Source: Candidatus Zipacnadum vermilionense (GTDB taxonomy: Bacteria > Armatimonadota > Zipacnadia > Zipacnadales > Zipacnadaceae). Taken from it: a stretch of DNA of 48,817 bases. The notes beneath the pieces were generated by a model. The model was not told where the DNA came from and ran no database searches. It saw only the letters and a program-made list of their open reading frames with translations. The DNA is taken from the NCBI GenBank assembly GCA_029821755.1, contig JALGSV010000026.1:1-48817 (forward strand), read 5' to 3'. Positions 1 through 48,817 of the stretch are shown piece by piece. The stretch's first letter is position 1, and the number at the start of each line of letters is the position of its first letter. The translations under genes and the position numbers were made by a program.

Positions 1-2682
1 GTAGCGCATATCGTTTAGACGCGGCAGAATCCCTGCCGGGTCCCACGCGGCTTTGAGGCGTTGCGTCAGGGCAGCCAGGGGAGCCGGGGCTGATTCCAGC
101 GGCTCACCGCTGCCAGGCGGGAGTCGGCGGAGAGTGCCTCCGCGGGTGTGAGCGATGGCGCGCAGCAGGTCCAGGGCCGGGCGCAGGGCATCATCGTTCA
201 GGGCGGGGAGACCGAGTCGGACGCTGCCCAGACCGGGCGAGGAGACCAGTACCGGCGCGGACAGACCTGCGGTCGCGACTGCCGCTGCCGACAGGGCCTC
301 CAGACAGCGGCTGGGCGGGCAGGACAGTTCCAGCGCGAGGCTACTCTCGGTGACCTGAGGCAAGGAGGCTACTACGGGCCAGAGGGCCTCTGCCTCCTCC
401 TCGGCAATTTCCACGGTATCGAGGCCCAGTTCCACCGCCACCGCTTGCAGGGCGCTGTCGCCGGCGGCTACCTCCGCCTCCAGGCCGTGCCAGGCGGTCA
501 GGATCAGCCACTGGCCCTCCGCCACCGCCACTCCCACCGTCGCCGCTGCCGTCGGGCCGAGTACCTCCACGGCGGCGGGGCGAGCCGACTGGGTGAGGGC
601 GCAGCGGCACAGTTCCTGCGCCTGGGTGTCGGTGTGCGCGCGCCAAGCGACGGTGCGGGCGACTGGCGGTCGGGGCGCGGTGCGGAGGATAACCTCCAGG
701 ATAGCGGCCAGGCTGCCCTGGGAGCCGACCAGCAAACGCTCCAGAGCATAGCCGGACACGTTCTTCACGCACGACACGCCGAAGCGGGCGATCTCGCCGG
801 TGGGGAGAGCCAGACGCATGCCGGTGACGCGATCAGCGAGGCGGCCGTAGCGCAGGGCGAGGGGACCGCTGAGGCCGGAGGCGATGACGCCACCGAGGGT
901 GGCCTCCTCCCCGCCCGGTGGCAGGACCGGCCACCACTGGCCCACCTCCGCGAGAGCCGCCTGTAGGTCCACTACGCGCACGCCCGCCTGGACGGTGACC
1001 GTGGCGTTGGCGGGCTCCAGGTGGAGGACGCGGTGGAGACCGAGGGTAGAGAGGGGAACCTCACCCCCTGCCCCCTCTCCTTGCAGGAGAGGGGGTGAGG
1101 AGAGGGAAGCGGCGCCCACTAAGCGCACTCCCTGCCCCTCTCGGGTCGCCAGGGCCAGCAGCTTACCCATGGCCTCGTAATCATAAGGACACAGGCGTCC
1201 TGCCTCGTCCCGCACGGCGATGGCCTCGGCGGCGCGGGTGAAGGAACCAGAGGGGAGGCTCGGGAGCTCGGAGCCCTGCGGGATTTCGTCGGGCAGCAGC
1301 TTACCGGGGTTGCTCAGGCCGGCGGGGTCGAAGGCCTCCTTGACCCGGCGCAGCAGCGCCAGTTCGTCGGGCGAGAACATCAACGGCATGTACTTGCGCT
1401 TCTCGGTGCCGACGCCGTGCTCACCGGTCATGCTCCCGCCGAGAGAAAGGGCGGCCTGGATTACCTCGCTCTGGGCGGCGAAGACCCGCTCCATCTCGTT
1501 GGGATCGCGTGGGTCGAAGATGATCTGCGGGTGTAGGTTGCCATCGCCCGCGTGTAGGATGTTGCCGATCACCAGGTGGTAGCGCTCGGAGATCTCCGTT
1601 ATGTGGGCGAGCATCTGCGGGAGCTGGTTGCGGGGGACCGACACATCGGTGGAGATCTTGCCGGGGGCGAGATTGGCGATGGCGGCGGCGGTGCCCTTGC
1701 GGCCCCGCCAGAGGCGCTCGCGCTCGGCGGGGTCCTCGGCCTGGTGGAACTCGCGGGCCTGGTAGGCGGTGCAGAGGGCGCGGATAGCGTCCATCTGCAG
1801 GGCAAGAGCGACGCGGGGGCCGTCCACGTCGATGAGCAGCACGGCGGCAGCGTCTAAGGGGTAGCCGGCCTGGAAGGTCTTCTCCACGGCCTCGATCAGG
1901 GGCCGGTCGATCATCTCCAGCGCCGCCGGCACCATCCCCCGGGCGATGATTTCGGCCACGGCGGAGGAGGCGGCGTCGAGACTGTCAAAGATGACCAAGG
2001 CGGTGCTGGTGGCCTCCGGGAGAGGCATGACGCGCACGGTGATCTCCGTAACGATGCCCAGGGTGCCCTCGCTGCCGGCGTAGAGGCCGAGCAGGTTGTA
2101 GCCGGGGAGGTCGGCGCCGGCACCTCCGACGCGGAGAATCTCGCCCTCGGGGGTGACTACCTCCGCAGCCAGCAGGTGGTTGGCGGTGACGCCGTACTTG
2201 AGGCAGTGGGCGCCGCCGGCGTTGTGGCCGAGGTTGCCGCCGATAGTGCTGACCAATTGGCTGGAGGGGTCGGGAGCGTAGAAGAACCCCAGCGGTTCCA
2301 GGCGCTTCTGCAGGTCGAGGTTGACCAGGCCCGGCTGGACCACGGCGCATTGGTCGTCGGGACTGATCGCGAGCAGGCGGTTCATGTGGGTGAGGCTAAT
2401 CAGGAGCGCGCCGGGGGAGGGGATGGGCCCGCCGGAGAGGCTGGTGCCGGCGCCGCGGGGGCTGAACGGCACCCGGTGGCGGGCGCAAGTGCGGACCAGG
2501 GCAGCGACTTCCTCGGTCGTCTCGGGGAGGGCCACGGCCGCGGCCGGCTCCTGGTCAAGTGCGCCGTCGTAGCTGTACAGACGCTGGGAGAGGGGGTCAG
2601 TGAGCAGCCGACCCGGGCCCACGGCACGGCGCAGGTCCTCGATAACGACAACCGGGAGGCGAATGGCGGCAAGGTGAGGCAT
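1..2682 (-). CDS. GlcD-GlcE fused FAD-linked oxidase (partial, runs off left edge)
   Basis: One uninterrupted frame of 894 codons from ATG at 2682 to the window edge. Residues about 1-480 match the glycolate oxidase GlcD / D-lactate dehydrogenase family: PRGAGTSLSGG FAD-binding segment near 75, GDGNLHP near 377, GEHGVGTEKR near 419, and the closing NPGKLLP. From about residue 495 a second FAD_binding_4 domain starts, GlcE-like, ending close to the window edge with WDPAGILPRLNDMRY. In most bacteria GlcD and GlcE are separate subunits that work with the iron-sulfur protein GlcF to oxidise 2-hydroxy acids such as glycolate or lactate; here they are one chain. A palindromic repeat lies in frame at residues about 526-541, in the GlcE half. 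A GlcF gene may lie just off the left edge. The fusion is seen directly; the substrate is inferred. Confidence 0.85.
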   Translation of the reverse strand, partial: MPHLAAIRLPVVVIEDLRRAVGPGRLLTDPLSQRLYSYDGALDQEPAAAVALPETTEEVAALVRTCARHRVPFSPRGAGTSLSGGPIPSPGALLISLTHMNRLLAISPDDQCAVVQPGLVNLDLQKRLEPLGFFYAPDPSSQLVSTIGGNLGHNAGGAHCLKYGVTANHLLAAEVVTPEGEILRVGGAGADLPGYNLLGLYAGSEGTLGIVTEITVRVMPLPEATSTALVIFDSLDAASSAVAEIIARGMVPAALEMIDRPLIEAVEKTFQAGYPLDAAAVLLIDVDGPRVALALQMDAIRALCTAYQAREFHQAEDPAERERLWRGRKGTAAAIANLAPGKISTDVSVPRNQLPQMLAHITEISERYHLVIGNILHAGDGNLHPQIIFDPRDPNEMERVFAAQSEVIQAALSLGGSMTGEHGVGTEKRKYMPLMFSPDELALLRRVKEAFDPAGLSNPGKLLPDEIPQGSELPSLPSGSFTRAAEAIAVRDEAGRLCPYDYEAMGKLLALATREGQGVRLVGAASLSSPPLLQGEGAGGEVPLSTLGLHRVLHLEPANATVTVQAGVRVVDLQAALAEVGQWWPVLPPGGEEATLGGVIASGLSGPLALRYGRLADRVTGMRLALPTGEIARFGVSCVKNVSGYALERLLVGSQGSLAAILEVILRTAPRPPVARTVAWRAHTDTQAQELCRCALTQSARPAAVEVLGPTAAATVGVAVAEGQWLILTAWHGLEAEVAAGDSALQAVAVELGLDTVEIAEEEAEALWPVVASLPQVTESSLALELSCPPSRCLEALSAAAVATAGLSAPVLVSSPGLGSVRLGLPALNDDALRPALDLLRAIAHTRGGTLRRLPPGSGEPLESAPAPLAALTQRLKAAWDPAGILPRLNDMRY
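1059..1106. repeat. Family A palindromic repeat, in frame inside the GlcD-GlcE fusion
   Basis: Inverted repeat with arms of the type CTCACCCCC...GGGGGTGAG around CTCTCCTTGCAGGAGAG. Read on the minus strand it encodes a PPLLQGEGAGGE-type peptide between GlcE secondary-structure elements without breaking the frame. At least ten related copies occur in this window. Confidence 0.8.
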
Positions 2683-2775
2683 GATCGAGGGTGGGCCGAA
2701 TACTTGGCGCCAGTCGTTTACAGCGGCGTTCGCCTTGGGCTCCTCCCGGCGCGGGCTTTCGGCTTGATCGGGTGT

Positions 2776-3699
2776 CTACTCCACCTGCGGCTCGGTGATG
2801 TCTCCGAGACGCTGGATGCTGTCCCCGGCGAGCTCGAGCAGGGACTCCAGGCGCTTCTGGGCGCGCCGCTGGGTGGCGGCGATGGTCAGGCTCTCGCGGA
2901 TGTCCTTCTCTATCTCCTCGAACTTGGGGACCCCCGAGGCCTGGTAGGACAGCCGCTTGACGATGATCCAGCCGTGCTGCGTCTCCTCGAAGGGCTGGCT
3001 GAGGTCGCCGTCCTTAGTCAGGGCGAAGGCGGCTTTCTGCAGGTTCTGGTCGCCCTTGCGGATGAAGCCGAAGTAGCCGGCGTTATCGCGGCCATAGGGG
3101 TCGAGGTTGTACTGCTTGGCCGCCTCCTCCCACTTGATCTTGCCCAGGACCAGGTCCTGGCGGATCTTGTCGGCTTCCTCCTTGGTGTTCACGCCGATGA
3201 AGGCAACCTCGACGGCCTCCTCGCGTGCCAGGTCCTGTTTGCTCAGCTCATAGTAGCGGATGACGTCCTCGTCGGTGACCTTGACGTCGGGCTTGACCAT
3301 CTTCTCCAGCAGCAGGCGGACGCGCAGGAAGTTGCGGTAGGAGGCGAGGGTGTACTGGTTCTGCAGGAGCCAGGAGCTGAAGCTCTGGCCGGTGGAGCGC
3401 TGGCGGCTCTCGATGTCGGCCTTGGTCTGGTTAAGGGCGGCGTCGATCTCGGCCTCACTGACGGTGAGGCCCTTCCTCTCGGCCTCCTGGTCGACGACCA
3501 GGGCGGTGATAAGCTGCTCGCGGACCTGGTATCCCCAGCGGGTCTTGAGCTCGGCGATGACCGTCGACTCCATTATCTTCTCGCCGTTGACGATAGCGAC
3601 GACCTCGTCGGCCCGGACGGGGGCCGACGGGATTAGCAGGCCGGCCGCGAGGGCCAGTAGGATCGTCCAGCGCAGGTTAGTGCGAAGGAACTGTAGCAT
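2776..3699 (-). CDS. PpiC/SurA-type peptidyl-prolyl isomerase, exported
   Basis: 307 residues. An N-terminal signal peptide or anchor (residues 1-30, hydrophobic LLALAAGLLIPSAPVRA) is followed by a SurA-N-like helical region starting VVAIVNGEKI. The parvulin (rotamase) domain lies at about 165-260, with the family pattern GYFGFIRKGD...LQKAAFAL...DLSQPFEETQHGWIIVKR. Such proteins help secreted and outer-membrane proteins fold in the periplasm. The start overlaps the end of the upstream CapA-like gene by 23 bases, so the two are probably co-transcribed and translationally coupled. The GlcD-GlcE fusion begins 93 bases downstream on the same strand. Family assignment is firm; client proteins are unknown. 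Confidence 0.88.
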   Translation of the reverse strand: MLQFLRTNLRWTILLALAAGLLIPSAPVRADEVVAIVNGEKIMESTVIAELKTRWGYQVREQLITALVVDQEAERKGLTVSEAEIDAALNQTKADIESRQRSTGQSFSSWLLQNQYTLASYRNFLRVRLLLEKMVKPDVKVTDEDVIRYYELSKQDLAREEAVEVAFIGVNTKEEADKIRQDLVLGKIKWEEAAKQYNLDPYGRDNAGYFGFIRKGDQNLQKAAFALTKDGDLSQPFEETQHGWIIVKRLSYQASGVPKFEEIEKDIRESLTIAATQRRAQKRLESLLELAGDSIQRLGDITEPQVE

Positions 3700-4807
3700 C
3701 GGTTGTCTCCTGACCTGAGGGGGTGGGCGCCGCCGCGGTGACGATCACCGCACCGTCCTGGATTTGGGTGGTAGTGCCCAGCTTCTGGCAGTAGCCAGCG
3801 AAGCGCTTGAGAATGGCATCGCGCTTGGCCTCCGGCGGGTAGATCGGTCCCATGCGGTCACGCGGCAGGTGCACAGGCACAACTCGGATCGTCCAGCCCT
3901 CGTCCTCGGCGTAGTGCAGGTTGAAGATGGCGCTTTCCATCCTAATGCCCGGCCGCTGATCAAAGATGAAGTTCCCCATGCTGTAGAGGATAGGACGTCC
4001 CTGGTAGATCTCGATACCCTCCAGCACGTGCGGGTGGTGCCCTAGGATGAGAGCGGCTCCCGCCTCTACTGCCGCATGAGCAGTCTGCTTCTGGCGATCG
4101 CAAGGATGCTCCCAGTATTCCTGTCCCCAATGATAGGAAACAACTAGCAGGTCACATTTGTTCTTCGCCACGGCAATCAGTTTGCGGTGTTTGCTGAGGT
4201 CCTGGGGAACCCGGGAGGGGCAGCCGACCGGGAAATCCAGGTCGGTGAAGGCCAGGAAGCCGACTCTCAAGCCGTTTGCGGTCAGGACACGCAGCCAGGA
4301 GGCTTGGGCGCGGTTCCGGGCGCCGCCGACGTACTTGATGCCGGCCTCGTCCAGGTGCTTGAAGGTCTGCAGGTACCCCTCGCGCCCGGGGTCGGTGCAG
4401 TGATTGTTAGCGAGGGAGACCAGATCGATGCCGGCAAGGGTGAGCACCTTGACGTACTCGGGATTGGCCCGGAAGGCGCAATTGGGCGGGTCGTGATAGC
4501 CAACCGTAGAGAGAGGCGACTCCAGGTTGGCGAAGGTAATATCGGCCTTGGCCAAGTCGGACGCGACCTCCTCGATCACCCGAGCGCAGCCGCTTTGCTT
4601 GATGACCCGCTCCACCCCGCGGTCGAGCATAATGTCGCCGACGGCGGTCAGGTCAAAGGCGCGCGGGGGCGGCGGCGCGGCGGGGGCCGCGGGCGTCGAG
4701 ACGACCGGAGTGAGGCCCGGCGCGGCCGGCTGCTGCTGGCGGCAGCCGGCGGGCAGAACCAGAGCCAACGCGAGGACACAGCTCAGGGACTTGAGGTAGG
4801 CAGTCAT
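3677..4807 (-). CDS. CapA-family metallophosphatase-like lipoprotein
   Basis: 376 residues from ATG 4807. The start is chosen because it gives a clean lipoprotein signal (MTAYLKSLSCVLALALVLP-AGC, acylated Cys22) and because a -10 box lies 9 bases upstream, inside any longer reading. The body matches the poly-gamma-glutamate CapA/PGA_cap family with a calcineurin-like phosphoesterase fold: AVGDIMLDRGV, FANLESPL, ANNHCTDPG, YHWGQEY, GHHPHVLEGIEIY and SMGNFIFDQ are all present, so the metal-ligand set looks intact. In Bacillus, CapA takes part in capsule polymer handling; in other phyla many paralogues have unknown substrates. No capB/capC neighbours are present, so a capsule role is not supported here. 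Confidence 0.87.
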   Translation of the reverse strand: MTAYLKSLSCVLALALVLPAGCRQQQPAAPGLTPVVSTPAAPAAPPPPRAFDLTAVGDIMLDRGVERVIKQSGCARVIEEVASDLAKADITFANLESPLSTVGYHDPPNCAFRANPEYVKVLTLAGIDLVSLANNHCTDPGREGYLQTFKHLDEAGIKYVGGARNRAQASWLRVLTANGLRVGFLAFTDLDFPVGCPSRVPQDLSKHRKLIAVAKNKCDLLVVSYHWGQEYWEHPCDRQKQTAHAAVEAGAALILGHHPHVLEGIEIYQGRPILYSMGNFIFDQRPGIRMESAIFNLHYAEDEGWTIRVVPVHLPRDRMGPIYPPEAKRDAILKRFAGYCQKLGTTTQIQDGAVIVTAAAPTPSGQETTDATVPSH

Positions 4808-4816
4808 GTATCCGGA

Positions 4817-4846
4817 ATCATAGCGTAAGTGGGGAGGGGGAGTCAA
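4817..4846 (-). promoter_or_regulatory. Promoter of the CapA-like gene, leaderless layout
   Basis: On the minus strand, -35 TTGACT (4846-4841), an 18-base spacer and -10 TATGAT (4822-4817), then only 9 bases to the ATG at 4807. No Shine-Dalgarno sequence fits in the gap. The NlpC/P60 gene has the same spacing at 27269-27240. Confidence 0.65.
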
Positions 4847-4911
4847 ACGGACGATGAACGAGGGTGTGCCCCAGAACTGAGGGCAGAGCGGCGAGGAGCG
4901 GGGCCTGCAGG

Positions 4912-4990
4912 GGCCGGATGAACGCAGCGCAGCGAAGTGAATCCGGCCCGCTCAGGGCAGCCGACGGGCCGGATTCGCTTCGCTCATCGC
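4912..4990. repeat. Inverted repeats with GGCCGGAT arms
   Basis: The 177-base gap between the CapA-like gene and the helicase holds a strong dyad: GAATCCGGCCCG (about 4949) pairs with CGGGCCGGATTC (about 4974), preceded by a third copy of the GGCCGGAT arm near 4914. It may act as a transcription end for the helicase gene (minus). A related GGGCCGGATA...TATCCGGCCC palindrome lies near 48030-48088. Confidence 0.6.
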
Positions 4991-7830
4991 GGCCCCTCCA
5001 CCAGACTGCCGCTGCGGTCGTCGCAGAACTCCACCTCCTCCTCGCGCAAGTCCAGGCAGTAGCCGCGGCGCGGGATGTTGCGGAGGGGGACGGAGGTGTC
5101 AGGGGGGAGGGCCTCGGCCAGCTTCTTGGCCAAGCGGTGGCGGTGCCAGTTGATCTGACCGTGCTCCACCACCTCCTCCGGGCCCCAAACCTGGGCGAAG
5201 AGTTGCTGGTACGCTACGCAGCGCCCCGGTTGCGCCGCCAGGGCCGCCAGGAGGCGCCATTCGGTCGGGCGGAGGGTGATCTCCTGGTCGTGGAAGAAGA
5301 TGTGATGGGGTTGGGAGGGGTCGAGGCGGAGGAGCGGGAGGGTCTCGAGCCGGTCGAGTGGCGAAGGAGGTGCGACCTCAGTGTTGACCGGCGTCGGGGC
5401 GGCCCCGAGGGCGGGGGCTCCGGCGGCAGGCGCCTGCCCGGCCGGAGGCGGGGAGGCTTCGCGCCTCCGCCGCCGTCCGGCCGGGGTGGGACCAGGCGCC
5501 TCCCACTGGAGCTGCAAATCGTGAACCTCCGCCTCGGGCACTAGCCGGCGGCGCTCGGCGGGGATGAGAGCGGTCAGGTCGTCCTCGTTGCGCAAACCCG
5601 CCGCCAGCAAGGCCAGGGCGCGGTCGCGTCCGGCTACGCCGCGCAGGGCGTGGCCCAGGGGTAGCGCCTCCTCCGGCAGGCCCAGAGCGAGGCGCGCGGC
5701 CAGGGACTCGGCGGTCTCCACCTGCGCCGCGGTCCAGCCGCGCTCCGCGCCGATCTGCGCGGCCAGGCCCACCAGCCAGGACACCGTCTCCGCCGCTACC
5801 GCCAGGCGGCCGGCGGGGACTCGGACCGCCTCCTCCACCTCCGCCGTGGTTTCGTTGCCGGTCCAACGCAGCAGGGCCAGCACCAGTCGCGCCGCCCGGG
5901 CCTTGTCCTCCGCCGAACGCTCCCCGGTCTCACGGAGGGCCTGCAAAAGAGGGAAGTCGCCGGGCGAGGCCTGGGCCGCCAACTCGCCCAGCCAGTCGGG
6001 GGAGTGAGCGCCGCGAGGGCCCAGGGGGAAGTACAAGGCCATGGCCTCGGGGGTAAGGGCAGCGAGGAAGAGGAGAGCAAGGGGGGCCGTCCTCTGGACC
6101 CCTTCCCCTGCAAGGGGAGGGGGCAGGGGGTGAGGCTCCGAGGGCGGGGTACGTACTCCCCTCCCCACCAGTCCGTTGTCCAACCAGCGGGAGAGCCAGT
6201 AGAAGCCCTCCAGGCTCGCGCCGCTGGCGGCGGCGAGCCGTCCCAGGGGGGTCACGCGGAGACGGTCCGGCTCGCCCATTGCCAACAGCCCGTACCGCTC
6301 GGCGGAGCGCAGGGACGCCTGCAGCTCGGTAGGCAGCTCCCGCGCTTGTTGCTCGCCGCGGGTCCAGGCGGTGAGGGTGTGGCGGTAGAGTGCGACGAGG
6401 TCGTCCGCATCGCCGCCCTCGGCGCCGCAGAGCAGGGCCAACTGCTGCAGCGGGGAGAGCGCGGCCAGAGAGGGGGCGGGCGGGTCGAAGCCGGGCGCGG
6501 TGTAGCGCTCCAGCAGCGCCTCCTGCTGGTAGGTGGAGTCGGCCAGCAGAATCGCGCGGCCGTAGTCCTCCCCCAGACGGGGGCGACCGGCGCGGCCGCC
6601 CATGTTCTCGCACTCGGCGCGAGGCAGGGACACCAGTGCCGGGCGGCCGGGGCCGAGGGGCTGCTCCCAGCGCTCCCCGCAGAGGATGACGTTGCGCGCG
6701 GGGAGGTTGACCCCCAGGGCCAGGGTGGAGGTGCTGCACAGAATCATGATCTCACCCGCAGCGAAGCCCGCCTCGATGATCCGGCGCTCCTCGAACTGCA
6801 GGTCGCTGGAGTGGAAGGCGACCCCGGCGGCGACCACCTCCTGCAAGCGCTCCCGGGTGGCGGTGCGAGGAAGGGCGGCCAGGCGAGCGAGGACCGTTGG
6901 AGGGCGCGAGCTACGTCCTCCACCGTCCTCTTCCCCCTCTCCCGTGAGGGAGAGGGGGCCAGGGGGTGAGGCTCCCCTCTCCTCCGCCAGGCGCAGGGCC
7001 AGCTTGACTACGCTGGGGCGGTCGGGGAGGAAAACCAGGGTGGGCTCTCCCTGCGAGGCGAAGTGCAGCGCGAGGCGGGCGGCGGCCTCCGGCCAGGCGG
7101 CTTCCGTCAGGTCTAGCGGCCAGTGTTCCTCGCCGAGCTGCCCGGTATTGTACTCGCGGTAGCGAAAGACGCCCCCGGCCAGCACGCCCCGGCGCAGTTC
7201 CACCGGGCGCTCCCGCATCTCCAGCCCCTCGGCGTCGAGCCAGTCGGCAATCTGCCCGGAGGCGCCCATGACCGCCGAGAGGCCGACGATCTGTAACTGG
7301 GGACAGGTCGCGCGCAGGTGGGCGAGGGTAACCTCCAGGATGGGGCCGCGCTGGGGGTCGCCCAGGAGCTGTAGCTCGTCCACCACTACGCACCCCAGGG
7401 CGCGGGCGGCGGCCGGCGAGAGATTGAAGAGGTAATGGGCCTTCTCGGGCACGGCGACGGCCAGGTCGAAATCACCGCGCAGCAGACGGGGATCGTCACG
7501 GCGGCGGTCGCGGGTGCTGACGATCACGCGCAGGCCGAGCGGGCCGTACAGGCGACTGAGCAGGGCGTACTTCTCCTCCGCCAGGGCCTTGGTGGGCACA
7601 AGGAACAGAGCGCGGTGGCCGGAGGTGGCGGCCTGCAGGGCAGCCATCTCGCCGACCAGGGTCTTGCCGGCACCGGTGGGAGCGTAGAGGACAAGGCTAC
7701 CCCCACGCAGCAAATTGGTGCGCCCCACCGCCTGCGCCTGGGCCGGGAGCAACTCCGGGCCGTACTCTTGCTCCCAGATCGTCAGCAGTTCCCCCGAGAG
7801 CCCCATCGCTTCCAGTGATCCGATCTGCAT
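4984..7830 (-). CDS. Ski2/Hel308-like SF2 helicase with C-terminal OmpR-type winged helix
   Basis: 948 residues from the ATG at 7830, which has AAGGGG 8 bases upstream; an ATG at 7836 is in frame but too close to that site. Numbering below is from 7836. Walker A APTGAGKT 52-59; motif II is DELQ (153-156) where Hel308/Ski2 enzymes have DExH; SAV motif near 187; GGRAGRP motif VI 412-418. Residues about 860-930 match the OmpR/PhoB trans_reg_C DNA-binding domain (LRPTEWRLLAALAAQPGR... to NIPRRGYCLDL). The two domains are joined by a Pro/Ala-rich linker. Two copies of repeat family A are in frame (about 288-304 and 563-581). The gene is divergent from nothing conserved; a 73-residue membrane protein and a restriction-modification gene lie next to it. 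A DNA-unwinding role is inferred from the family; the target is unknown. Confidence 0.85.
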   Translation of the reverse strand: MQIGSLEAMGLSGELLTIWEQEYGPELLPAQAQAVGRTNLLRGGSLVLYAPTGAGKTLVGEMAALQAATSGHRALFLVPTKALAEEKYALLSRLYGPLGLRVIVSTRDRRRDDPRLLRGDFDLAVAVPEKAHYLFNLSPAAARALGCVVVDELQLLGDPQRGPILEVTLAHLRATCPQLQIVGLSAVMGASGQIADWLDAEGLEMRERPVELRRGVLAGGVFRYREYNTGQLGEEHWPLDLTEAAWPEAAARLALHFASQGEPTLVFLPDRPSVVKLALRLAEERGASPPGPLSLTGEGEEDGGGRSSRPPTVLARLAALPRTATRERLQEVVAAGVAFHSSDLQFEERRIIEAGFAAGEIMILCSTSTLALGVNLPARNVILCGERWEQPLGPGRPALVSLPRAECENMGGRAGRPRLGEDYGRAILLADSTYQQEALLERYTAPGFDPPAPSLAALSPLQQLALLCGAEGGDADDLVALYRHTLTAWTRGEQQARELPTELQASLRSAERYGLLAMGEPDRLRVTPLGRLAAASGASLEGFYWLSRWLDNGLVGRGVRTPPSEPHPLPPPLAGEGVQRTAPLALLFLAALTPEAMALYFPLGPRGAHSPDWLGELAAQASPGDFPLLQALRETGERSAEDKARAARLVLALLRWTGNETTAEVEEAVRVPAGRLAVAAETVSWLVGLAAQIGAERGWTAAQVETAESLAARLALGLPEEALPLGHALRGVAGRDRALALLAAGLRNEDDLTALIPAERRRLVPEAEVHDLQLQWEAPGPTPAGRRRRREASPPPAGQAPAAGAPALGAAPTPVNTEVAPPSPLDRLETLPLLRLDPSQPHHIFFHDQEITLRPTEWRLLAALAAQPGRCVAYQQLFAQVWGPEEVVEHGQINWHRHRLAKKLAEALPPDTSVPLRNIPRRGYCLDLREEEVEFCDDRSGSLVEGPR
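6092..6146. repeat. Family A palindromic repeat inside the helicase gene
   Basis: CCCCTTCCCCTGCAAGGGG followed by GGGGGTGAGGCTCC. On the minus strand it encodes EPHPLPPPLAGEGVQ in frame, after the helicase core and before the C-terminal helical region. Confidence 0.8.
6930..6982. repeat. Family A palindromic repeat inside the helicase gene
   Basis: CCCCTCTCCCGTGAGGGAG followed by GGGGGTGAGGCTCC. It encodes ASPPGPLSLTGEGE in frame between the two RecA-like domains, a region that tolerates insertions in SF2 helicases. Confidence 0.8.
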
Positions 7831-7838
7831 AGCCATCG

Positions 7839-7889
7839 CCCCTTGAAAGTGTCAAGGGGGAGTATATGCAAAGTTTGTTCTAGTGTCAA
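7839..7889 (-). promoter_or_regulatory. Helicase promoter with a 5' hairpin that covers the ribosome binding site
   Basis: Minus strand: -35 TTGACA (7889-7884), 17-base spacer, -10 TATACT (7866-7861), the best promoter match in the window. The predicted transcript begins at or just before a perfect 8-bp hairpin, CCCCTTGA-cactt-TCAAGGGG (7859-7839). Its 3' arm contains the AAGGGG ribosome binding site for the ATG at 7830. The dyad could be an operator, a translational switch, or both. Confidence 0.7.
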
Positions 7890-8058
7890 GGGAAGAGTAG
7901 CAAAAATACTTGAAAGAAGAACAAGGGACACCGCTGTGGAGGACGGCCCCTAGGGCCGAGGCAATCCAACAAGAGGGACGTGCTGAGCGAGGGGGGGAGG
8001 GCGCGATACGTAGCCCTGTGCATCAAAAGGCGCGGAAGCATCCTGCACAAGGCAGCCC

Positions 8059-8280
8059 CTACCGCGCCGGGGAGGGCGGGGCACTGGCCGGGGGCTGGGT
8101 ATGGCGACTGGCTTGCTTCTGGTGCCACTCGGCCTCCATCTGTGCCGCCTGTCGCTCGACCGCGGCGGCCTTCTGGTAGTCGCGGAAGAGGGTGAGGCCG
8201 ACGCCGATGATCATGAGCAGTCCGATGGAAAAACCAATAATGAGGGCGCGGCGCAGGTTGGGTAGCTTACTCTGGTTCAC
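8059..8280 (-). CDS. Small single-pass membrane protein
   Basis: 73 residues from GTG 8280, preceded by GGAGG at 8-base spacing. An in-frame ATG at 8304 overlaps the TATAAT -10 box and is unlikely to be used. Sequence: short basic N-terminus (NQSKLPNLRR), one hydrophobic segment (ALIIGFSIGLLMIIGVGLTLF, split here by residues 10-31), then an Ala/Glu/Gln-rich helix and a Pro-rich tail. No family is recognised. It is divergent from the restriction-modification gene and lies downstream of nothing on its own strand; the helicase ends up 220 bases further along. The function is unknown. A broader view would be a membrane anchor for a neighbouring activity, but nothing in the sequence proves it. Confidence 0.6.
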   Translation of the reverse strand: MNQSKLPNLRRALIIGFSIGLLMIIGVGLTLFRDYQKAAAVERQAAQMEAEWHQKQASRHTQPPASAPPSPAR

Positions 8281-8302
8281 ATCTATCGCCTCCGGTAGCG
8301 GC

Positions 8303-8308
8303 ATTATA
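8303..8308 (-). promoter_or_regulatory. -10 box of the small membrane protein gene
   Basis: TATAAT on the minus strand, 22 bases before the GTG start at 8280, leaving room for the GGAGG ribosome binding site. No good -35 match is visible at 16-18 bases. Confidence 0.5.
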
Positions 8309-8445
8309 CCACCACCCGACCCGGCGCGGTAGGCCCCGCCGGGCGCGAGCGAGTGGTGGTGACGGCGAGGGAGGGGTAGAGAAGAGGTGTCAGACGCTGC
8401 TTTCCCCGAGAAGGAATCCTCTCTCTCACTGTTCAATATAACCCC

Positions 8446-11400
8446 ATGGCTCACGCCGCCCTCCGCGCCTACCGCGACGCGCTCAACGCCCAGCTTGCCA
8501 CGCGGCAGGCCGGAGAGAGAAGTCACTACTCCGCCCTGCAGGCCCTGCTCCAGGCGCTGTGCCCTCAAGTCACTGCTCAGTGTGAACCCCACGGCGAAGA
8601 GGTCGGTATCCCCGACTACAAGGTTACCCTTGGAGGCGCTCCGGTCGGCTATGCCGAGTGCAAGGACCTCGGCGTCCCCCTTGACGACGTCGTGGACACC
8701 GCCCAACTCCAGCGCTACCTCCGCTACCCCAGCCTGCTCCTCACCGACTTCCTCGAATTTCGCTGGTACGTAGACGGCGAACTGCGCGAGCAGGCCACTC
8801 TCGGCGCGCTCGGTTCCGACCGGCGGGTTCACCTGACCGCCGCCGGCGAGGAGCAGACTGAGTGCCTCCTCCGCCGCTTCCTGGAGTTCCGCGTGCAGTT
8901 CCCCGCCACCGCCGCCGACCTCGCCGCCCGCCTCGCCCGCTTCGCCCAGGAACTGCACGACGAGGCCCTCGGCAGCTTCACCGACCCCGACCCGCCCCTC
9001 GAACCCCTGCGCCAGGCCTTCGAGCAGACCCTCCTCCCCGACCTGGCCCGCGAGCAGTTCGCCGACATGTACGCCCAGACCCTGGCTTACGGGCTCTTCT
9101 CCGCCTGCTTTGAGTTGCGCCGGGAACGCGGCCCCCACCGGCGCTTCACCCGCGAGGACGCCTTCTCCCACCTCCCGCCCACCAACCCCTTCCTGCGCGA
9201 TCTCTTCTATCACATCATGGGGCCCCGGATGCCCTCCCGCGTTCGCTGGGTCGTGGATGAGATCGTGGACACCCTTGAGCGCACGGAGATAGGCGAGATC
9301 GCTGCCGATTTCGCCCACCGCGAGGGTCGCGAGGACCCCGTCGTCCACTTCTACGAGAGCTTCCTCCGCGAGTACGACCCGAAGAAGCGTCAGATACGCG
9401 GCGTCTACTACACCCCCGAGCCGGTCGTCTCCTACATCGTCCGCTCCATTGACTGGCTCCTGCGCGAGAAGTTCGACCGCCCCCTGGGCCTCGCCGACCC
9501 CGAGGTCTACATCCTCGACCCCGCCTGCGGCACCGGCACCTTCCTCTTCGAGGTCATCAAGACCATCCACCGGACGGAGGTCGCCGCCGGGCGCGAAGGC
9601 GGCTGGAACAGCTACGTCCGCGAAAACCTGCTCAAGCGCCTCTTCGGCTTCGAGTTGCTCATGGCCCCCTACACCATCGCCCACATGAAGCTCGCCATCC
9701 AGCTCCACGACCTCGGCTACGACTTCTCCGGCGACGAGCGCCTCGGCATCTACCTCACCAATACCCTCGAAGAAGCCCGCGACCTAGCCGCCCAACTGCC
9801 CGGCCTGGAGGAACTGGTAGAAGAAACCAAAGCCGCCGACCGGGTCAAACAGAAAGAGAAGATCATGGTCGTCCTGGGCAACCCCCCGTATTCGGGACAC
9901 TCGGCGAACGCCTCCTGGCGCGAGGTCACCGACCCGGTCACCCGCAAGACGCGCCGCGAGCCGACTTGGATCGGGACCCTCATAGACGACTACAAGTACG
10001 TGGATGGGCAACCGCTGCGCGAGCGCAACTCAAAGTGGCTGCAGGATGACTACGTCAAGTTCCTGCGCTTCGCCCAGTGGCGCATTGAGCAGACCGGACA
10101 TGGCATCGTCGGGATGATCACGAACCACGGCTATCTCGACAACCCCACCTTCCGGGGCATGCGCCAGTCGCTCATGCAGACCTTTGACCAGATGTGGGTG
10201 CTCGACCTCCACGGCAACTCCAAGAAAAAAGAGATCGCCCCCGACGGCAGCAAGGACGAGAACGTTTTCGACATTCAGCAGGGCGTGGCGATTGGGGTGT
10301 TTGCCAGAGGGAAGGGGCAGAGCGCGAATACCGAGGTGCGTCATGCGGAATTGTGGGGCACCAGGCAGAGCAAGAATGACTTACTGGGGGCCAGCGACGA
10401 GAGGGCGGGCGGTTGGTCATCGCTAAGTCCCCGCTCAGGCGACTACCAGTTTAAGCCAGTGGACTTCCCGCTGAAGGATGAGTACGACAAGGGATGGAGG
10501 ACAAGGGAGGCATTCACCCTCAGCGGGGTTGGCATGACCACCGCTCGGGACGAGATGGTAATCGACCTCGACGAACAGGCGCTCCTTCGCCGCGTCGCAG
10601 TCTTTCGCGATTCACCAGCATCTGACGCCGAGGTCTGCAGCGCCCTCGACATCTCCGAGAAGAAAGGCTGGGACGTTCACCGCGCACGCCTATCTCTGCG
10701 GCAGGAAGCTGATCTGTGCTCGTTCGTGGCACCGATTCTCTACCGGCCGTTCGACCGCCGCTTGATCTTCTACCACGATTCACTAGTGTGGCGGACCGTA
10801 AGACAAGTCATGCGGCATATGCAGCGCCCGAACCTGGGGCTTGTGTCAGCACGGACCAACAAGTCTTCGTGCATGGATCACTTCTTCGTGTCGGACCGGA
10901 TGATGGAGACAAAATGCGGCGAGTCGACCGTGCAATCATACCTTTTTCCCCTTTACCTCTACCCCTCCGATGATGCCAAGAAGACCGGACGCGACGAGTT
11001 CATGGACTCTCCCTGGCCGCCCGGACAGGAGGGTCGCCGCCCCAACCTCAGCCCTGCCTTCGTCGCCGACCTGGAGCAGCGCCTCGGCCTCTCCTTCATC
11101 CCCGACGGCCAGGGCGACCTCAGCCAGCCCGCCGCGTCCCCCTCCGCTTCTCTCCCCCCTCTCCCGCAGGGAGAGGGGGGCCAGGGGGGTGAGGCTCCCC
11201 AGGGAACCTTCGGCCCCGAGGACGTCTTCTACTACGCCTACGCCGTCTTCCACTCCCCCACCTACCGGGAGCGCTATGCCGAGTTCCTCAAGATCGACTT
11301 CCCGCGATTGCCCCTCACCTCCGACCGGGAGCTCTTCGCCGCTCTCGTGGGCCTGGGGAAGCGCCTCGTGGACCTGCACCTACTGCGCGCCGACGGGGAG

Positions 11401-11769
11401 GTCGGTTCCGCCCCCGGCTTCCCGATCACGGGCGACAACGTCGTCGAGAGAATGAGGTATCTGGAGGCCGTACCGGGGGAGCCACCGCCCCAGCCACCAC
11501 CGGGCGGCGCAAGCGCCGCCCCTACGGGCGCGAGCGGCGGGCGGGTGTATATCAACAAGACCCAGTACTTCGAGGGCGTCGAGCCGGAGGTCTGGAACTT
11601 CCACATCGGCGGGTATCAAGTCTGCCAGAAGTGGCTCAAAGACCGCAAGCGCCGCGCCCTGTCCTGGGAGGATATCTGCCACTACCAGGACATCGTCCTG
11701 GCCCTGCGCGAAACCCGCGAGATCATGCGGCGGATTGACGAGGCGATCCCGGCCTGGCCGCTGGCCTAG
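8446..11769 (+). CDS. Single-chain restriction-modification enzyme (nuclease + N6-adenine methylase, type IIG/ISP-like)
   Basis: 1107 residues. An N-terminal PD-(D/E)xK nuclease signature is visible: PD at 56-57 and ExK at 71-73 (GYAECKD). Then comes a helical coupler, a YYTPEPVVSYIVRSID segment typical of type ISP enzymes, methylase motif I DPACGTGTF (about 357-365) and motif IV NPPYS (about 479-483). The C-terminal half is the target-recognition and ISP C-terminal region (KTQYFEGVEPEVWNFHIGGY). No helicase domain is present, unlike LlaGI-type ISP enzymes, so type IIG-like action is more likely. Bases about 10300-10980 have less biased codon use than the flanks, as expected for an exchanged recognition domain. 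Repeat family A (about 903-920) and a REP-like element (about 1015-1034) are in frame in the C-terminal part. No Shine-Dalgarno is seen before the ATG. Confidence 0.87.
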   Translation: MAHAALRAYRDALNAQLATRQAGERSHYSALQALLQALCPQVTAQCEPHGEEVGIPDYKVTLGGAPVGYAECKDLGVPLDDVVDTAQLQRYLRYPSLLLTDFLEFRWYVDGELREQATLGALGSDRRVHLTAAGEEQTECLLRRFLEFRVQFPATAADLAARLARFAQELHDEALGSFTDPDPPLEPLRQAFEQTLLPDLAREQFADMYAQTLAYGLFSACFELRRERGPHRRFTREDAFSHLPPTNPFLRDLFYHIMGPRMPSRVRWVVDEIVDTLERTEIGEIAADFAHREGREDPVVHFYESFLREYDPKKRQIRGVYYTPEPVVSYIVRSIDWLLREKFDRPLGLADPEVYILDPACGTGTFLFEVIKTIHRTEVAAGREGGWNSYVRENLLKRLFGFELLMAPYTIAHMKLAIQLHDLGYDFSGDERLGIYLTNTLEEARDLAAQLPGLEELVEETKAADRVKQKEKIMVVLGNPPYSGHSANASWREVTDPVTRKTRREPTWIGTLIDDYKYVDGQPLRERNSKWLQDDYVKFLRFAQWRIEQTGHGIVGMITNHGYLDNPTFRGMRQSLMQTFDQMWVLDLHGNSKKKEIAPDGSKDENVFDIQQGVAIGVFARGKGQSANTEVRHAELWGTRQSKNDLLGASDERAGGWSSLSPRSGDYQFKPVDFPLKDEYDKGWRTREAFTLSGVGMTTARDEMVIDLDEQALLRRVAVFRDSPASDAEVCSALDISEKKGWDVHRARLSLRQEADLCSFVAPILYRPFDRRLIFYHDSLVWRTVRQVMRHMQRPNLGLVSARTNKSSCMDHFFVSDRMMETKCGESTVQSYLFPLYLYPSDDAKKTGRDEFMDSPWPPGQEGRRPNLSPAFVADLEQRLGLSFIPDGQGDLSQPAASPSASLPPLPQGEGGQGGEAPQGTFGPEDVFYYAYAVFHSPTYRERYAEFLKIDFPRLPLTSDRELFAALVGLGKRLVDLHLLRADGEVGSAPGFPITGDNVVERMRYLEAVPGEPPPQPPPGGASAAPTGASGGRVYINKTQYFEGVEPEVWNFHIGGYQVCQKWLKDRKRRALSWEDICHYQDIVLALRETREIMRRIDEAIPAWPLA
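11147..11206. repeat. Family A palindromic repeat inside the restriction-modification gene
   Basis: CCCCCTCTCCCGCAGGGAG and GGGGGGTGAGGCTCC arms. It encodes LPPLPQGEGGQGGEAPQ in frame within the C-terminal specificity region. Confidence 0.8.
11501..11546. repeat. REP-like element inside the restriction-modification gene
   Basis: GGGCGGCGCAAGCGCCGCCC followed by CTACGGG, ending in the same CTAC tip as the intergenic GTAG repeats. It encodes a GGASAAPTGASGG peptide in frame, next to a Pro-rich stretch. Confidence 0.6.
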
Positions 11770-11778
11770 AGGGCTCCC

Positions 11779-13176
11779 CTACCCTTCCTCCTCCAGCAAC
11801 TCGTAGACGGCTTCCTTGAGTAGGGCCTCGTAGGCCGGGGATTCGGGGCGGGAGGCTACCATCGGGTTGGTCTTCTGCAGGCGCTCGCGGGCCTGGCGGA
11901 ACAGGTGCTCGTATTCCACTAACGGCAGGGCCGCTAGCTCCGCCTCCAGCCGCTCGGTCCGTTCCCGGCGGACCTGCTCTTTCTCCCGGCGCTTCTCCTC
12001 CAGTTGCCGGCGCTCCTCCGCCTCCCGGCGTGACTCCTCGGCCTCCGTCTGGGCCTGCAGGTACAGCGCCGGGGGTTGCCAGTTGTGACGGATGGCCTCC
12101 ACCAGCAAGGCCGCGGGATCCTGGGCGCTGCGGTAGGCCAGGTACTCCACTTGGTCGGCGATGCGCTCGGGGTACTGGCGGACTAGCTTCTCCGCCGCGG
12201 CGCGGGTGACGCCCACCTGGACCAGCCGCTCCATCAGCGCGGCGCTGGAGGCCGATAGCCGGCGGCGGCCGGTGGTCGCCGGGAACCGGTAGATCACCTG
12301 CTCCTCGGCCTCCTTCCCCGGCCGGACGTACTCCGCCCCCGTCAGGAAGCCGTTGCGCTGCAGTTCCTCATGCGCGCGGCCCAGCTCCTGCTTGATATGA
12401 CTGGGGTAGTAGGTGCGGCTCATGCCCAGCTTCTCGAAACCGAGCTTGCGCAGGCCGATGCGGAAGGCGGGCTTGCCGTCCAGACGCTTCTTGTCCAGGT
12501 AGCGGAAAAGCCGGCGGGAGAGGGCGCTGTGTAGCGAGAAGTAGAAGCCCACGTCGAGCTGCTTGAGGTTGCCGCTAAGCATGGACTCGAAGACGATCTG
12601 GTTCCAGGAGACGTAGCTGTGCGGGAGGTAGACGGGTCCGCTTCGGCGCTTGCGGCCGGGCTTCTCGTCGTAGAGCAGGTAGTCGTCAATGATGTGGAAG
12701 CCGACGTCCACGTAGCGCTGTTTGCGGCGGTCGTAGAACCCGCGCTGGGCGGTGATGGTCACGCCGAGCAGGCGGTCGAGCCCGGCGTGGAGACGGCGGT
12801 AGCTGCCGCCCTTGTCGGGCCAGCCCAGGCGCTGGAGCAGGTCGTAGCGAGTGAGGTGGAGGGTACGGCTGGCGAAGCCCTGCTCGCGGGTGATCTCCAT
12901 CAGCGCGACGTAGATCTCCTCGTCGCCGGCCAGGGGGAGGCCGAATTCCTCAGCGCCGGTGACGGTCCAGATACGGGTGACCGGCTCCCGCTCGGGGCCG
13001 CGGATGGTGTCGGTGAACTCCAGCGAGGTCAGTCCCGCCGGGCGGCGGTCGGAGAGAAGGGTGAAGGGAAACTCGGCGAGGTTGAGCTCGTCACTACCCA
13101 ACCGAACAGGGCCGAGGGGCGTCTCGGCGGGGAGTTCGTCCTCGTCTGGGATGTAGTCTGCGTGCAGGTCGGCCAT
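11779..13176 (-). CDS. Plasmid-type replication initiator (RepA / RPA family)
   Basis: 465 residues, ATG 13176 preceded by GGGGGAGGGG. Residues about 20-290 match the replication initiator protein A family (Pfam RPA): LGSDELNLAEFPFTLLSDR, then two winged-helix-like regions with LTRYDLLQRLGW and SYVSWNQIVFESMLSGNLKQLD. After that come a helical region and a long charged coiled coil (about 370-430, Glu/Arg-rich). These proteins start replication of plasmids; chromosomal homologues are known in several phyla but their role is unclear. It converges on the restriction-modification gene with a 9-base gap. It may mark an integrated plasmid or a domesticated initiator. No iteron array or parA/parB was found beside it. 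Confidence 0.8.
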   Translation of the reverse strand: MADLHADYIPDEDELPAETPLGPVRLGSDELNLAEFPFTLLSDRRPAGLTSLEFTDTIRGPEREPVTRIWTVTGAEEFGLPLAGDEEIYVALMEITREQGFASRTLHLTRYDLLQRLGWPDKGGSYRRLHAGLDRLLGVTITAQRGFYDRRKQRYVDVGFHIIDDYLLYDEKPGRKRRSGPVYLPHSYVSWNQIVFESMLSGNLKQLDVGFYFSLHSALSRRLFRYLDKKRLDGKPAFRIGLRKLGFEKLGMSRTYYPSHIKQELGRAHEELQRNGFLTGAEYVRPGKEAEEQVIYRFPATTGRRRLSASSAALMERLVQVGVTRAAAEKLVRQYPERIADQVEYLAYRSAQDPAALLVEAIRHNWQPPALYLQAQTEAEESRREAEERRQLEEKRREKEQVRRERTERLEAELAALPLVEYEHLFRQARERLQKTNPMVASRPESPAYEALLKEAVYELLEEEG

Positions 13177-13318
13177 GCCCCTCCCCCAGGGGTACTTCTG
13201 ACGGGTGATTCGACACGGCGGCGGGCGAATCCTGCCGGGGTCAGGCGACAGGGAGAGAGTGATCCGTCAGGGAGCGGGGGATTTCCTCTGAGGGGGAGTG
13301 GGGAGCGTCGACAGCTTC

Positions 13319-13375
13319 GTAGGGGCGGATATTTCGCGGAGGCCGTATCCCGCGAAATATCCGCCCGCGCGTGGC
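13319..13375 (+). repeat. REP-like palindrome with GTAG tip (first of an inverted pair)
   Basis: GTAGGGGCGGATATTTCGCG pairs with CGCGAAATATCCGCCC. The GTAG tetranucleotide at the 5' foot of the stem is the signature of REP elements mobilised by RAYT (REP-associated tyrosine) transposases. Confidence 0.75.
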
Positions 13376-13431
13376 GTGAACCCTCCGGACTGCTAAGGTC
13401 CGACGCCCACGGCGCCTGGATTGCGGCTTGC

Positions 13432-13475
13432 GCGGGCGGATGTTGCGGCTCGGAAGCCGCAATATCCGCCCCTAC
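13432..13475 (-). repeat. REP-like palindrome, inverted mate ending in CTAC
   Basis: GCGGGCGGATGTTGCGGCT pairs with AGCCGCAATATCCGCCC, then CTAC. Together with the copy at 13319-13375 it forms a head-to-tail inverted pair (BIME-like) filling the gap between the RepA-like and RDD genes. Confidence 0.75.
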
Positions 13476-13506
13476 GGAGGCCAGCTGCGACTTCTCATGC
13501 ACGCTC

Positions 13507-14253
13507 CTACCCTCTCACCATCCGCCACACTTCCTCCAGCACCTGCTCCGGGCCCTTCCCGGCGAAGGCGGCCGGGTCGTGCTGGCGCAGGCGGGAGGCT
13601 AACTGCTCGGCCAGGCGGTAGCGCGCGGACGGGGCCAGCTCGCGCCGTCGCTCCATGAACCGCTCCAGCACCGCCTTCTCCTCTGGCGATACCAGCTTCC
13701 GCCAGCGCTCCTCTCGCAGCTCCTCCTCGGCGGTGCGGGGCACGCGGGCCGTGAGGCGGGGCGGCGCGGAGAAGCGTTCGCGCACGACCAGCGTCCCGGC
13801 GGCGAAGTCGCCGATCCGCTGGCAGTAGCGGCTGAAGAAGATGAACAAGGCCCCGGCCATGTAGAAGGAGGGGAGCCAGTCGATCAGGCGCAGCAGATTG
13901 CGCAGCGCCGCCTCGGTGAAACCGATGGAACCACCGTTGGCGCGGACCACCCGCAACCCCAGCAGTCGCTTGCCCACGCTCTGCCCGCGCCAGGCTACCT
14001 CCAGCACAATGAAGTAGGCGAGGGAGAGCAGCGTCGAGAAGGAGACGATCACCAGGACGAAGATGCCGGTGCGCTCGGCATGGAGGTAATCGCCGACGCG
14101 GAGGACAATTCCTATCAGCACGGACAGCACGACGAACTGCAGCAGGCCGTCCAGCAGCAGCGCCACAAACCGCGACCCCAGGCCCGCCAGCTCAAAGGTG
14201 AACTGAACGTGCTCGGGAGTCTCAATGACGATGGCGTCGGGGTTGGTGGTCAT
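13507..14253 (-). CDS. RDD-family membrane protein
   Basis: 248 residues from ATG 14253; the longer reading to 14289 adds 12 residues with no support. An N-terminal segment TPEHVQFTFELAGLGSRFVALLLDGLL carries the Arg/Asp pair that names the RDD family (split: residues about 9-35). It is followed by two more membrane spans and the motif GQSVGKRLLGLRVV. The C-terminal 80 residues are cytosolic, charged and helical. The gene is divergent from a SpoIIM-family gene, a pairing often seen in Actinobacteria and other phyla, which suggests a shared membrane function. The exact role is unknown; a transport function has been proposed for some RDD proteins. Confidence 0.82.
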   Translation of the reverse strand: MTTNPDAIVIETPEHVQFTFELAGLGSRFVALLLDGLLQFVVLSVLIGIVLRVGDYLHAERTGIFVLVIVSFSTLLSLAYFIVLEVAWRGQSVGKRLLGLRVVRANGGSIGFTEAALRNLLRLIDWLPSFYMAGALFIFFSRYCQRIGDFAAGTLVVRERFSAPPRLTARVPRTAEEELREERWRKLVSPEEKAVLERFMERRRELAPSARYRLAEQLASRLRQHDPAAFAGKGPEQVLEEVWRMVRG

Positions 14254-14322
14254 CTTGAGGGGGCGGGTCTTCCCGTCCCCAGGGAGCACGGGCTATCTCG
14301 CCCGCGCCACGCGAATACACTT

Positions 14323-15324
14323 ATGCCTCCCGCCGACCTGAGCAAATGGGAACGTCTCGCTGACCTGGTCCGCCGGGTAGAACGCGGTGGGCTGCGTAGC
14401 TTGCCGGTGGCCGAGTTGGAGGAGGTGGGACGGCTGTACCGGCAAGCGGCGGCGTCCCTGGCCCGGGAGCGCACCCGGGGCCGAGAGCCCGAGCTGGCCG
14501 AGTATCTCAACGCGCTGGTCGCCCGCGCCCACAGCTCCATCTACGGCCGCAGCACCCAGCCGGGCCTGCGCCTGGGGCACTTCTTCGCTGTCGAAGTACC
14601 CCGCACCTTCCGCGCCCACCTGGGCTACATCGGCCTGGCCGCCGGCCTGTTCGCGCTCTTCTCGTTGCTCGCCTATGGCCTGGTGACCACCGATGAAAAC
14701 TGGGCGGAGCGGCTCTCGCCGGGGGCGGCGAGGCAGGCGACCGAGTTCGCCGAGAAGCACCAGGCGGCCGGAGAGTACTTCGCCGAGACCGCGGGGTTCA
14801 TGGGTGGGGGCAACCTGTCGGGCTTCATCCTGGGCAACAACGTTAAGGCGGCCCTGGGGGCGTTTGGGTTAGGGCTGACCGCGGGGTTGGGAACAATCTT
14901 GGTGTTGTTCCTCAACGGGATGATGATGGGGGTATTCCTGGGCGTGGGCCACACGCATGGGGCGTTGCTGGACATGGTGGCGGTGGTGGCCCCGCATGGG
15001 GTGCTGGAGCTGAGCGCCTTTGCCATCGCGGCGGGCGCGGGGCTGGTCATGGGCGCGGCCCTGATCGCGCCGGGGGACCTAACCCGCGGGGAGTCGCTAT
15101 CCCGGGCAGCGCGCCAGGCTCTGCGACTGGCTCTGGGCGCGGCGCTGCTGCTGGTGCCCGCCGCCCTGGTGGAGGGCCTACTCAGCCCCCAGTCCACCGG
15201 GCCCTTCGGCTCCAACCTATTCCGGATAGGCTTCGGCCTGGCGCTGGCCGCCCTGGGGTTGCTGTACCTGTTCGCCGGAGATGTGGCGATGGGTGCGGGG
15301 GAGAAGGAGGAGGCGCTAACATAG
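14323..15324 (+). CDS. SpoIIM-family (stage II sporulation protein M-like) membrane protein
   Basis: 333 residues from ATG 14323. This start is preferred because the upstream frame overlaps the divergent RDD gene. The N-terminal 90 residues are cytosolic (LSKWERLADLVRRVE...YGRS), followed by about six membrane segments. Family motifs include the conserved NNVKAALGAFGLG and PHGVLELSAFAIAAGAGL. In Bacillus SpoIIM belongs to the DMP complex that remodels peptidoglycan at engulfment, but the family is widespread in non-sporulating bacteria and often sits beside RDD genes. No other sporulation genes are seen here, so a sporulation role is not implied. No clear ribosome binding site precedes the ATG. 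Confidence 0.85.
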   Translation: MPPADLSKWERLADLVRRVERGGLRSLPVAELEEVGRLYRQAAASLARERTRGREPELAEYLNALVARAHSSIYGRSTQPGLRLGHFFAVEVPRTFRAHLGYIGLAAGLFALFSLLAYGLVTTDENWAERLSPGAARQATEFAEKHQAAGEYFAETAGFMGGGNLSGFILGNNVKAALGAFGLGLTAGLGTILVLFLNGMMMGVFLGVGHTHGALLDMVAVVAPHGVLELSAFAIAAGAGLVMGAALIAPGDLTRGESLSRAARQALRLALGAALLLVPAALVEGLLSPQSTGPFGSNLFRIGFGLALAALGLLYLFAGDVAMGAGEKEEALT

Positions 15325-15347
15325 ACGCGGCCCCTCCGGCGGACAGA

Positions 15348-16877
15348 TCAGTACGGCTTTACCAGGTCAAACGTCCCGCGCAGGGCCAGGGCCAGGGCTA
15401 CCTGCGCCGCTACGATTAGGGTCGGCGCCCACAGCCTGAGTGACTTCGGAAAGCGCGTCAGAAGCCACGCGGCAGGGAGGGCGGCGAGGGGCATGAGGAA
15501 GACCCAGATGCGCTCCACCTCCGCCCGTGTCGTCCCCGCCAGGATGAGCACCACCAGCGTCGCCACCACCCCTTGGGCCATCCGAGCCAGGCCGCCCTCC
15601 TGGAACCCCTTGGTGAACCGCGCCGCCAGCGCGACCAGCAGCAACCCCGGCCCGGCAAAGACCGCCCAGGAGTAAGGGTTGAGCCAGAGCCAGGTCAGGT
15701 AGGGACGCTGCTCGCGGAGCATGATCTCCTTCTGCGCAGCGAGGGAGGCGGACATGGCGGTCGGTAGGCTGTAACCGAAGGCCGCGTCCAGTACGCCATA
15801 GACTACGCCCAGGCCGGCGGCGGCGAAGATGAGTCCCGGGGCCAGCCGGGCCGGACGCCAGGAGCCGCGGGGGAACATGAGCAGGAAGGCGGGCAGGGCC
15901 AGCGCCGCGTAGCCGAAGCTCCACAGCAGCGCCGCCGCCGCGCCCAGTCCGGCCAACAGATACCGCCACCAGTCGCCCTGCCGCAAGGCCCCAGCCCACA
16001 GCGCCAGCGCCGTCAGCGCCAGTACCGCTCCCAGCCCGTCGATCCCCGGTACGTAGCAGAGCAGGGCGGGAATAGTCACCGCCAGCACCGCAGCGGCCAG
16101 GCCTACTCGGCGGTCGGCCAGCGCCGCCCCCAGGGCGTAGGCAGGCAAGACGATCAGCGCCGACAGCGCCGCGAGCAGGAAAGCCACCGGCACGGCGATG
16201 AGCGCGTCCAAGGCTGAGAGCGGCTGGGAGGTTCCCGGCCGGGCCAGCTCGGTCAGCCCCTCGCCATCGACGCTGTAGGTCTTGCGCAGCAGATCCTGCA
16301 GCTCCGTCAGGTCCTCCAGCACAGTCAGGCCCGCCTCGCGCGAACCCATCATGAAGAGGATCGGTCCCGGCGGATGGGTGCGTACACGGTCAGGGATGGC
16401 GGGGTTCTGGGCGCGGGCGAGATGCTCGGAGAAGGCTGCGTTTACGTCAGGCAGTTGGGTGGCGGTGGTGTAGTAGCCGATAGCGAGGTCGCTCAGCACG
16501 GTCAGACCGGCGATGACGGGGTAGAAGGGGTCCTGCATCGCCACGCCGACGGTCAGGGCGAGGCCCAGGACGATCATGGCCACCAGCAGCAGGGCGCAGA
16601 GGCGGCGGGAGGGCTCCCCGGCGGCGCGGAGGCGGTCGAAGGTGAGCAGGGCCAACAGCGCCGCGGCCAGCAGGGCTACCGCGGCAGCGGGCCCCCAGGG
16701 CAAGGGGCCGGTACGACGCAGGGGCCAGAACCACTCGGGCGCCCCCGTCGGGAGCAGCCCCCCGCACACCCCCATCCCCACCAGTCCGGTCGCCACCAGC
16801 GCGCCGGCGGTCAAGGCGATCCCCGCGCCGAGAGAGAGGTCCGGCGGCTCCGGGTTGGGCGGCGTGCGCTTCTTCAT
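15348..16877 (-). CDS. Polytopic membrane protein, GT-C glycosyltransferase-like
   Basis: 509 residues from ATG 16877 (MKKRTPPNPEPPDLSLG). Longer readings overlap a TATAAT box at 16928-16923, so this start is preferred. About 11-13 hydrophobic segments are visible. A large extracytoplasmic loop after the third or fourth span contains THPPGPILFMMGSRE, similar to the HPPGP-type loop of GT39/ArnT-like lipid-linked sugar transferases. The family's first-loop Asp-rich motif is not obvious, so catalytic activity is uncertain. It converges on the SpoIIM-family gene with a 23-base gap. It is probably an envelope glycosylation or membrane-lipid enzyme, or a non-catalytic relative. Confidence 0.6.
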   Translation of the reverse strand: MKKRTPPNPEPPDLSLGAGIALTAGALVATGLVGMGVCGGLLPTGAPEWFWPLRRTGPLPWGPAAAVALLAAALLALLTFDRLRAAGEPSRRLCALLLVAMIVLGLALTVGVAMQDPFYPVIAGLTVLSDLAIGYYTTATQLPDVNAAFSEHLARAQNPAIPDRVRTHPPGPILFMMGSREAGLTVLEDLTELQDLLRKTYSVDGEGLTELARPGTSQPLSALDALIAVPVAFLLAALSALIVLPAYALGAALADRRVGLAAAVLAVTIPALLCYVPGIDGLGAVLALTALALWAGALRQGDWWRYLLAGLGAAAALLWSFGYAALALPAFLLMFPRGSWRPARLAPGLIFAAAGLGVVYGVLDAAFGYSLPTAMSASLAAQKEIMLREQRPYLTWLWLNPYSWAVFAGPGLLLVALAARFTKGFQEGGLARMAQGVVATLVVLILAGTTRAEVERIWVFLMPLAALPAAWLLTRFPKSLRLWAPTLIVAAQVALALALRGTFDLVKPY

Positions 16878-16922
16878 CGTGGGTGCAGAATACGGCTGCG
16901 GCTTGGGGTGCGGCGCGCCGTC

Positions 16923-16928
16923 ATTATA
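16923..16928 (-). promoter_or_regulatory. -10 box before the GT-C-like gene
   Basis: TATAAT on the minus strand, 45 bases before ATG 16877. The best -35 at a 17-base spacing is only TTCCTC. Confidence 0.45.
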
Positions 16929-17042
16929 GCGCAAACCCCTCCGCGGAGGAACCGCGGGGCCGGAGGGCACGCAGGAATTGGCCGACGCGCAGGGAATAGA
17001 GAGCGACTACAGCCTGAGCGATAGGGGAAGAGGTCTCGGTCC

Positions 17043-19436
17043 ATGCATCAATTCGCCGGTATTGCTGGCTATCCACGGGGTCACACCGAGCCCCGACATG
17101 CCTTTCGGGAGGAGTTGGCGACGCCGCTGCATCAGCGGCTGCTGCGGAGGGAAGGGGCGGCTCCGCCTCTGGTGGGGGTGGAGGTTACGGAGGAATGGGG
17201 AGTCGCGCTGCCGGAGGGGGCGGGGGAGCAGATTCGCGCCGCCGCCGCTGACTTTGGTAAGTTCATGACAGTTTGCATGGGAGTGGCGGGGGAGCCTCAC
17301 CCCCTGCCCCCTCCCCTGGCAGGGGAGGGGGTTCCGAGCACCGGCGAGACGCCGGTGCCACCGGGAATCAGATTGGTCCTCGCCCCCGGGGAGTTGCCGC
17401 CCGAGGCGTACCGGCTGGGGGTGAGCGCGGCAGGCGTTACCCTCACCGCCTCCGACGAGAGCGGGTTGCAGTATGGGCTGTATGAGCTGGAGGATCGGAT
17501 GGTGGACGCCGGGGGGCCGTGGCTAGAGCTAGGCTCCGTGGAGCGGGCGCCGTTCCTGGAGGCGCGGATTCTGCGGTCGTTCTTCTCGCCGTTCTACGTG
17601 AACGAGCTGCTGGACGACGTGGACTACTACCCGGAGGAATATCTCAACCGGCTGGCCCACCATCGGGTCAACGGCGTGTGGATACATGTGGTGCTGCATG
17701 AGGCCGTGCCCTCGACGATCTTCCCGGAGTTTGGGGAGAAGTCGGAGCAGATGCTGGCGAAGCTGCGTAACGTGGTGGCGAAGGCGGCGCGGTATGGGAT
17801 CAAGGTGTACCTGTACTTCAACGAGCCGCGCGGGCTCAAGCAGAGCGACCCCTTCTGGGAGGCGCATCCGGAGGTCAAGGGGGCCCGTTCGGACGGGTGG
17901 TTCTCGCAGTCCTTCGCCATGTGCACCAGCACGCCGGAGACGCTGGAGTGGCTGACGGAGGCCTCGCAGCGGCTGTTTGCGGAGGCGCCGGGCCTGGGCG
18001 GGGCCTTCCTGATTACCGCCTCGGAGCACCACACCAACTGCTTCTCGCACGTGGGACGGAGCACGGGGGACCTGAGCGATACGCACTTCGCCGAAAAGGC
18101 GGGATGCCCGCGCTGCTTCCAGCGGACGCCGGAGGCGGTGGTGGACGAGGTGGTGACGGCGATCGAGCGGGGGATGCACGCGGCGGCGCCGGAGGCGAAG
18201 GTGATCGTGTGGGACTGGTCGTGGTCGATGCTGTGGGGGGAGGACACCACCGACCGGATCATCGCCGGACTGCCGCAAGACTGCATCCTGATGTGCGACT
18301 ATGAGCGTGGGGATGAGAAGACCATCCTAGGCAAGACCATCTGGATGGACGAGTACGCGCTGTCGCTGGTGGGACCCTCGCGGCGCTTCCGGCGGTGCGA
18401 GGCGGCGGCGAAGTTGCGGGGCCTGCCGATGTACGTGAAGCTGCAGTTCCTGGCGACCCATGAGCTGGCGGACGTGCCGTGGACGCCCATGCCGAGCATC
18501 GTGTACGACAAGTTCGCCGGGATGGAGCGGCACGGGGTGAAGGGGATGCTGGGGTGCTGGATCTTCGGGAACTACCCGGGGATGCTCAGCGATTTCGCCG
18601 GGCAAGTGTACTTCGGGGCGGGGCCGGAGCAGCGGCGAGGGCAGCTGGAGTGGCTGGCACGGCGGTACTTTGGCCCGGAGGCGGTCCCGGAGGTGCTGCG
18701 AGCGTGGGATCGGTTCGCGCGGGCGTGGGACTACTACCCCTTCCACGTCCCGCTGCTGTATAACGGGCCGCATGTGGAGGGGCCGGCCTTCCCGTGGTTC
18801 CTGGAGCCAATTCACAAGCCCTTCCCGCCCAACTACATGGCGAACACGGAGCCGGGCGACAACATGCTCGGGCAGATCCTGGACGGGGAAGTGCTGTGGG
18901 TCGACGCCTGCCTGACCGAGATCCTGGAGCACTGGGCGGAGGGCGTGCGGGACATGGAGGCGGCGCTGGGGAAGATCGCGGCGCCTACCCTCGACCAGCG
19001 CCGGGAGTACGGATTGGTGCGCTGCTGCTACCACCAGATGGCGACGTTGCGCCATACCGCGCGCTTCTACGTGGAGCGGGAGGCGTTGCTGCGCAGCGGG
19101 AAGATCGAGGAGCGCCGGGCCATCCTGCGGCGGCTGCAGGGGTACATCCGGGAAGAGATCGTCAACGCGGAGGCGTGCTTGCCCTTCGTGGAGGCCGACT
19201 CGCGGCTGGGTTGGCATTCGGAGGTCTTTGACTACCAGTTCACGCCGGAGGCCATCGGGGAGCGGGTGGCGAAGCTGCGAGAGATGGCCGAGGAGACGAT
19301 CCCGGCCTGGCTGGAGACCGACGGGGGGCTGATCCCGCCGCAGCCGTATGAGGAGGAGATGAGCGAGGCGGCGTGGCGAGTGATCGAGGAGAAGCTGGGG
19401 GAGGTGGATTGGGTGGAGGGGATCTACCCAGATTAG
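17043..19436 (+). CDS. GH20-like glycoside hydrolase
   Basis: 797 residues. The N-terminal region contains a Glyco_hydro_20b-type domain (DESGLQYGLYELEDRM, residues about 138-153), normally found before the hexosaminidase barrel. It is followed by a barrel-like region (FFSPFYVNELLDDVDYYPEE, HRVNGVWIHVVLHE, YGIKVYLYFNEPRG). There is a conserved CPRCF element and a late helical domain. The classical GH20 Asp-Glu catalytic pair is not obvious, so the reaction is not assigned; it may act on N-acetylhexosamine-containing glycans. A repeat of family A and a TGETPVPP repeat are inserted in frame at about residues 83-107, before the GH20b domain. The gene starts a plus-strand run with an M24 peptidase-like gene and two deacetylases. 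There is no signal peptide, so action in the cytoplasm is likely. Confidence 0.65.
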   Translation: MHQFAGIAGYPRGHTEPRHAFREELATPLHQRLLRREGAAPPLVGVEVTEEWGVALPEGAGEQIRAAAADFGKFMTVCMGVAGEPHPLPPPLAGEGVPSTGETPVPPGIRLVLAPGELPPEAYRLGVSAAGVTLTASDESGLQYGLYELEDRMVDAGGPWLELGSVERAPFLEARILRSFFSPFYVNELLDDVDYYPEEYLNRLAHHRVNGVWIHVVLHEAVPSTIFPEFGEKSEQMLAKLRNVVAKAARYGIKVYLYFNEPRGLKQSDPFWEAHPEVKGARSDGWFSQSFAMCTSTPETLEWLTEASQRLFAEAPGLGGAFLITASEHHTNCFSHVGRSTGDLSDTHFAEKAGCPRCFQRTPEAVVDEVVTAIERGMHAAAPEAKVIVWDWSWSMLWGEDTTDRIIAGLPQDCILMCDYERGDEKTILGKTIWMDEYALSLVGPSRRFRRCEAAAKLRGLPMYVKLQFLATHELADVPWTPMPSIVYDKFAGMERHGVKGMLGCWIFGNYPGMLSDFAGQVYFGAGPEQRRGQLEWLARRYFGPEAVPEVLRAWDRFARAWDYYPFHVPLLYNGPHVEGPAFPWFLEPIHKPFPPNYMANTEPGDNMLGQILDGEVLWVDACLTEILEHWAEGVRDMEAALGKIAAPTLDQRREYGLVRCCYHQMATLRHTARFYVEREALLRSGKIEERRAILRRLQGYIREEIVNAEACLPFVEADSRLGWHSEVFDYQFTPEAIGERVAKLREMAEETIPAWLETDGGLIPPQPYEEEMSEAAWRVIEEKLGEVDWVEGIYPD
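17286..17361. repeat. Family A repeat plus GACGCCGGTG repeat inside the GH20-like gene
   Basis: CCTCACCCCCTGCCCCCTCC and the mirrored arm CAGGGGAGGGGG, immediately followed by CACCGGCGAGACGCCGGTG. The second part recurs at 19651-19675. Both are translated in frame (EPHPLPPPLAGEGVPS, then TGETPVPP). Confidence 0.75.
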
Positions 19437-19454
19437 GGTCGGGCGCCGCCTCTC

Positions 19455-19500
19455 GTAGGGGCGGATATCGCGGTGTCCGCACCGCGACATCCGCCCGCGC
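19455..19500 (+). repeat. REP-like palindrome with GTAG tip
   Basis: GTAGGGGCGGATATCGCGGT pairs with ACCGCGACATCCGCCC, just after the stop of the GH20-like gene. It forms an inverted pair with 19594-19637. Confidence 0.75.
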
Positions 19501-19593
19501 CCGGCGAGGACAGAACGCCCGAGAAGCCCAAACGAAGGAGAAGACGAGGCGCAGCCGCGGGCGGCAGCGGTGAGCCCGTTGGCTGCCGCAGCC

Positions 19594-19637
19594 GCGGGCG
19601 GATGTTTCGCCGGGGACGGCGAAATATCCGCCCCTAC
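19594..19637 (-). repeat. REP-like palindrome, inverted mate ending in CTAC
   Basis: GCGGGCGGATGTTTCGCCG pairs with CGGCGAAATATCCGCCC, then CTAC. It lies upstream of the M24 gene. The copy of the GACGCCGGTG repeat follows at 19651-19675. Confidence 0.75.
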
Positions 19638-19708
19638 GAGAAAGGCCCCGACACCGCCGAGACGCCGGTGCCACCATGAGTCAACAACCCACAAGGAAGG
19701 AACTTACC

Positions 19709-20869
19709 ATGTCCAGTTTCGCTATTCCGGAAAGTGAATTCACGCTGCGGTTGAAGAAGGTGCAGGAGCGGGTGAAGGCCGAGGGCCTCGACGCGCTGGT
19801 GGTGCATTCGCATGAGGCGGATTTCGCCAACGTGCGATACCTGTCCAACTACTGGCCGATCTTTGAGACGGCCGGCGTCATCGTGCCCGCCGAGGGCGAG
19901 GCGGCGCTGGTGATCGGGCCGGAGTCCATGACCTTTGCGCGGGACCGGAGCAAGATCCCGACCATCAAGCGCATCCTGGAGTACCGCGAGTCGGCAGACC
20001 CGGACTACCCCGGCGTGGAGCTGGACACCTTCGGCTCCATCTTCGCCGAGATGGGCGTGGCCTGCAATCGGATCGGGATCGCCGGGATGAGCCTGATGCC
20101 GGTGACGGTCTACCAGGCGCTGGTGAAGGACTGCCCGCAGGCGGAGATCGTCAAGGCGGACGACATCGTGGTGGACCTGCGCATCATCAAGAGCGAGGCG
20201 GAGCTGAACTGCCTGCGGGAGGCCTTCCGCATCTCGACGGTGGCGCTGGACCAGGTGCTGGCGGAGATCCGGCCGGGGCTGACCGAGCAACAGGTGGTAG
20301 GGATCGCGCAGCGGGCCATGTACGAGAACGGCGCGGAGTACGAGGGCCATCCGGTGTACGTGCTCAGCGGGATCGCCAGCACCCATGCCATCGGGCGGCC
20401 CAGCCCGCGGGTGCTGCAGGTCGGCGACTACGTCCAGCTCAACGTCGGCGCACGGGTGGAGGGGTACTCGGCGAGCGTGGGCCTGCCGCTGTGCCTGGGG
20501 AAGATGACCGACGAGCAGCGGCGGGTGACCCAGGTGGGCCTGGACGCGCACTTCCAGACCATCGAGTGGATGAAGGCGGGCATCCCGGCCAAGGAGGTCG
20601 TGCTCAAGTTCGAGGAGTACATCCGGGCGCGGGGCTGTGGGGAGAACCTGCTGTACGGCCCTTGCCACGGGCTGGGGATGATGGAAGTCGAGCGTCCCTG
20701 GATGGAGTCGCACTCCGAGTATCTCCTGCAGCCGAACATGACCTTCCAGGTAGATACCTTCCTGTATGGGGAGACCTTCGGCCTGCGCTGGGAGAACGGG
20801 GCGCGGATCACGGAGACAGGCGTGGAGATGCTCTCGGATAAGGCGTTCGAGGTGCTGGAGCTGGAGTAG
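19709..20869 (+). CDS. M24 peptidase/creatinase-like protein lacking key metal ligands
   Basis: 386 residues from ATG 19709, which has AAGGAAGG at 8-base spacing; the in-frame ATG at 19676 has no such site. There is an N-terminal creatinase domain (residues about 5-135) and a pita-bread M24 domain (about 140-380). In M24 metallopeptidases two Asp, one His and two Glu bind two metals. Here the first Asp position reads QLNVGARVEGY (Asn) and the second reads GYSASVGLP (Ser-Ala where Ser-Asp is usual). The His (GPCHGLGMMEVERP) and last Glu (ARITETG) are kept. This resembles creatinase-type members, which hydrolyse C-N bonds without metals, more than Xaa-Pro aminopeptidase. The substrate is unknown; context suggests small amidated or N-substituted sugar or amino compounds. 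Confidence 0.82.
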   Translation: MSSFAIPESEFTLRLKKVQERVKAEGLDALVVHSHEADFANVRYLSNYWPIFETAGVIVPAEGEAALVIGPESMTFARDRSKIPTIKRILEYRESADPDYPGVELDTFGSIFAEMGVACNRIGIAGMSLMPVTVYQALVKDCPQAEIVKADDIVVDLRIIKSEAELNCLREAFRISTVALDQVLAEIRPGLTEQQVVGIAQRAMYENGAEYEGHPVYVLSGIASTHAIGRPSPRVLQVGDYVQLNVGARVEGYSASVGLPLCLGKMTDEQRRVTQVGLDAHFQTIEWMKAGIPAKEVVLKFEEYIRARGCGENLLYGPCHGLGMMEVERPWMESHSEYLLQPNMTFQVDTFLYGETFGLRWENGARITETGVEMLSDKAFEVLELE

Positions 20870-20889
20870 GGGAGCTTTCCGGTCGGAAT

Positions 20890-20935
20890 GTAGGGGCGAA
20901 TGTTGGGGCGTCTGCGCCCCAACATCCGCCCCTAC
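20890..20935. repeat. REP-like full palindrome, GTAG to CTAC
   Basis: GTAGGGGCGAATGTTGGGGC pairs with GCCCCAACATCCGCCCCTAC, so both feet carry the tip. It fills the 81-base gap between the M24-like and polysaccharide deacetylase genes. Confidence 0.75.
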
Positions 20936-20950
20936 GAGAGGCGATGACTC

Positions 20951-21883
20951 ATGACCAAACCCATCACCGTCGTCCTCGGCCTCGATGTCGAGACCGATGT
21001 GGGGAGCTGGTACAACACCTACGAGGGCATGGTGCACGGGACGCCCCTGCTGCTGGAGATGTTTGCGGAGAAGGGCGTGACCGGGACCTTCTTCGTGACC
21101 GGCGCGGGGGCGCGGGAGCATCCCGAGGTGGTGCGAGAAATCGCCGCGGCCGGGCAGGAGGTGGGGTGCCACTCGCTGTATCATGAGACGGTCGGGGAGC
21201 CGCTCTTCCCCATCCCCGGCGTCACGCCGCTACTGCCCGAGGAGGTGGAGCACCGCCTGGAGGTGGCCACCGACCTGGTCGCCGAGGCACTTCGGTCGGG
21301 ACCCCCTCTCCTGCAAGGAGAGGGGGCAGGGGGTGAGGCTCCGCGGCCGGTGTCGTTCCGTTGCCCGCGGCTGTTCGGCGGGACGCAGGTGGTGCGGGCG
21401 CTGGAGAACCTGGGATATCTCGCCGACGCCAGCTACCCGCTGTATTTCTACCAGGAGCGGCTGGTGCCGTACCATCCCGCAGCGGAGGACTGGACGCAGG
21501 AGGGGGACCTGCGGCTGCTGGAGATCCCCAACTTCGCCGACCTGACCGTCAACAGCCAGGACCCCTACGGGCGCGACCGGGACCAATGGCCGCTGTTCCG
21601 CACCGAGAGCGCGGAGGCGCTGCTCGGGCATGTGGACAACTACGTGGGGTTCGTGCGGGAGCAGGGCTTGCCGGTGGTGCTGTGTTTCTACTTCCACCCG
21701 TGGGAGTTTCTGCCCATGCCGGAGAGCATGTTCCTGGGCGAGGGGACGGTGGTGCCGGAAGAATTCCTCATCAAGAACTGCGGGCCGTATGCGCTGGAGC
21801 AGTTCGGGCTCATGCTGGACGGCCTGAAAGACAGAGGTGCGGAATTCACCAGTTGTGCCAAGCTGTCGGAGACGTGGGAATAG
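20951..21883 (+). CDS. Polysaccharide deacetylase (NodB/CE4-like)
   Basis: 310 residues. NodB-homology features: LGLDVETD (residues 9-16) in place of the usual TFDDG, GTFFVTG, the metal-binding GCHSLYHE (H-S-x-x-H) and FRCPRLFGG. The variant first motif is typical of intracellular CE4 relatives that act on small amides or sugars. A family A repeat is inserted in frame between the zinc-binding HSLYH strand and the FRCPR motif (GPPLLQGEGAGGEAPRP, about residues 117-133), a surface loop in this fold. The next gene, a PIG-L deacetylase, starts 4 bases after the stop, so the two are almost certainly co-translated. There is no signal peptide. Predicted role: removal of N- or O-acetyl groups; the substrate is unknown. 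Confidence 0.85.
   Translation: MTKPITVVLGLDVETDVGSWYNTYEGMVHGTPLLLEMFAEKGVTGTFFVTGAGAREHPEVVREIAAAGQEVGCHSLYHETVGEPLFPIPGVTPLLPEEVEHRLEVATDLVAEALRSGPPLLQGEGAGGEAPRPVSFRCPRLFGGTQVVRALENLGYLADASYPLYFYQERLVPYHPAAEDWTQEGDLRLLEIPNFADLTVNSQDPYGRDRDQWPLFRTESAEALLGHVDNYVGFVREQGLPVVLCFYFHPWEFLPMPESMFLGEGTVVPEEFLIKNCGPYALEQFGLMLDGLKDRGAEFTSCAKLSETWE
21298..21346. repeat. Family A palindromic repeat inside the polysaccharide deacetylase gene
   Basis: CCCCCTCTCCTGCAAGGAG followed by GGGGGCAGGGGGTGAGGCTC. It is translated in frame as PPLLQGEGAGGEA. Confidence 0.82.
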
Positions 21884-21886
21884 GCC

Positions 21887-22603
21887 ATGCGAGTACTGGC
21901 GGTTGGTGCACATCCAGATGATGTGGAGACTTACTGCGGCGGGACGCTGGTGCGTTATGCCCAGCGCGGGGATGACGTGTGGGTGCTGGTATGCACCGAC
22001 GGCGGCGGCGGGCACCAGGTGATCCCCACGGAGGAGTTGATTCCCATCCGGGAGCGGGAGGCCCAGGCGGCAGCGGTGGCGCTGGGGGCGCAGTTGGTGA
22101 TGCTGGGCGAGCCGGATGGAGGGCTGTTCGCGGAGGCCGCCACGCGGAAGAAGATGCGGGAGGTCTTCGCCGAGGTGCGGCCGGAGGTGGTGCTAGCGCA
22201 TCCGCCGCAGGACTACCACCCGGACCACCGGGCGGCCTCGCGGCTGGCAGAGGAGGCGTGCGGGCTGGCGGGGGGGAGCCTCACCCCCTACCTCCTCTCC
22301 TTGCAGGAGGGGGGGGAGAAGCGTGGGCCGGCCTTGTTGTACATGGACACGCAGGAGGGCCTGGGGTTTGTGCCGGACCTGTACGTGGACATCAGCGGGG
22401 AGGCAGTGGAGAGGAAGCTGGCGGCGCTGAGTTGTCACCGGAGCCAGGTGGACTGGCTGGCGCACCACGACGGGATTGACCTCTTGGAGTGGGTGCGCGG
22501 GGCGGCGCGGACGCGCGGGATTCAGTGTGGGCTGGAGTACGCGGAGACGTTTCGGATGGCGCCGGGCTGGGGAAGGGTGAAGACTTGGGCGATGCTGCCC
22601 TAG
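21887..22603 (+). CDS. PIG-L/LmbE-family deacetylase
   Basis: 238 residues. It starts with the family zinc motif AHPDDVE (residues 8-14, MRVLAVGAHPDDVETYCGG split around it) and has the second motif HPPQDYHPDHRAA (about residues 105-117). The family removes acetyl groups from N-acetylglucosaminyl compounds (GlcNAc-PI, GlcNAc-inositol, bacillithiol and related). A degenerate family A repeat is in frame (about 130-145, GSLTPYLLSLQEGGEKRG), so this chain also tolerated an insertion. It starts 4 bases after the polysaccharide deacetylase. Together with the GH20-like and M24-like genes it suggests a small pathway for N-acetylated sugar conjugates. Confidence 0.87.
   Translation: MRVLAVGAHPDDVETYCGGTLVRYAQRGDDVWVLVCTDGGGGHQVIPTEELIPIREREAQAAAVALGAQLVMLGEPDGGLFAEAATRKKMREVFAEVRPEVVLAHPPQDYHPDHRAASRLAEEACGLAGGSLTPYLLSLQEGGEKRGPALLYMDTQEGLGFVPDLYVDISGEAVERKLAALSCHRSQVDWLAHHDGIDLLEWVRGAARTRGIQCGLEYAETFRMAPGWGRVKTWAMLP
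22272..22322. repeat. Family A repeat (diverged) inside the PIG-L gene
   Basis: GGGAGCCTCACCCCCTACCT with partial mirror TTGCAGGAGGGGGG. It is less symmetrical than the other copies, which suggests an older insertion; the frame is kept. Confidence 0.65.
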
Positions 22604-22611
22604 CCGACCCG

Positions 22612-22682
22612 AGGGACACCATGTATGGCGTCCCTTGACGGCAAGTCGGCCCGGACCGGACCTCAGCGGTCTCGGTCCGGGC
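22612..22682. terminator. Hairpins between the PIG-L and DUF4870 genes
   Basis: Two dyads lie between converging genes: GGGACACC...GGCGTCCC (22612-22633) and a strong one, GCCCGGACCG (22649) pairing with CGGTCCGGGC (22673-22682), with an inner GACC/GGTC pair. There is no long T run, so termination is inferred from position. Confidence 0.55.
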
Positions 22683-22712
22683 AGTTAGTGTTGGTCCCCT
22701 CGGAGTTCTCCC

Positions 22713-23114
22713 CTACTTGATCAGCCGCAGGGCGAACGGATAGCGGTAGTCCTCACCTTTGTTGACTGCCATCGCTGCCATGATGCAGTAGATCAAGTCC
22801 ACGATGCTCACCGCGATGATCACGAAGATGCCGATGAGCACCATGGTGAGGATGCCGCCGACAATCATGCCGATCAGCACCGTGATCTGGAAGTTGAGGG
22901 CCTCCTGCGCCTGCCTCTTGGCGAAGGGCTTCTCGTTGGCAGTGAGGTACAGGATCAGGGGCCCCAGCCAACCGGTGACGAAACCGAGGATGTGCGCCAG
23001 CATCGCGAGGGACTTCTCGTCGCTAACGTTGGCGGGCTGGATCTCTGGAGCGGGGCTGGGCGGCGGAGTCTCCGGGGTGGCGGCAGGAGGCGGGACTTGC
23101 GGGTTATCGGCCAT
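22713..23114 (-). CDS. DUF4870 (Tic20-like) membrane protein
   Basis: 133 residues, ATG 23114 with GGGAGGG at proper spacing. A Pro-rich N-terminus (about 30 residues) precedes the DUF4870 signature: SDEKSLAMLAHILGFV, GPLILYLTANEK, FAKRQAQEALNFQITV, and two or three hydrophobic segments up to the end. Proteins of this family are about 100-130 residues and often carry the same Pro-rich head. Distant similarity to the chloroplast Tic20 translocon subunit is described for the family, but the bacterial role is unknown. It is a single gene converging on the PIG-L gene. Confidence 0.85.
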   Translation of the reverse strand: MADNPQVPPPAATPETPPPSPAPEIQPANVSDEKSLAMLAHILGFVTGWLGPLILYLTANEKPFAKRQAQEALNFQITVLIGMIVGGILTMVLIGIFVIIAVSIVDLIYCIMAAMAVNKGEDYRYPFALRLIK

Positions 23115-23206
23115 GGTCGTTACCCTCCCTGGGTGTGATAGGACACGTCTACCACGTACGTATTCGACACCGGGCGCCAGAGTCCTTCATTGCCGCGGAC
23201 GCCATT

Positions 23207-23737
23207 CTATTCTGAATTCGCAGTGGCCCGGTCCGGAAGGTCCGCGACACGCGGAGGCTGCTTCCAACCGAACCTCATCTCACACCCCTCCGCCCCGGCG
23301 CAGGCCATGTGGGGCATGGAGAACTCGCACTGGTCGCCGAACTCGTGGCACCAGACGCGGCCCTCGGTAGGGCAGATGGTCTGGGCGATGCGGGCGGCGA
23401 GGTCCTGGCGGTCGGACTTGCGCAAGAGCTCCAGCCAGGGGCAGGCGTGGATGGTGAAGGTCACCGCGTCAACGCCGGCCGTGATCGTGAAGCGGTGGCC
23501 GTCGGCGGTGAGCTTGAGGGTGAAGCACTCGGCGAGGTCCTCGGGCGCGTTGCCGCCGACCTCGAGGAGCCGGCGGGCTTGGCGGGCCTGGATCTTGGCG
23601 AGGATCTCCCAGACCCGGCGGTCCAGTTCGAGCGCTTCCTCGAAGTCGTGGGCCTCCTCGACCTTCATGAACCACAGCCCGTCGACGACGTGGTAGGCGC
23701 GGCGGAGGTACTCGACAACGATGTCGGGATCGGGCAC
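23207..23737 (-). CDS. Cys-containing DUF6125-like protein of unknown function
   Basis: 176 residues from GTG 23737. This start has a near-perfect AGGAGGTGA 10 bases upstream; that site is part of a family A repeat. A GTG at 23770 is in frame but inside the repeat. Visible features: YHVVDGLWFMKVEE and ALELDRRVWEILAKIQARQAR in the N-terminal half, then cysteines at HACPWLELLRKS, IAQTICPTEGRVWCHEF, CEFSMPHMACAGAEGCEM. This layout resembles the DUF6125 family found next to metabolic genes in anaerobes and archaea, possibly binding a metal or a ligand. The family call is from memory of its pattern and is moderate. No operon partner is clear; the phosphomannomutase gene lies upstream on the same strand. 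Confidence 0.6.
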   Translation of the reverse strand: MPDPDIVVEYLRRAYHVVDGLWFMKVEEAHDFEEALELDRRVWEILAKIQARQARRLLEVGGNAPEDLAECFTLKLTADGHRFTITAGVDAVTFTIHACPWLELLRKSDRQDLAARIAQTICPTEGRVWCHEFGDQCEFSMPHMACAGAEGCEMRFGWKQPPRVADLPDRATANSE

Positions 23738-23800
23738 GGGAGCCTCACCTCCTGCTCTCTCCCTGCGCACGTTCCGTGCGCTTTGCAGGGGAGGGGGGAA
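23735..23800. repeat. Family A repeat with a GC-rich insert, upstream of the DUF6125-like gene
   Basis: GGGAGCCTCACCTCCTGCTC and GCAGGGGAGGGGGG arms separated by a small inner palindrome GCGCACGTTCCGTGCGC. The minus-strand GGAGGTGAGGCTCCC part provides the ribosome binding site of the gene that follows. Confidence 0.7.
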
Positions 23801-23828
23801 TCAATAAGTGGCAACGCCAAAGCCGCCC

Positions 23829-25202
23829 CTACGGTTGGCACCCCTGCATGGCCCTGTGGACTTGCTCCAGCAGCGTCTGGCCGATGTCCTCGCAGGCTTC
23901 CTCGGTCTTGCCCTCCCAGCGCATGACTAGCTCGGCGCCGGTGTTGGAGGCGCGGATGAGCGCCCAGCCCTCCGGGAATTGCATGCGCGCCCCGTCCTTC
24001 TCCACCATCGGGTAGTCGCCACGGAAGTGGTCTGCTACCTGCTCGGCTACCTGGAACTTGGTCTCGTCGGGGCATTTCAGCCGCGCCTCGGGGGCGGTGT
24101 AGTAGAGCGGGAGGGAGTCCACCGCTTGGCGGAGCGTCTCGCCGGAGGCGGCCACTGACTCTATCAAACGCGCGGCGGCGAAGGCGGCATCATCGTACTT
24201 GAGGTACCTGTTCCCGAAGTAGCAGTGGCCGCTGGTCTCGAAGCCCAGGGGAGCGCCGGCCTCGGCCATGCCCGCGAGGATGTAAGGGTAGCCGCAGGCG
24301 GTCATCTTCACCTGACCGCCACGGGCCTCGATGTCGTCAATCAGCGCTTGCGAGCAGCGGACCTCGGTGACGATGGTGGCGGGGCCGTGGCGGAGAATCT
24401 CCCGGCAGAGCGGGGTGACGTACCGGTCAGGATAGATCATCTCACCGTCGTGGGCGACCACGGCAATGCGGTCGCCGTCGGCGTCAATGGCTATCCCCAG
24501 GTCAGCGCCAGTCTCCTGCACCTGCGCGGCACATTGGGCGATGCCCTCGGGCGTCAGCGGGTCGGGACCGCGTCCGGGGAAGCTGCCGTCGGGCTCCTCA
24601 AACAGGGGCGTGACCCGGCAGCCCAGGTACGTCAGCAGTCGCTTGGCATTGAAGGTGCCGCAGCCGTTGCCCAGGTCGAGGATCACTTTCAAGCCCCGAG
24701 CGCAATCGCGCTCCAGTTGGTTCTCTGCGGCGGCGAAGTAGTCGGGCCAGATGTCGCGCTGCTCACAGGAGCCCGCGCCGGAGAGGAAGTCCCCGGCCAG
24801 GGCCTCGTCGCCCAGGGCCTGCAGGTCGTCGCCGAAGAAGGGGCCGGAGCCGCGGCGCACCTTGAGACCATTGAACTCGGGCGGCTTGTGGGAGGCGGTC
24901 ACGCCCAGACCGCCGTCGGCCTGGTAGTTGTCGATGGCGAAATAGACAACCGGGGTGGGGCACTGACCGATGTCGATCACCTCGCAGCCGCAGGCCTGCA
25001 GGCCCTCGGCGACAGCGGCGGCGAGGTCGGCGGAGGTGGTGCGCAGGTCCCGGCCGAGAACCAACTTCACCGGCCGACCCAGATCGCGACTGAGGCGGGA
25101 GCCATAGGCACGGGCGATCTGGCGGACCACGGGAGGCGTGATCTGCGTCTCCACCTCGCCTCGGATGTCATAGGCACGGAAGATGTCGGGAGATATCTGC
25201 AT
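23829..25202 (-). CDS. Phosphomannomutase/phosphoglucomutase (AlgC/ManB type)
   Basis: 457 residues, ATG 25202 with AAAGGG 8 bases upstream. All four alpha-D-phosphohexomutase domains are present. The phosphoserine loop is TASHKP (Ser104; the usual form is TASHNP). The metal loop is DADGDR (240-245). The sugar-binding loop is FETSGH (the usual form is GEMSGH), and a C-terminal phosphate-binding region is present. The enzyme interconverts mannose- or glucose-6-phosphate and 1-phosphate, feeding nucleotide-sugar synthesis. The Lys in the serine loop is a variant worth noting, but the catalytic Ser and metal Asp residues are kept. The stop codon TAG lies in the tip of a GTAGGGGCGG repeat remnant (23821-23833). 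Confidence 0.9.
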   Translation of the reverse strand: MQISPDIFRAYDIRGEVETQITPPVVRQIARAYGSRLSRDLGRPVKLVLGRDLRTTSADLAAAVAEGLQACGCEVIDIGQCPTPVVYFAIDNYQADGGLGVTASHKPPEFNGLKVRRGSGPFFGDDLQALGDEALAGDFLSGAGSCEQRDIWPDYFAAAENQLERDCARGLKVILDLGNGCGTFNAKRLLTYLGCRVTPLFEEPDGSFPGRGPDPLTPEGIAQCAAQVQETGADLGIAIDADGDRIAVVAHDGEMIYPDRYVTPLCREILRHGPATIVTEVRCSQALIDDIEARGGQVKMTACGYPYILAGMAEAGAPLGFETSGHCYFGNRYLKYDDAAFAAARLIESVAASGETLRQAVDSLPLYYTAPEARLKCPDETKFQVAEQVADHFRGDYPMVEKDGARMQFPEGWALIRASNTGAELVMRWEGKTEEACEDIGQTLLEQVHRAMQGCQP

Positions 25203-25532
25203 GTAGCTGCCCTTTGGGAAGAGATGCGATAGGGAAGGACGGCAGGCGCGTCAGGGAAGTTCGCTGCTCAGGGAGGGGGCACCTGCCGGGTGAGGGGGAA
25301 ACAGCAGGGGAATCAGGCTACTATCCCATGCCTGTCCACATGGGCACCGCCGGTCGCTGAGCCTCACTCTCGACCCTGCGCCTGGCAGGAGAGGGGAAGA
25401 CAAAGCGGCCTGGGATGTGGGAGATCCGCCCTGGTTTGTAGGCACAGCGCAACCCGCGAGGATCAGTAAGCAGGGGGCCAGGAGGCAACGGGGACGAACA
25501 CAGTTCGCACAGGGCGAAGAGTGTCCGTCCCT
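25203..25532. other. 330-base gene-free gap with one degenerate family A repeat
   Basis: Between the NlpC/P60 gene and the phosphomannomutase gene. A decayed family A copy lies at about 25361-25400 (GAGCCTCACTCTCGACCCTG and GGCAGGAGAGGGGAAG). No tRNA-like fold, coding frame with family motifs or clear promoter was recognised in the rest. Confidence 0.5.
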
Positions 25533-27230
25533 CTAGTGCATGCGGCGGGAGCCTACGTAGCGGGAGGCGTAGTAGGACTCGTCCAAGCCGGTGATCTTGA
25601 CGCCGCTACCCGGGTTGGCGGCGTGGATGAAGCGGCCTCCACCGATGTAGATGCCGACGTGCGAGATGCCGGAGCGGTAGGTGTTCTTGAAGAAGACCAC
25701 GTCGCCGGGCTCGATTGCGTCGCGGCTAACCGGGCGGCCCTGGCGGAACTGGCCGGTGGAGGTCCGCGCGGAGGAGATGCCGTGGCGGCCCATGACGTAT
25801 TGCACCAGGCCAGAACAGTCGAAGCCTCCCGGGCTTTCACCGCCGCGGACGTAGGACTGACCCAGGTACCTCATGGCGGTATGAACGATCTGGCGGCCGG
25901 CCTCGTTGCCGCCGGTGGAGGTGGAGGTCAGGCTGGGCGCGGAGGAACCGGCGGAGCCGCGCGCCATGCGCTCGCCCCGAGTGTCGATCAGCCAGGAGCC
26001 GACCCAACCGATCTCGTGGTTGTCCATGGCGACCTTGTACCAGTCACCCTTCAGGCCAACGATGATCACCTGGGTGGAGAGCACCAGAGTGCCCACGCGC
26101 GGATAGTTCTGGCCCGGACCGCTGCGCAGGTTGATGGACGGCCGGGCCACCCAGCCGATCTTGACCTCTTCCTGCTGGCCCTCGATGGTGCGGATGAACT
26201 CGGTTCCGGGCGGGGAGAAATCTATAACCCAGCCGGCAATCCAACCGACCTGGCCGTTTGCGGTCTTGATCTTGCACCACTGGTTGTCCATAGCGGTGAC
26301 GGTAACCTTGGTGCCTTTGGAGAGCTGGAACTTGACGTTGCGGTCCTGGCCAGGGCCCTCGCGGATGTTGCACGAGTCCTCGTCAATCCAGGCGGTAAGG
26401 GTGCGGAAGCGGCTCTTGCCGGGATCGGGAAAACCGGCCGGAGCCGGGGGGACAGCGGTGGCGCTGTTGGGCGGTTTGAGGTAGGCGCGGGCGATCCAGC
26501 CAGCGGCGCCGTTGTTGACCCTGACCTTGGCCCAGCTAGGCTGGCGCTCCAGGACCCAGACGGTCTGGCCCTCGCGGAGGCGGGCGATGATGTCATACTT
26601 GGTTCCAGGGCCCCGGCGGAGGTTGACAATCTCACCGTCAACGAAGGCCTTAGCCGGGTCGGGGGCCTCGTCGGCCAGGCGGCGGCCGGTGGCGGCGTCG
26701 CTGGTGACGACACTGTCGGAGAGCCAGCCGGCGCCACCGGGCGTCTTGCAGCGCAGCCAACTGCCTCGGCGCTCGAGGACATAGAGCTTGGTGCCGCGCT
26801 TGAGGGTTCCGTAGCGGTCATACCCCAAACCAGGGCCGCTGCGGACGTTGGCGTTGCTGACGGAGACCCAGACCGGCGGGTGCGGGTCGTTGGAGGAGGC
26901 AGAGGACTCGCCGGCTAGTATGCGGCCCTTGGCGGCAGAGAACTGGAGGAGGTCCTCGCGGACCCAGCCCCACTTGCCGCAGGCGGCCTTGCCGCCGGCC
27001 CAGCCGTTCGCGAACTTGGTGGCGAAGAACTTCTCGCCCTTGGAAATCTGGGTGACGACAGCAGAGGTGGTGGAGGGGGACTTGCGGACGTTGACGGTGG
27101 CAGGAATGACCCACGCCGTGCGAGTGACCGCCCACACGTCAGATACCATCAATCCCAGACATAAGATTAGCAGGACACCGAGCCCCCTACGGTGCCCCAG
27201 CGTCCGACACGCCCCGATTTCCCTCTGCAT
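25533..27230 (-). CDS. Secreted NlpC/P60 cell-wall hydrolase with five SH3b domains
   Basis: 565 residues from ATG 27230. The start is fixed by the promoter 9 bases upstream and by the signal peptide (GLGVLLILCLGLMVSDVWA). Five bacterial SH3 domains follow, each starting with a pattern like VNVRKSP, ANVRSGPG, VNLRRGPG, CNIREGPG or INLRSGPG; these usually bind peptidoglycan. The C-terminal NlpC/P60 domain has the catalytic Cys in GGFDCSGLVQY, His in ISHVGIYIGGG and the third polar residue in FIHAANPG. The enzyme cuts gamma-D-Glu-diaminopimelate bonds in stem peptides. Five SH3b repeats is more than the usual one to three. It is monocistronic. Confidence 0.93.
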   Translation of the reverse strand: MQREIGACRTLGHRRGLGVLLILCLGLMVSDVWAVTRTAWVIPATVNVRKSPSTTSAVVTQISKGEKFFATKFANGWAGGKAACGKWGWVREDLLQFSAAKGRILAGESSASSNDPHPPVWVSVSNANVRSGPGLGYDRYGTLKRGTKLYVLERRGSWLRCKTPGGAGWLSDSVVTSDAATGRRLADEAPDPAKAFVDGEIVNLRRGPGTKYDIIARLREGQTVWVLERQPSWAKVRVNNGAAGWIARAYLKPPNSATAVPPAPAGFPDPGKSRFRTLTAWIDEDSCNIREGPGQDRNVKFQLSKGTKVTVTAMDNQWCKIKTANGQVGWIAGWVIDFSPPGTEFIRTIEGQQEEVKIGWVARPSINLRSGPGQNYPRVGTLVLSTQVIIVGLKGDWYKVAMDNHEIGWVGSWLIDTRGERMARGSAGSSAPSLTSTSTGGNEAGRQIVHTAMRYLGQSYVRGGESPGGFDCSGLVQYVMGRHGISSARTSTGQFRQGRPVSRDAIEPGDVVFFKNTYRSGISHVGIYIGGGRFIHAANPGSGVKITGLDESYYASRYVGSRRMH

Positions 27231-27239
27231 AGTAGGAGA

Positions 27240-27269
27240 ATTATAGGCAAGGCGGGCAGGCGAAGTCAA
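27240..27269 (-). promoter_or_regulatory. Promoter of the NlpC/P60 gene, leaderless layout
   Basis: Minus strand: -35 TTGACT (27269-27264), 18-base spacer, -10 TATAAT (27245-27240), then 9 bases (TCTCCTACT) to ATG 27230. No Shine-Dalgarno sequence is possible in the gap. Same layout as the CapA-like gene. Confidence 0.7.
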
Positions 27270-27373
27270 GCCAGGAGGCTTTGAGCAGGAGGATGGATGT
27301 TGCATGAGTGAGGAGGGGCCGGCCTCCTGCGGTCGCAGACGACCGCAAGTCGACGCGGCCCCTCCGCGAGGCC

Positions 27374-28603
27374 CTACGCGCTCCCTCTCCCACCCCTTCT
27401 CCACAGCACCAGCACCACCACCAGCAGGGGCAGCCAGAGGAAGGCGGTCACCGCTAGCCAACCCAGGGCCGCGCCCAGGTGGCCCCGGGCGCTGCTCAGG
27501 AACTTGAGCGGCGTGGTCTTCTCGGTCAAGGTCAGTTCCAGGAAGGACAGGTGCGTCTGCTCGCTCAACTGCGATAAGCTGCCCTTGGAGGCCTGGTTGC
27601 GAGCGCGCAAGTCCTGGATCTGTTCGTGCAGCATGCGCTTTGTCCGCGGGTCCTTCTCCGCCTCGTACTTGCGGACCAACTCGTCCTCGGTGGCGCCCAG
27701 ATCCCGGATCTCGGCGCCCTGGGCGCGGTACTCGCGAGTGGCATCCTCCGTCTCGGTCTTGAGGAGCTTGACCTCGCCGAGATCGCGCAGTTGGGCAACG
27801 ACGCCCTTGAGCTTGTCAGTGGGGACACGGGCACCCAGATGGGCCTCGCGCCGACCGCCCTTCTCCAGGCGCAGGTCATCCTGCTCGATGAAGCCCTTGG
27901 CCTCCTCGATGATGGACTTGGACCGATCGTAGGCCTCCTGTACGTCGCGAACCAGCAAGCTCAGGAGGGTGTGCACGATCTTCTGGCGATCCGAGCTGGT
28001 GTCGTACCAGGGCCTCTCCGGCCCGGCCTCTGCGGGGGGAGGGTAGCGGAGCGTGGGGGGCGGAGGGGGAACCGGGGTCAGGCGGGCCCCCAGTGCCTTG
28101 GTGTGATGGTCGGCGCTCTGGCTGCCGGCGGTGCGCTCTTCGCCTGCCCCCGGGGGCGCGGCGGCGGGCTTGCCGCCGCTCCTAACGACCGTGCCGGCCG
28201 TGGGAGCGGCCGTCGAGCCTTGCGCCGGCGGGGAAGCAGGGAGAGCTTGGCCGGCGAACTCTCCCCCGGCCGCGGGACCATCGCGAGGTCCGGAGGCGCG
28301 CTCGTATGCGGCACCGGTTGAGGGTGCCATCATGGCCCGCTTCGCCGGCATCAGATTGGGCAGGAGGGTGGTCAGGCCAACAAAGCTGATGACTAACCCC
28401 GCCGCGGCCGCCAGGACCAGCGGCTTCCAGTTGGTCCGGCGCTGGGCTGCGGTGCTGCGCATCGCTTGGCGCGTGCGGCTATCCAGGTCACGAATAGCGA
28501 TTAGGCAGCGCTCCTCCAGGTCGGCCGGGGACTCCTCCTCCGGCATGCGAGCCAGTACTTCCTCAAGAGGCGAATCGAAGGGTTCCGTTGCTTCCGGGCG
28601 CAT
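27374..28603 (-). CDS. DUF4349 membrane protein, probable partner of the ECF sigma factor
   Basis: 409 residues from ATG 28603 (AAAGGAG 10 bases upstream; a GTG at 28612 is possible). The N-terminal 65 residues are cytosolic and acidic, then comes one membrane span (WKPLVLAAAAGLVISFVGL), a long Pro/Ala-rich linker, a DUF4349 domain with coiled coil (about 215-375; VQEAYDRSKSIIEEAKGF, RVPTDKLKGVVAQLRDLGEV) and a final membrane span. The start overlaps the end of the ECF sigma gene by 41 bases, so the two are translated together. In such pairs the second gene usually encodes the anti-sigma factor; there is no zinc-finger anti-sigma motif here, so that role is inferred from position and topology. 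DUF4349 proteins are lipoprotein or membrane proteins of unknown function. Confidence 0.78.
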   Translation of the reverse strand: MRPEATEPFDSPLEEVLARMPEEESPADLEERCLIAIRDLDSRTRQAMRSTAAQRRTNWKPLVLAAAAGLVISFVGLTTLLPNLMPAKRAMMAPSTGAAYERASGPRDGPAAGGEFAGQALPASPPAQGSTAAPTAGTVVRSGGKPAAAPPGAGEERTAGSQSADHHTKALGARLTPVPPPPPTLRYPPPAEAGPERPWYDTSSDRQKIVHTLLSLLVRDVQEAYDRSKSIIEEAKGFIEQDDLRLEKGGRREAHLGARVPTDKLKGVVAQLRDLGEVKLLKTETEDATREYRAQGAEIRDLGATEDELVRKYEAEKDPRTKRMLHEQIQDLRARNQASKGSLSQLSEQTHLSFLELTLTEKTTPLKFLSSARGHLGAALGWLAVTAFLWLPLLVVVLVLWRRGGRGSA

Positions 28604-29159
28604 CTCCCGCACTCTCCTTTCCCAGCGTCGGCTGCAGGAGGATCCACAGGCGGCGGAGGCCCTCGTGCAGGCGCCAGCGGATGGTGCCCGCCTCCACGCC
28701 CTCGCTCTGCGCGATCTCCACCGCGGAGACGCCGAGGAAGTAGCGTAGGGCCACTACCTGGCGGTAGGCCTCCGGTAGGCGACGGACCGCGGCGCAGACG
28801 AGGTCGCTGCGCCCGTGAAGAATCGCCAGTTCCTCAGCCGTGGGTTCCGGGTCCGGGAGGTCCTCTAGAGCCATCTCGTCGACGGGCTCCTCCCGGTGGT
28901 GCTGCCGGCTCCACCAGTTGCGGTTTATGTTGAGGGCCACCCCGTAGAGCCAGACCTCCGGCCGCGACCGCCCCTGATAGGAGGCGGCCGACTTCCAGGC
29001 CTGCTCGAAGGTGTCCTGGGTCAGGTCAGCGGCGACCTCGGCATTGGGGGACAGGCGCAGGTGCAGGTTGTAGATGCGCTGGTACTGCGCCCGGACCAGG
29101 TCTTCCCAGGTGGCGAGATCGCGCTGGCCCAACCGAACTGTTTCAGCGCTGGTGGCCAA
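28563..29159 (-). CDS. ECF-type RNA polymerase sigma factor
   Basis: 198 residues from TTG 29159, which has GAGGTGA 5 bases upstream; a GTG at 29168 is the alternative. Region 2: LVRAQYQRIYNLHLRLSPNAEVAADLTQDTFEQAWKSA (split at about residues 16-53) with the DLTQDTF core, then EVWLYGVALNINRNWWSR. Region 4: LPEAYRQVVALRYFLGVSAVEIAQSEGVEAGTIRWRLHEGLRRL (split at about 130-173), a helix-turn-helix for -35 recognition. It probably directs transcription of an envelope-linked regulon, because the co-translated DUF4349 gene encodes a membrane protein. No -35 AAC-type autoregulatory motif was identified upstream. Confidence 0.9.
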   Translation of the reverse strand: MATSAETVRLGQRDLATWEDLVRAQYQRIYNLHLRLSPNAEVAADLTQDTFEQAWKSAASYQGRSRPEVWLYGVALNINRNWWSRQHHREEPVDEMALEDLPDPEPTAEELAILHGRSDLVCAAVRRLPEAYRQVVALRYFLGVSAVEIAQSEGVEAGTIRWRLHEGLRRLWILLQPTLGKESAGDAPGSNGTLRFAS

Positions 29160-29261
29160 GGCCCTCACCTCGACTTTCTGCCCGCGGGCGAAGGTTGCAG
29201 CGACGTCGGGAAGTGAGTGGCAGGGAGAGCAGCAAACGTTGGGAGGAAAGAGGTGGAACGT

Positions 29262-29301
29262 GGAAAACGGCAACGGCAGGGGACGTAGTCCCCTGCCGTT
29301 G
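29262..29301 (-). terminator. Rho-independent terminator of the prepilin-like gene
   Basis: Perfect 14-bp stem CAACGGCAGGGGAC / GTCCCCTGCCGTTG with a 3-base loop, followed on the minus strand by CCGTTTTCC. It lies 34 bases after the stop of the prepilin-like gene. Confidence 0.85.
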
Positions 29302-29335
29302 AGTCTGTCTTGGGGCCTGCCTTCGAGCCGGTCGT

Positions 29336-30040
29336 CTAGTAGTCGGTCGGCCAGTCGGAACCGAACTCGCAATGGCCAGGTACGTGGTCCTCATAGCCGG
29401 TGTAGCCGGGGGGGGGACAGGTGGCGCTGGTGAGCGCCGCAAAGGGGCCGGAGTCGGCCTTGTACCACTTAACGTGGCCGTCGACGAAGACGAAGTTCTT
29501 GCCGCCGTTGTGCGGCATCTTCTCGGTGTCGTCGGGGTACTTCTCGCCGTTGCCCATCTGGTAGAAGGACTCCATGGCGGCGTCCGACCAATAGCCGACG
29601 GGGAAATAGCCCTTCTCGGTGAGCAGTACGGTGGAACAGGGGGCCGGGAATTGCTCGGTGCCGGCGCCGGACACATACCGTGGCAAGGCATAGCCGCGGA
29701 TGCCGGCATCCTGGTTCATGCAGTTGTCGGGGCAGACCAGGATTTGCTGGTTCTTGGTGTAGGGTTCAATGGCGGTGTCCCAGGTAATGCAGTCAGTCTC
29801 CGGCGAGGGCTTGGCCGCTTGGTTGGCGGTGTCCACCCATTGCGGAAGGATCTGGTCGTAGTCCATGGCGTAGGAAATCATGGCCAGACCCAACTGCTTG
29901 AGGTTGGACATGCAGTGGGTTTGGCGCGCCTTAGCTTTGGCGCGGGCAAAGACGGGGAAGAGAATGGCAGCCAGGATAGCGATGATAGCTATCACGACCA
30001 GCAGCTCGATCAGGGTGAAACCACGGCGGGAGGTGAACAT
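29336..30040 (-). CDS. Prepilin-type protein with H-X9-DG domain
   Basis: 234 residues from ATG 30040, preceded by AGGGGG. Class III signal sequence: short basic MFTSRRG, cleavage after Gly, then [20 protein letters not shown], the standard prepilin N-methylation and assembly helix. The C-terminal part has [12 protein letters not shown] followed by HVKWY, exactly the H-X9-DG motif of the TIGR04294 family. Six or more cysteines suggest disulfides outside the cell. Such proteins occur in tens to hundreds of copies in Planctomycetota, Verrucomicrobiota, Lentisphaerota and Armatimonadota, usually as isolated genes, as here. It probably forms a pseudopilin-like structure; the partner secretion system is not in this window. 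Confidence 0.92.
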
Positions 30041-30115
30041 GCCAACAACCCCCTGTGTGAGAGATCGCATATGAATCGGTTCGCAGAGCTTGGTAGGTAA
30101 ACAATCCTCGCTTAA

Positions 30116-30145
30116 ACAGGTTCCCTTTTGGCAAGGGAAATCCCT
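30116..30145 (-). other. Hairpin in the leader of the prepilin-like gene
   Basis: CAGG-TTCCCTT...AAGGGAA-(ATC)-CCTG, in an unusually A/T-rich 150-base leader. It could be a regulatory leader structure; no known riboswitch consensus was recognised. Confidence 0.4.
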
Positions 30146-30245
30146 GCTATGGGTAAGGTGATTGACGAATGTTTCTGGTTTAGACAATTCTGCCCGGAGG
30201 AGGGGCGATCTGGGCGGCGACCCAGGTCCCGAAGGGCCGGGTCAG

Positions 30246-30274
30246 TTGCGTCGGGGCGGGGGTTGTGTTATACT
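30246..30274 (+). promoter_or_regulatory. Promoter of the rpmH operon
   Basis: -35 TTGCGT (30246-30251), 17-base spacer, -10 TATACT (30269-30274). The predicted start is near 30281, giving a leader of about 205 bases before rpmH. Confidence 0.65.
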
Positions 30275-30286
30275 ACGCCGCACATG

Positions 30287-30340
30287 GGAGATGCCCTGAG
30301 CTACGCCCGCGTGGTTCACGGCGTCTCCTAATCTTTTCTT
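30287..30340 (+). promoter_or_regulatory. Terminator-like hairpin at the head of the rpmH leader (possible attenuator)
   Basis: GGAGATGCC (30287-30295) pairs with GGCGTCTCC (30320-30328), directly followed by TAATCTTTTCTT. It lies within about 10 bases of the predicted transcription start, so it could terminate a short RNA of about 55 nt or act as an attenuator. Confidence 0.5.
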
Positions 30341-30386
30341 GCATGGAATCTGCCCGTATTCCACTCGGAGGCGCTGTCGCGGACAT

Positions 30387-30440
30387 GCCTGCCTGTTGCG
30401 CGTGGGCTAGTAAAGAGCTTGCGCCACGCGAGACGCAGGC
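30387..30440 (+). other. Second structured element in the rpmH leader
   Basis: GCCTGC / GCAGGC outer stem and CGCGTGG / CCACGCG inner stem separated by an internal loop, about 50 bases before rpmH. It may be the competing fold to the upstream hairpin or a site for autogenous control. No named RNA family was recognised. Confidence 0.4.
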
Positions 30441-30488
30441 TGGGAAGCCCGCGCTAATGGCGGCACACCGAGTTAACTGGTGATCGTA

Positions 30489-30626
30489 GTGAAGAAGGGT
30501 ACCTATCAGCCCAAACGCATCTCACGCAAGCGCAAGCATGGCTTTCGGGCCCGCATGGCCAGCAAGGCCGGGCGGCGGATCATCTCCTCGCGGCGCCGCC
30601 AGGGCCGGATGGTGCTGGCCAAGTAG
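30489..30626 (+). CDS. rpmH: Ribosomal protein L34
   Basis: 45 residues, basic: [19 protein letters not shown] then [20 protein letters not shown] and MVLAK. This is the full L34 pattern (TYQPKxxxRxxxHGFRxRM...GRxxxxxRRxxGRxxLxx). The GTG at 30489 is chosen because L34 proteins begin at M-K; a GTG at 30480 would add MIV. GGTGA lies just upstream. It is the first gene of the L34-RNase P-YidD-YidC-Jag block conserved across bacteria. dnaA, which usually lies upstream, is not here; the prepilin-like gene is. Confidence 0.95.
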
Positions 30627-30659
30627 GATGGGGTAGCTTAGACTACGAGGCGGTCTGCC

Positions 30660-31001
30660 GTGCGCTCCTGGTATCCCCTGCGTAAGCGACGTGACTTCGA
30701 ACGGCTCTACCGTGAGGGAGTGCGCTTCCGCAGCCCCTTGCTTACCCTGGTGACCCGTACGGAACCGCAGCCGGGCGACTGGCGAGCGGCGGCTATCTGC
30801 AGCAAGAAGGTGGGTGGCGCGGTGGTGCGCAACCTGCTCAAGCGGCGACTGCGGAACCTGCTGGATCAGGTGGCCTGGCGGGAAGGGTTGTCCGGAGACC
30901 TCGCGCTGATCTGCAAGCCGGAGGCCGCCCGAGCGAGCTTCTTGGAGATGCAGCGCCACGTGCAGCGGCTGGTGGCGCGAGCCGGACTGGAGGAGGCGTA
31001 A
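30660..31001 (+). CDS. rnpA: Ribonuclease P protein component
   Basis: 113 residues from GTG 30660, 33 bases after rpmH. It has the typical RnpA layout: [15 protein letters not shown] at the N-terminus, [20 protein letters not shown] (about 46-65), which is the RNR signature that binds the catalytic RNA, and a short C-terminal helix. It works with the RNase P RNA to trim the 5' ends of pre-tRNAs. The last codon is 4 bases before the yidD start, so translation is coupled. Confidence 0.95.
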
Positions 31002-31005
31002 GGCG

Positions 31006-31263
31006 GTGAGGCTGATAGCGGCGGGGCTGGCGGGTCTGATTCGGCTCTACCAGCGGACGCTATCGCGCCTGCTCCCGGGGGTGTGTCGGTTCCAGCCGAC
31101 CTGCTCGGAGTATGCGGTGGAGGCCCTGCGCCGGCATGGCCTGTGGCGGGGTGGTTGGCTGGCGTTGCGGAGGTTGGGGCGCTGCCATCCGTGGCATCCG
31201 GGAGGATATGATCCGGTGCCGAAGGGTTTACCCCGTGGCGCTGCGCACCACGACCCTCCCTAG
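31006..31263 (+). CDS. yidD: Membrane protein insertion efficiency factor YidD
   Basis: 85 residues from GTG 31006. Signature: [19 protein letters not shown], then [16 protein letters not shown] and [15 protein letters not shown]. The three cysteines and the CHP-GYDPVP ending are diagnostic. YidD assists YidC/Sec in inserting inner-membrane proteins. It lies between rnpA and yidC, its usual place. Confidence 0.95.
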
Positions 31264-31342
31264 GGTAGTATAAGATGGGAATCGAGTGCGGAGAGCAGCG
31301 GGTAGGGACCCCGGCCTCCAGTAACGACCAAAGGACATCTAG

Positions 31343-33040
31343 TTGAGATCACGCTCGCTTGCGATATTATTGTGCGTTCTGGTGATGGTGGGACTGTGGG
31401 GTGGGGCCGCCGGGGCGGCGCCTCTGCCCAAGCAGGTCGGCTTGCCGGAGGAACTGACCATCCAGGACCAGCCGTCTTTGGACGAGCAGGCGGAGATCCT
31501 CACGCAGATGGCCGCCTGGGTGCAGCAGAGCGCGCCCAAGTCGGGGTGGGTAGATAAGCTCAAGGGTTTCTTCAGCGGCGGGTCGAAGACTCCGCTGGTC
31601 AACCTCTCCCAACTCGACGCAGCCGCGCAATCCCTGAAAGGCAAAGCGGCGCCCATCGCCGTGCAGGGCATCTTCCAGCCGGGCCAGGACGACCCCACCG
31701 TCGCCTCTTTCTCCAGCCGGCAGGCTTCCTGCGTGCTCAACCTGGGATCGGCGGTGGTCAAGGAAGGTCTACCGGAGAAGCTGGCCGGTCTGCCGGTGCG
31801 CGCGGAGGGTCTGGCGCAAGTGCAGCCCAACGGCACGGTTGACATCCAGGTGGCCCGACTCGTCCCGGCCGGGTCGTTGGTGGGCCTGCGGCTAGGGCGG
31901 ATCTACGAATTGCAGGGCCAGTTCCAGCCGGCGGTAGCGGCCTACAACGGGGGGGCTAGACTGGCGCAGGGAGAGGGTTGCGAATTTGGCGCCTTCGGCG
32001 CTACGCAAGCGGCGGAGTTGACTCTGAGAGAGCTGAATGACCACAAGGCCGCGAAGAAGCTGTACGCGGCGGCGTGGAACCTGTACGCCAAGCGCATCCA
32101 GGGGAGGCCGGCCTACTTCACCTGGACCCAGACCCCGGAGGGGGACTGGAAGGAAGCGCCGGTGGCGGAGGCCATCGCCCAGCCTCTCAAGGCGCTGGAA
32201 GAGACGGGTATCTGGTACAAGGTGGTGGGCGGATTCGTGACGGTGTGCGGGGGAAATGGAGGACTGGGGCTGCTGCTGCTGGCGGTGGTCACTCGCGTGC
32301 TCGTCTACCCGCTGACCAAGAAGCAGTTGGCCTCGGCCCGGGACATGCAGCGCCTGCAGCCGATGATGAAGGTGCTGCAGGATAAGCACAAGGGTGACAA
32401 GCAGAAGTTCCAGGAAGAGTTCTGGAAGCTCTGCCAGGAACACGGGGTGAATCCCCTGGGCGGCTGTCTGCCGATGATCGTGCAGATGCCGCTGCTGTAC
32501 TTTGTGTACATGGGCGTGCGGGCGTACATTGTCAACTTCGAGCACTCCAGCTTCCTGTGGGTGCCCAGCCTGGCACAGCCGGACATCCTCTTGCTCATCG
32601 TCTACACCCTCAGTCAGATTGCTTTTGGCAAGGTCACGCAGTCGCAGAACCCCAGTGCGGCGATAGACCCCCAGCAAAAGCAACAGCAGCAGATGATGAC
32701 GTACATGATGCCGGTGATGTTCTTCTTCCTGTTCCAGAGCTTCCCGGCGGCGTTCATGCTGTACTGGCTGGGAACGAATGTGGCGTACCTGGGGCAGCAG
32801 GTGTGGTACAATCGAACGGCGCCGTCGCTGGATTCACCGCCGCCGAAGAAGGGTACCGGGGGCAAGGGAGGGCTGTTCGCGCGGCTGATGAGCAGCGCAG
32901 GGAAACCCACGGAAGAGCAGGAGCGTTCTACAGACCAGAGCTACGAGGCGCGCAAAGCGGCGGCGGAGGGGAAGATGACGAGTAAGCAAGAGGCGGAGAA
33001 GCGTCGGAAGAAGAAAAGGTGGACGACGAAGCCGAAGTAG
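31343..33040 (+). CDS. yidC: YidC/Oxa1 membrane insertase with TPR-like periplasmic domain
   Basis: 565 residues from TTG 31343 with AAAGGA 8 bases upstream. A signal-anchor (residues about 1-25) precedes a periplasmic domain of about 250 residues. That domain is not the E. coli beta-sandwich; it contains a tetratricopeptide-like stretch (GLRLGRIYELQGQFQPAVAA, about 175-195) and a helical part with KLYAAAWNLY. The insertase core (about 285-490) has the canonical VTRVLVYPLTKKQLASARDM, NPLGGCLPMIVQMPLLY and MPVMFFFLFQSFPAAFMLYW segments. The C-terminal tail is Lys/Arg-rich (RRKKKRWTTKPK), as in YidC proteins that bind the ribosome. It inserts proteins into the inner membrane alone or with Sec. 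Confidence 0.94.
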   Translation: MRSRSLAILLCVLVMVGLWGGAAGAAPLPKQVGLPEELTIQDQPSLDEQAEILTQMAAWVQQSAPKSGWVDKLKGFFSGGSKTPLVNLSQLDAAAQSLKGKAAPIAVQGIFQPGQDDPTVASFSSRQASCVLNLGSAVVKEGLPEKLAGLPVRAEGLAQVQPNGTVDIQVARLVPAGSLVGLRLGRIYELQGQFQPAVAAYNGGARLAQGEGCEFGAFGATQAAELTLRELNDHKAAKKLYAAAWNLYAKRIQGRPAYFTWTQTPEGDWKEAPVAEAIAQPLKALEETGIWYKVVGGFVTVCGGNGGLGLLLLAVVTRVLVYPLTKKQLASARDMQRLQPMMKVLQDKHKGDKQKFQEEFWKLCQEHGVNPLGGCLPMIVQMPLLYFVYMGVRAYIVNFEHSSFLWVPSLAQPDILLLIVYTLSQIAFGKVTQSQNPSAAIDPQQKQQQQMMTYMMPVMFFFLFQSFPAAFMLYWLGTNVAYLGQQVWYNRTAPSLDSPPPKKGTGGKGGLFARLMSSAGKPTEEQERSTDQSYEARKAAAEGKMTSKQEAEKRRKKKRWTTKPK

Positions 33041-33261
33041 GGAACCTCACCCGGCGCGTGCCGCGCGGACCTCTCGTTGCGCTCGGGCTGGGGAGAGGTG
33101 GGGGACGAATGAGTCCCGACCGGTTGGTCCAGAGGATCGGGGATTCGGGTCGCGCCGGCCCGAAGCGAGTCGGTGAAGGTGTCAAAAGGAGGAGTCTCGC
33201 CTACGCGTAGGGGCCGAGGGAGGCCACCGCAATCCCGTGGGAAGACTCGTGCATATAGACG
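33041..33261. repeat. yidC-jag gap holding a family A repeat
   Basis: The 221-base gap contains a diverged family A copy at about 33041-33106 (GAACCTCACCCGGCGCGTGC, GCTGGGGAGAGGTGGGG) and a CTACGCGTAGGGG fragment near 33200. No gene is seen. Confidence 0.6.
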
Positions 33262-33987
33262 ATGAGCAACGAAGCGCTGGAAGTCACTGGCAAATCGCTG
33301 GCGGAAGCCCAGGAGAGCGCGGCCACGGAACTGGGCGTAGGCGTGGACGAGATCGAGTACGAAGTGGTGACGGAACCGAAGAGAATTCTCGGCGTTATCG
33401 GGTCCGGGCACTACACCCTCCGCGCCTGGCGTAAGGGCGCGACGCCCCCGTCGGCCCCCCCTCCGGCGGCCGGGGCGGCGGCTCCCTCCGAGGGAGAAGA
33501 CGCCGAAGGCAAGCCCTCCGTGGAGGAGGTCGCGCGGCGAGCGCAGGAGATCGCCCTGCACATCTTCTCTATGATGGGCCTAGAGGCCACGGCGGAGATT
33601 GTCTCGGCCGACCACGACGGGGTGCTACTGGACGTGAAGAACCCCACATCGCAGGGCCTGCTCATTGGCCGGCACGGGGATACTCTGGACGCGCTGCAGT
33701 TCCTGGTGGGGGTGGGTGCCAACCGAGGCGAGCACGGCGGCTATCGCGTGACCTTGGACCTGGGCGGCTACCGTAAGCGCCAGGAGGAGAAGTTGCAGCA
33801 GACGGCCCTCGACACCGCCGCTCAGGCAATTGAGGCCGGCCAAGAGGCAGTCATTCCTGGGCTGAAAGCGTACGAGCGCCGTATAGTGCACAACGCCCTG
33901 GCAGACCGCGACGACGTGGAGACCTACTCCGAGGGCGAGGGAAACCAGCGACAGCTAGTGATCAGCCCGAAGAACCTGCCTGAGTGA
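33262..33987 (+). CDS. jag: RNA-binding protein Jag/KhpB (Jag-N, KH and R3H domains)
   Basis: 241 residues. Jag-N domain (about 1-52: EALEVTGKSLAEAQESAATE, RILGVIGSG), an Ala/Pro/Glu linker, KH domain (about 90-165) with the GRHG loop (GLLIGRHGDTLDALQFLV), and R3H domain (about 170-235) with ERRIVHNAL. KhpB binds RNA with KhpA and affects cell elongation and sRNA-linked regulation in Firmicutes. It is separated from yidC by 221 bases of repeat sequence, so it may have its own transcript. No Shine-Dalgarno precedes the ATG. Confidence 0.93.
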   Translation: MSNEALEVTGKSLAEAQESAATELGVGVDEIEYEVVTEPKRILGVIGSGHYTLRAWRKGATPPSAPPPAAGAAAPSEGEDAEGKPSVEEVARRAQEIALHIFSMMGLEATAEIVSADHDGVLLDVKNPTSQGLLIGRHGDTLDALQFLVGVGANRGEHGGYRVTLDLGGYRKRQEEKLQQTALDTAAQAIEAGQEAVIPGLKAYERRIVHNALADRDDVETYSEGEGNQRQLVISPKNLPE

Positions 33988-33991
33988 GGGC

Positions 33992-34080
33992 AGAACTGAT
34001 GAATGATGAGCGATGATTGAGGAACGCCGGGGCCGCAGGTCGGCCTCCTGTTCCTGCACATCGTTCATCATTCGTCGCTT
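33992..34080. repeat. Long imperfect inverted repeat between jag and rfaE2
   Basis: GAATGATGAGCGATGATTG and AGGAAC pair with GTTCCT and CATCGTTCATCATTC around a GC-rich centre. It could fold into a long hairpin that ends the jag transcript. A palindrome of this GATGAATGATGA type is unlike the two GC-rich families in the window. Confidence 0.6.
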
Positions 34081-34092
34081 GCAGATACCTCC

Positions 34093-34581
34093 ATGCCCGT
34101 ACTGTATAAACTGCACACTCTGGAAGAGGCGCAGCAAGCGGCGGCGGCGCTGCAACAGCACGGCCGGCGCGTGGTCATGACCAACGGGTGCTACGACCTC
34201 CTGCACCCCGGACACATCGTGCACCTGCAGCAGGCGCGGGACCTGGGCGAGGCGCTGTTCGTGGCGATCAACAGCGACCGGAGCGTGCGGGAGATCAAGG
34301 GGCCGACCCGGCCGGTGTATAACGAGATGCAGCGGGCCCTGGTCCTCTCGGCGCTGGAGTGCGTGACGGTAGTGTTGGTCTTCGACAGCGCCAGCCCCCA
34401 GTCCGTGATGGAGGTCTTGCGTCCGGAGGTCTACGTCAAGGGTGGCGACTACACCCTCGACACCATCAACCAGGAAGAACGAGCGCTGCTGGAAAGCCAG
34501 GGCGCCGCGATTCACATCCTCCCCCTCATCGAGGACTTCTCCACGACGGGTATCATCCAGCAGCTGCAGCACCGCGAGTAG
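34093..34581 (+). CDS. rfaE2: D-glycero-beta-D-manno-heptose 1-phosphate adenylyltransferase (RfaE2 type)
   Basis: 162 residues, the size of the stand-alone nucleotidyltransferase domain of HldE. Motifs: TNGCYDLLHPGHIVHLQQA with the HxGH-type signature (HPGH), AINSDRSVREIKGPTRPV, EVLRPEVYVKGGDY, and IIEDFSTTGII-like ending LPLIEDFSTTGIIQQL. It makes ADP-heptose for lipopolysaccharide core or for heptosylation. The kinase domain is absent, so a separate RfaE1/HldA should exist elsewhere. No Shine-Dalgarno is seen before the ATG. Confidence 0.9.
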   Translation: MPVLYKLHTLEEAQQAAAALQQHGRRVVMTNGCYDLLHPGHIVHLQQARDLGEALFVAINSDRSVREIKGPTRPVYNEMQRALVLSALECVTVVLVFDSASPQSVMEVLRPEVYVKGGDYTLDTINQEERALLESQGAAIHILPLIEDFSTTGIIQQLQHRE

Positions 34582-34616
34582 CTCCCCCGGCATCGCTTCC
34601 TTTCCGCCAGATACGC

Positions 34617-34645
34617 TTGACGGTGCGGTCAGTATGAAGTATGCT
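34617..34645 (+). promoter_or_regulatory. Promoter of the lectin-like gene
   Basis: -35 TTGACG (34617-34622), 17-base spacer, -10 TATGCT (34640-34645), giving a leader of about 120 bases with some weak stem potential. Confidence 0.6.
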
Positions 34646-34774
34646 TTACTAGACGTTACTGTAGTCTGTCCCACTCCAAGCGCTCCCCCCCGAACGTGAG
34701 TCTAATCCTGGGCATTTCTGTGCCTGCTCGCAGAGAGTAAGGCAGGAAGCGTATAAACGTAAGGGGGAATACGT

Positions 34775-35596
34775 ATGAGCTTCAAGCTATCACATGGTTG
34801 GATCTGGGGGTTGGCGGTCCTGGTGGCGGTCCTGGGAACGGCGGGAGGTGTGAGCGCTTATGAATGGTTCACCTGGTCGGGTAACGGGCACAGCTACGCG
34901 GCAATCGACGTGGCGGCTGACGTAGCCACGCAGGCGGCTCTGGCCGACGCAGAGGGCGCTTACCTAGTAACCATCAACAGTTGGGAGGAGAACCTCTTCC
35001 TGTACTGGACCTTCAACGCCAAGGCGGAAAACTTCTGGACCGGCGGTTCCCGAAATGCCGCGGGCGAATGGCAATGGGTCACCGGGGAGACTTTCGACTT
35101 CACCAACTGGAATTACGAGCCGTGGGCCGACGGCCGTGATAACTTGTACCTGCGCAGTGTGGACGCGACCTGGGGGAACTGGCTGGAGACCCGGCCGATG
35201 AAGGCCTTGATGGAACTAGAGGCCCCGGCTGACACCACCCCGCCCGCCCTCACTCTTAACCCGCCCTCACCCGCGCGCCTGGCGCCGCCCTATAACCGGC
35301 CGGTACTGGTCACGGTGTCGGGCACGGTGCAGGACGCCGAGAGCGGTGTGGCCCGGGCGTGGCTGGAAGTGCAGGACGAGTACGGCGGGTACAACGACGT
35401 CGTGCCCTTGACGGGTGATCTGGCCACGGACGGCACCTTCGTGGTATCGTTCGAGGTGGACGCCAAGCCGGCTCCCCGTGATCGGGACGGGCGCCTGTTT
35501 GTGCTGACGCTCTTCGCCGAGGACCAGGCCGGTAACGTCGCCCTCGTCAGTGAGGAGCTCGTGTCTTCTCCGCGGAGGCGCGGCCGCCAGAAGTGA
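34775..35596 (+). CDS. Secreted C-type lectin-like protein with Ig-like domain
   Basis: 273 residues, ATG with AAGGGGGAA upstream. A signal peptide (residues 1-28, GLAVLVAVLGTAGGVSA) is followed by a C-type-lectin-like domain (about 30-150): SGNGHSYAAI, FWTGGSRNAAGEWQWVTGE, FTNWNYEPW, GNWLETRPMKALMEL. No cysteines are present, so it is a disulfide-free bacterial form. After a Pro-rich hinge comes an Ig-like beta-sandwich (about 160-255) with TVSGTVQDAESGVARAWLEV and FAEDQAGNVALVSEE. The C-terminus is basic (PRRRGRQK) with no sorting signal. It may bind sugars outside the cell; this is inferred from the fold. Confidence 0.75.
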   Translation: MSFKLSHGWIWGLAVLVAVLGTAGGVSAYEWFTWSGNGHSYAAIDVAADVATQAALADAEGAYLVTINSWEENLFLYWTFNAKAENFWTGGSRNAAGEWQWVTGETFDFTNWNYEPWADGRDNLYLRSVDATWGNWLETRPMKALMELEAPADTTPPALTLNPPSPARLAPPYNRPVLVTVSGTVQDAESGVARAWLEVQDEYGGYNDVVPLTGDLATDGTFVVSFEVDAKPAPRDRDGRLFVLTLFAEDQAGNVALVSEELVSSPRRRGRQK

Positions 35597-35622
35597 CGGC
35601 GACCGAGCGCTGCTGATCTCAC

Positions 35623-35663
35623 AGCGGCCGCGCGACTGCCGGTATCCGGTGCGCGCGGCCGCT
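35623..35663. terminator. Hairpin after the lectin-like gene
   Basis: AGCGGCCGCGCG pairs with CGCGCGGCCGCT with an inner CCGG/CCGG pair, 27 bases after the stop. The following bases (TCGCGTTTGG) hold only a short T run. Confidence 0.6.
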
Positions 35664-35702
35664 TCGCGTTTGGGGACAGGCCGGACGGGAGGGAGCAGCG
35701 GG

Positions 35703-35887
35703 ATGCAGTTCCTCATCACCATTGACGACTTCAGTCCGGCGATGCCCCTGGTGGTGCAGGAGCGAGCGCTGGCGTTTTGGAGGTGGACGCGGCGGAACTG
35801 AAGCGCTACCTGGAATGGCTGCGCTCGGGGTTCCCCAAGCGGCTGGTGCACGCGGGGCTGGAGAGGTGGTCGATGGTGGAGATGTAG
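35703..35887 (+). pseudogene. Small broken reading frame upstream of nikR
   Basis: ATG 35703 has GGGAGG upstream and opens MQFLITIDDFSPAMPLVVQE, then stops at 35801. From 35777 a second frame reads LEVDAAELKRYLEWLRSGFP and KRLVHAGLERWSMVEM, ending at 35887. The two pieces look like one small protein of about 60 residues split by a one-base shift near TTTTGG (35775-35780). A natural frameshift is possible, but a decayed gene is simpler. No family is recognised. Confidence 0.35.
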
Positions 35888-35913
35888 AGATGGCGAGACC
35901 GTGTAGTTATGCG

Positions 35914-35952
35914 ACAGCCGCTCTTGCTTCCCCGCAGGGCGGCTGTTATCAT
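35914..35952 (+). promoter_or_regulatory. nikR promoter with overlapping dyad (candidate NikR operator)
   Basis: -35 TTGCTT (35924-35929), 17-base spacer, -10 TATCAT (35947-35952). A perfect 8-bp dyad, ACAGCCGC (35914-35921) N17 GCGGCTGT (35939-35946), straddles the -35 and spacer. NikR tetramers bind two half-sites separated by about 13-16 bases in known species, so this is a candidate autoregulatory site. Confidence 0.5.
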
Positions 35953-36010
35953 CTTGGCGCAGGTTCGGTCCGCGTACGAGATCCGATGAGTCGCAGGGGA
36001 GGCTTCGTCC

Positions 36011-36430
36011 ATGCCTGAACTCCAACGCTTCGGTGTCTCCATGTCGGAGCAGCTGCTGGTGGACTTTGACGCGCATATTGCCCGGAAGGGCTATGCGAAT
36101 CGGTCGGAGGCGCTGCGCGATCTGATTCGCGACCACTTGGTCGGAGCGCAATGGGCCGAGTCCGAGGAGGAAGTAGTGGGCGTAATCACCATCGTCTACG
36201 ACCACCACGCCCACCGGGTGGGGGACCAGCTCATCGAGGAGCAACATGAGCACCATGAGCAGGTCCTGTGCACGACGCATGTGCACCTGGATGAGCACAA
36301 CTGCGTGGAGGTGATCGTGGCGCGGGGGAAGGGGGCGGAGGTGCAGGCGCTGGCCGATCGACTCATATCCCTGCGCGGAGTAAAGCATGGGAGGCTAGTG
36401 TCGACGACGACAGGGGAGCATCTGGAGTGA
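36011..36430 (+). CDS. nikR: Nickel-responsive regulator NikR
   Basis: 139 residues, ATG with AGGGGAGG upstream. A ribbon-helix-helix DNA-binding domain (about 1-45: RFGVSMSEQLLVDFDAHIA, YANRSEALRDLIRDHL) is followed by the ACT-like nickel domain with the full ligand set His79, His90, His92, Cys98 (THVHLDEHNC). The length equals the family norm, so the TGA at 36428 is a true stop even though the same frame stays open after it. NikR with nickel represses nickel uptake genes; none are next to it, so targets are elsewhere, or only itself. Confidence 0.92.
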   Translation: MPELQRFGVSMSEQLLVDFDAHIARKGYANRSEALRDLIRDHLVGAQWAESEEEVVGVITIVYDHHAHRVGDQLIEEQHEHHEQVLCTTHVHLDEHNCVEVIVARGKGAEVQALADRLISLRGVKHGRLVSTTTGEHLE

Positions 36431-36640
36431 CGGGGTCAGTCGGGAGCGTCGGCCGTTGCGACAGGCCAGATTGAGCCCCGGTTGCACAACTTTCTGGACA
36501 AGGCCTTTGACGACCGCCAGAGCGCAGACTGCCGCACGATAATGCACCTCTCCGAGGAAGACGCCGTGGTGCACATTCAGCGGGCCGAGGAGTTCCTGGG
36601 GGCGGTGGAAGCCTACCTCCACTCCCACCCCTCCCCCTGA
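36431..36640 (+). pseudogene. Remnant of a HEPN-domain protein
   Basis: Reading in the same frame as nikR after its stop gives about 60 meaningful codons: QIEPRLHNFLDKAFDDRQ, SADCRTIMHLSEEDAVVHIQ and RAEEFLGAVEAYL, ending at TGA 36638-36640. The pattern FLDKAFDDRQSADxxxxxxLSEEDAxxxIxRAEEFL resembles the C-terminal half of small HEPN proteins (four-helix proteins often paired with minimal nucleotidyltransferases). No good start codon or ribosome binding site precedes it and the N-terminal half is missing. A partner nucleotidyltransferase is not present. Confidence 0.45.
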
Positions 36641-36649
36641 CAGCCAGAA

Positions 36650-36680
36650 GGCGCGGACCCCCGGGGACCCGTGCCTTGCA
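36650..36680. terminator. Hairpin between the HEPN remnant and rpoD
   Basis: AAGGCGCGG pairs with CCGTGCCTT around ACCCCCGGGGA, between converging transcripts. It may act in both directions. Confidence 0.5.
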
Positions 36681-36705
36681 CTACATCCCTCTGGTTCCGC
36701 CCCCT

Positions 36706-38775
36706 CTACTCCAGGTAATCCCGCAACAACTTGCTTCGCCCCGGATGCCGCAACTTCTTGAGGGCCTTGGCCTCGATTTGGCGGATGCGTTCGCGGGTTA
36801 CCTCGAAGATGTGGCCGACTTCCTCCAGCGTCCGCGAGTACCCGTCCTCCAGCCCAAACCGCAGCTTGAGTACCTCGCGCTCGCGCTCATTGAGCGTGTT
36901 CAGCACCCGCATTAGCTGTTCCCGCAAGACCTGGTTGCTGGCGATCTCCAGCGGGGCCTCCTCGTCCTCGTCGGGGACGAAGTCGCCCAGGTGGCTGGAC
37001 TCCTCCTCCCCCACCGGCGCCTCCAGGCTCAGCGGCTCGGGGGCGATGCGCTTGATCTCCGCCACCCGCTCCAGCGGCATGTCCATCTCCGTCGCTACTT
37101 CCTCCAGGGTCGGCTCGCGGCCCAACTGCTGCAGCAGCAGGCGGCTGGTCTTGACCAGCTTGTTGATGGTCTCCACCATGTGCACGGGGATGCGGATGAT
37201 CCGCCCCTGGTCGGCGATGGCGCGAGTGATGGCCTGCCGAATCCACCACGTCGCGTAGGTGGAGAACTTGTAGCCCTTCTTCCAGTCAAACTTCTCCACC
37301 GCCCGCATCAGTCCCATGTTCCCCTCCTGGATCAGGTCCAGGAAGCTCATGGTCGAGCGGCCGGTATACTTGCGGGCGATCGACACCACCAGGCGCAGGT
37401 TGGCGTTGGCCAGCGCCCACACCGCCCGGCTGTCCTGCAGCTTCATGAGGCCCGCATCCAGGCTGCTGGCGTCGAGCTGATGGCTGAAGTACATGCAGAT
37501 CAGGTTGCGGCAGCCGGCGTGGGCCGTCTTGTCCTCCGGCACGGTGCGGGTCACTACCGGTGAGCAGCGTCGCTCAGCCGTGGTGAAATCCAGTACAAAG
37601 TTTTCTTGCAGCGGGAAGCCGGTCTCCCCGATGACCCCCTGCTTGCCGCCCACGACGGTCAAGGTGTGGACCAGGTCCCCGCTGAGCGCCTTGGCCGGCA
37701 GGAAGTGGATGGTGCGCTCGATGGGGTCGTACTCCACCTGCCCCTCCACCGGCGCGTTCATGGCATCGCGCAGGACCACAGTCTTGTTCTTGATGGACCC
37801 AGGCTTGGCCCGGCGGTCGAGCGTGAGCACCAGGGACGCCGCTCGATCCACCTCCTCCGCGCCCGGCGCAGGGAAGGTCTGGCAGACATGCGGCGCGCCT
37901 TTGGCCGCCGCGGTGCTGAAGCTCAGCCGTTGCCGCCGCGAGAGGGTTTGTCCCTCCTCGCTGCGCACGCCCTCATGCCCGCCCAGGATCTCCACGTTGT
38001 AGGTGTTGCGGTAGCGCCAGGGCTGGTTGGGTTTGAAGGTCAGCGCCCAGGGCTCCGGCCCCACCTTCACCGATCCCCGCACCTTGCGCCCCTGCCCGTC
38101 GGCGATCAGCAGTCGCTCCGGCGTAACCGTACGCGGGTCCAGCGCGTCATCAAAGTACAGGATGAGTGGCGTTGTCGGCTCGGCGTTCTCGTCGCCCTTG
38201 GCGGGGCGGCTGCCGACCAAGTGAATATGGCTCCCCAGGGACGAGGTATAGAAGTTGAGCGAGAAGTCGTGCTCCAGCGGCAGACCGTTGATGTCATACA
38301 GGCCGCCGTCGCCGCCGCGGATCGTCACCACGTACTGCGTGTCGTGGTTGAGCCGCTCCTTGGGGGTGAAGCGCAGGCAGTTGTGGACGCGATCATACGT
38401 CAGGTCGCCCTCGCCCTTCTGAATCCGCTGGGCCAGGTCCACCTCCTGCGCGGCCGTCAGCAGCGGCACTTTGCCGATCGAGCGCAGGTACATGCGCACG
38501 GAATCGTCAATGGGCACCGACTCGGAGTCCCCGCCCGCGCTAAACAGGTCCTCCTCCTCGATCTCCACGGAACCCTCCTCCTCGTCGAGCAGGCTAATCC
38601 CGATGTCGCCGATGATGCGGTACACTTCCCCCAGGTCGCCGGGCTCGAGGAGATCGCAACCCTCCAGAGCCTCCTGCACCTCGGCATGGGTCAAGTGCCC
38701 CTGCCGCCGGCCCTTGGTCAGCAGTTGCTGCACTTCTTCGAGTCGCCGCAGGGCGGACTCTCTCCCCTCAGACAA
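36706..38775 (-). CDS. rpoD: Primary sigma factor RpoD/SigA with inserted Ig-like domain array
   Basis: 689 residues from TTG 38775 (GAAGGGAG about 10 bases upstream). Region 1.1-like: residues about 16-63. Region 1.2: [20 protein letters not shown] (90-109) through [13 protein letters not shown] (110-122). Regions 2-4 from about 449: [69 protein letters not shown], and the region 4.2 helix-turn-helix [20 protein letters not shown]. This is a complete group 1 sigma. Between regions 1.2 and 2, where sigma-70 may carry an all-helical non-conserved region, residues 123-448 are beta-rich Ig-like repeats of the SbsA/Big_5 type. The whole is in one frame with normal codon use. dnaG lies 106 bases upstream on the same strand, as in the macromolecular synthesis operon. 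Confidence 0.93.
37432..38409 (-). other. Ig-like (SbsA/Big_5-type) insertion inside rpoD
   Basis: Residues 123-448 of the sigma factor. Order: C-terminal half-domain (about 124-178, GDLTYD...LRFTPKERL...[10 protein letters not shown]...LNFYTS), full domain (179-288, ...[15 protein letters not shown]...LTFKPN...YNVEILGG...LSFSTA), full domain (289-400, ...[14 protein letters not shown]...IHFLPAKAL...TLTVVGG...LDFTTA), N-terminal half-domain (401-448, ...[15 protein letters not shown]...LMKLQD). The half-domains are complementary: the first begins where GQVEYD/GSVKVG strands begin in the full copies, and the last ends just before that point. Confidence 0.85.
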
Positions 38776-38881
38776 ACAGCTCAGCTCCCTTCAACTGTGA
38801 GAAATGATAGACCTTACTTGATGGATGTAGATCGGTACCCCGGGCGTGGGCTTGGTGGCGTCCTCTGTCCCTAATCCCCAT

Positions 38882-40891
38882 TCACAACCCCTCATCAGTC
38901 TCCTTCAACGTCTCTCGCCCCCCCAGCGGACCATTGGGCTGGAGGAACTGATACCCCCCCCGCCCGTGGAACTTACGTCTCAGCCGGCAGTACCGCAGAT
39001 AGTCGGGGTCGTCGGGACTGATCTCACCGCGGGAGAGCGCGGGGACCACTCGCGCGCGCAGCGTCTCGAAGCTTTCTACCGTCTCCAGCTCCTCCGCCGC
39101 CTCATCCTCCTCCTCGAGGAACTCATACCTCTCCTGCCCCCCTCCGGCGCCACGGTGCCTCCGTAATTTCTCCACCAAGGGGAGTATCTCCTCCTCCGTC
39201 GGCTCCGGCAGCGCTCCCAGCAGTAATTCGACGCCCAGTGCCCGACAGCCTCCCTCCTCCGGCATGTTCTCCACCACCTCGTGCGGCGCGAACTCCGCTG
39301 CCTCCCTCCGATGAGCAAATACGGCACCGGCCAACTCCCGGTGGGGTCCGGGACTGAAATCCTCCTCCGCCAGCAGCGTGGTCAGGCGGTGGCACCACTC
39401 GGCGTCCTGCAGGGCCAGGCACAGCAGTTGGCGTTCCACGCCGGCAACTGCAAGCCTTCCGTCGAGGCCAGGCGAAAGGCGCCACGGCTCCAGTTCCTCC
39501 CCGCGCCGGGCCAGGCTCTGCTCGACGAACTGCATGTCCCGCGCCGGGTTGTGGCGCCGGGACGGCCCCTGAGGCGCCCGCCGGGCCACCTCCATCGCCA
39601 GGGTACGCTGCATCGCCGCCGTCCGTCCCGGATTGCCCTGCCCCCAGCGGTCCGCAGCACGGGCCAACAGATCATCCCGCCGCACCCGGTCTTGCACCTT
39701 CACGAGCACGTTCACCGCCCGCGCCGCCGCCCGCGTCAGCCCCTGCTCCCCCTGGTCCCGGTAGCGACTGAACACCATCTCCAGTTGGTATTCGGCCAAG
39801 CTCAGCCGCTTCTCGAGCAGCTTCTCCCACGCCGCCAGGCCCTGCGCGCGCACGAACTCATCCGGGTCCACGCCCGCCGGCAGTGCCAGCACCTGCGCCT
39901 CCACTCCCGCTCGCTCAAATACCTCCAGGTTGCGCAGCGCCGCGTTTTGCCCGGCGGTATCGGCGTCGTACGCCAGCACCACCGTTTCCACGTAGCGCCC
40001 CAACAGGCGCACGTGATCCTCGGTCAGCGCCGTGCCCAGCGCCGCCACCACTTGTTGGAACCCCGCCTGGTGCAGGGCGATGCAGTCGGTGTACCCCTCC
40101 ACCAGTACCACGTACCCCGCCTGCCCCATGGCCTGTCGGGCCTGCGGCAGGGCGTAGACATGGCGGCCCTTGCGAAAGAGGGGGGTCTCGGCGCTGTTGA
40201 GGTACTTGGCCGGATCGTCCGGGTCCAGCGTCCGCCCGCCGAAGCCGATGACATGCCCGGCGGCATCCACGATAGGGAACATGATCCGGTTGCGGAAGGT
40301 GTCGTAGACGCCCCCGCTATGCTCGCGAGCGCGGACCAAGTCCACCTCACGCAGCACGTCCATCCCCAGGCCCTTGTCCGACAGGTAACGCCCCAGGTTC
40401 TCCCAACCGGGCGGCGCGTAGCCCAGGCGGAACTGCCGGATGGTCTCCTCGCTCAGCCCCCGCCGCGCCAGGTACTCCCGCGCCCCGGCGCCCACGCCCG
40501 ACCCCAGGCGCGACTCGAAATACTCCGCGGCCTCGTTCAGCGCCCGCTGCAGGAGCTTGCGCCGCTCGGTCTTGGCCGCATCCACCGGCCGCCCCCGCCA
40601 CTCCAGCCCCACCATCCGCGCCACCCGCTCGGCGGCCTCCGGGAAGGACAGGTTCTCGATCTTCATCAAGAAGGAGAACACATCCCCGCCCTCGTTGCAG
40701 CCGAAACATTTCCAGAAGCCTTTCTCCGGGTCCACGATGAACGAGGGGGTCTTCTCCGCGTGGAAGGGGCAGCGCGCCTTCAGCCGTCGGCCCGAGCGCT
40801 GCAGAGGGACATACTGGCCGATGATCGCCGCCAGGTCGGCCCGGCGCTTAATTTCTTCTTTGAGGTCGTCCGTCTCCATGGCCTGCGGCAT
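38882..40891 (-). CDS. dnaG: DNA primase
   Basis: 669 residues. CHC2 zinc-binding domain with Cys41, His44, Cys62, Cys65 (CPFHAEKTPSF, WKCFGCNEGGD). The primase core includes IMFPIVDAAGHVIGFGGRTL and the Toprim motifs VEGYTDCIALHQAG and VLAYDADTAGQNAALRN. It continues to a helical C-terminal region that would bind the replicative helicase DnaB. The start may be ATG 40891 or the in-frame ATG at 40879 (METDDLKEEIKRR); both give the whole zinc domain. The C-terminal 100 residues are Glu-rich and end in a Gly-rich tail. It makes RNA primers for replication and forms a pair with rpoD. Confidence 0.95.
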   Translation of the reverse strand: MPQAMETDDLKEEIKRRADLAAIIGQYVPLQRSGRRLKARCPFHAEKTPSFIVDPEKGFWKCFGCNEGGDVFSFLMKIENLSFPEAAERVARMVGLEWRGRPVDAAKTERRKLLQRALNEAAEYFESRLGSGVGAGAREYLARRGLSEETIRQFRLGYAPPGWENLGRYLSDKGLGMDVLREVDLVRAREHSGGVYDTFRNRIMFPIVDAAGHVIGFGGRTLDPDDPAKYLNSAETPLFRKGRHVYALPQARQAMGQAGYVVLVEGYTDCIALHQAGFQQVVAALGTALTEDHVRLLGRYVETVVLAYDADTAGQNAALRNLEVFERAGVEAQVLALPAGVDPDEFVRAQGLAAWEKLLEKRLSLAEYQLEMVFSRYRDQGEQGLTRAAARAVNVLVKVQDRVRRDDLLARAADRWGQGNPGRTAAMQRTLAMEVARRAPQGPSRRHNPARDMQFVEQSLARRGEELEPWRLSPGLDGRLAVAGVERQLLCLALQDAEWCHRLTTLLAEEDFSPGPHRELAGAVFAHRREAAEFAPHEVVENMPEEGGCRALGVELLLGALPEPTEEEILPLVEKLRRHRGAGGGQERYEFLEEEDEAAEELETVESFETLRARVVPALSRGEISPDDPDYLRYCRLRRKFHGRGGYQFLQPNGPLGGRETLKETDEGL

Positions 40892-41012
40892 CCCCTATCG
40901 CCCGCGTTGTGTCATGAGAGGCAGTTCCACGTGGGAGGGGTCGAATCCTCCCGGGAGGACTGAGGTCGGCAGGTCTGCCGGGACAGTATCTGTCCCCAAC
41001 CGGTACGCCCGC

Positions 41013-41049
41013 AAAACAAGCGGCCCCTCCCATCCCGGAAGGGGCCGCT
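41013..41049 (-). terminator. Rho-independent terminator of the secreted Gly/Pro-rich protein gene
   Basis: AGCGGCCCCT pairs with AGGGGCCGCT (41019-41049); on the minus strand it is followed by TGTTTTGC. It lies 29 bases after the stop at 41078. Confidence 0.8.
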
Positions 41050-41077
41050 CTCCTATCTCGGTTGCTTGTGGCTGCTT

Positions 41078-41941
41078 TTACCGCCAGATCTGTATCCGTG
41101 TCACCTTCATGTCGTGCATCGTGAAGGCGACGTTGTTGTTGTCATGGTAGCGCAGGATCACGTCGCGCGAAAAGACGTGACTGTTGCCGGCGAAGCTCAC
41201 TGAGAGTGGGCCCGTGCCCGGTGCCGCCGCTCCGGGGCCGGTCGACTCGAAAGTGATCGACTCGTCCGGGTAACCGTACCGGTATAGCACCCGCTTGAAG
41301 TCGTCGCCCAGCTTGACATACTGGTGCGGCCGCCACAGGGCCGTCCGGGCGTAGGTGCAGTCCTCGCCCACCACCAGGATGTGGTCAATGTAGCCGTCTC
41401 GGTCGAGCACGAAGCCCAGCACTACCGGACCCTTGTTGTAGATCCACTCGACCTGCCCCGAGCTCACGCCGGCCCACACGGCCAGGGCCCACGTGGGGAA
41501 GGGCTCCGCCGCGGCGACCGCGCCGCCAGGGGCTCCCGGCATTCCGAGCGCGCCCGGCAGTCCGCCCGGTCCCGACGGGAACCCGCCCGGTCCCGGCACG
41601 CCGCCGCCGGCTGGCCCGGCCATCCCCGGTGGGGGCGGGGCGCCGACTCCGCCCGCCATGCCCATCCCGGCCGCGGGCGGCAGCATCTGCGGCGAAGGCC
41701 CGCCCATCATCGGTACTCCCACCCCGGCCATCTGCGCCGAAGCGGGTGCGTCAAATTCCGGCCCTACTCCCACTACCACCCCATCTGGTTGCCCATATAC
41801 GTCCAGCAGGTTAATGGCGTGCTGGCCGAGGCGCATCCCCGCCAACTGCTGCTCCCGGGCTCCGGCGGCGCCGGCGGCCAGGACTAGCAGCGTAACCAAC
41901 AGCATAAGTGTGCCGATCTTGAGTGCAAGCGGCCTGTTCAT
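41078..41941 (-). CDS. Secreted protein of unknown function with collagen-like linker
   Basis: 287 residues from ATG 41941, which has GGGAGGGAG upstream. A signal peptide (about 1-28, LMLLVTLLVLAAGAAGA) is followed by a short conserved-looking domain (MRLGQHAINLLDVYGQPDGV). Then comes a linker of about 90 residues rich in Gly, Pro and Met (repeats such as GPAGGGVPGPGGFPSGPGG). The C-terminal domain (about 150-287) has FVLDRDGYIDHILVVGEDC, YVKLGDDFKRVLYRYGYPDE and HDMKVTRIQIW. The two outer parts share the idea of a ...YGxPD... element (LLDVYGQPDG and YRYGYPDES), so they may be halves of one repeat. No family is recognised. Confidence 0.7.
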   Translation of the reverse strand: MNRPLALKIGTLMLLVTLLVLAAGAAGAREQQLAGMRLGQHAINLLDVYGQPDGVVVGVGPEFDAPASAQMAGVGVPMMGGPSPQMLPPAAGMGMAGGVGAPPPPGMAGPAGGGVPGPGGFPSGPGGLPGALGMPGAPGGAVAAAEPFPTWALAVWAGVSSGQVEWIYNKGPVVLGFVLDRDGYIDHILVVGEDCTYARTALWRPHQYVKLGDDFKRVLYRYGYPDESITFESTGPGAAAPGTGPLSVSFAGNSHVFSRDVILRYHDNNNVAFTMHDMKVTRIQIWR

Positions 41942-42038
41942 GCGGACGACTCCCTCCCTGGCGCCGCGAGCGGCGTCCGGAATGTGACCACGTGCTGTGA
42001 ATGCTTCTGTTCCCACACCTGCCCCCACTCCGGACGGA

Positions 42039-42068
42039 GTATACCACAAGCGGGAGACTATGCACAAG
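42039..42068 (-). promoter_or_regulatory. Promoter of the secreted Gly/Pro-rich protein gene
   Basis: Minus strand: -35 TTGTGC (about 42068-42063), 18-base spacer, -10 TATACT (42044-42039), with about 97 bases before the start codon. Confidence 0.5.
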
Positions 42069-42098
42069 CGCGGTTTATCGTTCGGTAGGCAGTGTCGA

Positions 42099-42128
42099 CT
42101 GACATTTTCCCTCCCTGCATGCTATACT
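42099..42128 (+). promoter_or_regulatory. miaB promoter, near-leaderless layout
   Basis: -35 CTGACA (42099-42104), 18-base spacer, -10 TATACT (42123-42128), then 11 bases to ATG 42140, with no Shine-Dalgarno sequence. Confidence 0.6.
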
Positions 42129-42139
42129 TCCCCTCGACG

Positions 42140-43447
42140 ATGTCTCTCACCTACCACCTGATCACCATGGGCTGTCAGATGAACGAACGCGACTCCGAGA
42201 CCCTCGCCGGGATTCTCGAATCGCTCGGCTATGCCCGCGCCCAGTCCGCGGCCGAGGCCGATGTCATTCTGCTCAACACCTGCGCCGTCCGCGAGAAACC
42301 CGAGCACAAAGTCTTCTCCCTGCTGGGCGAGCTGGCCCGTCATCAGCGCCGAGGCGCCATCATCGGCGTCTGCGGCTGCGTCGCCCAGGCCTTTGCGGCG
42401 GCCATTCGCGAGCACGCCCCCCAGGTGGATCTCCTACTCGGCCCCCGCAACTACGCCGACCTCCCTGTCTTACTCGAGGAGGCCCGCTCCAACCGCCACC
42501 CCCAGGAGGCCCTTGACTGGGACCGCTGCATCCCCGAGGACCTCCCCGCCACCCGTGACAACACCGTCACCGCCTATGTCAACATCACCTACGGCTGCGA
42601 CAACTACTGTGCCTACTGCATCGTCCCCTACGCGCGTGGTCCGCTCCAGAGCCGCCGCCCCCCGGCCGTCCTCGACGAGGTTCGGTGCCTGCTCGACCAG
42701 GGCTACCGCCAGATAACCCTCCTGGGCCAGAACGTTAACGCCTACGGCCAGGATCTGGACGAGCCGGTGGACTTCCCTGAGCTGCTGGGCCAGGTGGACC
42801 AGCTCTGCACCGGCCAGCGGATCCGCTTCACTACCTCCCACCCCCAGGACGTCCCGCTCCGCCTGATCGAGGCCCTCCGGGATCTCCCCTCGGTCTGTGA
42901 GTGGCTACACCTGCCCCTGCAGGCGGGCGATAGCACCGTCCTGGCCCGCATGGGCCGCGGCTACACCGCCGAGGCCTACCTCGACCTGGTTGCCCGCGCC
43001 CGCCAGGAGATCCCCGGCCTGACCCTCTCCACAGACGTCATGGTCGGGTTCCCCGGCGAGACCGAGGAGCAGTTCGAGAATACCTACCGGCTGCTGGAGA
43101 CGATCCGCTTCGACCAGGCATTCACCTTCAAGTTCTCTCCGCGGCCAGGCACGACCGCCGAGAAGATGCCCGACCAGGTCCCCGAGGAGGCCAAGCAGTC
43201 CCGCCTCCAGCGCCTGGCCGAGATGGTCGCCCGCGTGGCGCGGCAAGTCAACCGCCACCAGGTCGGCGAGGTTCTCGAGGTCTTGGTGGAGCAGACGGAC
43301 GCCAAGTCCCCCCGCCACGTCCGCGGCCGCACCCGCGGCAACAAGCTAGTGATCTTCCCCGGCGAGCAGGACCTCCTCGGTCAGATGGTAAACGTTCGCG
43401 CTACCGAAGCGAAACTGTGGGGCTTCCGGGGTGAGCGCCTCCCGTAG
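42140..43447 (+). CDS. miaB: tRNA-2-methylthio-N6-dimethylallyladenosine synthase MiaB
   Basis: 435 residues from ATG 42140, fixed by homology (LTYHLITMGCQMNERDSE) and by the promoter just upstream. The N-terminal UPF0004 domain carries cluster cysteines Cys12, Cys48 (NTCAVRE) and Cys80 (GVCGCVAQ). The radical-SAM domain has Cys153-x3-Cys157-x2-Cys160 (GCDNYCAYCIVPYARG). The C-terminal TRAM domain has VLVEQTDAKSPRHVRGRTRG. It adds the methylthio group to i6A37 of tRNAs reading UNN codons. ARGPLQSR replaces the usual RGRE-SR, a minor change. The TAG stop is provided by a GTAGGGGCGG repeat tip. Confidence 0.93.
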   Translation: MSLTYHLITMGCQMNERDSETLAGILESLGYARAQSAAEADVILLNTCAVREKPEHKVFSLLGELARHQRRGAIIGVCGCVAQAFAAAIREHAPQVDLLLGPRNYADLPVLLEEARSNRHPQEALDWDRCIPEDLPATRDNTVTAYVNITYGCDNYCAYCIVPYARGPLQSRRPPAVLDEVRCLLDQGYRQITLLGQNVNAYGQDLDEPVDFPELLGQVDQLCTGQRIRFTTSHPQDVPLRLIEALRDLPSVCEWLHLPLQAGDSTVLARMGRGYTAEAYLDLVARARQEIPGLTLSTDVMVGFPGETEEQFENTYRLLETIRFDQAFTFKFSPRPGTTAEKMPDQVPEEAKQSRLQRLAEMVARVARQVNRHQVGEVLEVLVEQTDAKSPRHVRGRTRGNKLVIFPGEQDLLGQMVNVRATEAKLWGFRGERLP

Positions 43448-43529
43448 GGGCGGCAGCAGCGATCGGTGGTGGGTGTGACCTCAGCTTGTCGGTAATGAGC
43501 CCGGCGGCGTAGACCAGGAAGGGAAACTC

Positions 43530-44375
43530 ATGAAACTCGGGATTCACGCCTATGCATGGTGCTCCCAATGGTCCAATGAGACGCTCAATCTTATCGACCG
43601 GGCCCAGCAACTCTCTCTGGACTTCATCGAACTGCCGTTGCTCTGCCCGGAGACGTTCGATGCCGCAGCGGTGCGACGCCGGCTGGAGGCTCTGGATTAC
43701 GAGGCCGTGACCTCAACCGTGCTGACCGCAGACACAGACTTGACCAGTGCGCAGCCGAAGATTCGCGCCCAGGGCGTCGCCTACCTCAAGGACTGTGTGC
43801 GGATGACCCAAGAGATAGGCGCAACCAGCCTCTCCGGTGTAATCTACTCGCAGCACGTGAAACCGGCGAATAGGCGGCCCGCCCCGCAGGAATGGGAATG
43901 GGCCGCGGAGGGCTTGCGCGAAGTCGCGGACTACGCGCTGGAGGCGGGTGTGACCGTCGGCCTGGAACCGGTCAACCGCTACGAGACTTACCTCGTCAAT
44001 ACGTGCGAGCAGGCCCTGCGACTGCGGGATATGATCGGCCGCCCCAATGTCAGGCTACACCTTGATACCTACCACATGAACATTGAGGAGAAGAGCTTCT
44101 ACGAGGCGACCAAGCTCGCGGGGAACGCCCTGGTCCACTACCACCTGTGTGAAAACGACCGGGGCATACCGGGGACAGGGCTGGTGGACTGGGACGGCAT
44201 CTTCCGGGCCCTGGCGGAGATCGGCTATCAGGGCTATGCCGCCCTCGAATCCTTTGTGGACTGCACCGACAACATGCAGACTTGGGTCTGGCGTCAACTC
44301 GCGCCCAGCGGGGACGACCTGGTCCGGGAAGGGCTAGCGTTCGTGCGAGACATGCAGGCCAGATACGGCCTGTGA
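43530..44375 (+). CDS. Sugar epimerase of the D-tagatose/D-psicose 3-epimerase type (AP-endonuclease-2 TIM barrel)
   Basis: 281 residues, GGAAGGGAAA upstream. Four metal ligands can be placed: Glu146 (GLEPVNRYETY), Asp179 (LHLDTYHMNIEE), His205 (VHYHLCENDRG) and Glu240 (ALESF). The PGTG and NRYE elements are those of ketose 3-epimerases, so a C3 epimerase of ketohexoses or a close relative is likely. The PAP2 phosphatase gene begins 32 bases later. The substrate cannot be decided from sequence alone. Confidence 0.82.
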   Translation: MKLGIHAYAWCSQWSNETLNLIDRAQQLSLDFIELPLLCPETFDAAAVRRRLEALDYEAVTSTVLTADTDLTSAQPKIRAQGVAYLKDCVRMTQEIGATSLSGVIYSQHVKPANRRPAPQEWEWAAEGLREVADYALEAGVTVGLEPVNRYETYLVNTCEQALRLRDMIGRPNVRLHLDTYHMNIEEKSFYEATKLAGNALVHYHLCENDRGIPGTGLVDWDGIFRALAEIGYQGYAALESFVDCTDNMQTWVWRQLAPSGDDLVREGLAFVRDMQARYGL

Positions 44376-44407
44376 AGAGAGGAAGGTAATCCCCCCAGGA
44401 GTAACCC

Positions 44408-44989
44408 GTGCACTCCTTCCTCACCTGGGATCAACTCGCCACTCTTTGGATCAACCAGCATCACCACCCGATCCTGGACGCCCTCCTCATGCCCGTCTCC
44501 TGGTTCGCCGAGGGCGGGGTCGGCTGGATTGCGGTCATGCTGGCCCTGCTCATCTTCGGCAAGCGCCGCGAGCGCCTGCTCACGCTGGTCTTCCTCGGCG
44601 GCCTGCTGCTCACCGAGTTCGCCCTCATGCCCCTGTTCCGCGAGTACGCCCCCCGCCCCCGCCCCTATACGTACATGGAGGGCATCCGGGCGCTGGGCGT
44701 CCCCTGGCAGACGACTTCCTTCCCCTCCGGCCACGCCCACCTGTGGGCCCAAGCCACACTTCTCTATGGCCTAGCCTACCGCCGCTGGCTCTGGCCCCTG
44801 ATCGTCCTGACCCTCCTCACCCTCTACTCCCGCCCTTACGCCGGCATGCACCATGTGCTGGACGTGATCGCGGGGGCCGGGCTGGGTGGAGTGATGGGGC
44901 TGATTGAGGTGGGGGTGGCGTCCAAGGTGGGGCTGATGAGCACGGCGGGGAAGGAACAGACAGAAGGGCCGGGGCAGTCGGATTCGTAG
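44408..44989 (+). CDS. PAP2-family membrane phosphatase
   Basis: 193 residues from GTG 44408. About five membrane segments. Catalytic motifs: FREYAPRPRP (the usual leading Lys is Arg or shifted), FPSGHAHLWAQ (PSGH) and SRPYAGMHHVLDV (SR-x5-H-x3-D). This group dephosphorylates lipid pyrophosphates such as undecaprenyl pyrophosphate or phosphatidate. The small size and topology fit a UppP-like BacA-unrelated enzyme. The TAG stop (44987-44989) is the GTAG tip of the following repeat. Confidence 0.87.
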   Translation: MHSFLTWDQLATLWINQHHHPILDALLMPVSWFAEGGVGWIAVMLALLIFGKRRERLLTLVFLGGLLLTEFALMPLFREYAPRPRPYTYMEGIRALGVPWQTTSFPSGHAHLWAQATLLYGLAYRRWLWPLIVLTLLTLYSRPYAGMHHVLDVIAGAGLGGVMGLIEVGVASKVGLMSTAGKEQTEGPGQSDS

Positions 44990-45136
44990 GGGCGCGTTTT
45001 GGGTGGGGTTCAGAAACGCTCTTTTCTGCTCCGCGTGGCGCGGGCTTTCTAGCCCGCGTCCCATGAATATGCGGATGGGAGGGCGGGCTGGAAAGCCCGC
45101 CCCACGCGGGCGCCGACGCCCGAAAGCCGCCCCTAC
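44986..45136. repeat. Composite of GTAG and GCGGGCT repeats between converging genes
   Basis: Starts GTAGGGGCGC and ends GCCGCCCCTAC, with two copies of a second palindrome inside: GCGCGGGCTTTCTAGCCCGC (about 45037) and GGGCGGGCTGGAAAGCCCGC (about 45079). The outer tips supply TAG stops to both flanking genes. The second type recurs near 47985-48009. Confidence 0.75.
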
Positions 45137-46062
45137 AGGTGACCGCTCTCCCACTCCACCGCCCTCTCCAGACCCTCCCGGAACCTCACCTTCACCTCAT
45201 ATCCCAGCTTCTCCCGCGCCGCGCTCAGGTCCGCCAGCGAGTGCCGCATGTCCCCCACGCGCTCCGGCCCATATTCCGGCTCCAGGTCCGTCCCCAGGAT
45301 CTCGTTCAGCGTCGCCACCAACTGGTTGATGGTGTACCGCTCCCCGCAGGCGATGTTGAAGACCTCCCCCGCCACTCCCGGCGCGTGCGCGGCCAGCAGG
45401 TTCGCCTCCACCGCGTTGGCGATGTAGCAGAAGTCCCGCGACTGCTCCCCATCCCCAAAGACCAGCGGCCGCCGCCCCTCCCGCAGCGCGCTGATGAAAC
45501 GCGGGATGACCGTAGCATACTCCGAGGCCGGGTCCTGGCGGGGGCCAAAGACATTGAAGTAGCGCAGCGCCACTGTCTCCAGCCCATAGACATGGGCGAA
45601 GGCTGCGCAATAGGCCTCCCCCGCCAGCTTGGAGGCGGCATAGGGCGACAACGGCAGCGGCCGGTCGGTCTCCCGCTTAGGCAGCGCCGGGTCTGCCCCG
45701 TACACCGATGACGACGAGGCGAACACCACCCGCCGCACCCCCGCCTCCCGCGCCGCCAGCAGGACGTTCAGGGTCCCGTCCACATTGGCCGCATTGGTCG
45801 CCGCCGGGTCTGCCACCGACCGCGGCACCGACCGCAGCGCCGCCTGGTGCAGCACATACTCCGCCCCCGCGAACGCCCCCCGGATGCCCTCCCGGTCGCG
45901 GATGTCCGCCTCCACCACCTCCATCTCCAGCCCCGCCAGGTTCTCCCGCCGCCCGGTGATGAAGTTGTCCAGCACGCGGACGCTCTCGCCGCGACGGACC
46001 AGCTCCTCCGCGAGGTTGCTGCCAATGAACCCAGCGCCACCGGTTATGAGGTAAGTCGCCAT
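45133..46062 (-). CDS. NAD-dependent sugar-nucleotide epimerase (GalE/WbpP-type SDR)
   Basis: 309 residues. Extended short-chain dehydrogenase: Rossmann motif GGAGFIGS (8-15), YVLHQAALRSVPRSV, the Ser triad FASSSSVYG, the catalytic YAASK, RYFNVFGPRQDP, FGDGEQSRDFCYI. These features place it with UDP-glucose or UDP-N-acetylglucosamine 4-epimerases; WbpP-like members use N-acetylated sugars. A polysaccharide or glycoconjugate role is expected. It lies 96 bases after a FucI-like isomerase gene on the same strand, with a family A repeat between. The stop codon falls in the CTAC tip of the REP-like composite. Confidence 0.9.
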   Translation of the reverse strand: MATYLITGGAGFIGSNLAEELVRRGESVRVLDNFITGRRENLAGLEMEVVEADIRDREGIRGAFAGAEYVLHQAALRSVPRSVADPAATNAANVDGTLNVLLAAREAGVRRVVFASSSSVYGADPALPKRETDRPLPLSPYAASKLAGEAYCAAFAHVYGLETVALRYFNVFGPRQDPASEYATVIPRFISALREGRRPLVFGDGEQSRDFCYIANAVEANLLAAHAPGVAGEVFNIACGERYTINQLVATLNEILGTDLEPEYGPERVGDMRHSLADLSAAREKLGYEVKVRFREGLERAVEWESGHL

Positions 46063-46112
46063 GAACGTAATGCCTTCGGGGCCGGCGATCCCCCAATCCC
46101 GGCCCCGGCACC

Positions 46113-46158
46113 TGTCTACTCCCCCTCTCCCGCGAGGGAGAGGGGGTTGGGGGTGAGC
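46113..46158. repeat. Family A palindromic repeat between fucI-like and epimerase genes
   Basis: CTCCCCCTCTCCCGCGAGGG followed by AGAGGGGGTTGGGGGTGAG. It is an intergenic copy with a good mirror. Confidence 0.8.
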
Positions 46159-47871
46159 CTACCTCGCCCGCTGCAGCTTAGCCGCCGCCTCTCCCCCATT
46201 GAGCAGGTACAGCAGCGGCAGCGGCCGATCGGTGCCCTCCAGGAAGGCTGGCCGCGCCTGCCAGGGGGCCACCGACAGCACGTTGGCCAGGTCCATCCAG
46301 TACTCCAGCCGCGCCGGCGGTAGGTTCCAGATCATGTGGAAGTGATTGGCCGGCGCGTACTGCTTGTACTCGACCATGCTGGCGTATTTGGGGGTGACGA
46401 AGGTATGCGGCCAGGTCACGTTGGTCAGGTTGATGAGCGTGTCCACTAGCGCGTCCGGCGGGCGCACCGTGACCGCCTCGTCCCAGATCATCGAGAACAG
46501 GTTGGTGTCGGCGCTATAGGCCATCCGCCCCGCGATGCCCTCGATCCCCGCCGGCGAGACGAAGGTCACCGAGTTGCCCCCGCCCGGGAAGTAGTAATCC
46601 TCCGCCGGGGGCATGTGGACCGCCGCCATGATCTCCTCCGGGCTCGCCCCCGGCAGCGCCGCCCAGTCGAGGGCCGCGCTCCCCGAGTTGTCCCCGTCCA
46701 CCAGCCCCTTCACCCGCCACAGCACCTCCGCTTCCGCGTCTCCCAAACCGATTTCCTCCGCCTTCGCCTGCAGCTCCCACGGCTCCCATACCTTGCGGAA
46801 GTCCATGAACAGCGGCGGGTTGCCCCCGGTCAGCCAGGTGAAGTGCAGCATGGTCAACAGGCCCTGCGTGTCCGCCTCGGTCGCGAAGGGCATCGCCGCC
46901 TTCTTCCCGTTGTGGTCGAAGGTCGCGTTGAGCAGCGACTCCATTACGTCGAGAATCGGCAGCGGTATCCCCCGCCGGTCCGACCCCCACTCGAGCTGGT
47001 TCATGAACCCGCCGCCGACCGCATTCAGATCCGCCAGCAGGTCCCGCACGATCAGGTACATCGCCAGCCCCTGGTTGAACTTCGCGCTTTCCGCCTCCCC
47101 GGCGATCTCCAGCCGTGGCCCTACCATCTGCTCGCACCACGCCCGCAGCGCTTTGACCTCCTCCGCGTCGTAGGCGCCCTTGTTCAACATATCCGCCAGC
47201 AGCTTCATATCCAGCCGCGCGATCTCCAGACCGAAGGTCCGCCGCGTCGGGATGATATGCGACAGGGCTGTCTCCATCCCCATCGAGTCGTGCCCAAAGA
47301 CCACCACGCGCCGCCCTCTCACCCCGACGCGGGTGACGGCGGCGTAGCACCAATCCACCAACGCCTGGGCGGTAGCCGGCGTCATCTCCGGGTTCATCCC
47401 GGTATCCGGCCACGTCCCCACGTTCAGGTGCACCAGCTTCCCATACTGGCTCAGCGCCCCGTTCCCGGCGTGGGCAAAGACCACGCCCGGCTTGGGCCCC
47501 GAGTTACCGCAGGTCAGGTTGATGGGTATGTCGTTCGGGAACTGTGCTAGCAGCGAAATCAGCGAAAGCTGCGGGAAGGCCCAGGTATCGGGCACGCACA
47601 CCAGTACGTCCACGCCCTCGGCCTGGAACTGCCGCGCGACCATATCGGCCTGTTTCTCCCCATCCACCAGCGTCGGCGCATACACCACCGGCACCGGCGA
47701 GCCATCCGGCAGCTTCACGCGCTCGGCCAGCAGGTCAGCGGTCGTCCCGATAATGTTGGCCGCGCGCGTGCGCGACTCCTCATCAATGCGCGGGTCTCCG
47801 GTGGCAAAGACCCCAATGGTCGGCGTATTGGCAACAGCAGGCGAATCATCCGGCAAGCGTTTGGCGGGCAT
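46159..47871 (-). CDS. L-fucose/L-arabinose isomerase-family protein
   Basis: 570 residues from ATG 47871, with GAGGAGGAG about 8-10 bases upstream; a longer reading to 47904 has no such site. FucI-family features: N-terminal TPTIGVFATGDPRIDEESR, TWAFPQLSLISLL. Metal ligands Glu332 (ATEADTQG), Asp357 (LFMDFR) and a late His (ANHFHMIWN, about 518) match E. coli FucI Glu337, Asp361 and His528. The family isomerises L-fucose, D-arabinose or related aldoses to ketoses. A sugar 3-epimerase about 2 kb away is a possible functional partner. The exact sugar is not decided. Confidence 0.88.
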   Translation of the reverse strand: MPAKRLPDDSPAVANTPTIGVFATGDPRIDEESRTRAANIIGTTADLLAERVKLPDGSPVPVVYAPTLVDGEKQADMVARQFQAEGVDVLVCVPDTWAFPQLSLISLLAQFPNDIPINLTCGNSGPKPGVVFAHAGNGALSQYGKLVHLNVGTWPDTGMNPEMTPATAQALVDWCYAAVTRVGVRGRRVVVFGHDSMGMETALSHIIPTRRTFGLEIARLDMKLLADMLNKGAYDAEEVKALRAWCEQMVGPRLEIAGEAESAKFNQGLAMYLIVRDLLADLNAVGGGFMNQLEWGSDRRGIPLPILDVMESLLNATFDHNGKKAAMPFATEADTQGLLTMLHFTWLTGGNPPLFMDFRKVWEPWELQAKAEEIGLGDAEAEVLWRVKGLVDGDNSGSAALDWAALPGASPEEIMAAVHMPPAEDYYFPGGGNSVTFVSPAGIEGIAGRMAYSADTNLFSMIWDEAVTVRPPDALVDTLINLTNVTWPHTFVTPKYASMVEYKQYAPANHFHMIWNLPPARLEYWMDLANVLSVAPWQARPAFLEGTDRPLPLLYLLNGGEAAAKLQRAR

Positions 47872-47904
47872 GATAGGGACTCCTCCTCGCAGAATAAGCG
47901 GCAT

Positions 47905-48204
47905 GAATAGGCAAACCGGTCGAGGTAGAATTCCCCCGCGCCCCGAGGATTCCTCCCCGGCGCGCTCGCCGACCTCCCCTCCACATGGGGCGGGCTTTCC
48001 AGCCCGCGAGCACTGTTGAGCCTTAAGCAGGGGCCGGATAGATGTCAGCCTGCAGCCGTATCGCCGGCTGACAGATTCTATCCGGCCCGTCCCGGAGGAC
48101 AGGCCTCAAGCCTGTCCCTCCTTCGCACTGCCAGTCGGACTCTCCTGCTCAATAGTGCCGCAAAAGGGGGATTCCTTACAGGGGGAAACCAACCAAACCC
48201 ACGC
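47905..48204. repeat. Repeat-filled gap between the TPR and FucI-like genes
   Basis: Three palindromes without a gene: GGGGCGGGCTTTCCAGCCCG (about 47989), GGGCCGGATAGATGTCAGCC pairing with GGCTGACAGATTCTATCCGG (48029-48088), and GGACAGGCCTCAAGCCTGTC (about 48098). The middle one is the largest hairpin here and resembles the repeat at 4912-4990. Confidence 0.7.
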
Positions 48205-48817
48205 CTACTCGCTCTTGCCCATCTTCTCGAGCAGTACGCGGAGGTTCTCTGCGACCATGCGCGTGTTCGGATGCTCCGGCCCCAGCGCCTTCTCCAGTAT
48301 CGCCAGTGCCCGCCGATACAGCGGCTCGGCCCCGTCCAGGTCGCCCCGCGCCTGCAGCAACCCCGCCAGGTTGTTCAGGCTCTTCGCCGTGTCCGGATGC
48401 TCCAGCCCCAGTGCCTTCTTCCGTATCGCCAGCGCCCGCCGGAACAACCGCTCGGCCCCGTCCGGGTCACCCCGGTCCTGCAGCAGCACCGCCAGGTTGT
48501 TTCGGCTCGTCGCCGTGTCCGGATGCTCCGGCCCCAGCGCCTTCTTCCGTACCGCCAGCGCCCGCCGATGCAGCAGCTCGGCCCCGGCCAGGTCGCCCCG
48601 CGCCTGGAGCAGCAGCGCCAGGTTGTTCAGGATCCTCGCCGTGGCCGGATGCTCCAGCCCCAGCGCCTTCTCCCATATGGCCAGCGCCCGCTGGAACAAT
48701 TGCTCGGCCTCGCCCAGGTAGCCCTGCTCTTGCAGCAGCCCCGCCAGGTCGTTCAGGTTGTTGGCCACCTCCGGGTGGCCGGGCCCATAGGCCTTCTCAC
48801 CAATCGCCAGCGCCCGC
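48205..48817 (-). CDS. TPR-repeat protein of the kinesin-light-chain type (partial, runs off right edge)
   Basis: At least 203 residues; the frame stays open to the window edge (…RALAIGEKAYGPGHPEVA before the first full unit), so the true start lies outside. It is made of 42-residue TPR_12 units, each with NNLAxLLQxRGDLxGAEx and RRALAIxEKALGPEHPxTA, ending with ENLRVLLEKMGKSE. The units are highly alike at DNA level, with a period of 126 bases. Such arrays in bacteria are often protein-binding scaffolds and sometimes fused to NTPases or CHAT proteases; which type applies cannot be told from this fragment. Confidence 0.85.
   Translation of the reverse strand, partial: RALAIGEKAYGPGHPEVANNLNDLAGLLQEQGYLGEAEQLFQRALAIWEKALGLEHPATARILNNLALLLQARGDLAGAELLHRRALAVRKKALGPEHPDTATSRNNLAVLLQDRGDPDGAERLFRRALAIRKKALGLEHPDTAKSLNNLAGLLQARGDLDGAEPLYRRALAILEKALGPEHPNTRMVAENLRVLLEKMGKSE

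Follow-up and report, generated by a model that had tools for sequence, protein, structure and literature searches.

How does one short palindrome come to lie, in frame, inside several unrelated proteins of a single locus, and what carries it there? In the window (the whole 48,817-nt stretch of DNA analysed here) a palindromic element of 41–45 bp has seven in-frame copies spread over six genes, all of them in open frames and encoding peptides of the PLPxGEGxGGEA type. The initial annotation had proposed one such element, lying within six unrelated proteins with the reading frame intact, and the copies are as it described. The repeat arms that it named are moreover genuine and exceed chance: the window contains CTCACCCCC 10 times where 1.3 would be expected, a count that none of 100 shuffles reached.

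Alignment of eight window copies gives the consensus GGAGCCTCACCCCC-TG-CCCCCTCTCC-TTGCA-GGAGAGGGGG, which on the opposite strand reads CCCCCTCTCC-TGCAA-GGAGAGGGGG-CA-GGGGGTGAGG. The tag is GGAGCCTCACCCCC, with GGAG only at its outer edge. Five of the six consensus frames are open; the sixth has a TGA in the tag and is unused by the in-gene window copies, which take both orientations and several frames, in agreement with the earlier proposal that the element is open in more than one frame and is read in different ones. A covariance model trained on the eight copies, termed R1, scores them at 53–69 bits. Besides the copies within genes, R1 finds one that abuts the stop codon at the 3′ end of a fucose isomerase gene (46121..46162, minus strand, 53.4 bits) and a long-loop copy, intergenic or at an N-terminus, with a second hairpin in its loop (23739..23797, plus strand, 30.7 bits). 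These account for two of four extra copies previously claimed, those at 46113 and 23735; the third, at 25361, is a weak, decayed and doubtful copy (25358..25396, plus strand, 17.7 bits, E 0.0023), and the fourth, at 33041, is unsupported by the R1 search of the window (10 bits, E 0.31).

Comparison of the host proteins with their orthologues reveals in-frame insertions. The helicase (gene 4984-7836, minus strand) was aligned with 20 orthologues from the same genus, family and order, most of which cover each site. Its first copy (6933..6975, minus strand, 59.7 bits) adds 21 aa and its second (6099..6139, minus strand, 66.9 bits) adds 22–24 aa, neither with a counterpart in any orthologue that covers the site. 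In the polysaccharide deacetylase (20951-21883, plus strand; copy at 21302..21342, minus strand, 69.3 bits) the insertion is exactly 15 aa, or 45 bp, and is missing from 17 orthologues, one of which is 80% identical and clean at the DNA level without the 45 bp. The type ISP restriction-modification enzyme (8446-11769, plus strand; copy at 11155..11198, minus strand, 59.3 bits) has an insertion of ∼26 aa that most aligned orthologues lack. At this same place one orthologue (G008) contains a complete RAYT reading frame in register with the host gene, and REP-like peptides occur in others, so by alignment the site appears to be a tolerant hotspot.

The remaining three sites are less simple. The copies in the GlcD-GlcE fusion (1-2682, minus strand; copy at 1055..1095, plus strand, 66.4 bits) and the PIG-L protein (21887-22603, plus strand; copy at 22275..22315, plus strand, 64.3 bits) each fill a loop, with net gains over the orthologues of only ∼6 aa and 4–9 aa, and native residues were therefore lost or replaced there. 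The copy in the GH20-like gene (17043-19436, plus strand; copy at 17291..17331, plus strand, 66.4 bits) is missing from three homologues; a degenerate copy is present in a genome of the same genus, so this insertion probably predates the species. The claim of insertion thus stands cleanly for both helicase sites, the restriction-modification enzyme and the deacetylase, and in part for GlcD-GlcE and PIG-L, while the GH20 copy is older than one species. The placement of insertion points in loops, also claimed, seems right as judged from the variable-length positions of the alignments. Could the peptides instead be native low-complexity sequence? The small net gains in GlcD-GlcE and PIG-L are what such a reading would lean on. 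Orthologues carrying the same peptide would have spoken for it, and this is not what the alignments contain: the peptide is absent outright at four of the seven sites, for which the reading is refuted, and with at least 150 copies in the genome we give it next to no credence overall.

That count comes from an R1 search of the genome (Armatimonadota, Zipacnadia/WS1; 4.39 Mb, 115 contigs). Placement relative to genes was assessed in a copy-rich 847 kb sample of the same genome, using a home-made hexamer gene caller. Among 97 non-redundant copies, 27 (28%) lie well inside genes, 49 are intergenic and 21 overlap gene ends; inner-coding positions make up 73% of the sample, a depletion with p 2e-20, and coding insertion is therefore selected against. 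The window is an outlier, with seven of nine copies internal as against 20 of 88 in the rest of the sample. The preference for coding sequence that the window had suggested was thus overstated; genome-wide, the element avoids genes.

The arms follow a fixed order: the first is of pyrimidines, the second of purines, and the third, again of purines, mirrors the second. The stem has 95% Watson-Crick pairing, and in 39 copies of 41 nt the third-strand triads conform to the purine-motif rule (G.GC, A.AT, T.AT) at 94.1%; shuffling the third arm lowers this to 68%. A triplex scanner that is independent of R1 recovers all but one of the eight main window copies. On this pattern we classify the element as a putative G/C-rich class II intrastrand-triplex repeat of the BoxC/PIT/TM kind, which is known from Escherichia coli and >260 genomes (for PIT elements, Hoyne and Maher as cited in PMC4666352). 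The literal E. coli TMECO/BoxC consensus, CCCTCNCCC N3-6 GGGNGAGGG N3 GGGNGAGGG, gives no matches even with a second loop of 1–6, because the arms of the element are 10 nt and its second loop 2 nt; the shared BoxC/PIT/TM core matches three copies. Since the literal consensus is unmatched, the element is best filed, by its sequence, under the wider PIT/TM kind and outside the E. coli TMECO/BoxC subtype.

What, then, moves it? Partnership with a RAYT was our first hypothesis: the element would be an ordinary REP moved by a RAYT (Y1 HuH) transposase in the manner of GTAG REPs, any link to DUF559 genes (below) being secondary. The genome has five Y1_Tnp matches, one of them ∼230 bp from an R1 copy, and the inverted doublets in which such repeats occur resemble REPINs. 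Most of the five matches, however, are flanked by palindromes of other, unrelated families; R1 at 20 bits is found at none of 50 RAYT loci of relatives, and the triplex motif lies within 500 bp of none of 30. We accordingly rejected this partnership and strongly disfavour an ordinary REP as the explanation. REP/RAYT systems are defined by a GTAG (or GGAG) tag next to the hairpin and by a flanked RAYT gene, and the element has neither. The GGGGWSAS motif of TIR-flanked tyrosine transposases was also considered; it fits the tag by spelling, and the matching RAYT loci here have a different tag (GGGGACAC...).

Triplex repeats are instead linked to DUF559 genes, and across phyla. In three independent cases, inverted R1 pairs 400–500 bp apart enclose a DUF559 gene. 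R1, built from window copies only, scores at least 20 bits at 30 of 50 DUF559 loci of the phylum, against the zero of 50 for RAYT loci of relatives (Fisher 3e-12). The R1-independent scanner was applied to 80 named DUF559 loci from Armatimonadota, Chloroflexota, Bacteroidota, Proteobacteria, Patescibacteria and others, and places the motif within 500 bp of the gene at 55 of them; it does so at none of 28 helicase loci. Within the 80 DUF559 loci the motif has a density of 1.48/kb near the gene, compared with 0.0635/kb at distances beyond 1 kb. Perfect inverted repeats of at least 14 bp bracket 27 of 74 DUF559 genes, compared with one of 320 control windows; in Methylotenera, Azospirillum and Anaerolineae the DUF559 loci are built alike, each lineage with arms of its own. 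Over 61 genomes, 29 of which have a DUF559 match above the cut-off, element and DUF559 co-occur (Fisher 0.002); DUF559 went undetected in 11 of 33 element-bearing relatives, these being draft genomes, and most element copies in the genome under study have no adjoining DUF559 gene. No tie of DUF559 to such repeats was found in the sampled DUF559 literature or in a 2025 survey of REPs.

The DUF559 (PF04480) gene of this genome (C71:238503-238814) scores 95.9 bits, against a curated cut-off of 20.6 bits. Its profile matches 3hrl (2.7e-27) and the homing endonuclease I-Bth0305I (3r3p, 5.5e-4), and an AlphaFold model (pLDDT 82.6) has the same two as best folds, with E. coli Vsr (1vsr) lower at E 0.029. 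The partner is thus predicted to be a nuclease of the Vsr / PD-(D/E)XK fold. We know of no strand-joining activity for a Vsr-fold nuclease alone. Earlier work had assigned YcjD, the E. coli member, to the PD-(D/E)XK superfamily, close to Vsr (PMC1189080).

Turnover was sought among close strains. Azospirillum repeats come as doublets whose tags point outward; at one site Sp7 has a singlet where several strains have a doublet, and another site is apparently inverted in Az39. No transposition event was seen, and the strain pairs compared, Azospirillum plasmids among them, yielded no single element with a clean empty counterpart. Of the 97 copies in the genome under study, among which neighbours are not independent, 87 are oriented according to the local GC skew, and gene strand adds nothing. 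On other contigs the figure is 16 of 24 (p 0.21), a weak replication, and the bias is absent in E. coli K-12; a replication-linked step in the spread of the element is therefore only possible.

These doublet and singlet changes are compatible with slippage, and bear on the view that the repeats spread without any enzyme, through replication slippage, gene conversion or template switching, with DUF559 genes being homing-type genes that land in them. I-Bth0305I, a fold relative of DUF559, is indeed a homing endonuclease, and the triplex motif has been described as a source of instability with no mobility gene (PMC4666352). Against this, the copies on either side of DUF559 genes are complete and mostly inverted, rather than the two halves of a single split one. 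A search of one complete chromosome (L296) for the tag gave just two sites, both flanking the DUF559 gene, and flanking palindromes vary by DUF559 lineage, as expected of cognate pairs. We consider enzyme-free spread unlikely.

The gene ycjD, the DUF559 gene of E. coli, lies between sapF and fabI with triplex repeats 3′ of it, and the K-12 TM copy at 1 351 204-1 351 239 (listed in PMC4666352) adjoins it. In 60 E. coli genomes, taken evenly from 5,373 matching records, the median number of motif places is 12 (8-19) in the 37 genomes with ycjD and 3 (1-10) in the 23 without; ycjD follows phylogroup, so that this correlation is confounded by ancestry, and some strains that lack ycjD keep ∼10 copies. 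When ycjD is missing, the sapF-fabI gap can hold an efflux operon, in agreement with PMC12817139. The copy numbers also touch on the idea that DUF559 polices the repeat, cutting or repairing it, while some host process spreads it. DUF559 relatives do include Vsr-like repair enzymes (PMC12907096), yet E. coli with ycjD have more copies, not fewer, and inverted copies close to a gene are the arrangement of a mobile unit; we hold policing to be highly improbable.

We think it probable that this class II triplex element spreads as a small non-autonomous element and that the DUF559 (YcjD-like, Vsr-fold PD-(D/E)XK) nuclease is its likely mobiliser. The third purine arm would fold back antiparallel onto the hairpin of pyrimidine and purine arms. 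DUF559, whose gene has inverted copies on its flanks just as RAYT genes have REPs, is the best candidate for the enzyme, and may carry out the mobility step on what would be single-stranded DNA at the replication fork. Landing would be mostly between genes; copies within genes would survive only with an open frame and at a site tolerating 15–24 extra residues, yielding the recurrent peptides, which we infer to be near-neutral. It is also quite possible, if somewhat short of probable, that DUF559/YcjD proteins and triplex palindromes constitute a separate class of bacterial mobile DNA. The mover would then be a Vsr-fold nuclease and no transposase of a known kind; it would act in trans on its cognate palindrome while its own gene sits between inverted copies, and the BoxC/PIT/TM repeats found in very many bacteria, in-frame peptides included, would stem from this activity.

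To our knowledge, BoxC/PIT/TM repeats have been known for decades without any mobility gene. What is new here is a partner gene for repeats of this kind, for which the main study had looked for a link to mobile elements and reported none; as K-12 itself carries ycjD, their origin can be tested directly in a laboratory strain. The coding copies indicate that enzymes in an uncultured phylum can gain peptides from such repeats, and they account for a recurrent PLPxGEG..GGEA peptide that is able to mislead annotation and protein comparison.

Several known systems resemble this one in part. A parallel with Rickettsia palindromic elements had been drawn at the outset, and it is apt for the way of insertion: those elements and the CGTC REPs (PMC3733652) likewise enter many unrelated proteins in frame. 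It does not extend to kinship, as the unpaired CGTC tag is absent from the aligned consensus ends, and sequence and phylum are different. GTAG REPs, the partners of RAYTs (PMC3733652, PMC2817692), are likewise short hairpins that carry an unpaired tag, form doublets, lie in some cases within genes and flank a partner gene; the element, however, lacks the GTAG tag and its partner is DUF559 (PD-(D/E)XK) instead of a Y1 HuH transposase. The BoxC/PIT/TM repeats of E. coli and others (PMC4666352) are alike in arm order and core (CCCTCTCC / GGAGAGGG / GGGTGAGG), in obeying the triplex rule, in high copy number and in forming inverted doublets in other genomes. The E. coli motif differs in being always intergenic and without association to mobile elements, as reported by Holder et al. 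2015 (PMC4666352), whereas the element described here has in-frame copies within genes. Finally, I-Bth0305I, the other EDxHD homing endonucleases and Vsr are relatives of DUF559 in both fold and sequence; their own ties are to introns, inteins or mismatch repair, whereas those of DUF559 are to dispersed palindromes.

In the orthologue of the type ISP restriction-modification gene from a related genome (L337, G008:C159), a complete reading frame for RAYT, the Y1 HuH transposase tied to REPs, lies in frame inside the gene. Its insertion site is the one that the element occupies in the window gene (element at 11155-11198, minus strand), and the joint open frame of gene and RAYT runs to 1385 aa.

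Two further palindromic families are present in the window. The first, GTAGGGGCGG...CCGCCC (13422-13476, 19451-19500, 19584-19641 and 20882-20943), is probably a GTAG REP; it is similar to the repeat adjoining L003, a RAYT gene of the same genome. The other, GCGTGGCGCGGGCTTTCTAGCCCGC, occurs at 14280-14313 and 45032-45065, and like repeats surround a different RAYT gene of this genome, L004.

Within the GH20-like gene the element is followed immediately by another palindrome, GCACCGGCGAGACGCCGGTGCC (both within 17291-17345), which is translated as STGETPVPP, a REP-like peptide that is also found near RAYT insertions. The homologue in a same-genus relative (L448, G001) has an in-frame insertion of 28 residues from a different repeat (SRKSKVESG...KVERG) at about residue 527; the peptide ESKVESG is also present in the window's own genome (contig C71, around 127750).

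Tandem arrangements were also seen: a 126-bp unit repeated about four times, with units 80% alike, in the coding sequence at the window end (48230-48733), and, at locus L191 (G017:C211), an array in which the element is present five times, once every 49 bp. In Azospirillum (L398-L403), triplex repeats located around 27.3 kb and around 34.5 kb switch between doublet and singlet among close strains, and seem to be inverted between them.
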